Assembly (NCBI GenBank): GCA_003833135.1
Contig: QZLH01000037.1
Location: forward strand, 1-64,000
DNA length: 64,000 nucleotides
DNA from: Oehlia diaphana
Taxonomy: Eukaryota > Glomeromycota > Glomeromycetes > Glomerales > Glomeraceae
Reading direction: 5' to 3'
The notes beneath the pieces are model-generated. The model saw nothing but the letters and a program-made list of their open reading frames with translations, searched no databases and was not told the origin of the DNA. Shown in pieces: positions 1-64,000 of the stretch (positions are counted from its first letter, which is position 1; each line of letters opens with the position of its first letter). The position numbers and the translations under genes are program-made.

Positions 1-125
1 CTTTGAAGATAACATTGACGTTGGAGTATCTTAGGGTTATGGTAAGGAAAGTTGGTTTAGGCGGAAATACTTATCCTTGAAGATAACGTAGACGTTGGAG
101 TATCTTAGGGTTAGGTAAGGAAGGT
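1..125. repeat. two-copy tandem repeat, unit about 75 bp, cut by the window start
   Basis: The block beginning TTGAAGATAACATTGACG at the left edge recurs with a few substitutions from about position 75. Both copies run into the same TTGGAGTATCTTAGGGTTA stretch. Only two copies are visible, and the array may continue to the left of the window. No gene overlaps it. Confidence 0.7.
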
Positions 126-3100
126 TTGAATCACGTGCCCGAGCTTTTTTTTGATGGTTACGCTGGGGGAGTTAACTATACCCTCAAAATCCTCATCTCA
201 GGGAATCTTTTATGGGATTATAGGAATGTAGATAGTTGTAAATCGACCTCATAATTCTGCGCCACTTATTCCCAAGTCACGATTATGGAACCAAATTTCG
301 GTAACGTGAACTTGACGAATTTTATTGGTTAGGTGAACATTTATCTTAAAAATAATTTTACGAAAAAAAATACAAAGAAACGTTTGTTTAAAATATTACT
401 TATGTTCCTTTTCATTTTATAAAATTTATTGCTGGTTTTTTTTTTTAAAAAAATGAACTGAATAAATTATTTGTTATTTTGTAGAATTTGAATTTTACGA
501 TAAACCTTTATCTGTTATTTTAATAATCGTAATAAAAAGAAATGTATTAAAATAGAAAATTCTTCTTCTTTATACTCCCAAGGCTGCAAAAAAAAAATTC
601 AATGTATTTTATAGAAGATCGCGTTTTTTTTTCACTACAAAATAAAATAAATAAATATAAGAAATATAATAGAATAAAACTATAATAAGAAGAATAATAT
701 ACATTTCAAGGCGAAATTACAGGAAAAATACTACAATACTAAGATGAGAACTGAGAAAAAAATATTATTTTATTGCGGTCCATCGATATATGTACAAAGT
801 TACGATTACCGAAAATAATTTGGTGGTGTTTTTTAGTTTTCCTGGTAGTGAATGTATACAATGCACAAGTTATTTTGCATGAAAATGTTCGACTTTACAC
901 TTCGAAATTTGCCAAATATTCGAACATTTATACTAGAACTAAGAGGTCCTGGTATATTAGCTGACCCATGAAAACTAATATTTGTTTTTTAAAGGTCTAA
1001 ATGATCGTTCTAGTCAGTTTTTATCATATAAACTGGTAAGATTATTAAGATAGCTTAACAGGTGAAACCGGTTAAGCTGTTGTCATCGCTAATAGCCTAT
1101 TACAGGATAAATTTCAGGGCTGGTTAGAAGAACAGCCTATATCTTTCAAAGAAATCTGTTATAACAAGGAAGGAAAGTTGAATTTGATAAATAAGCAGGT
1201 TTCGTAGAATAGCATGTTACAAAGATTCAAGGCTTCAAGCTGATTTTATGTTGGTATCAATTTGTAAAATGCTTCAAAAAAAGAGGAATTGCGCGATCTT
1301 CCCAGAAAAAAAAACGTTTATTGGGTGAAAGATTTGTTGTAACCTTATAACAATAGGAAGTTAGAATAAGCAGTAGTATCAATTGATATCTTAATTGACG
1401 TTTAAATTTGTACCAAGAAAAATTCTCAATAGTTATAGGAATGAAATTAAATCCGATTACATTTTGAATTGCAAATTCATTTCCCAAATGGCCAAATTAC
1501 CGAATATCGGTCACAATTTCAAAATTGGTTGACGAAAAAATTAATGATCTACGAGTCGGTCAAGTCTTGTATAATTTGATTAATTTCCGATAAGGAAAAA
1601 TAGTACTTGCATACGGATCATTACTTAATTTATCGTTTCATTCAGTTACAAAACAACATAACATCATTTTAAAAATCTTATGATTTACAAAAATTCACGA
1701 GAATCTCAATTCTTCACATGATCTAATTTAAATCATTTATCTTTAAATCTTCGAGAGGATCACTAAGGATCTAATCATTCGGTGAAGATATGTGATTATT
1801 GAATATTGTATCGTCATACGAGATTCATTGAAACGTTTCGAGACTGGAGTTATAGAAACAATTGATTTTGAATCTAATGAAAGTTGTAGATCTGGGTCGC
1901 TGAGCGCCTGGCTATGAAGACAAAGAAAACAAATCCGTATTCAGTGAACAATAACTGTTTTAGGGATGATATTATAGAACTATATAATATTTTTTCTCAA
2001 TAAAAATTATATTACACACAAGTTGCAACTTTGATTCGAGTATATCTATTTGTATTTGGGCGCTTGGACTTCATATCCCACTAATTATAGACCTAATATT
2101 TCTTCTTATCATACCAAAATTTATTATAGTAAGAGTCTTGTACATATTACAAAAATAAAAATAAGAAGTAAAATGTGTTTCAGCATTCTAAGGATTAAAG
2201 CAGTTCTTATTCTTGTTAATTTTAAAAGAATAAATTAATGAAACTATTCTAATTAAAGTAAAATGAATATTAGTACAAACCTATCGACTCAAATGGCAAG
2301 TTGGATATAAAATGGGTTAGCCAGTTAAGACACGTTTTACTGTATATTTTTACACCACTAAAAGATTACTTGAAACGGTTGTTGACTTGTTGTTTAAAAG
2401 TGGAAAGGTTTAGAAGGTTAAAATTTAGATCGGTAAATCGATGCCAAATTAGGGTGAAAGCGTTTACGTTAATGCTATTAATATTAAACTTATCGTTTGA
2501 AAAATCGATCCAAGTTTAAAAAAAAAAACGTTAACATTAACGTTAGCATTTTGTATCAAAACGAAACAAATCTTAACGTAAACCCATGTACACCCCCACA
2601 GCAAGGGTGTTTATGTAATTATTATTTTTTCTTTTTGCCGAATAATTCGGAATAGGGAAATTTTAAAAATAGGGCTATTCTTACAATTTTTGGAGCATGA
2701 ATTGAATGATTTTCTCCGATCTTTTATTACATAATATCGTTTTTTTATCTTTCGTTTCCTTTATCGATTACAAATTCTTTTTTGTCCTTTAGGTGTGGTT
2801 GGGATCTGCGGATGATATCGAAGCAACTTTAGTTGGCGTACCACGGTGAAATCGACGGGTACTCCTTTTTTTTCATTTTTCCTTAACGTTAATTGATCAC
2901 TAATCAAGTTTTTTTAAATTCGAATTAAAAAATTTTTGATTTTTAAGTTCGGTCAAGGACCTGCAGTTGATGTCAAAGTCCTGGGTGGGCGTAATGTGGT
3001 GGGTGTATCAGCAGGTACGAGGCTTTTTTTTCGTTTTATAATTGATTACTAATCGAAATTTTTTTTTTCAGTTTTTTTTGTCAATTTGAGTACCTTTTGT

Positions 3101-3520
3101 TTAACAAATTAATTTATAAATTAACGTAAAAAAATTTCTTAGCTTTTTTTGCTAAAAATAATTCTTTATATACTAAAAAGAAGCCACTTTTTCTCAAAAA
3201 AGAAATAAATATTTATGTATATTAATAAATTTATTATTGTTTAATAATTTCTCTTACCACATGACATATTAAATGGTTATACAAAGTGTGTATTATTAAT
3301 TGCCGTATTTGACTAAGTATGGGAAAATCAAATTTGCCTACAGATTGTGGTATTGTTTTTGAATCCAAAGCCAACACAATACTAAATATTGTTTGCTTAA
3401 AAAGAATTCGATGATCAGATCAGGTACTACATAAAATTGTGCGACTGAATCTCGTATAAATTCGCTTAACGAAGAAATGTATCGATTGATCTTTGCAGTC
3501 TTCTTAAATAAGTCAATGAA
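126..3520. other. intergenic stretch without a supported gene
   Basis: The open frames here are short (76 codons or fewer), show no recognisable domain and look like chance frames in AT-rich DNA. Homopolymer A and T runs are frequent. The only coding-like material is the pair of duplicated blocks at 2793-3060, listed separately. Confidence 0.6.
2793..3060 (+). other. duplicated exon-like blocks, possibly remnants of a decayed gene
   Basis: Two GC-richer blocks of about 55-70 bp each follow an AG acceptor-like site and end at a GT donor-like site. The first covers about 2793-2847 and reads through as VWLGSADDIEATLVGVPR. The second covers about 2949-3015 and reads FGQGPAVDVKVLGGRNVVGV. The blocks and the T-rich spacers after them align with each other, so the unit of roughly 150 bp looks duplicated. 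No start codon or flanking exons are visible and I do not recognise the family. This could equally be an old repeat with chance open frames. Confidence 0.25.
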
Positions 3521-4375
3521 ATGGAAGTACAAATTATTAGATATCTTCAAAAAAACAAGACAGTCCATCTTTTAAGTCTGATTTTATTAATAATTATTAT
3601 TTACTATGATAAAAATCATGCTCTTAATTACATTTTCGTATCTGTCGAAGCATATTCATATATTTTTAATTACGACATGGTAATCTCACGTAGTGTTACC
3701 AATTATAATTCTTCTAATGATCACGTTTACACTAATGCCATCCGAAAGCGAAATTATGAATTTATTGGTGTCAGATTATTCATCGCTTTTATTTTTTTAA
3801 TGTACATTCTGGCTGACATTCTTCCAAATGTTTCATCATTATTTGTGTGGTTTTTTATTCTAGTACCTATGGTATATTTTCACCAATTCTACCAATTCAA
3901 GGTCTTATTCGATTTTTCTTACTTCTGCCCCCCTTTAGAAGGTTGCTTTAGGATTCTTACAATTGCATTTCCTTGTATCTTTTGTGGAAGTAAGAATAGC
4001 AGAATATTAGTTAGTATAATCCTTTTCTTTTTACTTGTGTCTATGCACAAAATCAGAAGATTGGTGAGAACAAGTTATTCTCGTGCAACACACAACATTA
4101 AAGATATTGAAGAAAATCAATATGACAAAATTGTATTATACCTTATTTTCTTTCTTTCGTTATACAATAGTATTCCTATGTTTTTATATTTTATAATAGC
4201 AAACTTTTTGACTAGAAAAGTTTTTTTTAGAGTTAATTTCGGTGGAGAAGGAGAGGAAAGGATTACGATGTGGGGATTACCTTGGCCTTGTGATGCGCTT
4301 GTTTCTCCTATGGATTTTGGTGTAATCTACATAAGCTTTGCCTTGTCTGTAATTTCAATTGTGTTTTACAATTAA
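3521..4375 (+). CDS. hypothetical polytopic membrane protein, about seven membrane spans
   Basis: This uninterrupted 284-codon frame with an ATG start is very long for such AT-rich DNA. I do not recognise the family. Hydrophobic segments lie at about residues 15-30, 82-102, 104-120, 142-157, 161-176, 204-230 and 265-283, giving roughly seven spans. There is a basic loop KIRRLVRTSYSRA (residues 177-189) and a Cys-containing patch around 136-155. The count of seven would be compatible with a receptor-like topology, but no receptor motif is seen and this is only inference. There is no N-terminal signal peptide apart from the first hydrophobic segment. It stands alone, with a TIR element starting about 190 bp downstream. 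Confidence 0.55.
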   Translation: MEVQIIRYLQKNKTVHLLSLILLIIIIYYDKNHALNYIFVSVEAYSYIFNYDMVISRSVTNYNSSNDHVYTNAIRKRNYEFIGVRLFIAFIFLMYILADILPNVSSLFVWFFILVPMVYFHQFYQFKVLFDFSYFCPPLEGCFRILTIAFPCIFCGSKNSRILVSIILFFLLVSMHKIRRLVRTSYSRATHNIKDIEENQYDKIVLYLIFFLSLYNSIPMFLYFIIANFLTRKVFFRVNFGGEGEERITMWGLPWPCDALVSPMDFGVIYISFALSVISIVFYN

Positions 4376-4563
4376 ATTTAGTTTCCTCATAATTTCTTAT
4401 TACGTTTAGCTTTTCTAAACAATGTTATAAAATTTAATAAATGTGGTATAAATTATTTTACTACACAATTTTTTAATGTTGTTATTAACAAGAACATTAT
4501 GATATGATTAAGAGATATTTTATTATAAATATAGATAAAAATCGAAAAATAATCGACTAGATA

Positions 4564-5006
4564 CAGTATGAGGTCCGGTCTAGCAATAGCCGGAGTTTGT
4601 CCGATAACGTATTTTCGAGGTTGAAATTACGTAATCAATTTTTGATGATCATTACGACAAAAAATTGGATTTTTTTCGAAACGGTCTTATAAATAACTTT
4701 GGTCGAAATTTCACAGAAAATTAATTGAAGCCTTAGATTTCAATAAATTATATCTATTTAATTTTTATCATAAAATTTGTATAATACATATTTTCAATAA
4801 ATTTAATGCAATATTTTTTAATAAAAAATAACAAATTAGTTCACCAAAATAAACTTTATTTTATTGAGATTTCAAATTTTCAAAGTATATTATGAATGGA
4901 AAAACTTTTTTTCCAAATGGTTAGACCATAAGCATATTAAAAAAATCGTGAAATCACGTGATCTGACACAACCCCGGCTTTTGCTAGGCCAGGCCCCATA
5001 TACCTG
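4564..5006. mobile_element. non-autonomous TIR element (MITE-like), 443 bp
   Basis: The left end starting CAGTATGAGGTCCGG and the right end, read in reverse as CAGGTATATGGGGCC, form imperfect inverted repeats of about 45 bp. They share the core CTAGCAAWAGCCGG. The inside is AT-rich and non-coding. A clear target duplication was not found. A TCACGTGA palindrome sits in the right terminal repeat. Confidence 0.65.
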
Positions 5007-5997
5007 AGACGCAAGCTCCCGAGTTACAAAATCTGATTGATTAATTTTATACTGATATGTATTTTCAATAAAGGCTTTAACATATTAAAAAATTTAATAA
5101 TTATTTCTCTACGAAAGTAAAGTACATGTACTGTATATAGTTACTGTTTTTTACCAGGTTCCCGTCGAATAGATTTAGTTATTTCAAAAATTAAGAACTT
5201 CATTAGTTGTAATAAATGGTCTGATGTTCATTCCTAACACTCAAAAGATCTTAAAACTCAATAAATGAAATTATGAGAATTTTATGCAAGTTGAATTATT
5301 ATTAGAAGATTAAACTTACTTCCAATATCTTGGCTGATTTTATCTATGCATGTCAATGTATCATTGACTTTTTAAGATTTATGTCCATAATTAATGCTTA
5401 ATTCTAGTCAAATACCTTGAATAAAGAATTTAGTTGGTCGTTAAAAAATTCCATCATCCTACTCATATTGTTGTGAAAATTTTGATTTTGGTAGCATGTA
5501 ATGTTATCACTAAGTCACAATACATAAAGTAAAGCAATCTCTTATTCTCTTTACACCTGTACAAATAACAGATTAGAATTCGCAAAATTTTAATAATAAA
5601 AATAAATTACTAAAGTAATTAGGTAATTTAGGTTATTGACTTCCAAAATAATTTTATTATATCAAACTTATAGAAATAAAAGAGATAAAAGATTCGTCAA
5701 AAATTTTTTTTTTTTTAAAAAAAAAAAAAATGGAAAGAGAATATGCATATTCTGTATACGTACAACGGAAGCTTATAAGATATCTTAATTATAAAAATAT
5801 AGAGAAAAAAAGTAAAAACGAATTTAAAAATTGATCTAAAATTCAAAAATCATTTTAAAAAAAAATCATCGTTTTTGTCCGAAAAAAAAAGAAAAAAAAA
5901 AAATTTAAACCGATAAAAAAATTAGATACCCGAACAAATTGGAGGTAAAGTAAAAAAAAAAAAATTTGTGATTTCATAAAATAAATTATTCGAATTT
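5007..5997. other. intergenic, AT-rich, no gene seen
   Basis: No open frame worth calling is present. The stretch contains A/T homopolymers around 5705-5730 and 5880-5905 and presumably holds the 3' end of the HMG-box gene transcribed from the minus strand. Confidence 0.5.
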
Positions 5998-6351
5998 TTA
6001 ATACGGCGGATACGGCGGATATTGAATATATTTTTCGAATAACTCTTCATAAGATCGATCGAAGCTTAAGACGCTGGTCGAACTTGCTGGAACGACCATT
6101 GTATTAAAGTTTTTTATTTGAGATTCAACTTCCGCATACTTTAAAAATTCGTTTTTTAAATAATATGGGAGATGATCTCGCCATATTTTTCCCATTAATC
6201 GCCCGATTTCTTGTGATGGCAAACGGGGGTTATCGAGTTTTAAAAATTTGTAATATTTTTTATAAAAAACGATGTAACCATTTGGCGTACGAGCCCTAAC
6301 GGTTCGTGTTTTCGACCTCACACGTTTCGGACGAGTAGGTTTTTTGGGCAT
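5998..6351 (-). CDS. HMG-box protein, MATA-HMG type (paralogue 1, inverted copy)
   Basis: This is an intronless 117-residue protein. A basic N-terminus (KKPTRPKRVRSKTRTVR) is followed by one HMG box at about residues 21-80. The box starts with the family hallmark TPNGYIVFYKKY, continues with NPRLPSQEIGRLMGKIWR and ends with LKNEFLKYAEVE. HMG boxes bend DNA, and MATA-HMG proteins resemble fungal mating-type regulators. The family is known to be strongly expanded in arbuscular mycorrhizal fungi. The C-terminus SYEELFEKYIQ resembles the acidic tail of the two other HMG proteins in the window, then ends in a PPYPPY tail. The ATG is supported by a TATA box about 55 bp upstream that is shared with the other two loci. 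Box identity to those paralogues is only about one third by eye. Confidence 0.85.
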   Translation of the reverse strand: MPKKPTRPKRVRSKTRTVRARTPNGYIVFYKKYYKFLKLDNPRLPSQEIGRLMGKIWRDHLPYYLKNEFLKYAEVESQIKNFNTMVVPASSTSVLSFDRSYEELFEKYIQYPPYPPY

Positions 6352-6403
6352 AACAAATAAAATGATTAATTCTCGCCAAAAATGAACAGCTAAATTTCTG
6401 TCA

Positions 6404-6411
6404 TTTTTATA
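6404..6411 (-). promoter_or_regulatory. TATA box of the HMG-box gene, shared by all three paralogues
   Basis: On the minus strand the sequence GTATAAAAATGACAG follows an AATTAATTAYGAAAAA stretch. The same block precedes the HMG genes at 43987 and 49402. Here the ATG inside the block is followed in frame by a TAG after three codons. The block therefore cannot be translated into the HMG protein and is better read as core promoter and 5' leader. Confidence 0.55.
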
Positions 6412-8560
6412 CTTTTTTTTTCGTAATTAATTTTTTATTGAAGGAAAAAACAGATTTTTTTCCGATTTAAACGTAATTTTAAATCGATTTTTCAAAGTTC
6501 GGAAATAAATGAAAGTCAACTCCGTCCATAAAAAGGAGTAAAGGATAAATTTGTTTAGAGTATTGTGTCAGAAGGTATAAAAAACCATGTGCGTTCATTC
6601 TTTCAATACACCAAATCGAAATGATGATTGATGACAAAAGGAAATAGATTAATGAGTTCAAATTTAGTAAATATTAAAAGGATCTATCGCCAAATTATTA
6701 ATGGTGTACCAAACAAAATTAAATGTAATGAAAAATGAAAATAAAAAATTTTAAGAGAGAAAAAATGAAGATTATTGATAAAATTGGATGTATTTATTAT
6801 GCTTTTATAGTCTAATTTTAGAAATATGAACCACCATATTTATCAACAATAATAATCATTGGAAAAAAAAAAAAATTAATAAACAAAATGTATGATGCCT
6901 TTTTTTATTGTAAAACATTATAAACCGATTTTTTTTTTTTCAAGGACCCTAAAAGACATTAGTTAAAGATCGGCATTATCAGAGATCTTTAAATTTTGAT
7001 TGGCTCAGTATTGGCTCCCTCATTTAGTAATAGGACGCGAGATCTACCCATCGTTTATTTTAATCGAAACTTTAAGTATTTATAATTATAATTTATTAAT
7101 TAATATAACATGAAGAAGGTTTCATTCGAAAATTATAATTTTATTAGCCGTATGTAATGAAAGAAAAAAAATTAAAAATATTTCTCTTTCAAACGCTGCA
7201 CGCATTCTTCTTTCTCCCTATTTCTTCCAAATATTTCCAAATTTTTCTTTCATTTTACTATTATCGAAATATTTTGTTACCAGTTGGGCTGTTGTATCAG
7301 TATGCATTGCAATATGCAATTATAATATATTGTTTCTCATTATGTGATTGTGTGTAATCTTTTCTTTCGCTTATGACAATATGCTGCATTAAATCAATGC
7401 AAAATTGGTAACTTTCTCAAAGTTTTTGTGTGATGATTATTGACTCACAATTAAAAATAGAGATAATAATAATGCTGCTAAGTTTAAGTGGATATTTACC
7501 TGTTTTAGTAGTGGTGTACCTTTCACGGCAAGGACCATCAGGTTATTAAACCATATTTGTAGATGAATTTTTGGTGATTATTGAGGGACTAAATACGGTA
7601 AATTTTGGTTAAGCTTAATGAATTTTTATTAATGATATCAAAATATTGGACCCTATATTTATTATTAAAATTTTTATTATTTACGAAAATAGAAAAATAT
7701 TAGGGTGCTAGAAAAAAGGGGCATTTGGTTTTGAATATTAAATATTGTTCTATATTAAATTTTTCAAATTGTTATACGTTTGATCACCATGCTTAAACTT
7801 GTTTATTCAGTCAATTTGGTAGTACTCACCCCATATTGGCGCTGGTAATCTCTATTAGAAGTTTTTCCGGTTCTGCACCACCTAGGTTTTAAAAAATTAT
7901 TTCTGATTTAATTCTTTCAAATACGATATTCTAATAAGCGTTTTCATTGCAATATGAAGCTTGGAATATGCAAAATATGGAAGCGAGAGCATCAAAAGCT
8001 TTTTATCTTTTTGTATTTAGAAAACCAGTACCATACATTTCATGGTTTCCTAGAGTAAGCTTGTATTCGAGTCACCTCAGTTTATTCCAAGTACTTTTTC
8101 TACAATTCATAGTTTTTTTTGAAATTAGGAAGAAATAAAACACAGCAGATGTGTTTATACCTGCAACAATATAGTACTTCACAACAGCAAATACCATTGT
8201 CACGAATTAAATATGGTTTGAATATATATAATTGTCAAATTTTAAATTTTGTGCAAAGTTTTATTCTTTAACATCTGTCAAGTCATGAGCAAATTTCTTC
8301 ATGGAAGTAGAGGTAACCAGATAATAGGTAATTAAAATAGGTATTAAAGGTAAGTTTATTGTGTTGACTACTACTACTTACAACTTACCGTCGGTAGCAG
8401 ATGGTTTAACTAACATGAATGTATTTTTTTGAACGGAACTTTAGGTCATAGTGTGGTCGCTGGGAGCAGGATCTTTGAATTTCCTGACATTAATTTTCGT
8501 GTGTCGTCGCGTGTTTCTATATTAGCAAGATCAATTTTTCCTTCTTGATACCAAATCCTT
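6412..8560 (-). repeat. inverted third copy of the HMG upstream region
   Basis: Read on the minus strand, several segments match the upstream regions of the two tandem HMG genes in the same order. These are 8425-8520 (with 41990-42085), 8268-8320 (with about 42165-42225), 8160-8240 (with about 47636-47700), 7700-7885 (with 42585-42785) and 6564-6645 (with 43741-43810). The match is patchy but collinear over about 2 kb. I see no gene of its own in it; the short frames at 6479-6661, 7157-7357 and 7947-8138 have no domain and fall inside this conserved non-coding DNA. Confidence 0.7.
7700..7850 (-). mobile_element. MITE-like element embedded in the HMG upstream region (copy 3)
   Basis: The ends are inverted repeats. 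The left end carries TTAGGGTGCTAGAAAAAAGG, and the right end read in reverse begins ATATGGGGTGAGTACTA. The inside matches, in reverse orientation, the elements at 42612-42782 and 48014-48178. It probably inserted before the HMG cassettes were duplicated. Confidence 0.5.
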
Positions 8561-9008
8561 GTCTAACGGGTTTACTTGGATTAACGTCGATCAAAATTTA
8601 TATTTCGCAAACGAGACACAAAAATGTATTTATGTTTTATAACGTGTTATATTATTATCGATAACTTAAATAAAGAGAATTTCATTTTACTTTATAGAAA
8701 CTGGCGGATAATCAGACAGACGGGCATTGTTTATTGGAAAGAGATTTCTCAAAAACACGTACATCTTTACTTCTTATTTAAGGTAAGACCGATCAATTAA
8801 TAATAATTTAATTATAAAATAATAAATAATGCTATTATATTTTTATTATAAGATGACATTTACATATATAATGAATGAAATACATAGAAAAATATTGTAT
8901 ATCAATTAAATAAATTACATGTGATTAAATAATATAATTAATAAAATTATTACATATACTGTATATATATATATAATTTTTATATCATAACTTATTCTTT
9001 TTTTTTTT

Positions 9009-11182
9009 TTAGTGATGAAGTTTAAACCATATAATTCTTATTAATCCAAAAATTAATACGACGCCCCAACAAGCGATTAAAATCCAAAAAAGAGGGAGTT
9101 CAGATTTTAATCTATCTTCATAAGCATCAAATAATCTACCAATTTGTCCTCCCGTACCTTCTTCATCGGGTTCACCTGCAAATCTAATCGTAGCTTCACT
9201 TATGACTGAATTCATTTTATCAGGTTTTATCATTAATATATTTTCACTAACACGCGGTAAACCAAGGTGAGAATTATCTTTTATAAATGTTAACCCACTT
9301 TGAATTCCTTTAATTTTTACAAGAATTAAACAATTTAACAATTCATCAATTACATTTCTTATAAATGGAACTTCACCAAATGTTGTATTAACAAATCCAA
9401 CAATTTCATCAACTGCTGTATTCAATGTATTATTAAGAGCTGTTGTAGTAATATTTACCCAACCAAATAAATTATGATTTATATCATTCTCCAAATTTAT
9501 TATAATATTATTGCTTTGTGTAGAATATTGCTATAAAATAATAATAATAATAACATTAATATTATTTTTTTTAAAAAAAGTATTACTGTAAAATGAACTT
9601 TTAAATAATAATTAATACTCACTTTAGATGATTCTTGTAAATTTGAATTCATAAGTCCCATAACAGTATTTCCAAAATTAGAAATACTTTCACTAATTTC
9701 ATCTTTATAAGTACGTCGAACACCATTTAATATTGCAATTTGAATAAATATAGATATAATTCCTGCTAATCCAATAATAAAACATATAATCGCCGGTTTA
9801 AATAATATATAATCCCAAAACCATCGATAAAGTTTTTGATTTTCTCGATTCTTAAAATAAGTTGAAGTTTTAACTATATAATTTTGTAAAAATGGATTTT
9901 CTGAAAATTTAATAATATCAATAATCGAATTTTTATTTATATTCGAATTTGTCCTTTTAAAATTATTTAAACTTTTATCAACTTTGTTCATAAATCTTTT
10001 ATGAGAGATCCAAATATAAAATATATTTGCTAAAATTAACAATATAGAAAGTGCAATTAATATAGAAAGTCCAATCCATGCTGTTCTTTTCAAATCATTT
10101 TTAATATTATCAAGTACTTCAAGATTTAAATTATTTTCACAAAATTTTATATTATTACCCATTGGAGGTACTGGAAGGATTGACGAATTAAATTTTATAT
10201 CTGACATAGAATTATTAATAATAACTCGTAATTCATTAAATGGAATTGAAATTAGATTTGTTAATCTATTTTCAATTTCATCCATAGAGGGAATACTTGC
10301 ATTAAGAGTATCTAAACCATTAACGATACCGGTCGTTGGAAATGTGACCTTATTTAAATCTTCTGCTGCCGGAATAGATACTGTAGGAATTTCGGGTAAA
10401 TTTAATAATCCACCAACATTTGATAATGCACTTCTAATACCTTCTAAAGATGAATTAATTCCAGCAATTGAATTGTCTATTGCAGTCTTAATTCCAGCTA
10501 ATGCATTATTTGAGAAACCTTGTAAAAATATAACAGCTTCTGATACGGCACTTATTGATCCTCGTACGGCCAGTTCTAAAAGACATCGAAATGTACTTTT
10601 ATACAAATTAATGAAAAATACTATTATACCGTTCAATGCTTGAATACCCAAGTCCAAGGTTCTTACAAATCCTCGAATTGTCGAATTTATTGTATCAAAT
10701 ATTGAGTCATTAAAAGGTCCAGCCATGAAATGTGGTAAAGATATTAAAGATGACGTAGCTAATTCGAGTGCATCACATGACTTATTGACTCGTTGTCTTA
10801 TATCTTCTATAATTGGGTCAATTGAATTCATTGCGATGAATAATCTGCCGATTACAAATATAAATGAAATAATCGGGTAAGTGATCCATGCTAATGATAA
10901 CTTTCCACGTAATCCAATATATGGATGAATATTAGAATTGGAATCTACAGTATTTAAAAAGTTAGTAATTTATTTACTGGTTAATCAGGAAAATGTAAAA
11001 AATTTTTTTAATTTAAAAGAATCATTGTTTTTCAACAAACCATCATTAATAAATTTCTCAGAATTTATAGAAGCATTATGTTCTGAATATATACTAGAAG
11101 ATGTATGTTCTGATGATGCAACACCCGCTGACCAAGAAGCTGAATGGCTTAGAGGTGGCTTGTTTATATTTTTTTGAGACAT
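9009..11182 (-). CDS. PRM1: plasma membrane fusion protein Prm1
   Basis: The model has three exons: 11041-11182, 9623-10944 and 9009-9530, encoding 661 residues. Intron 1 (10945-11040) has a GTTTGT donor, a TACTAAC branch site and a TAG acceptor. Intron 2 (9531-9622) has GTGAGT and TAG. The frame is kept at both junctions. Prm1 is a multi-span membrane protein that acts at cell contact during mating fusion. The family hallmark HPYIGLRGKLSLAW (about residues 54-67) spans the exon 2 start and leads into the first membrane span (68-85). Further spans lie at about 147-170, 336-360, 430-453 and 635-658. A long extracellular-type stretch rich in Asn-x-Ser/Thr sites lies between spans 2 and 3. The length equals what I recall for yeast Prm1. 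A model starting at the Met encoded at 10831 would lose the conserved N-terminus. No disruption is seen. Confidence 0.85.
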
Positions 11183-12388
11183 TTTCTCGTTTTTTTTTTT
11201 TTTATATCCCCTCAATCGTTTTAGTGCAAATTATATAATTTTACGAAAAAAAAAATTGAGGGGATAATTTGGGCTAAATCAAAAAAAAAAGTTTTTTTTT
11301 TAAAGAAAATTTCTAATTTATCATGTGATAACTATTATTACACGAATTTGTATTAGTAAATTTATGACGACAAAACGATAAAATTATGATAATTATGATG
11401 AAATGAATTTAAACGATATGCGGGTTAGTAAAAATACAATCGACAGTGTGTATTACCATTAAAAGAAATTGATAATCACGCCACTAGGTAAATGGCTAAA
11501 TTTTACCAAGAAATTTACATTGAATGTCGTAACTCCAGGGTTTTCTGGCGTTTTAATTAAAATGACAACCTCAGATCATGAATTATTTTGGTTTAATGGG
11601 ATGAGAAAAAAAAATAATCCCTATTATTTTATTACTGCTGTTTTCATAAGACCATCCGACCGCCGACCCGCCGATCCGGTTCAGTTGTTATTTATTTTAC
11701 AAATCAAACTATCAAATCTGGATCACGTGACCAGTTAAAAATACCGGATCGGCGGGTCGGCGGTCGGGTTCAAAAATTTTTTTTTGTCCCGAATTTTATA
11801 ATCCCGACACCCCCCCATAATACTGATTTATTAATAAATTTCAAGATTGTTCATTTCGGTATTTTGAATTTCGGGATTATGAAATAAATAAAATGGGAAT
11901 AATAATGGGCATAAGACCATAATGGGCTAAGTCGCCGACTGCGGCTAGGTTGGCTTGGCCACAATGAGGCGAGGTTTTTGTGAGGTTAAGTTAAAAAGGT
12001 TTGATAAGTTTATTTGTTATTATGGTCTTATAAGTAAGTTTGTTTTTACGGTTTTATGGTTTACTATGATGTAAGATATTTGAAGTGTCAGGCTTATGAA
12101 ATGTCGGGATTATGGCGATTTGGGATTTTGACGTTTCTGGATTTAGAGTGTCGGGATAATGTACAGTACCTTCAGGATTTCGAGTTTCAAGATTTCGTAC
12201 CAAATCCGGGATGCGTCCCTATATAAAAGTAGAAAACAGTATGTTAAACCCTTTTTGATATACTAAATAAAATTGTAAAGCAGGTAGGCATATTTATATG
12301 ATTTTTTTTAAAATCCTTTATTATTAATTATTAACTAAAATTAATTATTATAATCTATAATATATATTATTTTCTATTACTAATTTTT
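11183..12388. other. intergenic with GC-rich hairpin and 'CCCGA' repeat debris
   Basis: No gene is seen. It holds the hairpin at 11656-11767 and, from about 11780 to 12210, scattered words of the type TCGGGATTAT and GATTTCGTACC. These recur in other repeats of the window (23.0, 34.0, 31.7 and 59.2 kb). Confidence 0.5.
11656..11767. repeat. perfect 25-bp GC-rich inverted repeat around a 62-bp loop
   Basis: The arm at 11656-11680 is the exact reverse complement of the arm at 11743-11767. Both are built from CCGACC/CGCCGA units and are about 70% G+C in otherwise very AT-rich DNA. The loop contains TCACGTGA at 11722-11729. It may be a small MITE or a hairpin-forming transcript element. Confidence 0.75.
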
Positions 12389-13915
12389 TTATCCTTTTAC
12401 AGGAATACTTTGAGGAAATTTGAATAAATTATTAGGATCATATTTCGTTTTTATATCAACTAACTTATTAAAATTTTGACCATAATATCTCGTTTGCCAA
12501 TCATCTAAATCTCTATCAATATAATTTTGATAACTAAAATAAGAAGTAAATTTTGATTGAAAATTCTTTCCGAAATCATTTAATTCTTTAACACATTTAT
12601 CACCTTGCGCTTTATTTTTCCAATCTGAACCAACTAATTGTATACCATAAATTGAATCACGATGCATGAATGATGAAGTATCATCAACAATATTTGCAGC
12701 TCCACCAAGTAAATCGAATAAAGCATAAGTACTACAAGAAACAGTACTCAAAAAATTTGATAAAGTATCTATAGCTTCTGAGGTTAATCCTTTATTAACT
12801 AAAAAAGATTTTGCTTTAAAGAAATATGGATGATGTTTAGGTTTTGCCACATCATTTGGAGGAACGTAAGAAAAAGTTTTAACAGAATCAAAAAATGATT
12901 CCTGTTTAAAACTTGATGATGTTGGTTTTGGTGCTCTTGATAAGAAAGTTTTCATTGCATCTCTTGCATTTTTGGCTGGACCTAAATATAATCCATCAAT
13001 TGATAAACTACCTTTATCAAGAGATACTGAAAGAACAATATTATTATCAAGTGTTGGGCCAACATCATTATAAGCAGTAAAAAGTTGTTGTACTTGAGAT
13101 CGTTTAAATTCAAATTGCATCGAAGTAACTTGTGGTGGTACTTCATGAAGTTTAAAGACAAATGACGTTACTATACCAAAACTTCCACCACCTGCTCCTC
13201 TTAAAGCAAAGAATAAGTCGGCATTTGTTTGTTTATCAACTTGTAAGAGTTTTCCATTAGCGTCAACCATTTCCATAGAAATGATATTATCAGAAGCAAA
13301 ACCATATTTACGACCGGAGAGTCCATAACCCTATTAAATAAATAAGAAATATATTAAAAATAAATTTAAATAATTTGAAAAAGCATGATTTAATAATTTA
13401 ATATTTACTCCTCCAAGAGCATGACCTCCAATTCCAACAGAAGGACAAGTTCCGGCCGGAATTAAGAAACCAGCTTTACTTAATTTATCATAAATGACGC
13501 CTAATCTATTTCCTGCACCAATTTTAGCAGTTTTCGCTTTTGAATCAATTGTGATTTCATTAATATTTGTTAAATCCACTACCATAACATTATTTCTACC
13601 ACCTAATCCATATTTTTCATACGAATGACCTCCTGAACGTGCAGTAATACCCATTTTCAATTTAATAGCGCAATTAATTGATGTTTGTACATCTTGATTA
13701 TTAGCAGCGTAAACTAAAACTGATGGAGTATAATTCACATAAAGATTTTCATCAAGAATTAATGATGGAAAGGTTTTGTTGTTTGGATAAACGGTTTGAC
13801 CTTTTATTGAAGAGAGACATGATGTTAAAGGGCTGGCATTTACTTTTACGAGATTAATTAATAAAATACACCATAAAAAAAATAAAATTATATTAAGTTG
13901 TTTCAATGATTTCAT
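12389..13915 (-). CDS. secreted FAD-linked oxidase, berberine-bridge-enzyme (BBE) type
   Basis: The model has two exons (13409-13915 and 12389-13330) with a 78-bp intron (GTAAAT donor, TAG acceptor, phase 0). It encodes 482 residues. Residues 1-28 form a signal peptide. The FAD-binding domain carries TARSGGHSYEKYGLGG, in which His97 is the position that binds FAD covalently in this family. It also carries GTCPSVGIGGHALGG, in which Cys157 matches the second covalent site of bicovalent members. The exon junction restores the family motif GGGYGLSGRKYGFASDN. The C-terminal BBE motif is YYGQNFNKLVDIKTKYDP followed by NNLFKFPQSIP. Such enzymes oxidise sugars, alcohols or alkaloid-like compounds with oxygen, giving peroxide; the substrate cannot be read from the sequence. 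Length is normal and there is no lesion. Confidence 0.9.
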
Positions 13916-15410
13916 TTTTTTTCTTTTTCTTTAGGGTAAATTATGGTATATTGTAGTTTATTGCTGGGCTGACTAAAGGTGTATATATACGTATTTCAAA
14001 AATTAATGATGTTAGTCATCTACAAAATGACCTTATAATGGGATAATTGTATTATTAAAGCAGAATCTATTTTGGGCAAATAAAAATATTGGGAGTATGG
14101 GAGATCCAAATTAATATATATCTATAAATAGATATTCTATTATTATCATCATAATAAAAATAAGAAGTGATAATCCATTTTTATCACCAAAGGTTCAAAA
14201 GAAACTTCGAATCACTCCCAAGATCCGAGGTAACTCTGGAATCGAAATACGAAAGAACTCTTCTCAAGAAATTTATCATGAACATTAAAGAAGACGAAAA
14301 CTATTAAATCGTGGAATTTTTTTTTTCTTTGATTATTACGTTATCATGCGCTAAATGTTGTACATACATTACATAATCATATGAAATATATTGATAATAT
14401 AATATGAGACTGACAACAGATAATATGGAGATAGCTTATTGTTACAATTGCTTGATTTTTTATTACGGTTTACCCTATTATTATTATTCATTTTTTTTTG
14501 CATGACTTTCCTATAAATTTTTAATAAGGAGGGATGCTATTGATGCGCATTGATGCGCATAGAAATTACATGCATATAAAAATAAAATATGCATACTTTT
14601 ACACATGTAAATTTAAAAAGAGAATCGCAGAACCAAAGCAAATCCGATCGACGATATCGATTTTCGATTACTTGGATTACTAATAAACAAATGCAAATAA
14701 TAAATAAAAGGACTATTTGTATAATAAAATATAATATACTATTTATAATGTATATAAATCTTTTGAATTTTTGAAGAATGATTTACGTGGAATTACTCCA
14801 GTATAGACTTTAAAGTTAGTAAGGCGTATCGTACCTAATAATAGTTTGTGTAAATTATTTGTTTCATTATTTTTTTTTCTTAGTTTGTGTAAATTGTTGT
14901 TTCATTATATTTTTCTTAATTGGTCGAAAAATGCGTGATATTTTCGTCATTAAATTAAGGTTTTTTTTAATCCCTGTGCACGCTGTTCCCGGTAAAAAAA
15001 AAAAAAAAAGAATGTGACACAACGATATAATTTCGCAGCTAAACATGGAGTGCATGCATAATATTTATTATTTCTTATTCACCTAATCTGTTAACATTTA
15101 TTACCAAAAATTTAATCATTTTGGTGTAAAAAAAAATTTTTTTTTTATTTTTTTTCATAAAAAAAAAACTAATTTCTAAAGATAACAATTCTCTTTTAGT
15201 TCCATTTTTAGGAATAATTATAAGAAAAACCCTCCCCATCACTCCATGCATGTATATTATGTTAACTAAATTAAGCTAGATAATAAATTAATGATTTAAT
15301 TATTTCACGAGGTAACTTCCGATAAAATAAAATTAAAATAAACAAAAAAAAAAATCTAATTTACAAATTTTTGTCCATATTAATTAATAATACAAAAAAA
15401 AAAAAAAAAA
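13916..15410. other. intergenic, no gene seen
   Basis: Only short chance frames are present. Small local duplications are visible: a TGATGCGCAT direct repeat near 14541-14560, and a two-copy repeat of about 40 bp (TAGTTTGTGTAAAT...) near 14842-14920. Poly-A/T runs are common. Confidence 0.5.
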
Positions 15411-15413
15411 AAA

Positions 15414-15437
15414 TTAAATTAAAAAATTTTTTTCAAA

Positions 15438-15472
<35 letters not shown>

Positions 15473-16230
15473 GATAGATAGATAGATAGATAGATAGATT
15501 GGTAAGATAGGTAGAATAAATGATAATAGTAAAATAAGAATGTTCATATAGAAAATAAATTATTAAAATTATAAAATTATTAAAATTTAAAGAACTATTA
15601 GGATTTAAATAAATGATAATAATAAAAAAGTTCATATAAGAAAATTATAATTATAATTAAAATTAATAAAACTTTAGGATTAACTTTAGGATTTAAAATA
15701 AGTGATAATAATAAAAAAAGTTCATATAAGAAAATTAAATTATAATTAAAATTAATAAAAAATTAGGATTTAAAATAAATGATAATAATGATAATAATAA
15801 ATAAAAAAGAAAAAAGTTCATATAAGAAAATTATAATTATAATTAAAATTAATAAAACTTTAGGATTTAAAATAAGTGATAATAATAAAAAAAGTTCATA
15901 TAAGAAAATTAAATTATAATTAAAATTAATAAAAAATTAGGATTTAAAATAAATGATAATAATGATAATAATAAATAAAAAAGAAAAAAGTTCATATAAG
16001 AAAATTATAATTATAATTAAAATTAATAAAACTATTAGAATTTAAAATAAATGATAAATTGATAATAATAAATAAAAAAAGAAAAAAGTTCATATAAGAA
16101 AATTAATTATTAAAAATTATAATTAAAATTAATGAACTATTGGATTTAGAATAAATGATAATAATAAATATAAAAGAAAAAAAGTTCATATAAGAAAATA
16201 AATTACTAAAATTATAAAATTATTAGAACT
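15414..16230. repeat. poly-A, (TAGA)n and AT-rich minisatellite array
   Basis: A run of about 31 A is followed by a TAGATAGATAGA microsatellite near 15471-15500. Then come about eight degenerate copies of a unit of about 75-100 bp built on GTTCATATAAGAAAATT and AATAAATGATAATAATA. A higher-order period of about 180 bp is visible, because the stretch around 15660-15830 recurs almost unchanged at 15840-16010. The array ends at the LINE remnant. Confidence 0.75.
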
Positions 16231-16231
16231 A

Positions 16232-16501
16232 TTAAGGATTATTTGATTCAGTATAAAATGCGCTATAACTATTGGCTATAACGAGAAGGATTTTGTCCAA
16301 GGGAAGTTGGAGGCGATATGGATTAACCAGAGTTTGCTTAAGTACTACAGTGAGTAAGGGATCAATATAAATCACCCATAGTAATGGTGAAATAATTTCC
16401 TTCATCCCGTTTCTTCCCATTCCTCGGAGTGGTAGTTTAAAATTCGAACAAGATCCTTTTCGGGATATCTGCAAATTTATTTGTCTTTGTTTTGTATTCA
16501 C
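16232..16501 (-). pseudogene. degenerate LINE-type reverse transcriptase fragment
   Basis: The minus-strand frame contains EIISPLLWVIYIDPLL, which matches the reverse transcriptase segment just after the 'QGE' motif in non-LTR elements (normally GxxQGExISPLLW). It later contains KILLVIANSYSAFY, like the IANSFY segment downstream of the catalytic motif. The catalytic YxDD motif that should lie between them is missing, so this is a short deleted remnant. It lies at the edge of the AT minisatellite. Confidence 0.55.
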
Positions 16502-18394
16502 CTTAATCGATGGCTCGTTGCCGATGCGAACTTTGTATGAGTGGGTGGATAAAATATCCTGTTAGTTCCTACTACCAGATGTAGACATTAAAAATGTAAA
16601 ATCATTCTATCCTAAATTTGCTGCCTTTTGATATAATTCAACCACCTCCTTTTTTGAATTTTTAATATTAAAATTAAATATATTAATTTCCCTTTCTTTA
16701 ATATATATGTATATATGTATATGTTTATGTGTATATAAAATTAAAATCTATATTTAATATTGTTAAATCAGTATGTGATTTTCATATGTCTGTCGTATAA
16801 TTTGAAACCCCTTCACTATAGGTCGGCATCCAATAATATATGATGTATCGGTATAATACTATCTTTACTCATACCATTTGTCCATAATTCTATATTACAT
16901 GATTTTATGTCATCATCTACTTGGCAAAAATATATTGTCCTATGATCTTGAACCTTGGAAACTTTATCATGTTATTTAAATATAATTCATTGTTAAAAAT
17001 GTGAAATAATAATTTAAAAATAAAAATAATTGTATTGTGGAGGTGGTGAATGCTTCTGGAAACAAGTAAGGGTAATTTAAAATAATTATTTGTAATATTT
17101 ATAATTTTTATATTCTATATATAATTTATAATCAGTTATGGAAATAATTTTTTTTTTCTTTAATTTAGCTTTGTAGTAGTGGATAATGGAGTAATAGAAT
17201 CATTTTCTAAGCAGTGTAAGTGAAGAAATTAGAAGTAATTTGATGGTTTATAGAAGACAAAAATGTATAATAAAAATATCTAAGGATTGTTTGTTAATAA
17301 GTATAAGGTAAACATTATAATTTTGGCAGTGTAATAAAATGTATAAAATGTATAAAATTTGAAAATGTATATATTTAAGGTACTATATATCCTTAATAAA
17401 AAAAAATATTATATATATAATAAATAAATGTATATTGAGTATGATCAAATCGGTCGTATGAAAGGGTAGAACTTTCGTGGAAATATTGTATGGTTTTGTT
17501 AAATATAGAGCGGGCGAAGAATTGTAACTTGATTTTGTACGATAGCTCTTTCTTCTTCAGAAATAATTTAAAAGCGAATTCTTCACTTTTATTTTTAGTA
17601 TTAACCCATTTAGTCACGTGGAATTTCCAAGGAGAGAATCGTAAGAAATATGTATCGGATAATATGTTAAATATGTAAAATATGTAAAAATATGTAAAAA
17701 TATGTAAAATATGTAAAAATGTGTTAAATATGTTTAATATGTTAATATGTTAAAATATGTTAATATGTAAATTATGTTAAATATGTAAATATGTAAATTT
17801 TAATAAGTTCTATCTTGATCTCTATTTACTTAAAATCTCTATTTATTTTAAAAAAAGAAAAAGGTTTGATAAGAATTTTTTTTTAATGTTGAATATATAG
17901 GGAAAGAAAAATAGCTTTTTTTTTAAAAAAAATGTGAAATTTTTTTTTTTTTTTTAAAGTAAAAGGTGGTTGAATGATTTTTTTTTTAAAAGTAAAAAGG
18001 TGGTTGAATGATTTTCTTTTTTTTTCCGATTTTTTTTTTTATAAAATAAATAATATAATATATAATAAAATATGAAGAAATAATTCATGTAAAATTTTTT
18101 AAATATGCATAATTTTCTTTTTATTAAGTTTAATGGTAATATATATTATAAGAGGAGAATTTTTTTTAAAAAAAATTTTTTATTCTTTTTTTTTTTGATT
18201 GAATATATGATTTTTTTTTATCAAGATATAATATTATTGTTAATGTCTTTATTATAAAAAAAAAATATTATTATGAAAATATTATCATTATTATCGTTAT
18301 TATTATGTATCAGGATATTATTTATTGATATTATTAGGATTTTATTATATATTTATTAATTTTTATTTATAAGAAGAGTAGAAAAGAATAGACG

Positions 18395-18437
<43 letters not shown>

Positions 18438-18775
18438 GAAATTGAAGAATTATTTATATACTGTATGCAGAATTGCAGATACAATGCAAATAAAGTACTA
18501 TTAACTTGTAAAAATGACTCAGTGAATCTTACGTATCAAAAGAAAATCAATATTGCGTAATATAGAACAATTTTTTTTAGAACTATTATCTACAACAATA
18601 ACACCATTGTTATAGCTAATACACAAGGATCACAGGTTTTCACGTGTCGAAATTATTTATATTATTTTATTAATTTTATCTATTCCATTAAAGATAATAA
18701 ATAATTTTTATAATAAAAAAAAAAATATAAAAAAAAAATAAATTAATTTCATGAAATTTCTTCAATTTATATATT
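16502..18775. other. intergenic, simple-sequence rich
   Basis: No supported gene is present. The stretch holds the ATATGTAAA array at 17640-17800 and a two-copy GTAAAAGGTGGTTGAATG repeat near 17958-18010. It also holds a run of about 41 A at 18395-18435 and the 3' flank of the amino acid transporter. Confidence 0.5.
17640..17800. repeat. ATATGTAAA / ATATGTTAA microsatellite-like array
   Basis: About 15 tandem units of 8-11 bp alternate between ATATGTAAAA and ATATGTTAA forms with small length changes. This is typical of a slipping short repeat. It lies between genes. Confidence 0.75.
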
Positions 18776-20868
18776 CTATGGTATTTCAGTAACTTCCACT
18801 TCATCAATTTCTCCTTCCTTTTTTACTGACTTTTCTGTTTCTATAATTTCCGTAACACCTTCTTTTTCTTCTAACCGTTTCTTATTATTAGCTTTAGAAT
18901 GTGTTCTTCCATATGAAAAATAAATTACTAATCCAATAGCCATCCAAATAAACAATCTTTCAATACTAGATACAGTTGCTGTGGCCAACAATAATAAAGA
19001 TAATGCAGCTCCTAAAATAGGCACAATGAAAGGTCCTCCTGGTACTTTGAACTTTCTTGGAGCGTCTGGCGCTGTTAACCGCAATATCATTACACTTATA
19101 TTTACTAAAAAGAATGCTAATAATGTACCAACTGATGTTAAGTTTGCCAAGACGTCTATGGGAAGTACAGCTGCTGCTACTGCGCAAATCGCGCCAGTGA
19201 TAGCCGTTGTTACATAGGGTGTTTTAAATTTGGGATGAACTTTAGAAGCTGTTTTCGGAAGGAACAATCCGTCTCTGAAAAAAATAAAAAAAATAAATTG
19301 ATTAATTTTTTGAGAAATATTGAGTTAAATATTATTAACAAAAATCGATTGTAAACTTACTGTGCCATTGAATAAAAAACACGTGGTTGTCCCATAAGAG
19401 ATACAAGCATTACAGACGTTAATCCAGCAATAGCTCCGAGGTTTACAATAATTCCGAGCCATTTCATATCAATCGAGTGAACTGCAACTGCTATTGGAGC
19501 TGCACTGTTTAACTGACGATAAGGCATTATTCCTGTTAAAACAACACTTAATACAACAAAAAAGAAAAAAAAAAAAATTAATAAAAAAAATAATTTACAT
19601 TTCAATATCATCAAAGAAATTATGAAATATTTACCAAACTGCAATATATAAAATAGTGCAAATTCCTAGACTTCCAATAATTCCAATAGGTAAATCTCTT
19701 TGAGGATTTTTAGCTTCTTGAGCAGTAGTAGAGACTGCATCAAACCCAATGTAAGCGAAAAATACTTCACTAGCTCCCGCAAAAATTCCTGTTACACCAA
19801 ATGCTGAAAAGGTTCCCTCATTTGGTGGCACAAAGGGTTTATAATTTTCCGGATTTATCTTTGTACCAGCTGCTATAACAAATATTAATATGACAAAAAT
19901 TTTAATGCCCACGATTACTGTATTTACTCTAGCAGATTCTTTTATACCGACAATGAGTATAATGGTTAAAATTATTATTATTAGAAATGCTGGTAAATTA
20001 AAATATGCGCCAGGTACAGTTGAGAAGGATCCAGTTTTTTCATCAAACGCAAACGGAGCATTTGTCCATGAACTTGAAAATTGGATACCGAACGTGTCAT
20101 TAAAGAAAATAACAAAATATGCAGACCAGCCTAGAATTATTCAAAAGGACATGAATGAATATTTAAATGCGGCACAAATAATTTTGTAACAAGAGCAAAT
20201 TGCAGCTTACCCACTGCTACGGCTGCCGCAGCTATATATATTCAAATACAAAAAAAAAAAATAAAAAAATAAGTAAATTAAAATAAATTAAATTAAAAAA
20301 AAAAAAAAACGGTTTTAAAGAATGTTATTCTTAGAAGTTTTACTCACCGACTAAATATTCTAATATAAGATCCCATCCTATAATCCAACCCATGAGCTCA
20401 CCCATTGTTGCGTAAGAATATGTATATGCAGATCCGGCAACCGGGATCATGGTAGAAAGTTCGGAATATGACAAAGCTGCAAAACTTGATGCTATTCCAG
20501 AAATGATGAAAGAAATTACAATGGCCGGTCCTGATTTTGTTGCTGCAGCTTGACCTAATAATATTTATCAAATTTATCGATAAATTATTCAAATAATAAT
20601 AATAATAATAATAATAATTAAATAATTTCACCTAATTACCTGTAAGTACAAATATACCCGAACCAATAACATTTCCTATTCCAAGCATAATAAAATCCAG
20701 CCAATTAAGAGACCTTTTTAATTTCGAAGCTTCTTGATCTTCTTCAAGACTACTTAGAGATTTTGTTGTAAATAATTTTCTGATAAAATATTTCCATTTT
20801 GGCTCTCCTTCTTGTCTTGGAGAGCCAGAAGTGTAAAATGCATATCCACTTAATGCACTTGAGGTCAT
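18776..20868 (-). CDS. amino acid permease, APC superfamily (cationic amino acid transporter-like)
   Basis: The model has six exons: 20640-20868, 20348-20554, 20211-20231, 19635-20130, 19361-19546 and 18776-19274. They encode 545 residues, and all five introns (80-116 bp) keep frame. The ATG at 20868 gives MTSSALSGYAF. The first membrane span carries the APC substrate-binding signature GIGNVIGSGIFVLTG. Next come a PVAGSAYTYSYATMGE span, EYLVGAAAAVAVGWSAYF, the IGFDAVSTTAQEAKNPQRDLP loop typical of cationic transporters, VVLTGIMPYRQLN and SMAQDGLFLPKTASKVH. About 12-14 spans fit an amino acid importer in the plasma or vacuolar membrane. The C-terminal tail is charged (EKEGVTEIIETEKSVKKEG). Exon 3 is only 21 nt. 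The intron before exon 5 uses an AAG acceptor (TATTAAG), required to keep frame and the VLTG motif. There are no lesions. Confidence 0.9.
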
Positions 20869-21540
20869 TTTCAAAGATTTAATTTTTTAGAAAAATGAAT
20901 TTTTATCATGAAGGAATCATGAAGAAGAAAAAAAAAAAAGAAAATGATTTATTTATAACGAAATATGAGAAATATGAAACTTGAGCTTATCAATTATTGC
21001 AATTACTGATTATCAACGATTCTCAGGGGTAATAAGTTTCTTACCTTTTTTTAGAACTCTTAAGAATAATTAGGAAATTCCTTATCGGGGCTTCCATGAT
21101 CAACAAAATATTCATATCATTAAAATAGTTTCCGATTAATAGTCTAGTCGAAGCTGGTTTTGAGATATCATTTTATTTTATTTTTTATATTAATTATTAA
21201 TTAAATAATATTATAAATAGAGAAAATAAATATAAGATTATCACGTATTAACCAAATTTCTTAAATATATTTTCATATAATCAATTAAAAAGATATGTTA
21301 AATTATTAGAATGATAGTTGTATCGACAGTCGATGATTACCGAATGGCATATAAACCATGCGATTGTATGTCACCTGAGCAAGATCAACAGATACCAATT
21401 TTGAATGTAGTATAGTTTTATATCGCTTTTATTGCTTATAGTAACACTAAGAATGCATATCGCGTCTTATGATAACACCTATACACCTTCGATTAAAGAT
21501 ATTCGTTGTATATCACATTGTGTATATTGTGTAGGCCGAT

Positions 21541-22135
21541 TGATGCAATGAAATTTTTGAGTCCAACCGGAATAGTCTATTTTCGGGATTTGATTCTCAA
21601 GTTAGCCAAGATCTTCTATCTATCAAAGTTAATCAATACCTAGAAGAGAAAATAACGGCCGACAGTAAATTGATGATCGGCTTCGTATCTCTGCGTTCAT
21701 TCTTTATTTGCCCTTAAATATATACGTCTTTAGAAATTGGCTACCAATTTTAAGGCAAACTTTGGCCACAAATACCATACTACCTCTTTATAGTGATTTA
21801 CATAACCTTAAACCCGAAACCTGCAGGATTGAATCATAGATGTCCAAGAAAAAAAAATTGAGTCTTTTGATACACTTTTGGCGAAAATTTTCGTTGCATA
21901 ATGCGTTATGATGCCTACTGGAATAGTTTATCCTCGGGAAATAATCCTCAAAGTGGCCAAGATTTACTATCGGAGTTAATCAATACCTATTAAAGATGAT
22001 AAGATGGTATTAACAGCCGAAACTAATAAGTGGATGATCAGCTTCGTATCTTTGCGTTAAAGTTTGATTAATTATGAGAAAATATTCTCACTCACAAAAT
22101 TAAAAAACGTCTTCGGTAATTGGCCATCAACTTCT
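21541..22135. repeat. diverged tandem duplication, unit about 360 bp
   Basis: The block at about 21541-21770 recurs at about 21908-22135. Shared landmarks in the same order are GGAATAGT followed by TCGGG, GCCAAGAT, GTTAATCAATACCTA, TGATGATCGGCTTCGTATCT (second copy with CAGCTTCG) and ACGTCTT...AATTGGC. Copies differ by many substitutions and indels. No open frame is shared. Confidence 0.65.
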
Positions 22136-22786
22136 CGAACATTAAGGTGTACATTGTCTTATTCCCATTGTTACAATTTCCGTACTAAGATCCATAATCA
22201 TAAATTTATTTTGTGATCCCAAAATAGTCAGTCGATTTTCTCAGCGGAAAAACTAAAACCCTTAATGAAAAGAAGTAATTTTATCTTATTTATCTCCTTA
22301 AACTAAGCCTTCTATTCAAAAGTATTTTTCCGCTTTTTGATTTTTTATTAATAAGCGTTATTGTTTCATTAGATTTAACGTAACATTCGCCAAGATTCTG
22401 AAACATGTAATAGGATTAATTACTGTAACTTTGTAAGAATAGTTGGTAGAGAAGCACAGTAAACCTTCCTTGAACTAAGAAACTTTAAAACGAAATTTTT
22501 CTTAAAAAAAGCTTTTTCGGATTTATATAATAGTAGAAAAAGCTGAAAAGGATCGATTATAATAAAAATAATCAAAAGTTGGAACAACCGGTCAAGACGG
22601 TGGTGGATATAATTCTGGTCGGAATTATATAGCGCGGGCAAAAAAAGCTAGGGATATGCAATTGCGGGCACGTTTCAGTCGTTTCACGAGCTCGAAGGTT
22701 TAATTTCTTAATCTTTCTACAATAATATGTGAGTGGATGACAATTTACAGTCAAAAAAAAAAAATAAAATGAAATAAATTTGACTT

Positions 22787-22806
22787 AACCGGTTAATTAA
22801 CCGGTT
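22787..22806. repeat. perfect 20-bp palindrome
   Basis: The sequence AACCGGTTAATTAACCGGTT is its own reverse complement. It is made of two AACCGGTT palindromes joined by AATT. It could bind a dimeric regulator or form a cruciform. There is no adjacent gene. Confidence 0.6.
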
Positions 22807-23021
22807 GAGGTTTTTTTTAGACGGATTCAATCTCTAATCGTGTCTATATATTTTAACAATAAAGAAATTTTGGTTAATCCTTTCAATTAATATATTATTT
22901 GAAATGTGAATACAAATTAATGACATTCAAATTTATTAGATTAAGGTTGATATATATCATATAAAGCCGCAGTCCCTTCTTACGCATAATGGAAAACGAA
23001 TGTCGATATAATAAAATTAGG

Positions 23022-23848
23022 GTCCATACAAAATCCCGAATGTCAAAATCCGAGAAATCCCGAAAAATTGGCCAGCATTAAGCATAATGCTGGCCGGTGC
23101 AGGATTTTCGTACCATTCGGGATTTTGAAGGACCAAGAAATATATATATAGGGGTCAGGTGGCGAAAAATTTTTTTACTGATATTGAAAATCCTGCAAAA
23201 ATACGCAAATAAAATTTCAGATATTAAGTTATTAATTATTTTATCATGGCTTCTATATTATTTATGAAACCAAATACTAATGTGAAAAAATAGAATTTAC
23301 CATTTTTTTCAATAACATTTTTCTAAAATTTCACTTTTTAACCCTTAGAAATTTCTTTAAATTAATACTAAATAATGCGGTTAATTAAATATTAAAGTAC
23401 GTACTTAATAATTTAATATATTATTGACACACCTCTTACTTGGATCAATTGGTTAGATTTATTATAACAAAATCAACATATGTCCCAAATTAACATGATT
23501 AATTATATAAGAAAAGCATTATTTATGCAGTTTTAAGATATTATTAAAATAAACTGATAATTTAGACCATATATTAATTTTAAAACAAATGTCAATTTGA
23601 TCTACAACAGACTAATAAGGCTATTCCAAAAATGCGCCAAAAATACGCAAACTAATTTTTTACAATAAAAATTTTGATAAAAAATACGCAATCTTGATGA
23701 CCTAACTATGGATGAAAAAATCTTAAATTGTACGCAAATCAAAACTTTACTCTGTCTAATTCCACTATGATGGCGACGCATTTGTGTACCCTACCCCTTG
23801 TATATATATTTCTGGGTCCTGATTTTGACATTCGGATTTCGTACCAAT
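23022..23848. mobile_element. small palindromic repeat element, interrupted by a second element
   Basis: The outer ends are inverted repeats. The left end reads CAAAATCCCGAATGTCAAAA and the right end, in reverse, reads GAAATCCGAATGTCAAAA. Without the insert the element would be about 135 bp. Inside the left part is a perfect hairpin GGCCAGCATTA / TAATGCTGGCC at 23070-23095. Related 'CCCGA...GATTTCGTACC' words occur elsewhere in the window. Confidence 0.65.
23129..23820. mobile_element. non-autonomous hAT-like element with 8-bp target duplication
   Basis: The terminal inverted repeats start AGGACCAAGAAATATATATA (left) and, in reverse from the right end, AGGACCCAGAAATATATATA. The 8-bp word GATTTTGA lies directly outside both ends (23121-23128 and 23821-23828). 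An 8-bp duplication is the mark of the hAT superfamily. The 692-bp inside is AT-rich and encodes nothing I can support, so the element depends on a transposase elsewhere. Confidence 0.8.
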
Positions 23849-25384
23849 AAAATTTTAACAATATAACGGATCTTCACTCAGTCCCGATTTTTGAACTTTA
23901 CCGTAAACCGTTTAATGACTAATTAATTTATTCATGACGAAATTTTTTTTTTTATTATAATGAAAGATTTTCAAATGAATTGTATTATAAAGAATGAAAT
24001 GACCTTTCCTATAATTTATTATGATGTTCTTACAATAATGAAGACCTGATCGGCATGGACACCCTACTTTAGAGCCGACTGCATATTTAATATTTAATAT
24101 AGTAAACTTTTTTCTTTTATGTCTGTACTATTCCATTTACTGGAAGTGTGTTATTTTATATCATTACTAAATTTAATAATATTAATGGATCGCTTCATGT
24201 TCTTCACGTACAATATAGCTTTAAATGAATATTTAATTAATTTATAATAAAACACTTTATTACAGTGATAAAATTGGATGCATTGGAAGCACCTGCCTTT
24301 GGAAAGATTGGAAACATAATTTTCTAATAAAACCATTTGGATTGGAAACTTCCAAGTTCAAACCAAATTTTTATATTATTGGAAACATAAATGCACATCA
24401 TTGATTATTACATGCATATATGAACCAATTTTTGGATTTCAAAGAAAAACTCCGTTTAGAAACCGGTTTCACGGACAGTCATGGCCAAAACCCGGGTTAC
24501 TTTCGGATAATATTTCATGAATATTGACAAAGATTGGTTTTTAAATTTTTTTGGGAATTCATTCGTTCAACCAATTTATTATTCATTTATTTTTTTTCTT
24601 TATTATATCAAATAATAATTTAACGTAAAGTGTTACAAATTGTAATTTGAAAAATTTTTTGTCGAGGACAAATTGATTTTTATTATGAATAAATTGTTTC
24701 AATAAACAAAGGACAAATAATTTACTATATTTAATAAAACTTTATTCCTTTGCCTTTATTCTTTTGCTTTATAAAAAAAAAAAAAAATTTTTTTGGAAAA
24801 TATGTTGTCACATATTATTTATCGTACTGATGTACATATAGATTCAGATTGGTGATATTAAAATTCCAAAAATAATTTAAGAAAAAAAAAAAGAGAGAGT
24901 ATTAATTCCTATTATTATTTAATTGTTATTACATATCGGGAAATATAAAACCGCTTAATCTGTCAATCTTTTCTTGTATTTCTCGTATTACATTATTACA
25001 TGCATGTATTACTTTGCGTTCAATTTTACATGAAATAAATATTTTTTTTTTTTGTCTTACAATAATTTATTATTTTTCTTTCAAAAATTTGAAAATCAAT
25101 AAGAGTACAAAAGTTTTGTTTTCCACGTACAACAGCACTTTTTACGGATAAAATACATCTTTTTGACGCTCTCATAATATGATATCTTTTACATTATAAT
25201 AATTTATGAATTGTAACATATTATAAATTTTATTGTATGCATGATTTTATTTTATTTTAATATAGATATAATGAATAAATAATTTACAAAAATATAAAAT
25301 AAATAAAAATAATAAGTAAATAATGAATAAAATGAAAAAAAAAATTTAATTATATTACAAAAAGAAGAATTTTAGTGTTTTTAT

Positions 25385-25430
25385 TATGATTCAATCAAGT
25401 CAATCAAATCAAATCAAATCAATCAAATCA
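25385..25430. repeat. TCAAA/TCAATCAAA short tandem repeat
   Basis: About eight units of TCAAA, TCAAG or TCAATCAAA lie directly next to the stop codon of the kinase-like gene on the minus strand, so in its 3' untranslated region. Confidence 0.7.
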
Positions 25431-25431
25431 A

Positions 25432-27080
25432 TTAAAGATCAATGGTGATATCAGGTAAATTTAAATCCAATAATAAAAATTGGGAACTATTAATTGATTC
25501 ATTAATACTTTCATAATTTGTTGTTGAACCATTTGTTGAATAATTACTTATATTCCTTCTATCTAATACATTTTGAAATTGTAATAATCTACTAGTATAA
25601 ATTGCTTCTTCACTTTTAACAGCCATAATTCTCTTTTCTTCAATTACATCAATAAGTTTATCAGCACTTAAAAATGAATTTCTAATTTGATAAACTTCAG
25701 AATCATCCATGTTCATAAGGGACCACCAATGATTGAAAATATATAATAATTGTTTGGCAGTAGGACGCATAGAAGGATCAGTACAACAACAATGTTTTGC
25801 CAATTCACCATAAACTTTTGGAGTTCCTTCAGCTAATTCCGGTCGTAAACCTTGACAAATTTCTAAAGCTAATTTATCATCATGTGGACGATGTGAGAAA
25901 GGTGGTATTCCAGTTAATATTTCGAACATTAATATTCCAATACTATAAATATCTGATCTCTTTGATACACCTTTTCCTAATATTACTTCAGGAGCTAAAT
26001 AAGGTAAAACTCCATAAACATTTGTTATAAAATTTTCTGCATCATGAAATGATGAACTTGCAGGATAATTTAATCCAGTATCTGATAAAGCTGAAGTGGT
26101 CTCTCTTGCTAAATCACCAATTTGTAAAACATTTCCTGAATGTATATTCCCATGTACAATTCCCGCTTTATGTAATGTGAGTAAATTTGATATAATATCA
26201 CAAAGCCACCAGATTTTTTCAGTCCAACGAAATGAAGAAAAATGACGGTGTAATAATAAATGTAATGAACCATGTTCAGCGTATTCAGTTACTAATATAT
26301 ATTCACCAGTAGATGGATCTAGTGAAATTCCATAAAATTTAAGAAGTTGTTGCATTCTTTTACGTGATTGAATTAGACTCGATTTATAATAAATCTTTAA
26401 CTGAATAAAAAAAAATCGAGGGAAATTAATTTAAGAAATAATAATAGTTAATAGTTTATACTATATAATATCAACATAATATCTAATATATCTTACCCGT
26501 TTTAAGTATTCATCAGATATTTCTTGAGAATTCTTTATACATTTTAAAGTAACTTTAATCGGACTTGTGCGCATATGTTCCTGCATTTTATTATTTCTTC
26601 CTTTTTTACCTTCAAGTTTATTTTTTCTCCTAATTATAATAATATTTAATATTATCAGTTATAAATAATATATAAAAAAAAATAAAAAATAAAAAAATTT
26701 TTTTATTACCTTCCTTGAATCCAAGTAGCTCGATAGACAACACCGAAACCACCTTCACCGATTTTGTGTATATCACGAAAATTATCAAAAGGAATCCATT
26801 CTAAGAAAGGGTCAGTCCAAGAAGTAGATTTTGATTGAGTGCGACGAATCAATTTATCAAGATCCCGAAGTCCAGTGTTAACACTTTTCATAGTACATTT
26901 TTTACACCATCCATCGATATCCAGATATCTTTGAATATGTTTACAAGGAAACGAAGGTTGATTAGAGGAAGAACCTGGTGAAAAAAAGGATTGTGATTGA
27001 AGCGAATTCGTTGGAAGGTTTTGTGAGATCGGAATTTTTATGTGACGTGAATTATTAATTGATGATAATGAGGTTCCCAT
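25432..27080 (-). CDS. kinase-like protein with degenerate zinc ribbon; probable pseudokinase (paralogue 1)
   Basis: The model has three exons: 26710-27080, 26497-26629 and 25432-26400, encoding 490 residues. Donors are GTAATA and GTAAGA; acceptors are TAG and CAG; the frame is kept. The N-terminus has CKH...WCKKC, a worn form of the CxxC/WCxxC ribbon usual in this Rhizophagus-type family. Then come the linker DLDKLIRRTQ and FLEWIPFDNF, a good glycine loop GEGGFGVVYRATW, and the ATP-anchoring Lys in IKVTLKCI. The catalytic loop reads HGNIHSGNVL (His251-Gly-Asn253), so the HRD aspartate is Asn. The metal-binding DFG site reads DTG (275-277). Downstream, GVLPYLAPEV, SDIYSIGILMFEI and a C-lobe ending at about residue 400 are normal. 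The loss of the catalytic base suggests a scaffold or very weak kinase. The tail AIYTSRLLQFQN is family-typical. Confidence 0.85.
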
Positions 27081-29067
27081 CTTTTCGAGTAAAATAATTT
27101 TGTTTTAATCTACAAGTGGAACTCGATCGAAATTCCTAATGGTATTTATATATACATGTCGAGAAAAAAAAAAAAAAAAAAATATTTATACATATATTTT
27201 AAATATATATATATATGAGTATTGTTAATTTTAAATTATTTATTAATTTAATTTAAAAAATAAATAATTTCAATTTAATTTAATTTTTTTTTTTTTTACT
27301 AAAAATTGCCACAATGGACCTTTTTTTCTTTTTACAAGGGCATAAAATATATGTATACATATACATATACGTGTTTATAATATACGTGTTTATACATATA
27401 TACAATATACTTTATATGTATTATGTATATATAATATATATTATGTAAATATATATATATATTATGTATATTATGTGTATATATATATATATGTTGGGAA
27501 GATCCAATCATTTTAGCGTTAGAAAGTACGTAAAAATAATAATATATCTTACATTTAAAGAACGATTTTTTTAAAAAAAAGAAATATTTGAAATCAAGAA
27601 AATCAAGAGAACATTTATTGATTTCTTTTTTTATTTTTTTTTTTAGGTAAAAACAAAAAAATAAAAAAAAAAAATTTTAAAGTTTTGAATCCTGTTTTAT
27701 ATATAATAAAAAATTTTTTTTTTTAAAAAAAATAATGAGGGAAATTTTTTTTTAACAATTTTTGTTTAAAAAAACTCCGAAAATTTTTTTTTTATAGGAG
27801 ACAATAGTAAAGATCATCGATATTTTTTTTTGAACAATAAAAAAAAAATATTAACTAATAATAGATAAAATTATGATAATCATGTTACAATATTTCTAAC
27901 AAGTATTTTTGTACGATACAAATTTTTTATTAAGTTTATCCATAAAAATCATTTATTCGGGTAACATAATAAAAAAGCCTTAAAAAAATATTTTGATAAA
28001 CAATAGGATTTCATAAATTAGGGTATAATGTTTAGAAAAAGAAAAAAAATATTAAAAAATTTTGAATGACAAAAATAAAAATAAATATTTATATATTCAT
28101 GCATTATGCATATTATCTTTCAATGAGCTACAAATCAAATTACGGAAAACTCACTAAATTAGCTACACAAGGATGTAAATATATTTTAGGATAGCGAATT
28201 AAAGTCATTATGCCATACAACAAAATTTTGTTTACTTATTTGTCGATCAAACGAAAAAGGATTATTATTTTTTTTTCTTTAATATTGTTGTTTAAGGATA
28301 TTTATTGTATAATAATTTTTTTATTTTATGGAGAAATTTTTGAAACAAGTGGAATTTTTACTTTTTTTTAGGGTTTTAAAAAATATTAAAAGGAACAATA
28401 TATATGATGTCAGAACTAGGGATTAAGGAGTCTCATGATTGATTATACGCAAAAGTGACAAAATTGACGCAATGTTGTTTCACTTTTTATATAACTTATG
28501 ATTTATGATATTCTTAACTTAGAACTATCAACAAGGTTTGAGTGGAGTGCGAAATCAGATGATAAAAATAAGCATATTATCTGTTATTAGCCAGAGATCA
28601 TTTAAACCTTTTATATGTTACACACTGCTAAATATCGCGTACTTCTTACCACTTAAAACTCTCTTTATAAAAGATTATAACATGACAACAAACTGTAAAT
28701 GATATTAATATGGTAAATCTCCCTGACACACATAAGTAATCATCGTGAAAATCATCCAAAAAAAAATAACCAATATACTTTTATTTTACGTTCTAATATC
28801 ACCAAATTCCGATAAAATCACACGTGAATTTAAATACATATACAGTATATGTATTATAATAAAATTATGATTTTCCCCTTATATTCTGAATTTCTTCAAT
28901 AGAACACTTTAATAAATGATGATTTTCAAAATTTCGAAATTTTTTAGACGAAAGAATGACAAAATGATTGACATTTTTATGCTTATCTTATTATTAACCA
29001 TATGATTTCCATCAGACCATCAGAATTATATATAAAACCATAAAAAGAAAAGAAAGAAAAAAAATTC
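27081..29067. other. intergenic between divergent kinase-like genes
   Basis: About 2 kb of AT-rich DNA between the start of the minus-strand gene and the start of the plus-strand paralogue. It contains (TA/TG)n runs at about 27170-27490 and many A/T homopolymers, but no supported gene. Both promoters must lie here. The stretch at 27674-27782 is repeated exactly next to the assembly gap at 50630. Confidence 0.5.
27674..27782. repeat. segment identical to the left edge of the assembly gap at 50630
   Basis: From TTTTAAAGTTTTGAATCCTG to AAAAACTCCGAAA the sequence is base-for-base the same as 50521-50629, including the lengths of the homopolymer runs (11 T, 8 A, 9 T). Such identity of AT homopolymers is unlikely for an old repeat. 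It points to a recent transposition or to an assembly artefact. Confidence 0.75.
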
Positions 29068-29079
29068 ATGGATTTTTAA
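29068..29079 (+). promoter_or_regulatory. three-codon upstream open reading frame
   Basis: ATGGATTTTTAA lies two bases before the start codon of the kinase-like gene at 29082. If the transcript starts upstream of it, ribosomes would need to reinitiate or skip it, which would lower translation. Whether it is transcribed is not known. Confidence 0.35.
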
Positions 29080-29081
29080 AA

Positions 29082-29787
29082 ATGAAAAAATATAAAGAAT
29101 TTAAAGAATTTTATAAAAAATATACATCAAAAAATAGGAAAAAGCCAAAGAGAGCCAGTTCCATATTAAGTTTTATATTTAACTTAAACTCAGTAAACTC
29201 TAATAACATTTGTTCTTATTGTAAGAAATCATTTGATAAACGATTATGGTGTGAAGAATGTGATCCACGTAATATAATTGAAGGTTGGACGAGTGAAGAT
29301 ATTAAAGTTGATAAATTTATAAAAGACACAATGTATGATGCGAGAAATAATGATAATTATTTTAATCATTTTCTTGAATGGGTTCCATTTGAGAGGTTAG
29401 CAAATGTAGAACAAATTGGTGAAGGTGGTTATTTTAAAGTATATTCCGCAATATGGGTAGATGGTAAATCAACCTGTATAAATAAACCGATGGATAAACC
29501 ATTTCGAAGAATATCAAATCTTAAACCTCTTATGAAAGTTGTTTTGAAAAAGTTAAAAGCACCACATAATGGTATGCCAGATTTATTTTTAAATAAGGTA
29601 TGTAATATATATATTCATTAATTATAATTATAATTTTATCGCGCCTGCGATACATCGCACCCTTTTCATTTTTTCTACTCGAATTTTTTCAGTTTGTATT
29701 TTTCACACCCTAGTTAAATGTCACATGTTTTAACATGTTTTAATTTTGCCTAGGGATGTATCGCAGGTGCGATAAAAAACAAAACCC

Positions 29788-29833
<46 letters not shown>

Positions 29834-31297
29834 ATTATTATTATTATTATTATTTAGCTTAAATTACATTGGAATATTTATTTAAAAGATATTAATAATA
29901 ATTTAAAATTTTATGGAATAACCAAAGATCCAATTGCAGATGAATTTATGATAATTACAGAATTTGCAGATCAAGGAAATTTAAGAGATTTTCTTTCAAC
30001 TAAATTTAACAGTTTTTTATGGAAAGATAAAATTGAATTATTATCAGATTTATTGTTAAATCTTAGTCATTTACATAAATCAGGTTATTTTCATAAAAAT
30101 CTTCATAGTGGTAATATATTAATGATTGATGGTTGTGCTCATATTTCAGATTTTGCTTTATCTGGTTCAATAAATGATCAGGATAATAAAGTATATGGTG
30201 TATTACCTTTTATTGCTCCGGAAGTTTTGATTGGTGGTCCTTATACTACATCATCTGATATTTATAGTTTTGGTGTAATTATGACTGAATTATCTTCAGG
30301 AAAACCTCCTTTTTATGATAAATGTCATGATTTGGGTTTAGCATCTGCTATTTGTAAAGGTCTTAGACCACAATTTGGTTTTGCAACTCCTAAAGCTTAT
30401 AGGAAATTGGCTCTTAAATGTATGAGTTCTAATCCAGCTAAAAGACCAACAGTTGAAGAATTAAATAATGTATTGAAATTTTGGTATAGATCTATTTTAA
30501 GTGATCAATGTTATAAAGAAAGAGAATTTTTTGGTTATAAAGGAAATGAAATTAAAGCTATGTTTAAAGATTCTGACGAAGAAATACCAGTTATTTCGAC
30601 TTCATATAGGAAAAATCCTTATGCAATATATATTAGTCGTGCATTTGATTTTACTAATTTATTAAATCCTATCAGAAGATCTATTATTTCATATCGATTA
30701 TCTAGTGAGAAATATAATAATCGATTATCAAATGAATTAAAAAAATCAAAATCTATGTGTATTAGTCAATCTATGTCGAATGAAGTTTTTTTTGAGAGAA
30801 GATCAAATCCTTTGTATATTGGTCGTCGATCTAAGTCAAATGAAGCTTTTTACGAGAGAAAACCAATTTCTATGTATATTACTCGTCCATCTATAGATTC
30901 TATTAACGAAGATGAAACTGTAATTTCATATGATAGTAGTCGACCATCTATAGAATCTGATGAAACTACATATGATAGAAACCTAATTTCTATGTATATT
31001 AATCGACCATCTATATCTGCTAACGACGAAGAAGTTTCATATGTAAGAAATATCGATTCTATATATATTAATCGATTATCTGCTAATAAGATTGAAATCT
31101 CATATGAAAGTTCACTTATTAATCGACCACCTATAATAAAATCTATTCATTCTATTGATGAGATCGATGAAAGTAATTCTGATTCTACATATATTAATAA
31201 TCTACAGTCTACATATGGTTTATCAAAAACTAAAACTAATAGATTTTCTCGTATTTCTTATCTTAAAGATAATGAAGAAGGTATGATAATTTATTAA
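29082..31297 (+). CDS. kinase-like protein with zinc ribbon and repeat-rich tail; probable pseudokinase (paralogue 2)
   Basis: The model has two exons (29082-29597 and 29858-31297), encoding 651 residues; donor GTATGT, acceptor TAG, phase 0. The N-terminal ribbon CSYCKKSFDKRLWCEEC is intact. The linker IIEGWTSEDIKVDKFIKDTM and FLEWVPFERL is typical of the expanded Rhizophagus-type kinase family. The glycine loop GEGGYFKVY lacks the third Gly; the Lys in KVVLKKL is present. The catalytic loop reads HKNLHSGNIL (His251-Lys-Asn253) instead of H-x-D, and the DFG site is DFA (270-272). Both changes argue for a pseudokinase. GVLPFIAPEV and SDIYSFGVIMTELSSG are normal. After about residue 420 there is a Ser/Tyr/Arg-rich tail with degenerate repeats around YINRPSI. 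The intron is 260 bp, far longer than others here, because a TIR element and a (TTA)n run sit in it. Confidence 0.87.
29634..29790. mobile_element. MITE inside the kinase-like gene intron
   Basis: The inverted ends share TTATCGCACCTGCGATACAT (left end with one change, GCGCCTGCG). The right end lies at about 29755-29778 and is followed by AAAACAAAACCC. The same terminal sequence bounds the larger element at 32115-33046. The inside is non-coding. It accounts for most of the excess intron length. Confidence 0.65.
29791..29856. repeat. (TTA)n microsatellite at the intron 3' end
   Basis: About 20 TTA/ATT units run right up to the TTTAG acceptor of the kinase-like gene. Length changes here would alter the polypyrimidine context of the splice site. 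Confidence 0.8.
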
Positions 31298-32114
31298 ATT
31301 TTTTTTTTTAAAAAAAAAACAATTAATTTGTAATTATTTATTAATTTGAAATTTTTTTTTTTATTTTTTCAAAGTTACGATAATATCCCCTTTTCATAAT
31401 ATATATTATTAAAGTATAGTGAGCGTTTGTGATGAATTGTGGTGAATTGGTTTAATTAATTCTTTAATTATTTATAATTTTATACTTATTTGATATTTTT
31501 TTTTTTTTTTTATTGAATGGGATAGTATTACATATTAGAATATTGTTTAATTTTAATAGTTGTATATTTTCATCTTATAATTAAAATCAATTAATTATTC
31601 GTTGGTTATTATTGTAAATCGCTTTTTAACAACTTTAACAACTGTAGCAGCAATTATTGCAAAAAAGCAGAATTATATAAAGAGTTTTTTACACAAATGG
31701 CCCGCGTTATGCAGAATTATGTAGAGTCACGTGATAAGTTTTACCAGCATTGGATTACATACCTGTCGGGATTTCGAATACTGTGGCCTATCCAATCGCA
31801 GTGATGATTATCACCACCGGTGATTGTCACCGCTTAATTCCGGTCAAAAATTACAATTTGGCTAGAGTTTAAAATACCGGTTTATAATTTTGACCAGAGT
31901 TATAAAAAGACTGATCAAAAAAATTTTAAATAATAAATGTTGACAAATATTACTATGACAAAAAAAATTTGAGTATATATTTTCACAATTTGAGTCTACA
32001 AAGGGTGCATAGTATAATTTACTGGTTAAATACTATATAATTATGCTAATTTTATGCAATACTACAAAACTCTATAGTATAGTAACAAAATATAATATTT
32101 TAATGGAATATGTT
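31298..32114. other. intergenic 3' flank of the kinase-like gene
   Basis: AT-rich DNA with no gene. It contains the dispersed repeat at 31694-31783. Confidence 0.5.
31694..31783. repeat. dispersed repeat copy 1 (CAAATGGCCCGCGTTATGC type)
   Basis: The stretch starting CAAATGGCCCGCGTTATGC and ending ACCTGTCGGGATTTCG matches 59169-59257 at roughly 80% by eye. Both copies contain AGTCACGTGAT. The copies are partial repeats of an unidentified element. Confidence 0.65.
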
Positions 32115-33046
32115 ATTTTTTCACGCCTTCGATATGTCGCATCTCCCTTTTTGTAATTTTATATATTAGTTAATCATTCCCTACGAAGAAAATGCGTCCG
32201 GAAATATTCTGAAATTGTCCGGAATATAATTGTACAAATTCTGGACAAAATGAGTGTCCTGAAAACATACGAAAACGCGCAAGATTTGGAACATTTTCCG
32301 GACATTGATTTTTGTCCGAAATTTGTCCAGATTTGGAATTTGTCCAGAAAAAATATTTTCTCTGAAATGATCGGCAAGTCATGATATCAATGATATATTC
32401 ATACCTAACTGATAACTGTTTAAATTAATATCATAGATAGTATTTTTGCTTGCTCTTTAAGTTTACTTCAGAGGTTTTAAATACCAGTTTTTTGCTTTTC
32501 ATATTTTTTGATTTTTTATTGTCCAGAATTTGCCTGGAATTTTTTCTCGTCTAACTACCAGAATTCGTCCTTTTTTTTTGTCCAGAGATTGTCCAAAATG
32601 TGTCTAGGATTTTTTGTGTCCAGAATTTGTCCAGTTTTGTTTATCCGAAATTTGTCCTGAATTTTCATGTCTGGACAAATTCTGGACTTCAAAAAATTCC
32701 GGACACCATATTTTTTTCGTAATTTCGGACATTTTCCAGACATTTTATGGGTATACTGGACAATTTCCGAACAGTTTTGGCGACAAATTCCGGACATTCT
32801 TTTTTCGTAGGGATTTTGATCACATGACTTCGTTAAGATTTCCCATTTTTTAAAAAAATCCTAGCGTGAGACCTTATGCACTTACTATATACTATAAGAA
32901 ACCTTATACTATGCGTATTTTTGACCGCTCTACAAGTTTTCTTAATATATCAAAAAGGATTTAGAATGTCATTTTTGACTTTTATATGTAACATATTATA
33001 GGGGTGCGACATAACGCAGGTGCGATAAAAAACAAAACCCTATTTT
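32115..33046. mobile_element. TIR element related to the intronic MITE, carrying a nested element
   Basis: The left end has CGCCTTCGATATGTCGCAT and the right end GTGCGACATAACGCAGGTGC followed by GATAAAAAACAAAACCC. In reverse they match each other and the ends of the element in the kinase intron. A separate element (32179-32812) fills most of the inside. The remaining DNA is non-coding. Confidence 0.55.
32179..32812. mobile_element. nested TIR element with internal GTCCRGAATTTGTCC repeats
   Basis: The left end CCCTACGAAGAAAATGCGTC and the right end, in reverse CCCTACGAAAAAAGAATGTC, form inverted repeats that continue into CCGGAA. The trinucleotide ATT lies directly outside both ends and may be the target duplication. 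The inside is filled with degenerate GTCCAGAATTTGTCC words on both strands. Several open frames overlap it but show no domain and are read as repeat shadows. Confidence 0.65.
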
Positions 33047-33814
33047 TAATTATTGCGCAGAGTTTTGCGCAGAGTTTTACTTCATCATAATTGAATTTAA
33101 ATCATCCGAAATTTTTGACCACTAACATTACAGTACTAATGTGCAGATGTGTGTTACACGAAAAAATTTGTTTAAAATTTTATAAATCTGTAAAAAATAT
33201 TTTCAAGTATTTCAAGAACAGTATTTTCGGATATATTCTTGGATATTTTAATATTTATTATACTGTATGGTATGATTGATATTTATCTGAGTATTCGAAA
33301 ATTTGATATGTATACTCAGCAAAAAAAATACAGAGTTTTAATTTTGCGGAATTAAACCAAAATCGCGCTATACTGAACTCAGCTGACACTATACTAAACT
33401 CAGCTAGGCAAGTAGACTCAATTGTAAAAGGAATAAAAAAAAAAGTCAAAATTTCGTGTTTTTCTCAAAAAATTATCTGAAAAACAGCCTTTTTGACCTT
33501 AGACAGATCTCTTGTAAATTTTACATACAGGATAACTGTTTAATATCATAATATGTGTAATTAATTATTTAATTTAATATTAATCTTAGTAAATTTAAAA
33601 AATCGGGACTGGTGACATCTCTATCAATTTTTATCGCCCGGAACAGTTTATCCCCTGTTAAAGCATCCTTTCACAAAAGTCACCACTACATTTATGTAAC
33701 TGTAACTCAAAGTAATCGTGGTTGATCGCAGTCATGTGTATACTGTGACCCTATCAGTTATGACGATGGAAATTCTTTTGATCTAATAACTGGATTTGTG
33801 TAATAATTTTGTAA

Positions 33815-34020
33815 TTAATAATGCTAAATAAGTAATTGAGGTTTTAATGTTTTGAACCTTAAAGCATACCATTCACGATCAGTTTAACATGAATAATGCT
33901 AAATAAGCCATTGAAGTTTTAATGTTTTGAACCTAAAAGGATACCGACGATCAGAATCTCGTCATAATATTTTGATATGAATAAACCATTGAGGTTTTTA
34001 ATATTTTAAACCTATAAAGG
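33815..34020. repeat. three-copy tandem repeat, unit about 72-85 bp
   Basis: Each copy carries AATAATGCTAAATAAG (shortened in the third), then TTGAGGTTTTAATGTTTTGA, ACCTAAAAGGATACC and a CGATCAG-like end. Copies start at about 33815, 33890 and 33975 and are increasingly diverged. Confidence 0.65.
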
Positions 34021-34021
34021 A

Positions 34022-34570
34022 AAACCATCCAAAATCCCGAAAATTCAAATCCCGAAAATTCAAAATCCCGAAATTCAAAATCACGACACTTATTAATACT
34101 GTATATACTTCGCAAAAATTAATGAATTTATTATTAATGATTAAAAGTTATTATTCTGAATTTATTAATCTGAAAAAAATAAATTTTATTTTGGGAGTTT
34201 ATAAAAAATAATTTTATTTTGTGGTTTATATAAAAAAAAAAAAGAGAATAAAATATTAATTAGAAAAAAATAAAACTTTTTTTCTTTTTAAATAAAAATT
34301 TTGCTTTATATTAAATAAAATTATTTTTTTTTTTGCCATTGCTTTTTAATATATTAAATAAAATTATTTTTTTTTTTGCCATTGCTTTTTAATATATTAT
34401 TTAAAATCATTTTTTTTTTAAAATTTTTTTAATTTTTTTTTATTCATTTCATTATAATATAATCTTCAGGAAGACAATAAGTGTAATATCTGAAATTTCT
34501 GGATTTTGTCTGTCGGAATTGTGGAACATTGGGTTTTCGGGATTCTGGTTGTCGAGATTTCGTAGTAAAT
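34022..34570. repeat. CCCGAAAATTC-bordered repeat and internal 57-bp duplication
   Basis: The left part has three AATCCCGAAAATTCAAA-like units. The right part (34496-34570) has complementary-looking TTCGGGATTCTGG and GAGATTTCGTAG words, as in the elements at 23 kb. Within it, a 57-bp unit ending TTTTTGCCATTGCTTTTTAA occurs twice in tandem at about 34314-34401. No coding content was found. Confidence 0.45.
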
Positions 34571-35856
34571 TAATAAATCCTATTATTAATCGAGGATTTT
34601 TTCATATATTAGTTATTACTAATAGCATTAATTTGTTCTATGGTCAAAGATATTAACCAAAAAAAAAAAAAAAATATCAAAGAAATTATTTACGTTTAAC
34701 TGAAAAGGAAACACAATTTAATGAAGCCACAGATTAGGCATGCATGAATAAAAATAAATGATGGCTATGTAGATCCTTATAGACAATTCCGGTAAATTAA
34801 TATTGACTGGCCATATTTGAAATGGCATGTCATAAAGATATGCATATTTGGAAGTTATTTAAGCCACACAAAAATTTCCTATTATTGTTAATTTATATAA
34901 AATCATTGTTTATATTCGTAAACCCTACCATTAAAAAAAATTATTGGTTCGATGATCGATAATTTATTGAAATTTCATTTACGGTTTCATTGTTTTTTAA
35001 AAAAGAATAAAGAATTCTCTAAAATTTTAAACTTTTGAAAATCTTCGAGAACGTATTTAGATAATAAGGAAATTATATCTATTTTTAAGAAATTTTTTTT
35101 TTTAAAAAATTTTTTTTTAAAAAAAAATCATCATTTAAAAAAAATATCTACAAATGAAACCCTTCAATCCCTGTGAAGTGGCTTAGTCATTCTATAAAAA
35201 GAAATTATTAAGTAATTTCTATAATTAATATACTAATAAATACTCCTCGGAAATTAACCAGCCTAGTTGCCGTAGTTGTCACACAAATGCAGCAATTAAT
35301 ATATGTTTTTAATTTTAATAAAACGTAAAAAATTATTTTTGGGAATTCCGTAATAATTTTGTAATTATTATCAATGCAAAGGGCGAAAAAAAAAATAATA
35401 AAGGCTAAATAAAAATCGAATTTTTTGAATGAATTTAGTAATAATTAACTGTTTATATCTAAATAATTACTTAAAATTAATTTTATATGGTTCGACATAT
35501 AAGTGGGGTGTGATCACTTAATCACGTGTAAATGCATAACTCCGCATAACTTCAGCCGAGTATGATATTTCCTTGTAGTAATACTGGCGGAATATCACGT
35601 GATGTTTATTTCTTTATTTATGTTCATCAAATACTGAACAAGAAAATACAAGTTATTACAGGTAACGAAGTTAGAAGGTGGCACATAAACAACACGGAAA
35701 AGATTTTCCGAACCAATTTTAGTATAAAGTAGCGCCAATTTTTTGAACGACAGAAATTTTCTGAATACGAAAGAATAAATTTGTTTTTTTTTTATAAAAA
35801 AAAAAGAAAAAAAAAAGAAAAAATATAATAAAATAAAAAAAAAAATATAAATATAA

Positions 35857-37215
35857 ATGAAAATGAAATTAAAGTCATTGATTAATAAATTAAACATATT
35901 TGAAAAAGATTCCAAACCAGCAATTAAAGGATGGACCAGCGGGAATTTAGATATTGATAAATTTATAAAAGATACAATGTATGATGCTAAACATTCTGAT
36001 AATTATTATTCTCACTTTCTCGAATGGGTACCGTACGATAGATTTACAAATATCAAACAAATTGGTGTAGGGGGATTTTCCAAAGTATATTCCGCAACAT
36101 GGTTAGATGGTAAATCATCATATTATAAATTGAATAGTGGAAGTTGGAAAAAATCAATTCCTAAACCTATGAAAGTTACTTTAAAGAGGTTGAATGGATC
36201 GCAGAATATGTCTCCTGAATATTTAAATGAGGTAAATTTTTATATCTAAATATAATAATATGATTATATGTAATTCATTCGCTAATTTTTTTTTTTTTCC
36301 GATAAATCATAGCTTAAAGTATGTTGGAATTTATACATCAAGTTAAAAGAATCGTTATTACCATTTTATGGAATAACTAAGGACCCAGAGACTAAGGAAT
36401 TTATGATTATTGAAAAATATGCAGGACAAGGAAATTTAAGAAATATTCTTTCAAATAATTTTAACAAGATTTTATGGAAAGATAAAATTGAATTATTATG
36501 TTATTTAGCATTAAACCTTAAAAATTTACATGAATTAGAATATTATCATAAAAATATTCATAGTGGAAATATCTTATTTTACGATCATTATTATAAAAAA
36601 TCATATATTTTAGATTTTGGATTAACTGGACCAGTAAAAGAACAAAAAGATAATGTAATATATGGAGTATTACCTTATATTGCTCCTGAAGTTTTAAATG
36701 GGAAACCATATACATCATCATCTGATATTTATAGTTTTGGTGTAATTATGGCTGAATTATCATCCGGAAAACCACCCTTTCATGATAGAAAACATAATGC
36801 AAATTTATCATTAGAAATATGTAATGGTCTTAGACCAGAATTTGGAAAAGAAACTCCGGAAATTTATAAGAAATTAGCTTATAGATGCATGAATGCTAAT
36901 TCAAATCAAAGACCAATAGCAACTCAATTATATGAAATATTGGAGATTTGGAAAGATTCTATTAATTGTAAAAATTTTGGTTATAAAAGGAAAGAAATTA
37001 AAGCTATATTTGAAGAAGCTGATAAAGGAATACCGGACATTTCAACCTCATATAAGAAGGATCCTGATGCGGTATATACTAGTAGAACATTTAAATTTAG
37101 CAATTTACCAAAACCTGTTAATTTATCTGTTATTGCCTCATATCTTAATGATGAAGAAAATTATCAAAGTAATTATTATTTTAAAATTTTATTATTATTA
37201 TTATTATTATTTTAA
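35857..37215 (+). CDS. kinase-like protein without zinc ribbon; probable pseudokinase (paralogue 3)
   Basis: The model has two exons (35857-36231 and 36313-37215), encoding 425 residues; donor GTAAAT, acceptor TAG, phase 0, at the same place as in the paralogue at 29082. The N-terminus is short and lacks the CxxC ribbon, starting near KPAIKGWTSGNLDIDKF. The glycine loop is GVGGFSKVY and the Lys lies in KVTLKRL. The catalytic loop is HKNIHSGNIL (His204-Lys-Asn206), again with Asn for Asp, while DFG (226-228) is intact. GVLPYIAPEV and SDIYSFGVIMAELSSG follow. The last residues KILLLLLLLF come from a (TTA)n run and look like readthrough into an intron. An alternative 3' end splices from 37168 (GTAATT donor) to 37272 (TAG acceptor) and ends NCHIS at 37288, giving 415 residues. 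The family-typical tail AVYTSRTFKFSNLPKPVN precedes this. Confidence 0.83.
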
Positions 37216-37730
37216 ATAAGTTTTTTATAAAATTACTAATTTATTTTTATTTTTATTTTTTTTTTTAATAGATTGTCATATCAGCTAGTTAATTGACTTG
37301 GTCACTTAGGTCATATACAATTACAATATATTTAACTTAGTTTATTGTTGTTATATATGTTTTAAAGTAGTACATTATTTGTTAAATTTATAGATGTTTT
37401 TAGGTAAATTAGTATTTATATATTGGCGAACTTGTTTAATAATTATATTTATTCTTTGTCTATAGTTTTTTTTTTTTACTTTATTATTTATTTATATATA
37501 TATACACATCTTTGTAATTTATTTTTAAAACCAACGTGTCTCTTGACAAATAAAATTAGCATTCAGATTACTAGTTTACAATTGTACCTTCGGTAGTAAA
37601 TTTGTGAATGTTTTGTAAGAACTCATAAATTTGTTTTAATCTGGTTTGTTGGTATAAATATACTATTGTATATTTTTGTCCTTCCTCCACGGTTCCACAA
37701 ATAATAAATTGGTTTATACTATACTGTATA

Positions 37731-38220
37731 CAGACGGATCGCGTTATAACGAATTTGGTGTCCAGGCCGATCTGACTTTCGTTATAAGAAAATTCGTTAT
37801 AGGAAAACCTGGTATAATACGGGAAAATTTTGTATATTGCGGTATATCGCATTACCAATTGAAATTTACAATTTGATTTTATGTCACACGGTGAAAATTA
37901 CATACGCTGAAATATAACTTAAATAGTTCCTTTTCTATATATTTTCTTTTATAAATTTTATCTATATTCTATTGCCACAAGTAGTAACCATTTAAAACTC
38001 GTTTAATTCATGAAATTTTTATAAAATAGTGTGTCGTTAAAAAATATAAAATTCGTTACAATGTGAGTCATTTGTATATACTGTTACTTCGTTAAACGGT
38101 ATACAGCATTTAATTAGTAAAATTCGGTATAGTAAGATTTTTTTTATGTCAAAATCCGTACCACAGTCCACAGTGAACCGTTATACTAATTAATTCGTTA
38201 TATCGATAACGCGAGCCGAC
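37731..38220. mobile_element. MITE with CGCGTTAT ends, possibly pogo/mariner-like
   Basis: The left end CAGACGGATCGCGTTATAAC follows a TA dinucleotide. The right end, read in reverse, is GTCGGCTCGCGTTATC and is also next to TA. Both continue into ATAACGAATT. CAG-type ends with TA target sites are usual for Tc1/mariner/pogo elements, but the assignment is an inference. Two overlapping frames on opposite strands are repeat shadows. Confidence 0.55.
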
Positions 38221-40129
38221 TATATAGCCATAGAACAAGTTAGAGTTTATTGGAGATTTACCAGATTTACCTAATATATGTTGTGCCTCAGGTGCATCAG
38301 GTGTCGATTTGCGTTAGTTGATAACCGATGCGAGCCAAGCGAGTAAATAAATTACAGTGTTGGTATATGACAAAGTCATATGGGCATATTTTTTATTTTA
38401 TTTTATTTTTAAGATAACGACAACGTCTGTCGACAGGTACAAATAACTAGTAAGATACAATAAGAACTAATTCCTAAATTAAATAAAGACTAGGCTATAA
38501 TCACAAATTGCAATACAACTTGCCGATAAAGAAGATAAAGAAAACGAAAATAACCGCGGGGAGCGGCTAAGCACAGCTATTTTCATATGACATATAAGCC
38601 ATCTCATATAAAAACCACGTGACTTTTATAATTCTGGCTTCTTTTAAAAAAGTTAAACCAAAAATTAAAATTATAATGCTGGCCAAATTTATATTGCTGG
38701 CCTGAATTAAGAATCTTATGAGGTGTTGCCATGCGTATCGCACAATAAAATCTTCCATATCACTTTTTTTTATTTACAAATTACAAGTAAGCTGAGTCTT
38801 ATATGTCACAATAAATTATACATAAAATTTTATTGAGTGACTTTCACAAGTTTGATTAATTATACCTTATATTAATAAGAAATACTGTACTATGGACTAC
38901 CACGATAACATACCACCATGACAACGAGCGTTTCATTCAAAGAATTTTTATTAGAGCTCATATGATCTAACCACCATATTATTTCATATGTCGAAAAGTC
39001 GAAGAAACATTTACTTTATAATTCAGTAATAAAAAGCTTTTTTTTTTGAAATTCCAATTCCACAATATTTCTTTATATAGTTAAGCGTGTATATAAATGA
39101 AAAGTACTATGAGAAAGAGGAGAGTGACAAAAAAACTTGAAGACACACGACTTCTTTAGTAATAATGACCCTTATATTGAAATAAAACCTTCAAAAGTAT
39201 TATTATGATAATATTCTTCACAATACATCTCGTTATTACGACATATTATCGTATAACGACATCATTTTTTGGATTCTTTTGTCGTTATATAAAAAATAAT
39301 AAATCTAATTATAATTACATTTAGAAAAAGTTTACTAATGGCCCGAAGAGTGTCGTTATAACGTGCAGCACTTGTATATATAAAAATTAAAATAAAGTAA
39401 TCGGTAAATGAGCATAATCAGCTGAGCGATTTCTTGGCTCGATGTTTTTAAGGAATGTAATTACTTTTTTTGCTTATTTTTTGCCTTTACTGACCCATTA
39501 AACTTTTTAATAAAACATCTCGGCTGTTTCAATAAATTAGATTATTTGGTTAGCCTGTTTACTATGTTTACTAACAATTTCTAAAGTTCTTTGACTGGTG
39601 CGGGCGGAAGTATCGACTGAATGATAATTAGATCATAATTTTTAGCGAGCGGTTAATTCTTGCTGATTAAATATTGACAATCTAATTTTCTTTTTATTAT
39701 ATTCGCTAGTAAATCCCTGTTAATCATCAAATCGGCTAAAAAGAACATGATTTTCTTTTTTTAGAATCTACGAGTTTAAAGTTGATAATTTATCTACTCT
39801 TCCTTTTTGGGAGATAAAGTAATAATTTTCATATGTTGTCGTTTTACATGAAGTTAATTTATACAAATAAAAATACGATGTTCCCGAGTGGTCAACATAG
39901 ATTTCTCCTTAATTATCATATTGTGTAAAAGATGTAAATTATTAAAATTCCGAAATGATACTTATTGGTCAGTGATCTGTCGGCTATAGACTATTACAGT
40001 TTAATTAAAAGTATTTTTTATTTTTTATTTAAATCAATTAAAAAACAATAGCGATATCCTTTTTCTTTTTTTTTATTACACATCCTCTTATACCACGCAT
40101 CCTCTTATTCTTCTCTCCTTAATAAATAT

Positions 40130-40345
40130 TATTATTTTTTTTTTTTTGCGCGAAAAAAAAAATAAATATTCTTCCCTCCTCTTATTCTTCACCCCTTTAT
40201 AGAAAGGTAACAAACTTTTTTTCGCGTAAATAAATATTTTTATTTTTTTTGCGCGAAAAAAAATAAATATTCTTCCCTCCTCTTATTCTTCCCCCCTTTA
40301 GAGAAAGGTAACAAACTTTTTTTCGCGTAAATAAATGTTTTATTT
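40130..40345. repeat. two-copy tandem repeat, unit about 105 bp, with GCGCG motifs
   Basis: Each unit has TTTTTTGCGCGAAAAAAA, then AATATTCTTCCCTCCTCTTA, then AGAAAGGTAACAAACTTTTT and TTCGCGTAAATAAAT. A partial third start is seen before the first copy (40083-40125, CATCCTCTTATNCC-like). Confidence 0.75.
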
Positions 40346-40380
40346 TTATTTCATGCAAAATATTTTTTTTTTACACAAAT

Positions 40381-40920
40381 AAATATCTAGGGTATACCAT
40401 TTATTCCGAGGTCAGGACAACAAATGTTGAACAAGCAAAAAAACATTTTTTTTAAAATATAAAAAAAAAAAAATCAAAATGAGGATTACTCCTAATATAC
40501 CAACATAGAGATAAGGTGAGAAACATTAGACTAACCTACTCAAGTGAAGTCAACCAATAGACCTGGTCGTTAAAAAGAACAAGTGGATGCAATGATAAGG
40601 GGAGTTATGGCGACCCTATTGAGCTGGCAGGTCTGTAATGGATACTGCCTCACGTCTATTTTAACGATGTCTAGGAGAGAAGTTGGTAGTGTGAAGCAAT
40701 GACCTATTGCTGTGTCTTTATCGGATCACTTGATGAATCATGAGACTAGGTGCCGACCGCAGTGAAACTTCTATGTTATGTTCACTTAGTTGTCACTAAC
40801 CTATTCACTTTTTTTTTCAGCCTAATTAAATTCATCAAAAATGGTAAATACAGTTACTGTACACCAAAAATTTAAAGCTGTAATCGAAAATATAAATATC
40901 TAGGCAATACCATCTAATTC
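40381..40920. repeat. GC-richer block between diverged 27-bp direct repeats
   Basis: AAATATCTAGGGTATACCAT (40381) and AAATATCTAGGCAATACCAT (40894) are direct repeats flanking about 510 bp. The block at 40490-40800 is clearly richer in G+C than its surroundings and has no long open frame. It may be an untranslated part of a retroelement or a non-coding RNA gene; nothing in the sequence decides this. Confidence 0.4.
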
Positions 40921-41089
40921 AATTGAATTTTTGTTGTAATTTGCTGGTATCACGTGATTTAAAATAAAGTTTGATTGGCTACAAATTTAATATTGCGATA
41001 TCGTATTAATTGTTAAAGATAAATAAGATGGATTTTTTTTAATCAGAGATATATACGTGTTTCTTTATTAGATATTTTTTGAAAGATTG

Positions 41090-41410
41090 GAAATTGGAAT
41101 CAACAAAAAACAGAGAAATAAGCCAATAAATGAAATGTAAGAACCACCAACAATCAAAACCAAAGGCAATGAAAACAAAATCAAAGCCTAAGGGTAATGA
41201 TCGAAATTGAAATCAAAGCCAAAAAAAATGGGAGGAAAAATGAGACCAAAGGCCGAAAATGAAATCAAACCCAAAAATGAAATGGAAAAAATAATCAATG
41301 CCCAAAAAATGAAATGAAACAAAATCCAGAATCAAACCAGGAACAAATTCATAGCACAAAAAATAAAATGAAACCAAAGCCCAAAAATAGAATGGAAAAA
41401 AATAAATGAA
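41090..41410. repeat. T-poor degenerate minisatellite
   Basis: Degenerate units of the kind AAATGAAATCAAAGCCCAAA repeat about 14 times. The plus strand is strongly enriched in A and poor in T, unlike all surrounding DNA. Frames are broken by TGA and TAA within units, so it is not a protein repeat. Confidence 0.65.
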
Positions 41411-42611
41411 AATCTATAAATACTAAGAAGAAATGGTTAATTAAAGAATAAAATACATAAACCTATGACTTTACAATTTTAAGTGATTGAATAACTCTTC
41501 GCAATTTTTTTTAAAAAAAATAACTCTGGTTTTCATATATTAAATCAAATTAAAAATTTGCTAAAACAGACAAAAAAAGCATTAATAAAAAGAAACATAT
41601 AAATACCAAATAAACCTACCGAACTGAAATCACGTCTAAACAAAGGTTATCCGAATATAAAAATTGTTAGAGGGGGTGGCAAAAATTATGTACCACCCGG
41701 GGACTTTTTCTAAAAGTATGTACTGTATTGTTTAAACATGGTGACATAAAAGTTTGCCCGCTCGCTGTATGAGTCGATACTGTCATTGAACAACAATCTC
41801 GATAGTCGATAAAGAAAGTGCTCATAACTGATAATATAACACATTTGCTGTTTTCTGTGAATGAAAATTTTTTTATTTCATCAATAATAATATTGTTACA
41901 ACTTATGAAACATAATACATTTTGGTGTCTTGGTCACGAAATATTATTTGGTCAACATAATCCTATCAATCCGCTAGACAAGAATTAATGGTCTTGTCGG
42001 TATCGGCACATAAAACTCGTGTCATGAAAATTCAAAGATCTTGTTCCTAGTGACCACATTATATATGGCCTAAAGTTCAGTCCAAAAAAAAATAAATTTA
42101 TGTTAATTAAACTATCACTACCAGTAAAATTGCACTTTTAATAAACTACTTTTCGTTTTTCGCTACCTGTTTCCTCTAGTACTTCCATGGAGAAACTTGA
42201 TCATGACTTTGATAAATGTTAATATTCGGCTATATTAAGATTTGGCAACTATATTTCTTATTCACGTAAATTTGATTCGTGGGGAATCCTAATAAATGAT
42301 ATTTGTTCGTTGTTGTAAATATTATATTCTCAAGTGTGAGCACATATGTTTTATTTTTCCTAATTTCAAAAAAAAAAAAATGATATTGAGGGAAAAAAAG
42401 ACTGAGCTGATTTGAATATACAACAAGTTCACTCTGAGAAATAATGAAATATACAGGTACCGGTTTTCTAGATGCAGACTTTTGATGCTTCCGCAGTTCC
42501 GCTTCTATTAATTAATCCATATTATGTAAATTCCAAACTCCATAACGCAACGTAAAAGCTTATTAGAATGTACCGATTATCAATCGGAAAAACTTCCAAT
42601 GAAAGTTACCA

Positions 42612-42782
42612 ACGCTAATATGGGGTGATTAGATAAAAAGGGACTAAATTGATGAAAAATGTTTTTTTTTTTTTGCATTGTGAACAATCAATAACAATTT
42701 GAACATTTGATATAGAACCAATACTATCTAAAAATTTTTTCAGCGATTTGTTCCCTTTTTCTAGAACTCACCCCAATTTTGT
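42612..42782. mobile_element. MITE-like element in the HMG upstream region (copy 1)
   Basis: The left end ATATGGGGTGATTAGATAAA and the right end, in reverse AATTGGGGTGAGTTCTAGAA, both continue into AAAAGGGAMC and form inverted repeats. The inside is non-coding. It is present at the same place in unit B and in the inverted copy near 7.7 kb. Confidence 0.6.
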
Positions 42783-43941
42783 AACCATAATAATGACGCT
42801 TTTACTAATAAATATAGAGCTCAAAAAGTTTGCCCTTAATTTAACTTGATATTATTAAGTGAACCAAATTTTATTGGACACTTCTATTGATCGGGTCACT
42901 CAGTAACTATTCAAGATACCATACGAATATGGTTTAATAACCTGCTGGCTCCTTGTTGTGAGTTACTAAAACGGTTAAACACTCGCTTAAACTTTATCAT
43001 CTTTATTATTATATTGATAATTACAAGGAAGGTTAATAATCATACAAAAACTCCGAGAAATTACCAATTTCAAATGTAACATCACAAGCAAAGAAAGATC
43101 TAATGAAAGAGAATTATTATGAAACTAATAGATTAATGATTATATTGTCTTACCACAGCGCTAACTAATAATAATAATAAAGTGTTTAATAATAGAAATA
43201 TTTGGAAATATTTGGAATAATGGGGATAAAAAAAGAATGTTTGCGGCGTACGAAAAAGAATTTTTTTTTCTTCTTAATGAAGAATTTCATTACGAATGAA
43301 ATCTTCAGTTTAATTCATAAACGTTGTAACATTATGATACTTTGATAAAATTACTAAATTTGTTAATTGGTTATTATTGATCATGGTAGATCGCACCATA
43401 AATTTTTCTTTACGCGTTCTTGTGCCAATAAAATTAAAAAATCTCAGTATCCTATTTCGGAAATTTGTGACATTTACACGATAATATCGATCTTTCTTTT
43501 GTGCGATCGTATTTTCTATAAACTATACTAAATAATCAAAAAAAAAATGACATCACATAGATCATTAAAAAATGTTTCTATAGTTTACAAATACGGTTTA
43601 CACATTCTAAAATTAGATTGCAATAATGAAATACGTACTGTATAATATACTTCTATTTTTTTATTCTATTATATTTATATTTTGACAATAGGTTCCTTTT
43701 TAACATTTACTAAATTTAAAATTATCAATTTATTTCTATTGTCATCACTTCGATTTGGCGTATCGAAATAATGAACGAATGTGGTTTTTTCTATGCCCTC
43801 TGACGCAATGAGTTTGCCTTGAATGAAATTGCCCTTTCATCTATTTCCGAATTCGAAAAGAATATTTACATTTTCTTTTTAGTCGTAAAGAAAAACTGTC
43901 CATTGCTTTCAGCAGCAAGAAATTAATTATGAAAAAAAATG

Positions 43942-43948
43942 TATAAAA
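43942..43948 (+). promoter_or_regulatory. TATA box of HMG gene 2
   Basis: GTATAAAATGAC follows AATTAATTATGAAAAAAAA. The block is shared with the HMG genes at 5998-6351 and 49402. It lies about 40 bp before the preferred start codon. Confidence 0.5.
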
Positions 43949-43986
43949 TGACGAACATTTGGCCCACCTTTTTCGGTAGGGTGAAT

Positions 43987-44367
43987 ATGACAAAATATAA
44001 GAAAATACGTATGAATCCCTCCTCCTCAGCGACGGTTACAAAAAAAAAGAAACCCCCCAACGGTTTCTCCATCTTCTTCAAAATGTATACACCATATATA
44101 AAGCAACAATTCCCTAATTATTCATCTAACGAAATTATGAAAGAAGCCGCACATCAATGGAATAATACTCCACAAGATTTAAAGAATTCATTCCTGATTT
44201 ATGCCGCTGATGAAGGTTGGATTCATCATTATGTCCGGTCGACGGTGCCACCCCGATCGTCGACCAATATATTTGATTCGAGCAAAAAGGAAAAGAAAGA
44301 AGTAGAGAAAGATTGTCATCATCCGGATGACGATGAATTATTTCATAAATTTATAAATATGCCTTAG
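43987..44367 (+). CDS. HMG-box protein, MATA-HMG type (paralogue 2)
   Basis: This is an intronless gene of 126 residues from the preferred ATG at 43987. An in-frame ATG at 43939 would add 16 residues. I reject the longer form because that segment overlaps the shared TATA block and aligns to paralogue 3 only with offsetting indels. A basic N-terminus (MTKYKKIRMN...KKKK) is followed by one HMG box: PPNGFSIFFKMYTPYIK, FPNYSSNEIMKEAAHQW, LKNSFLIYAADE. The acidic C-terminus CHHPDDDELFHKFIN is shared in form with paralogue 3. HMG boxes bind and bend DNA, and this family resembles mating-type sex regulators. Box identity to paralogue 3 is about 55%, lower than that of the flanking non-coding DNA. 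The stop codon is followed by long T runs. Confidence 0.85.
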   Translation: MTKYKKIRMNPSSSATVTKKKKPPNGFSIFFKMYTPYIKQQFPNYSSNEIMKEAAHQWNNTPQDLKNSFLIYAADEGWIHHYVRSTVPPRSSTNIFDSSKKEKKEVEKDCHHPDDDELFHKFINMP

Positions 44368-44443
44368 TGCATTCTTTAAGCAACATAGTATATAATTTTT
44401 TTTTTTCGATTCGTATATTCGTTTATATATATATATATATATT

Positions 44444-44444
<1 letters not shown>

Positions 44445-44488
<44 letters not shown>
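44445..44488. repeat. 44-bp poly-T run downstream of HMG gene 2
   Basis: An uninterrupted run of 44 T lies between two TA-rich microsatellites, about 80 bp after the stop codon. Unit B has a (TA)n run at the same place instead. The open frame that reads it as poly-Phe is meaningless. Confidence 0.85.
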
Positions 44489-47239
44489 CGATTTTTTTAT
44501 TCTTTTATATATATATTTATATATTTTTTTTTTTTTTTTTTTTATTTCCTTCGTTTTTTTTTCGTTTCGATGAGTGCTGTTATGAAAAATTTTTATAATT
44601 AAAATTAAGCTTTATGATATATATATACAGTATGTGCATATAATTATATTGACAAATTCTCTGTCTCCCGTTTTATTATGAATTTGAAAATACTTGCTGT
44701 ACGAGTTTTTATTTTATTATTTCTGCATATTAAAAATTTGCGAATCATAATTGATTAATTCAGGCATAAAGAGATTAATAGTTTTATAATTCACGCGACT
44801 TTGATAAAACTGGCTGAACAATATCACAATTTTCACAAAACAGAATCCATCTTTAAAATTTTTAAATGGCCAATTAAATTTTATACAGCGCGGTGTTAAA
44901 ATTTTGACCGGAATTAAGCATGAATTATGACCGAATTAACAGTTAAAGTGCAATAATATTATTAGTTATTTTTTCATGGTAATTTTATAGGAATTATAGG
45001 TATCAATGATTTTATGGTACAACTGGTACGTTGAATAACTCTTACCTGGAGTCGATAGGAAAAAGTGGAAAAGTATAAAAAATATTACCAAAAAAAATCA
45101 AAAAAAAAAATCTGTGGTAATGTTTGATATGACCTCCTATATCAATACATGTTTCAATTTGATTTTGCACGCACTCATTAATGCTATTAACTATATTATT
45201 AGTTATTTACGTTAAAATATTAAGAATGATTTCTATAACTATGTTATATGTGAGGACCATGTCTTTCTTTGCAATATAACTAGCCACAAAATACCCCTAT
45301 AAAAAAGGAACGTTCACTGAATATACATAAAATAATCACTTATAATTGTTACTATTTAAACGTAATTTAACCAGCTTTTATATATAATTTGACCATTAAA
45401 TGTACATAATCAAAAATATGTATAGTAATATACCGTAAAATAACAAGATATTAAAATAAACAAATATTCACCATAGATGATATAATGATTATCCAAATTT
45501 TTCTCAATAAACATGACAGATTTTGCAGATAAATATATTTATTTGATCAATTTAACATGACAGTACATTATAATCATAGTTTTTGTTTAATGAACAAACC
45601 TGTCAATTTGATGATCACAAGCGATGTATCATTTTTGAATTCCCGAGAACTATTTTCTTAAAATCATCGAAATTGTAGATCAGCCGAGGCGGCGGTTGGC
45701 TTGATTGTTGCCTGTTTCTCGTCATAAATTTGCCATTTCCATTTCCAGTTCTCTTTACCAAAATATACTCGTCCTAGAGACCTGAAGAATTACCACAGAA
45801 GAATAAGGTTAATAAAAAAGTTTATTAAAAAGTAAAAAATTAAACTTAATAAAAGAAGCAACCAATCATCAAATCCCACGTGTCTAAACAATCCTGAAGA
45901 ACTGGCCATCAGTCTACGAAAGAAAATGACAAACATTAGTGGCTGTTTTATTAAATTAAATATTTTTAAATCCAAATCAAAATATATACATACATATCCT
46001 TTTTTTTTCAGTAAATAGATTTACTGATGTGGGTATGAAACTAATAAAAGTTCCAATTAAAATCATTGAACATCCATATTAGCAATGTGATAATTGTAAT
46101 AACTAAAGAGGGTACATTTAATGATAACGCCGGCGTAAGTTTAAAAAATTCGTTAAAATAAAACATTACATTTTTACTTGCCAAAATAAATCCCAAGTTC
46201 AAACTCTAAAGACCCGTAGGAATCGTCTAAAGAAAATAGAAAATACGAATTATAAGTTACCATTTGTTTATAGTAATTAAAGAAAAAAATTCATTACTGA
46301 AATCTTTATCAATAAAGAAGAAAAAAATGAAAAATTTTGCCTAATATTTCATTGAAAAAAATATACATTTCGTTGAAAAAAACTTAGCCGATCTTTTCGC
46401 TATCACGTGTCACGTGTCGCACGCGTCCGATATTCAATAATAATTTTTTTTTATAAGATATAGTCTAATTATAAAAAAGTAAATAATGTTTCATTTGAGT
46501 TAAAATATATACTAAGAATCTTTAATTTCTTTAATTTAGGAATTAATCAAATTCGAAAACATTAAACATTTTAACTAAATACTTTTCATTAGTTTATTCC
46601 ATATCAAAATTGTACAATTAATGTATATATTAATTAATAAATACATTCTATATAATTACATTCTACGTACATATTTTCAAAATGGACATTTATCGTACAT
46701 TACATTTTGTGTATCTAATAAAATATACGACTCTTCTGTTCGAGACTGCAATTTGTTAGGTGTGATACAAGTAGGTATATATTTAAATTATGTAGTATGA
46801 CTTTAATGGTGGCTTAGGAGTATGAGTAATAATAACTTCTTGCATGAGTAATAATAATAAATGTGATTTTTAGTGAATAAATGCTAACATCATTTCATAT
46901 TTGATTTATGATATGGCAATATGATGCGCTTTCATTTTGTTATTTTATACATTTTTCTACAATTAAATACGGTCTTATGATTTAAAGCAATTTATGCGAA
47001 ATCATAATTATCTGTTTAATTTTTTTCGAAATATCCTTATCATTCTCCATAATTTGACTTCAGATCCTACTAAAGAGTTTAATAAAAATTTAGCGACATT
47101 TTTTTAAATTAAGAATTTTAAAAATATTTTATCAGTCTTACCTTAATAAGAAGTAAAATCTCCTTTCTTAGTATGTACATGTTTTTTGGGAAAATTTCTA
47201 GTAATAAATATTGTCCGTCTGTTCGATCTTCCTTTGTAA
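44489..47239. other. intergenic between the tandem HMG units
   Basis: No supported gene. It is the downstream half of duplication unit A plus the junction at about 47080-47240. Tandem CACGTG motifs occur at 46405-46417. Confidence 0.5.
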
Positions 47240-48013
47240 TGCTGTTTTCTGTGAATGGAAATTTTTTCATGTTACGTTCAAGAGCAATAATACATTTTGG
47301 TGTCTTAACGAAATATTAATATGATTAACATTACTGGTATCGGCACATAAAAAACTCGTGTCACGGAAATTCAAAGATCTTGTTCCTAGCGACCACATTA
47401 TATATGGCTTAAAGTTCAGTCCAAAACTATGATAAACTACTAGTAAAATTGTAATAAAGTTAGTCAATACATTAAACTTAACTTTTAATGAACTATTTTT
47501 CGTTCTTCGCTATCTGGTTTCCTCTACTTTCATAGATAAACTTAACCATGACTTTGATAAATGTTAAGATTCGCTCAAAATTTATTCAACTTTATTAAGA
47601 TTTGGCAATTATATCCCTATTCACGTAAATTTGATTCGTGGGATCCTAATAAATGGTATATTTATTTGTTGTTGTAAATTACTATATTGTTTCAGGTGAG
47701 AGTACATACTGTATGTTTTGTTTTTCCTAATTTCAAAAAAAAAAACAATGATATTGCGAAAAAAAAAGACTGAGATGACGAATATACAACAAGCTCATTC
47801 TGAGAAATCATGAAATATACAGGTACCGGCTTTCTCGATGCAAACTTTTGATGTTTCCACTTTTATTAATTAATCCATATTATGTAAATTCCAAACTCCA
47901 TAACGTAACGTAAAAGCTTATTAGAATGTAATATTTGAAAGAATTAAGTCAAAAATTTTCTTATGATTTAAGGGACCGATTATCATCGGAAAATCTTCTA
48001 ATGAAGGTAACCA

Positions 48014-48178
48014 ACGCTAATATGGGGTGAGTATATAAAAAGGGACCAAATTGATGAAAAATATTTTTTTTAATTGTGAACAATCAATAACAATTTGAAC
48101 ATTAAATATAGAACAATACTATCAAAAAATTTTTTCAACGATTTATTCCCTTTTTTCTAGAACTCACCCCAATTTTGT
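48014..48178. mobile_element. MITE-like element in the HMG upstream region (copy 2)
   Basis: This is the counterpart of the element at 42612-42782, with ends AATATGGGGTGAGTATATAA and, in reverse, AATTGGGGTGAGTTCTAGAA. It sits at the same relative place upstream of the HMG gene, so it was present before the duplication. Confidence 0.6.
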
Positions 48179-49356
48179 AACAAATATATTTCATAATAAT
48201 GACGCCTTTACTAATAATTGTAGAGCTCAAAAAAAAAAAAATTGCCCTTAATTTAATTTGATATTATTAAGCGAACCAAATTTTATTGGACACTCCTATT
48301 GATCGGGTCACTCAATAATTATTCAGGGTACCATACGAATATGATTTATTAACCTGATGGCTCCTTGAAAGGTACAACGCTACTAAAACGGTTAAACACT
48401 CGCTTAAACTTTATCATCTTTATTATTATTATATTGATAATTACAAGAAAGGTTAATAATCACACAAAAACTCCGAGAAGTTACCAATTGTGAAATGTAA
48501 CATATTGTCACAAGCAAAAAAAGATTACGCATAATGAAAGAGAATTATGAAATAATGATTATATTGTCACTACATTAATAAAGTGTCTAATAGTTAATAA
48601 TAGAAAAATGAATAAAGAATGTTTGCGTCGTACGAAAAAGAATTTTTTTTTTTCTTCTTAATGAAGAATTTCATTACGGCTAATATTTTCGAATGAAATC
48701 TTTTTCTAATATATTCAGTTAATTCATAAACGTATAATGCTTTGATGAAATTACTAAATTTGTTACCATGATAGCAGATCGCACCATAAATTTCTCTTTT
48801 ACGCGTCTATAAAATTAAAAATTCTCAGTATCCTATTTTGGAAATTTGTGACATTTACACAAGATAATGCCGATCTACGATCGTATTTTTCTCCAATATA
48901 CTATAATTAAAAAAAATTACATCATATATTTCCATTATTATCGTTTGGATCATTAAAAAACATCTCTATAGTTTACAAATACGGTTTACTTATTCTAAAA
49001 TTAGATAGATTAAATAGATTGTAATAAAATCATTAATCTTAAATTTTTTTATTTCTCATTTCTTACATTCAACTTTTTGTTTACTAATAATATTTTGACA
49101 ATAGGTTCTTTTTAACATTTAGTAAAATTAAACTCTTATCAATCTATTTCTATTGTCATCATTTCGATTTGGCGTATCGAAATAATGAACGCACGTAGTA
49201 TTTTTTTTTATGCTCTCTGACGCAATGTATGTGTTTACCCTGAATGAAGTTACCTTTCATCTATTTCCAATTTCGAAAAGAATATTTCCATTTTCTTTTT
49301 AATCGGAGAGAAAAACTGTTCATTGACTTCAGCAAAAAATTAATTATGAAAAAAAG

Positions 49357-49363
49357 TATAAAA
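49357..49363 (+). promoter_or_regulatory. TATA box of HMG gene 3
   Basis: AGTATAAAATGACA follows AATTAATTATGAAAAAA, as in the two other HMG loci. It lies about 40 bp before the preferred ATG. Confidence 0.5.
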
Positions 49364-49401
49364 TGACAAAAATTTGGCTCACCTTTTTTCGGTGTGTTGA
49401 G

Positions 49402-49791
49402 ATGTCTAACTCAAGAAGAGAGATCTGCGCAAATCAATCTTCAAAAGTAGTATGCATTAAAAAGAAGAAATACCCTAATGGATTCGCTCTTTATTTTAAA
49501 ATGGACAGAAGCAGATTGAAAGAAAAATTTCCCAATTACAGCCCGCAGGAAATTATGAAAGAAGCAGGAAGAAGTTGGAAGAGATTCCCCCAAGAACTTC
49601 GAAATTCTTTTTTGATGTATGCTATAAATGATAGCTCCTTACGACATTATGGCCGGCCAACACCACTACCCCTACCACCACTCCCACCCCCATATACATC
49701 ATTAACTACCGTCTTTGATTATAAAGAATGTCGTCATCCGGATGATGAAATGTTTGATCAACTCATAAATCCGGAATGCTATACTCCTTAG
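49402..49791 (+). CDS. HMG-box protein, MATA-HMG type (paralogue 3)
   Basis: This is an intronless gene of 129 residues from the preferred ATG at 49402. An in-frame ATG at 49363 overlaps the shared TATA block and would add 13 residues. The N-terminus MSNSRREICANQ is followed by a Lys cluster. The HMG box reads YPNGFALYFKMDRSRLKEK, FPNYSPQEIMKEAGRSWKR and LRNSFLMYAINDSS. A proline-rich linker (PLPLPPLPPPY) precedes the C-terminal CRHPDDEMFDQLIN. Paralogue 2 shares the C-terminal motif but not the proline linker. It is probably a DNA-binding regulator of the mating-type HMG class. The N-terminal 25 residues barely resemble paralogue 2 although the DNA just upstream of the gene is well conserved. 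Confidence 0.85.
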   Translation: MSNSRREICANQSSKVVCIKKKKYPNGFALYFKMDRSRLKEKFPNYSPQEIMKEAGRSWKRFPQELRNSFLMYAINDSSLRHYGRPTPLPLPPLPPPYTSLTTVFDYKECRHPDDEMFDQLINPECYTP

Positions 49792-50629
49792 TGCAAATAA
49801 GCTTTACAATATATAATTATGTCGTAATTTTTTCGTTTATATACTATATATATATATATATATATATATATTTCGTTTTCATTTCAGTTTTTTTTTTCGA
49901 TTGAATGCTAAATTGCTATATGTTTTTATAACTGATATGTAATTAAGATAATTATGAAAATAAATTCTTAAGCTAATTATGCAGTATGTGCATATAATTA
50001 TTTAAATCCACTGCCTCCCATTTTATTATGAATTTGAAAATACTTGCTGTACGAGTTTTTATTTTATTATTCCCGCATATCAAAATTTGCGAATCATAAT
50101 TGATTAATTCAGGCATAAAGAAATTAATAGTTTTTTAATTTAATCGACTAAGTAAGCATATGACGATAAAAACTGGCTGTTAACAATATCAAATTATTTC
50201 ACAAAACATGATAAAGGTGAATATATCTTTAAAATTTTAAATGACCAATTAAATTTTATTCAGGACGGTGTTAAAAATCTGACCGGAATTAAGCACGAGT
50301 TACGGCCGAAATTAACAGTTAAAGTGTAATAATATTATCAGTTTTTTTTTTCATGATTTTTATAATGAAATTGAAATATCAATGATTTTATGGTACGACT
50401 GGTACGTTGAATAATTCTTACTTGAAGACGTGGAAAAGTATAAAAAATATTACCAAAAACCAACATACTGTATTAGAAAATTACAGGTATAAATATCGCC
50501 AAAAAAAAAAAAAAAAAAAAATTTTAAAGTTTTGAATCCTGTTTTATATATAATAAAAAATTTTTTTTTTTAAAAAAAATAATGAGGGAAATTTTTTTTT
50601 AACAATTTTTGTTTAAAAAAACTCCGAAA
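49792..50629. other. 3' flank of HMG gene 3 up to the assembly gap
   Basis: A (TA)n run at about 49848-49871 is followed by DNA that matches unit A to about 50465. The last 109 bp before the gap are identical to 27674-27782. No gene is seen. Confidence 0.6.
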
Positions 50630-51140
50630 NNNNNNNNNNNNNNNNNNNNNNNNNNNNNNNNNNNNNNNNNNNNNNNNNNNNNNNNNNNNNNNNNNNNNNN
50701 NNNNNNNNNNNNNNNNNNNNNNNNNNNNNNNNNNNNNNNNNNNNNNNNNNNNNNNNNNNNNNNNNNNNNNNNNNNNNNNNNNNNNNNNNNNNNNNNNNNN
50801 NNNNNNNNNNNNNNNNNNNNNNNNNNNNNNNNNNNNNNNNNNNNNNNNNNNNNNNNNNNNNNNNNNNNNNNNNNNNNNNNNNNNNNNNNNNNNNNNNNNN
50901 NNNNNNNNNNNNNNNNNNNNNNNNNNNNNNNNNNNNNNNNNNNNNNNNNNNNNNNNNNNNNNNNNNNNNNNNNNNNNNNNNNNNNNNNNNNNNNNNNNNN
51001 NNNNNNNNNNNNNNNNNNNNNNNNNNNNNNNNNNNNNNNNNNNNNNNNNNNNNNNNNNNNNNNNNNNNNNNNNNNNNNNNNNNNNNNNNNNNNNNNNNNN
51101 NNNNNNNNNNNNNNNNNNNNNNNNNNNNNNNNNNNNNNNN
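50630..51140. other. assembly gap, 511 N
   Basis: Unknown sequence between poly-A-rich edges. Open frames spanning it are artefacts. The homologous place in unit A has only about 25 bp, so the size and content of this gap are doubtful. Confidence 0.95.
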
Positions 51141-51849
51141 AAAAAAAAAACAGATAAAAAAAACCAAAAAAAAAAAAAAAAAAAAAAATTACTGGTAATG
51201 TATGATATAACCTCTTACATCAATGCATGTTTCAATTTAACTTTGCACGCACTCATTAATGCTATTAATTATATTATTAGTTTATATTACGGCGCTAAAA
51301 TATTAAAAATGATTTTCATACTGATACATCTCATTCTTTTTGATCAAGTTGTTGAAGAAAAGAGATGGAGCACATTCAGTTGTAGCACCATGGTTGGTCA
51401 ACTAACATACCTATTATCTTTCAGGAATAGGTAATTCTCCGTCATTTTAATTTTCATGACTTATATCTTTATTTTAATTAATAATACAAAGAAAGTCTTT
51501 AATGCTTTCGTATTTTTTCACGTAAAAAAGTAGCTATTTGTTTGTTAACATCTATTTTTGTACCTTCTGAACCATTTGACAATATCGTAACTCATTTTGT
51601 ATGTCGTTCTTCCTTCTTTACTTCATTTCCACCAAAAATATTTTAAAGATCTAGTTCAAGGTTACTTCAGTTAGATCTAGTTCATTATAATCTTTTTGAA
51701 AATTCACCAACTAAGACCAGTAATCCTTATTTATTAATAATTAAAGTGAAACTTTTTAATCACTTTAAAGGCCACCAAATAGGTCCAATCCTATAAACGA
51801 GTTAAATGGCATAGCACAGATGATCTCACAGAAGCAACTAAAATATACA

Positions 51850-53990
51850 ACTCTTCTGTTCGGGACTGCGATACAGGTATATATACATTTAAATTATGTA
51901 GTATGACTTTAATGTTAGCTTAGGAGTATGAGTAATAATAACTTCTTTTTGCATGAGTAATAATAATAATGTGATTTCATTTCACATTTGATTTATGATG
52001 TGGTAATAAGTTGCGCTTTCACTTTGTTATTTTATACATTTTTCCACAGTTAAATACGGTCTTATGGTCTGTAAAGTAATTTATTCAAATCGTAATCTTT
52101 TTTCGCATAGGTTAATTATCTGTTTAATTTTTTCGAAATATCTTTATCATTATCTATATTTGTCATCAAAGTTTACTAAAGAGTCTTTCTTATTATTATT
52201 ACTTATTAGTTTATGATGTATTCACAAAAACTAATGTCATTCCTCAAAAAAAAATATCAAAGAAACTCTAATTACCCAAAAAATCTAGGAAATCGAGATT
52301 TTAAAGTCTCGAAAATTTATGAAAGCGAAATGGCAGTATCACTAAATTATTCAGTTTATTCTAGGGAAAGATTCTAATAATATTTCAATTACGCGTTGGT
52401 AATATTTCTAATATTACTCTTTAGAAGAAGAGAAGTTAACGAAATAACCTAAATGAATATATAAAAAAATTGAATTCAACATTAATTGTACTTTCAATGC
52501 AAATGATGTTGAAAAACATTGTGCAATGATGGAAGGTATGAATTAATGAATATTTTATTAAATTCATGAATAATTTCTTTATATCATCATACAACCATTA
52601 CGGTAAGCGTCTTTTAATATTTTACTCTTAAGCAAAAATTAAATTACATTGTTGATATGATTGCCGTGATTTTTTTTCTTAAAATCAGACCCTTCAAAAA
52701 ACTAGTAAGCGTACACACAGTTATGTTCAACTATCCAACGTTAATGAATTTACCCTCTTTTCATCAATTGAACCTCTGGAGTACGTATTGTTTCTTTGCA
52801 CTTTTTCTAAATAATTTATATCCATTGCTCGATCTATTTGGCCAGAACCTTTTTTATCACATCAAACAAAATTTGACAATTCTCAAACTTGGAATAATGT
52901 TCACTTTTGAATACCGTCTCTACATGGATTTTGGAAGAGGGTTCGCACTATATTTATATGATTACGACCTAAACGCAAAAGTGATTATATGACGTATCAC
53001 TACAAGCTCTTAGAATATACGCTTTTATTCTTAAGGCATTATAAAGGGTGGACTGATAATTTAGGCCGATCGTTGATTTGGGGCAATCGTCTTGGGGCAC
53101 AACATCCGTTAGTGAACACTGAACACTAACATCTATAATTTAAATTATGGATCATTTTGCATCAAATTTGAAACACAAACTACTAACAATAATTTATAAT
53201 ATGAGTGTTAGATACTGGAGGGTTTTCTCATGTACTTGAAAATTTATTTAATATCGACTTACAGACTTACATCGATGGCAAAGGATTCTTTAAAAAATTC
53301 GAGAAAAAAGCACATGGCTACGACTGTCTTGATAATATCGCATTTGATGTGAGCGGCTTCCGAATTTGATAACTGGCCAGCTGGAAGAATGGGGATATTG
53401 TGGTACTTAATGGTAATTTGGCTAAACTTGCAGATATATTTGTTAGAGAAAGTTGAGAAAAATATAATTATTGGAAAAAATTGTTAAGGATTTCCTTGTA
53501 ATGAGCCGAAGAAATAAATAATTGTTCATTAGAGATGACCAAAGTTTAAAGATGATGATTTCAAAAACTAAAGCAGCTTTGATATAGATTCTTAATGAAA
53601 AATTATGATCGGGAAACAATCATCCATACAGCGGGAAAAAACATTTAGAGAACCAGAAACCGAAGGGTAAATCAAAAATATTAACTAATAATTTGTCTTA
53701 TTCTAAAATTATAGGAATAATTATACTAGTTCGTTCACAAGGGATAGTCTAAGAGTCGTTTAATAATATTTTCGTTCTTACTGTATATAAATAGAAAAAA
53801 AAAACTATTTATACAATATATTGAAAAGAAAGCGCTCACATCGATATATCCACATCTATTAAATTCTCAGAAAATAAAATTAAGTGAGGATAGGATATTT
53901 AATCATCAACGTGTTGTGTTAATTCCATATTTACACCCACCGTTACTTTAATAACAACCAATATTTGCATATTTATTAGATACTTTTACA
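51850..53990. other. intergenic, no supported gene
   Basis: The plus frame at 52657-52992 (111 codons) is open, but its composition and lack of domains give no support for a real gene. GC-richer short segments near 53270-53420 could be eroded coding DNA, but stops interrupt every frame and I cannot assign them. Confidence 0.45.
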
Positions 53991-54029
53991 TGTAATAAAA
54001 ATCAATCTCTCGTCCTTTCCCTTACTCTC

Positions 54030-54480
54030 TAACACTTCTTGGATGTCCTTTTTTATGAGTGGTTTTTGTGGATCCGCGCGCGGGTGATGGATTATTGATG
54101 GGTTTGTGGTGGTGATGTAACATTATCTTATTTTTACTTTTTTAGAATAATTTCGTAATTTTGTAAGGATTTTGGCAAATAAGAGAAGATAATAAATCTA
54201 TTCTAATGTTTCATAGATGCCTTGATGCTTTTTTTAAAGGTGAGATGGTGTGGGTGATGTTGTATTGGTTGACGAGTGTGTATAACATGATCGTTAGAAT
54301 GACTTCGTATTTAACGCAATATTTTCAGTATAAAAGGGAAGAATGATAAAACCATTCTAGCAAGTGAATGCTTTTTTTAAGAGTAATGTAAGTGGTATGG
54401 TAATGGGTTGATGGGTTATGGGTTGTGGTTTGTGTGTGATAGGTTGATGATTGGTGTATCTAACGTTATCATGTTTTTAT
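54030..54480. repeat. G/T-rich degenerate tandem repeat, unit about 150-180 bp
   Basis: Three segments each start with a T7-8 run followed by GTGGTGATGG-like DNA and end with AACATTATC or AACATGATC. They begin at about 54049, 54228 and 54371. The plus strand is strongly G over C (for example GGGTTGATGGGTTATGGGTT). A GCGCGCGGG island lies at about 54076. No open frame is shared. Confidence 0.5.
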
Positions 54481-55080
54481 TTTTTTTTTTTTTTTAAAAA
54501 AAAATTACTTCGTATTTTAGTATAACCTCCCAATGTATATTATGAAGCAGTCTTAGATTTGAAAAAAAAAACATAAAGCTTCTGATATTTGTACTTTGTA
54601 GCTTGATTAAGGCTTCTGATGAATTAAGTATCGATGTTCTCAACGAACATATAGGTCAATAGAAATACATAATCAAATATTGATCTAGTTTGATTGTATA
54701 TTCTGACATGACAAACCAATTGAATGATTCTTTTTCGAAATTGTCATCTTGATCTACACTATTGTCACTTTTCGTCGTCATCGAAAATATCCGTAGAAAC
54801 TTACAGTACAAAGGTAAATTATTGTATATACATAGTATATTTATTCAAATTTTAATTTATTAATACAATTTTTTTAACCATTAAGCTTTCTTTTATTACA
54901 TGATATCAAAATAATCAAGATTTATTTTTGACCTGTGAGGGAGTCTTATGGTGATTCATTAACTTTACTAATTCGTAAATCACATGATTTTTGTTAAGAG
55001 GTTAATACTTAATACAGTAATAATTATTAGGACCTTTTCAATGATTACAGGGTTTTAAATATTTTTTATTTTATTTATAG

Positions 55081-55172
55081 TTGCAATTGGTGTAATCATT
55101 TACATTATTTATGAGTTATATGCTGAATATTTAAATGGGAGAAAAAAGAAAGAGGATGAAAAAAGTTATTAA
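55081..55172 (+). pseudogene. orphan terminal-exon-like segment with a membrane span
   Basis: After a good acceptor (TTTATTTATAG) the frame reads AIGVIIYIIYELYAEYLN and a charged end RKKKEDEKSY before TAA. This looks like the last exon of a membrane protein with a cytoplasmic tail. No credible upstream exon could be joined, so this may be a gene remnant or chance. Confidence 0.2.
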
Positions 55173-55965
55173 AATTCCAAAATTTTTCAACAAGGTGATG
55201 AAAGTGAGAGATTTATAACGCATTTGAAGTTAAAAACAAGTACAATAATTTTTATCAAAAATAATTACGCTTGAAAAGAATTTAAAATTGTTATTTAGAG
55301 TTGATAGTTTCTAATGTATTATTATTCTGACAAAATTAAGCAAGAAATTGCAGAAATTGATTTTATTGATTTTGTGTATAATTATTATTATCACATTTTC
55401 AGTTTTTTTCATCACGAGTCATGGTATGGATAAAGCGACCGTTAGTAACTTATTAAGAAAACGACCACTTCACGTAATTTACAATATTAAATTTTAACTA
55501 ATTAAAATAAAAATAATTATAATTTGTATAATTAACATTAGACCAATTAACGTTTAATCTTTTAATTTTATTCATAAAGCAAAAATTAAAAATAACACGC
55601 AAAAATTTTATATTCCAATTTCTTATATAAATATAACGCAAAATAAGCGCCATCACAAGTTAAAGGAATAAGCAGGGATGAAGGAAATTGCATGGGTTAC
55701 CATAAAATTCATCAGGAAAATTTTCCTGGTATTTTCTGTGGATCCACGTAGGATATAAGGGAGAATGTGTGAAATTTCATAAATTTCTAAACTAATCCAT
55801 ATCATGCAGATAAATAATTTTGTGATATACAGTAATATCATTTTAATAATGTTAAAATAATAATAAAATATTTTGTTTATTCTATTTATTGATAATTTTA
55901 GTAAAAATACAAAATTGAATAGGAAATGCAATAAGTTTTCTCCAACTATTATATATAATATATTA

Positions 55966-56943
55966 TTACATAAAAGTTGTATAAATAAATGCTATAAGAC
56001 TAATTAAAATAACTCCATAATTATTATAAAATTGATGAGTAAGTTTCTGACCATCAGATTTAAAGTTATTAGCAATATTACTAGTCATACTAGGACAACG
56101 TTCTTCATATTCTTGTAATGGGTTATTTTTACCAATAAAAACCTTTTGTAAATTACGAGTATCAGGAGGATGAGATGATTGATAACTTAAGAGATTCTTA
56201 TAAAATTGTTTGTTACATTCATCTTCACATGATAAAGAATTAAAAGTATTCTTATCTGAAGTAGTTGTATTTTGATTAGATGTCTCAAAACTTTTAACCG
56301 TACAATATTCTAAAAAAAAAAAAAAAAGAAATAATTTGTTAAAAAAAAAGTATTTTTTATATATGTAAATGATATTATATACTTAAATACTTAATAACTT
56401 ACGGTCATTTACTTTCAAACAAAAATTATCTCTTGTAGGTATAGCCACATAATATTCAATCATAGTTAATATAGCTCTACCTCCGATACTACTAGTACTA
56501 GTCATACCATTTCCAGTTCCATTAGCAGAAATATATTTATTCACTTCTACATCACAAGCTTTAGCAACTTCGGTATAAGCATTTTTAGTATCTGATACAC
56601 TACATGCTGCGGTATCAACGCAAGCTTGATTTAAAGCTGCTGTTATTTTTTGTGAATCTAGGTTATTTAACTTTTTATCATCAGAAGGAGGTTCATTTAC
56701 AGTTAAATAATGAACGAGAAAACTAGTAAACAAGCATTTGTCAGAAGGTGGTTTTTTAGTCTCGAGGAATGTTGAATCCGTTGTATTATGTTTAAAAAGT
56801 GCTTGTTGACATGGTGTACATGTCGAGCCTTCTTGTATAGCGAAATTTTGTTCACAAGTAGCTGCTGCTGGAGATGTTTGATCCTGAGCGTAAGCGAAGA
56901 GGATTAATACGTTTAATAATACGAAAAAACTAAAAGATTTCAT
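55966..56943 (-). CDS. cysteine-rich secreted protein with hydrophobic C-terminal end (paralogue 1)
   Basis: The model has two exons (56403-56943 and 55966-56309), encoding 294 residues; donor GTAAGT, acceptor TAG, phase 1. Residues 1-19 (MKSFSFFVLLNVLILFAYA) are a signal peptide. The mature part has 12 cysteines, with TCEQNF, TCTPCQQALF, AYTEVAKACDVEVN and SCEDECNKQF as conserved landmarks in the paralogue at 59834. N-glycosylation-type sites are present. The last 17 residues, YGVILISLIAFIYTTFM, are hydrophobic with no charged end, as in a GPI-anchor signal or tail anchor. I do not recognise a named family. A secreted or surface-bound protein, possibly involved in host contact, is an inference only. 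The intron position is identical in both paralogues. A short tandem repeat expands the upstream region. Confidence 0.75.
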
Positions 56944-56985
56944 TGTTTCTATTTGTTATATCAATAAGGATTTTTTTATTGAGAA

Positions 56986-57060
56986 TGTAAATGTTTTTTG
57001 TAAATGTTTTTTGTAAATGTTTTTTTTGTAAATGTTTTGTAAATGCTTTTTGTAAATGAG
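56986..57060. repeat. TTTTTTGTAAATG tandem repeat upstream of the cysteine-rich gene
   Basis: GTAAATG recurs six times at spacings of 11-15 bp with a variable T run between. It lies about 45-115 bp before the start codon, in the promoter or leader. The duplicate gene has only one or two such words, so the array grew after duplication. Confidence 0.75.
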
Positions 57061-57169
57061 TTTTTTTTTAATTCTGACGGACTAAAAAATTCGATCTTTT
57101 TATAATTTTTATTACGATTGTTGAAAAAAAAAAAGGAATTAATAAAAATACAAAAATAAAACAAGGAAA

Positions 57170-59833
57170 ATTAACAAAATGAAAGTAAGACAAGAAAATT
57201 ATTAAACAAAAAAGAACTGAAAGAATGTGTACCTTCTTTCTAATTGTGATCTAGTTTCAGTTTATGATAAAGTTTGTTTGTACAAAAGAAAGAAAAAGAA
57301 AAAAAAAAAACAATAATAAAGTTTCATTTTAGTACATTGTTACATAAAAATGTATGTTACGCAGTTTTTACCTATGAAAAAAATTGGGAGGTTTTACTTT
57401 TTTATCATTATAATCAATTACTTAATTTTGAAAATTGAAACGATAATGACGATTATAGTATTAATGAAAAAATGTTAATGAAATGATTATTATTATATGT
57501 TGTACAAAAACCTTTGTTTGAAAAATGGATTTGTATCCCACAAACATTGGATTTCGGTTATTAATAGAATAATTTTGTGTTTCATTGCATATGATCAACC
57601 AATAGGGGCATAAACTTAGACCTAATAAAGGATAATTGTTAATATATATTCATAGACTAATAGAGAATCATAGACTAATAGAGAATGAATTAATATACTT
57701 TTTTTTCAAATTGAAACTTTTGTATTAATTAACTTAAATTAAGGTCACGAGCGAAAAAAATTATTTTATATTTGCAGTTTATACTTTTTACATTTATTAT
57801 TAAAAGATATGTATGTACTACATTAAAGATCAATTGTATCGAATAATATTAAAAGTTAAACAATAATAATAGACCTAAATTGGTTATTTGAACAATTAAC
57901 TGATTAGGTCCTTGTAAAAAATTTAATCCGTAATTTCCGTGAAAACTCCGTGGATGTGATACATTTACGGAAATAATATGGAATAAAAAAATCTTGGTAT
58001 GATGGTATGAAGAAAATGATCATAAAGTAGTAACTTTTTTTGAAGAAAACAAAAATTCAAAAGTTGCTATATCGCACAAATGTTAATATTTAATATAAAG
58101 CAAATAATATAACAATATTGGAATAGCGAGTAGAAGATGTACATTAATTTTATTTATTACGAAGCAATATTAAAATGGCACGCGAAAATTTTATCTTATA
58201 CAATAAATAGTTATAAATACGCCGTTTAACCTTATCACAATTTAGCTGTTCAATTGTTATTGGATTGGGGAGATTTTTAATCGGGTAAGGCTTTTTTTTA
58301 TCCTAAGATACTGTAGTTACCAATATTGATGTCATGAATAAGTAACAAACCAAAATAGTTGACAATAATCGAAGAAAAATTCCTTAAGACAAACTGAAAC
58401 AGAAATGCTTCTGATGTTCCCATTAGTCCTAAATCGAGCGAGACGTTCAGCGTAGTGAAGTTTCATTTTTCTTCAACACAATATTATCACTATAGTTTCA
58501 CTGTGATTTGAGAGACCATTATTTTGAATTCACAGCAGAGTATATGCTGTATATATATATATGCAATGAAATGTGAATGGGTTTATATGTATTAATAGAC
58601 GCCAACTAAATGAAAGTCAATTTATAAACATCTTTATTTATTCATTATAATGGAATGATTTAATCTAGAGCGTAATTAATAAGCGTGTAATTTTCCTCTC
58701 TCATTTTCTGTAACGTAAATTTGATCGGTATTTACTTTATAAACTTGGAGGCAGGGTTAGTAATATTCTGAGATAAATGATATTGAAAATGACGGCAGAA
58801 AAGTGTTTAGAGAAAATAAATTAAGAGAAAGAAATGAAGAGAAGAATATATCTTTACTTCTTTAGGATAATTACGAAAATTGGAAATACTATGATTTAAT
58901 CCATTATATTCTTTACTTTTAATATCATTAAAAATTTCTTTAAATGTATTAAAATAATCCAAATAACAACTCTATATAATAAAATTCTTTAATTTCTAAA
59001 TTTAATTGTACTTTATACTTTTTCATATGTTTGGGTTCGTTAAGGATTTTTTTTTAGAATGAAATTTTCCTCAATTTGATTTTTTTTCACGTAAATTATT
59101 CTAATAATTTATTTATTTTATTATAATTCTACTATCTTATTTCCAATCCAATTTTAAGGGAATCCTGACAAATGGCCCGCGTTATGCAGAATTATTCATA
59201 GTCACGTGATGTATTTGACTAGCATTAGTTTCGTACCTGTCGGGATTTCGTACCTAATTTAATGATGACTTGAATCCATATTTTAATGTTAAATATTATT
59301 TTTTGATATATAATATAAATATATTTCCTTAATATATATATCTTTCGTTGTTAGTTTTGAATGTGATTCTGCTTGATTTATTCATAAAATCTTTGACGTA
59401 CTATGTTACGGTAAATTTTCGTTTTTACTCTAGTAAGTAAATGTTTATTAGTATTTTTATTTTCTCTATCCTTTACAATTCAAATTGTTCAGTAGAGAAA
59501 AAAGGGAGTCAATTATGAGATCATTTACACACAATTTTAGCATAAAAAAAAAATACAACTCTAGTACATAAACCGCGTTAAAAAGGTAACTAACGCAACG
59601 CACCGAAATCAGGTAAGTTGTAGACCAAAAGTTGATGCTAGTACAGAGCCTAAAATTATTTCATCGTGAATAAGGACAATATTATGGTTATTTCATAAAA
59701 CGGCAAATTTACCCGACAATTTGTGATTTTTAATATTTATTTATTGGTATTAGTCTTTTTGTTTATTTCTATGATAGTCTAAAAAAAAAAAATTATTTTT
59801 TTTGTATATAAAATTAAATATAGAAACTTCTAA
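57170..59833. other. intergenic between the cysteine-rich paralogues
   Basis: No supported gene. The stretch up to about 57660 is still part of the duplicated unit (compare 61260-61810). The dispersed repeat at 59169-59257 and a (TA)n stretch near 58545-58565 are present. Confidence 0.5.
59169..59257. repeat. dispersed repeat copy 2 (CAAATGGCCCGCGTTATGC type)
   Basis: Matches 31694-31783 in the same orientation, including AGTCACGTGAT and ACCTGTCGGGATTTCGTACC. It is a partial copy of an unidentified repeat. Confidence 0.65.
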
Positions 59834-60859
59834 CTATTTATATATTAATATATTATTACATAAATGTTGTATAAATAAACCAATTAAAATAATTCCAGAA
59901 TAATTATAAAATTGATTAGTGAGTTTTTGACCATCAGATTTAATTTCTGATTCGTTACTAGCAATACTATTATTAACAATACTATTAGTAATATTAGGAC
60001 AACTATTTTCAAATTCTTTTAATGGGTTGCTTGTACTATTAATAATCTTTTGTAAATTAGGAATATCAGGAGGATGAGATGATTGAAAACTTTTGATATT
60101 ATTATAAAATTGTATTATACATTCATCATCACATGATAAATAAGAAAAAGTATTCGGTTGATATTGAGTTTGATTCGTTTGTGAAAAAATTGCAAAATTT
60201 TTATATATTTTAGCCTTACAATATTCTAAAAAAAAATAATAGAAGAGAGAATAATTTGTTAAAAAAAGTATTTATATGATATTATATAGTTAAATACTTA
60301 TTAACTTACCACCATTTACTTTCAAACACAAATTTTCTCTAAAAGGAATAGCCAAATAATATCCAAGCATAGTTGATATAGCTCTACTTCCGACACGTTC
60401 ATCATTTTTAGTTCCATTATTAGAAGAAAGATATTGATTCAATTCTGCATCACAAACTTTAGCAACTTCGGTATAAGAATTTTTAGCATCCGATTCATTA
60501 CATGCATTATTTGCAGTTTCAGCGCAAGTTTTATCTAAATCTTCTATTGCTTTTTTTGTAAATTTGGATATTTTTTCATCAGGAGTATCAGCAGTATCAA
60601 AAGTAGCGGGATTTGAAGGATCAAAAAACAAATAATAAAAGAAAATTGTATCAGCTAAACATTTATTAGAAGGTACAGTTTTATCGGTAAAACTCGGAAT
60701 TCCACCATTTTTAAAAATTGCTTGTTGACATGGTGTACATGTCTTGCCTATTAATAAGAAATTTTGTTCACAAGTATTTGCTTCTGGAACTGTTTGATTC
60801 TGAGCGTAAGCGAAAAGAATCAATACGTTTAAAATAACGAAAAAACTAAAAGATTTCAT
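59834..60859 (-). CDS. cysteine-rich secreted protein with altered C-terminal end (paralogue 2)
   Basis: The model has two exons (60310-60859 and 59834-60225), encoding 313 residues; donor GTAAGT, acceptor TAG, phase 1, as in the paralogue at 55966. The signal peptide MKSFSFFVILNVLILFAYA is nearly identical. Conserved landmarks are TCEQNF, TCTPCQQAIF, SYTEVAKVCDAELN, RENLCLKVN, SCDDECIIQFYNN and KSDGQKLT. Relative to paralogue 1, a 10-bp difference near the end shifts the frame. The hydrophobic end is replaced by SGIILIGLFIQHLCNNILIYK, which is less hydrophobic and ends in a charged residue. If paralogue 1 is membrane- or GPI-anchored, this protein may be released instead. There is also an insertion of about 10 residues (around NNSIASNESE) in exon 2. 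The family is not recognised. Confidence 0.75.
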
Positions 60860-62768
60860 TGTTTCTATTTATTATTTTCTATAATAAAATCAATTAACAG
60901 TATTTTATATAAATATAATAAGGAATATTTTTATTTAGAATGTAAATATGATGTGTTGTAAAATGATTTCTTTAGAAAGAATAAATTTCTGACGAACTAA
61001 AAAAATTCGATCCTTTTATAGTTTCATATGTTATAATTTAATTTTTTGCTATTCAATCCAAAAAAGGATGTACAAAAAAAAAAAAAAATAAAAATAAAAA
61101 TAAAACGAAATAGAACAATTAACAAAAATGAAAATGATAATGAAAGAATATATCTTCTTTTCGTTTTTTATTAATTATGATCTATTTTCAGTTTATGACT
61201 TTGTTATATTAAATTTTATGATGCGATTATTTAATTTTGTACAAAGAGAAAAGAAAAAAAAAAAAAAAAATAATTAAATTAATTAACTTCCATTTTAGTA
61301 CATTTTTTTAACGGAATTCTTACTTCTCTTACTTCTTGCATGCATAAAGTTTTTTGTTAAGAAAGAATAAAACTGGGAAGGTTTAAAGTTTAAATAAACA
61401 TGCAAAATTATTGGCCAATGTAGTATATTTTGAAGTAATAAATAAAATACAGATAAATTTATATGTTGCGCATTCCTGGTTAGACATATGAAAAACTGGG
61501 TAATTGGTTTACCTTTTTTTTTATACAATAATAATATTAAATAATAACTTATCATAATCTGATAATAATGGTAATAATGGGATGAAATTTCCTTTAAAGA
61601 TGATTGTTTATGTTGTACCACTTCTAACAAAATACCTTTGTTTGAAAAATGAACACAAACATTGGATCTCGTTAATAAGAGTAATTTTGTGCTTCATTCA
61701 CTGTTTCATCTCCTTGTCTATGATCAACAAATCGTATTTGTAAAGAATATTTATTTATATTAATTGTTAACTGTTAATATATTTAGTAATATATTCAAAG
61801 ACTAATAGAGTATTCTCTTAACTAACTCATGATCATATTTTTAGTTTTTACTCAGATATGTTATTAATGACTTTTTTTTTTATAGGAAAAATGAATTTCT
61901 CTTCAAATTAAAAATTTTATCAACTCAAATTAAAAATTTTCGCTTATACTCAATGAAATTCGATATGCTGTTATATCAAGAATTCCGTTATATCGAGGGT
62001 AAAATAATTATACGTCCGTTCCGGGTATATCATGATTTTACTTTATGACCCGTTATATCGAGTTCCGGTTTGTCTTCACTGCGTAATTAAAAAAAAAAAA
62101 ATTTGCTATAACAAAACCGTAATTGAGTTAATAACATAATGTATTGTAACTTAATTTTTAGACTTATTACAGTAGTACAGAATTTTTTAATTGTTACAAT
62201 TATTATTTTTAGATTTTATAAAAAAAGGTTCCAAGTATGTTACAGCCAAAATCTGTGGGATTATCTTAGGATACAAATTCACTGTGAAAATAACGAAATT
62301 TGTGTAAATTAGAACTGAACAAACCAGTTTATTCAACTGTGGAAAGCCGCCATGGTCAAAGTGCGCAGCGTATACACGTTAAATTATGTCATTTTTTTTT
62401 ATGGCGGGATACCTCTGAAATTAACAGGATACAGGGGCAAACCTGCCATATAAACTAACGGGTACCTGCTATAACTAGCGACAGGTATATAAAATGGCCC
62501 ACATAATCAATGTACAGGAGAAAACATAGAAGGCGCAAATAATAAAACAAAATGGTGCTTTTTTAGACATTTATTACACATGAGCACAAATATAAAACAA
62601 ATTTAACACATTTCGTTTTATAGGGATAAGGTAAAAGTTTTGAGAGACTGACAAATGATTGACGCCAGATCAATCTTTAAAATTATGTTAGTAAAAAAAG
62701 TTCGATTTCATGTTAATCCGGCTTGATAAAGTTTGTCAAACTTGTTTTATTAAATATTTTTTTTTTTA

Positions 62769-62810
<42 letters not shown>
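60860..62810. other. intergenic, upstream of the second cysteine-rich gene
   Basis: No supported gene. The part up to about 61810 repeats the upstream region of the first paralogue. CGTTATATCGA-type repeat words at 61960-62090 resemble those of the element at 37731-38220. The 111-codon frame at 61295-61630 has no domain and lies in the duplicated flank. Confidence 0.45.
62771..62810. repeat. (TA)n microsatellite
   Basis: About 19 TA units end directly at the left end of the small TIR element at 62811. Confidence 0.85.
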
Positions 62811-62966
62811 GGGTGCTGTCAGATATTACCTAATATTTTAGGGGAAGGGGGGTAACTAAAGATCTTAGGTTATATATAATACTATATAAGGAATTATATA
62901 TATAATATATCTTACGGGGGTAAGCTCTTATATTAAAGTAATATTAGGTAATATCTGACAGTGCCC
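62811..62966. mobile_element. 156-bp MITE with candidate TAAT target duplication
   Basis: The left end GGGTGCTGTCAGATATTACC and the right end, in reverse GGGCACTGTCAGATATTACC, continue into TAATATT. They form almost perfect inverted repeats of about 27 bp. TAAT lies directly outside both ends. The core is non-coding. Confidence 0.75.
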
Positions 62967-62971
62967 TAATT

Positions 62972-63195
62972 ATATTTTTCGTATAAAAAAAAATAGATTG
63001 GTTTTGTCCTAATTTTAGTAATTTTAATGTGTCATTTTTATTATTTTTGAGCAAAATAATTCTTTAAAATCGGCAAAATGAACTGTCAATGAAATAACTG
63101 TTGATGAAACATTTATCAGTAAAGTAATTATTGGTGAAATAACCAGACCCATTGACCTTACCTCTCACTATATCCATTTTTCAATACTTTTAAAA
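62972..63195. repeat. left copy of an exact direct repeat flanking an assembly gap
   Basis: This 224-bp stretch, from ATATTTTTCGTATAAAA to CAATACTTTTAAAA, is repeated without change at 63450-63673 on the other side of the N run. Confidence 0.9.
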
Positions 63196-63449
63196 NNNNN
63201 NNNNNNNNNNNNNNNNNNNNNNNNNNNNNNNNNNNNNNNNNNNNNNNNNNNNNNNNNNNNNNNNNNNNNNNNNNNNNNNNNNNNNNNNNNNNNNNNNNNN
63301 NNNNNNNNNNNNNNNNNNNNNNNNNNNNNNNNNNNNNNNNNNNNNNNNNNNNNNNNNNNNNNNNNNNNNNNNNNNNNNNNNNNNNNNNNNNNNNNNNNNN
63401 NNNNNNNNNNNNNNNNNNNNNNNNNNNNNNNNNNNNNNNNNNNNNNNNN
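63196..63449. other. assembly gap, 254 N
   Basis: The N run lies between two identical 224-bp copies. This is the pattern left when a scaffolder fails to merge overlapping contig ends. A real tandem duplication is the alternative. Confidence 0.95.
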
Positions 63450-63673
63450 ATATTTTTCGTATAAAAAAAAATAGATTGGTTTTGTCCTAATTTTAGTAAT
63501 TTTAATGTGTCATTTTTATTATTTTTGAGCAAAATAATTCTTTAAAATCGGCAAAATGAACTGTCAATGAAATAACTGTTGATGAAACATTTATCAGTAA
63601 AGTAATTATTGGTGAAATAACCAGACCCATTGACCTTACCTCTCACTATATCCATTTTTCAATACTTTTAAAA
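63450..63673. repeat. right copy of the gap-flanking direct repeat
   Basis: Identical to 62972-63195. The sequence after it (63674-64000) is AT-rich and shows no gene. Confidence 0.9.
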
Positions 63674-64000
63674 GATTATTATGAAATGCTAGAGGAAATT
63701 TACTAAAAATAAGCACATTTTATTAATCACGTAATTGTAAAAGGGCACGATTTTTTACGGTATTACTTTTTATTAATAAATTTCACGAAATAAAATTTTA
63801 TCTCTTTTATCTTCTACTTCAATTTAAAGAAATAAGCAAATTTTACCTAAATAATAAGAAATTCCAAATTTAAACCGTTTTTATATAGAATAATCGAATA
63901 ATCACAGTTCATTTGGATTCTTTTGCATGAGACATTCTTGGCACAATGCAATGTTAATTTCTCCCTATGGGCAATGTGACGTCGTTGCCGTGTGAATTTA

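What the first reader, a model, noticed from the sequence alone, without database searches (positions are those of the whole stretch)
5998..49791. Three MATA-HMG cassettes whose upstream DNA is better conserved than their proteins
The HMG genes at 5998-6351 (minus), 43987-44367 and 49402-49791 (plus) share collinear upstream DNA over about 2 kb. The inverted copy runs from 6412 to about 8560. By eye the two tandem copies match at roughly 80-85% in upstream non-coding DNA. Their HMG boxes are only about 55% identical in protein, and about one third identical to the inverted paralogue, whose best upstream segment (6564-6645 against 43741-43810) is still near 80%. Non-coding DNA should drift faster than coding DNA. 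This pattern therefore suggests diversifying selection on the DNA-binding protein, or gene conversion restricted to the promoters. Strong diversification of MATA-HMG genes is known in arbuscular mycorrhizal fungi; the promoter-bearing cassette structure is what I would follow up.
Basis: partly seen in the sequence, partly recalled or inferred. Interest (0 to 1): 0.85.

Follow-up and report, generated by a model that had tools for sequence, protein, structure and literature searches.

The report
HMG genes sharing one conserved promoter
In a root-symbiotic fungus, three old and very different copies of a DNA-binding (HMG-box) gene still share about 2,000 bases of upstream DNA that has changed far less than even the silent positions of the genes, so the switch seems to be kept the same while the proteins have drifted apart.

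Summary
Between tandem copies B and C, upstream DNA (1,878 ungapped sites) differs at 14% of sites and a downstream flank (439 sites) at 13%. Inside the genes 14 of 17 fourfold-degenerate sites differ, and codons for shared residues match only as often as chance (29 of 55; 27.7 expected). The break falls at the start codon. By blastn the upstream DNA was found only at these three loci in the 108.8 Mb genome; a diverged promoter-proximal form lies before HMG genes on two other contigs (weaker evidence).

Diversifying selection is not the explanation: silent change exceeds amino-acid change, and R. irregularis counterparts are ordinary (B 65/69, C 111/129 identical) while B and C share 48%, so B and C predate that species split. 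I favour ancient paralogues whose long upstream region, including a TATA-like core promoter, is held by purifying selection, with some B-C gene conversion (candidate tract 42460-43130). Conversion of both flanks that spares the coding sequence is the main rival. The deciding comparison is the same flanks in R. irregularis, which I could not fetch.

The genome is probably Rhizophagus (Oehlia) diaphana. A mating role is not shown.

The parts
5998..6351 (-). HMG gene A (117 aa)
   Evidence: ORF; Pfam HMG_box 27.1 bits
6375..8850 (-). A upstream region, homologous to the upstream regions of B and C
   Evidence: ungapped p 0.33-0.35 against 0.53 in one shuffled control
43987..44367 (+). HMG gene B (126 aa); start at the second ATG
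41999..43986 (+). B upstream region (weaker matches to A and C back to about 41846)
42460..43130 (+). candidate B-C gene-conversion tract within the upstream region
   Evidence: ratio of B-C differences to A-only changes 0.35 against 0.70-0.80 in the other three segments; Fisher p 0.0002-0.007, segments chosen after seeing the profile
43665..43986 (+). B promoter-proximal module, the part whose diverged form is found before HMG loci on other contigs
43942..43948 (+). TATAAAA (putative TATA box) in B, 45 bases before the start codon
   Evidence: sequence; TATAAAA also in A, C, C1010, C1067a
44621..45094 (+). B downstream conserved flank
   Evidence: p 0.128 against C
49402..49791 (+). HMG gene C (129 aa)
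   Evidence: P0017 and R. irregularis counterpart P0018
47336..49401 (+). C upstream region (matches A further, from about 47080)
49095..49401 (+). C promoter-proximal module
49357..49363 (+). TATAAAA in C, 45 bases before the start codon
   Evidence: sequence
6404..6411 (-). TATAAAAA in A, 60 bases before the start codon
   Evidence: sequence
49993..50459 (+). C downstream conserved flank
45075..45232 (+). further island shared by the two tandem units (B side)
   Evidence: 84-85% with 51154-51320
51154..51315 (+). the same island, C side
46719..47078 (+). island between B and C, repeated after C
   Evidence: 76% with gaps, ungapped p 0.10
51839..52184 (+). copy of the 46719-47078 island after C
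43748..43768 (+). inverted repeat TTTCGAT-7-ATCGAAA in the module (first base differs in B; also 49162-49182 + and 6601-6621 -)
   Evidence: with up to 2 mismatches, 4 places in the genome: these three and one other with 2 mismatches; reversed-pattern control 1

Best explanation
A, B and C are ancient paralogues of a small HMG-box transcription-factor gene. Shown: their synonymous sites are saturated; B and C had separated before R. irregularis and this fungus split; about 2 kb upstream (all three) and a downstream flank (B and C) stay alignable. Supported, with weaker scores: a diverged form of the promoter-proximal part lies before HMG loci on two other contigs. Inferred: the upstream region, with a TATA-like core promoter 45-60 bases before the start codon, is a shared cis-regulatory unit held by purifying selection, so the copies keep one expression programme while their proteins diverge under ordinary purifying selection. 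In addition B and C, in direct tandem, have probably exchanged sequence by gene conversion in parts of the flanks (candidate tract 42460-43130), which would not spread into the coding sequences because these are already too different.
For: Fourfold sites 14/17 different against 267/1878 upstream. Shared-residue codons at chance in all three pairs (29/55, 13/39, 11/31 identical; 27.7, 18.8, 14.1 expected), unlike the control tandem pair 56383/60290 (85/98; 56.1 expected). Protein tree: B to C about 1.0 substitutions per site, C to its R. irregularis counterpart 0.18 (branch sums). Upstream windows conserved in B-C are also conserved against A (Spearman 0.64, p=7e-4, 24 windows). A profile of the A/B/C upstream finds a C1067 site (E 2.5e-7) and C1010 (E 5e-4, ending about 20 bases before its start codon); best of 29 reversed decoys E 3.8. 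C1010 and C1067a upstream regions align over 710 columns (E 4e-60; 489 columns, E 8e-43 with stricter scoring) while their codons are at chance (20/42; 20.7 expected). Four relatives without the module (C981, C269, C233, C577), equally saturated, show an upstream or downstream match to each other in 0 of 6 pairs at E 1e-5.
Against: B-C flanks are very similar on both sides, including 46719-47078, over 2 kb from either gene; 2 kb of nearly continuous constraint is long for a fungal promoter (recalled). Indels are frequent (43 gap events beside 267 substitutions), as in neutral DNA. The distal 1.1 kb block was found only at A, B and C: its profile gave no significant match to another locus. The two cross-contig matches carry large composition-bias corrections (42.6 and 80.9 bits beside scores of 22.7 and 11.8), and the profile of the proximal block alone gives them only E 0.003. 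A's protein is not clearly B and C's sister: its best genome match other than itself is C981 (52% over 57 residues, E 7e-10) ahead of B (E 1.6e-9), and the tree leaves A unplaced, though a clade A+B+C is not rejected (delta logL 0.26, AU p 0.50). No Rfam match, and the folding test was too noisy to use. No expression data.
Confidence: 0.53

Rival explanations
1. Concerted evolution: repeated gene conversion homogenises both flanks, while selection for (or simply the size of) the protein differences keeps the coding sequence out. This gives a peak of divergence over the gene, as in primate red/green opsins.
For: Flanks equally similar on both sides of B/C (p 0.142 and 0.128); direct tandem arrangement; excess B-C identity in 42460-43130; overdispersed mismatches (variance/mean 4.5, ends of the alignment included); longest identical run 64 against 42 expected (p=0.025). 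The model and the opsin case are described in PMC3924837 (passages).
Against: B-C and A-BC conservation rise and fall together. A diverged proximal module is found on other contigs. The inverted copy A, about 35 kb away, also keeps 2 kb of upstream. Unalignable intervals lie between highly similar islands.
Confidence: 0.3
2. Coding sequences changed unusually fast or were exchanged: a hypermutable gene body, or replacement of the coding sequence behind a fixed promoter by a divergent donor.
For: Divergence starts at the start codon and ends about 250 bases after the stop. A's protein scores slightly better against C981 than against B, which would fit an exchanged coding sequence at A.
Against: R. 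irregularis counterparts of B and C are 65/69 and 111/129 identical, so these gene bodies evolve at an ordinary rate. B and C are each other's best matches in the genome (45%) and form a supported clade (SH-aLRT 99.9, bootstrap 97). For A, a clade with B and C is not rejected, nor is one with C981 (AU p 0.50 and 0.24).
Confidence: 0.09
3. Diversifying (positive) selection on the HMG proteins.
For: pN of B-C (0.30) exceeds the flank difference (0.14).
Against: pS 0.80 exceeds pN 0.30; 0 of 500 bootstraps reversed it; third positions 39% identical against 67% and 73% at first and second; conserved counterparts in R. irregularis. Positive selection on amino acids alone cannot saturate synonymous sites.
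Confidence: 0.03
4. Old alternative alleles (idiomorphs) with recombining flanks, later brought together in tandem by unequal crossing-over.
For: Sharp border at the start codon, similar flanks on both sides, very old gene divergence.
Against: R. irregularis has counterparts of both B and C, though whether in the same strains was not seen. No population data. A diverged module lies on other contigs.
Confidence: 0.05

Closest known systems
Expanded MATA-HMG / SexM-like HMG family of arbuscular mycorrhizal fungi
   Same: Small HMG-box proteins in many diverged copies; at least 125 HMG_box matches in this genome (150 of 196 candidates scored). [quoted passage not shown] Riley et al. 2014 was seen only in a reference list.
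   Different: A shared long upstream region conserved beyond synonymous sites was not in the passages seen; a search for MATA-HMG + promoter + Rhizophagus gave 0 papers in the open-access library.
Duplicates under gene conversion with a protected divergent core (red/green opsins; Teshima and Innan model)
   Same: Low divergence in flanks, peak over the functional region (PMC3924837, passages).
   Different: Here the core is saturated at synonymous sites, the border is the start codon, and a diverged form of the upstream part occurs on other contigs.
Yeast HML/MAT/HMR cassettes (recalled)
   Same: Three copies, one inverted, with shared flanks around dissimilar genes.
   Different: Silencing, switching and a cutting enzyme were not tested and nothing here shows them. 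The genes are homologous, and what all three share is mainly the promoter side.
Mucoromycotina sex locus (SexM/SexP between a triose-phosphate transporter and an RNA helicase; PMC7490403 and PMC3834313, abstracts and passages)
   Same: HMG-box gene as key regulator.
   Different: Neither flanking gene was seen among 10 window ORFs scanned.

Membership tests
HMG-box proteins (Pfam PF00505) | score above curated cut-off | tested here: met
   B 36.1, C 31.8, A 27.1 bits against 25.4, though the match covers only 2-50, 2-50 and 3-41 of 69 positions
MATA-HMG subfamily | closest to fungal mating-type HMG boxes in a domain tree | not tested
Mucoromycotina-type sex locus | TPT and RNA helicase genes beside the HMG gene | tested here: not met
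   three kinase ORFs, two ORFs of a BBE-type FAD enzyme, an amino-acid permease C-terminus and four ORFs without family, of 10 scanned; other window ORFs and the rest of the contig not scanned
Concerted evolution by gene conversion | paralogues within a species more alike than orthologues between species in the converted part | not testable with these tools
Concerted evolution by gene conversion | tracts of excess similarity | tested here: inconclusive
   one tract, p 0.0002-0.007 in 3 of 6 comparisons, segments chosen after seeing the profile
Conserved cis-regulatory region | conservation pattern shared among three or more copies | tested here: met
   (rho 0.64 over A/B/C); one search adds two loci with weaker, bias-corrected scores
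Conserved cis-regulatory region | drives expression | not testable with these tools
   needs reporter or RNA data
Yeast-type mating cassettes | silent copies and switching | not testable with these tools
   no expression or population data

The most novel reading that the evidence does not exclude
The array is a cassette system: several divergent HMG regulators are kept behind one interchangeable control region, so that the cell uses one or another of them (gene choice or mating-type-like identity), with flank conversion keeping the copies interchangeable.
Probability: 0.08. Interest if true: 0.9.

Novelty: new variant of a known kind. Interest (0 to 1): 0.55.

Why it matters
HMG genes are candidates for sex determination in arbuscular mycorrhizal fungi, whose sexuality is an open question. 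PMC7490403 (abstract and passages) reports HMG-box genes induced when two R. irregularis isolates coexist; whether those are relatives of A, B or C was not tested. A control region kept for longer than synonymous sites can record marks a set of HMG genes that probably respond to one signal, gives a short promoter to test, and separates a regulatory signature from protein diversity, which alone can be misread as diversifying selection.

Tried and rejected
Dispersed repeat: rejected, blastn found the upstream DNA only at the three loci. Hidden exons upstream: tblastx matches change frame from piece to piece and lie on both strands (best 25 listed per pair). Known structured RNA: no Rfam match at gathering threshold in the window. 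RNA folding of the upstream alignment by column shuffling: z-scores dominated by windows with almost no folding energy; not used. HMG relic after the C1067 module near oriented 4700: looked likely by eye, but tblastn was not significant (best E 0.25 there; decoys 0.067-0.081), so not claimed. Extra hit of the C1010 upstream on C163: a T-rich match in a locus without an ATG ORF of 50 aa or more. Extra motif hit on C263: no HMG-like ORF among the six listed of 60 aa or more (one looks like threonyl-tRNA synthetase by eye), and the reversed-pattern control also gave 1 hit. The motif was derived from the six module sites that it then finds, so only the near-absence of others is informative. Permissive blastn of flanks: upstream decoys reached E 1.5e-8, so weaker matches were not used; two just beyond that, C1010-C269 (E 6e-9) and C1067a-C269 (E 2e-9), lie collinear near the start codon and could mean a faint module at C269 too. 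Downstream matches had no decoy. Bacterial promoter scan: not applicable to a fungus. The NG86 test started at the first ATG (43948, 49363), 13 codons now assigned to the leader; one search repeats the codon test from the second ATG.

Control limits: DNA comparison covered 26 fetched loci and three window regions, some holding several HMG genes, out of at least 125 HMG matches. In the C166 and C88 clusters the matches between genes overlap the HMG boxes, with no separate flank match, but their synonymous sites were not computed. Promoter sharing elsewhere in the genome is not excluded. Its AU test used 5,000 resamplings, which the program calls too few for reliability.
Full report
What is there. 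The window lies in a 108.8 Mb genome of 1672 contigs. Three proteins encoded on its other contigs are 100% identical to proteins labelled Rhizophagus diaphanus (P0002, P0003, P0008), a name NCBI now files as Oehlia diaphana; the assignment is my inference. The HMG genes are A (5998-6351, minus), B (43987-44367, plus) and C (49402-49791, plus). All pass Pfam's HMG_box cut-off. The database proteins P0001 and P0017 start at 43987 and 49402. The earlier ATG at 43948/49363 overlaps a TATAAAA sequence that is present before A, B, C, C1010 and C1067a, 45-60 bases from the start codon (B and C 45, A 60), and in A it would give only four residues, so the second ATG is the likely start.

Flanks against genes. 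B and C lie in a tandem block of about 5.3 kb. Upstream they differ at 14.2% of 1,878 ungapped sites, downstream (44621-45094) at 12.8% of 439, in the coding sequence at 43.1% of 378, and in the low-complexity stretch after the stop codon at 40.6% of 187. The change of level falls at the start codon. Over the coding sequence pS is 0.80 and pN 0.30 (NG86, 129 codons from the first ATG; 0 of 500 bootstraps with pN>pS). From the second ATG, 14 of 17 fourfold sites differ, and codons for shared residues are identical at 29 of 55 places where 27.7 are expected from codon use (28 of 51 against 24.7 in the multiple alignment). A-B and A-C are saturated too (13 of 39 against 18.8, 11 of 31 against 14.1). 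So silent sites are about as different as they can be, while non-coding flanks are 86% alike. Two in-window control pairs behave differently: the tandem pair 56383/60290 keeps 85 of 98 codons (56.1 expected) with flanks at 17% and 34% difference, and the kinase pair keeps 110 of 142 (91.5 expected) in its second open stretch and 43 of 61 (37.4 expected) in its first (kinase flanks not measured).

Not positive selection, not hypermutation. Amino-acid selection cannot saturate silent sites. The R. irregularis protein P0018 matches C at 111 of 129 residues, and the short R. irregularis protein P0015 (69 aa, lacking the start and 25 inner residues) matches B at 65 of 69, while B and C match at 56 of 116. 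In a tree of 20 proteins C and P0018 are 0.18 apart and B and C about 1.0. B and C therefore separated before these species did, and C at least evolves at an ordinary rate. The puzzle is the slow flanks, not fast genes.

How far the flank reaches. By blastn the C upstream region has 4 matches in the genome, all at A, B and C (simple repeats and very common words are skipped). A profile of the three upstream regions was searched against 28 real sequences (186,689 bases: 27 loci and the rest of the window) and 29 reversed decoys (203,689 bases). Two matches came under E 0.001: C1067, oriented 4416-4702 (E 2.5e-7), about 0.86 kb before an HMG gene, and C1010, oriented 4319-4800 (E 5e-4), directly before the HMG gene at 4820. 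The best decoy was E 3.8; both matches carry large bias corrections; the proximal block alone gives them E 0.003, and the distal block alone finds nothing significant. A model built from six copies finds its own members and a weak further site on C1067 (L050, E 0.003). C1010 and C1067a share 710 aligned columns upstream (66%, E 4e-60; ungapped p 0.297 over 582 sites against 0.524 in one shuffle), although their shared-residue codons are at chance (20 of 42 against 20.7). C1067b and C1067c show the same on both flanks (E 1e-23 upstream, 2e-28 downstream; codons 26 of 45 against 23.1). Among 55 pairs of 11 related HMG genes, five (A-B, A-C, B-C, C1010-C1067a, C1067b-C1067c) have upstream matches beyond E 1e-15; reversed decoys reached 1.5e-8. 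Pairs among C981, C269, C233 and C577, just as saturated, have none at E 1e-5 (0 of 6). That is what old neutral flanks look like here, so retention in the other set needs a cause. A 21-place motif of the module occurs at 7 places in the genome: the six sites it was derived from and one with no HMG-like ORF listed; the reversed pattern occurs once.

Constraint or conversion. For constraint: windows well conserved between B and C are also well conserved against A (rho 0.64, p=7e-4, 24 windows; 0.68 with all 28 windows); similar islands are separated by DNA without a comparable match (45238-46718 against 51321-51838); and a diverged proximal module is kept across contigs. For conversion: 42460-43130 has few B-C differences for its distance from A (45 beside 129 A-only changes; 54:77, 95:119 and 42:57 in the other three segments; Fisher p 0.006, 0.0002 and 0.007; segments chosen after seeing the profile); mismatches are clustered; and B and C are equally alike on both sides. 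I conclude that constraint is the main cause and conversion a local addition, with the species comparison as the deciding test.

A loose end at A. A's upstream belongs with B and C, but its protein matches C981 slightly better (E 7e-10) than B (E 1.6e-9). The tree leaves A unplaced on a long branch; neither A+B+C nor A+C981 is rejected (AU p 0.50 and 0.24). B+C is supported (99.9/97), and C1067a+C1010 falls next to it with weak support (72/53), in line with the shared module. An exchanged coding sequence at A is therefore possible but not shown.

What it does. From the anatomy, the shared unit looks like a promoter: a TATA-like core near the start codon, a proximal block of about 300 bases with an inverted repeat (TTTCGAT-7-ATCGAAA; with up to 2 mismatches only these three sites and one other in the genome), and at A/B/C a distal block of about 1.1 kb. 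No consistent coding frame and no known RNA was found in it. The simplest account is common regulation of several divergent HMG regulators; this is inferred, not shown. Whether they act in mating is unknown: no neighbour typical of the Mucoromycotina sex locus was found among 10 ORFs scanned.

Literature. PMC3834313 and PMC7490403 (abstracts and passages), PMC4771724 (passages) and PMC3924837 (passages) were seen; other papers only as listings. Riley et al. 2014, a main paper on this family, was seen only in a reference list. That a shared promoter of these genes is not in print rests, in an open-access library only.

Noticed in passing
27655-27782 and 50502-50629: A 128-base element 99% identical at two places; the second copy sits in the stretch after C that has no counterpart after B and looks like a recent insertion.
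   Followed up: no
62972-63195 and 63450-63673: Two 224-base direct repeats, 100% identical, 478 bases apart start to start.
   Followed up: no
56383-56943 and 60290-60859 (minus): Tandem pair of small proteins without Pfam match, with a shared signal-peptide-like start (by eye). Used as a control pair.
   Followed up: partly
29082-31297 and 35857-37215: Tandem pair of protein-kinase-like genes, a third kinase at 25432-26355.
   Followed up: partly
5998-6351, 43987-44367, 49402-49791: HMG coding sequences have GC3 0.31-0.37, against 0.09-0.25 in the kinase and small-protein pairs of the window; reason unknown.
   Followed up: no
L044 and L050 (contig C1067): A 27 kb contig with three HMG genes of this subfamily; module-like stretches lie about 0.9 kb and (weakly, E 0.003) about 1.3 kb before two of them.
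   Followed up: partly
5998-6351: A's coding sequence and A's upstream may have different nearest relatives (C981 against B/C); unresolved.
   Followed up: partly
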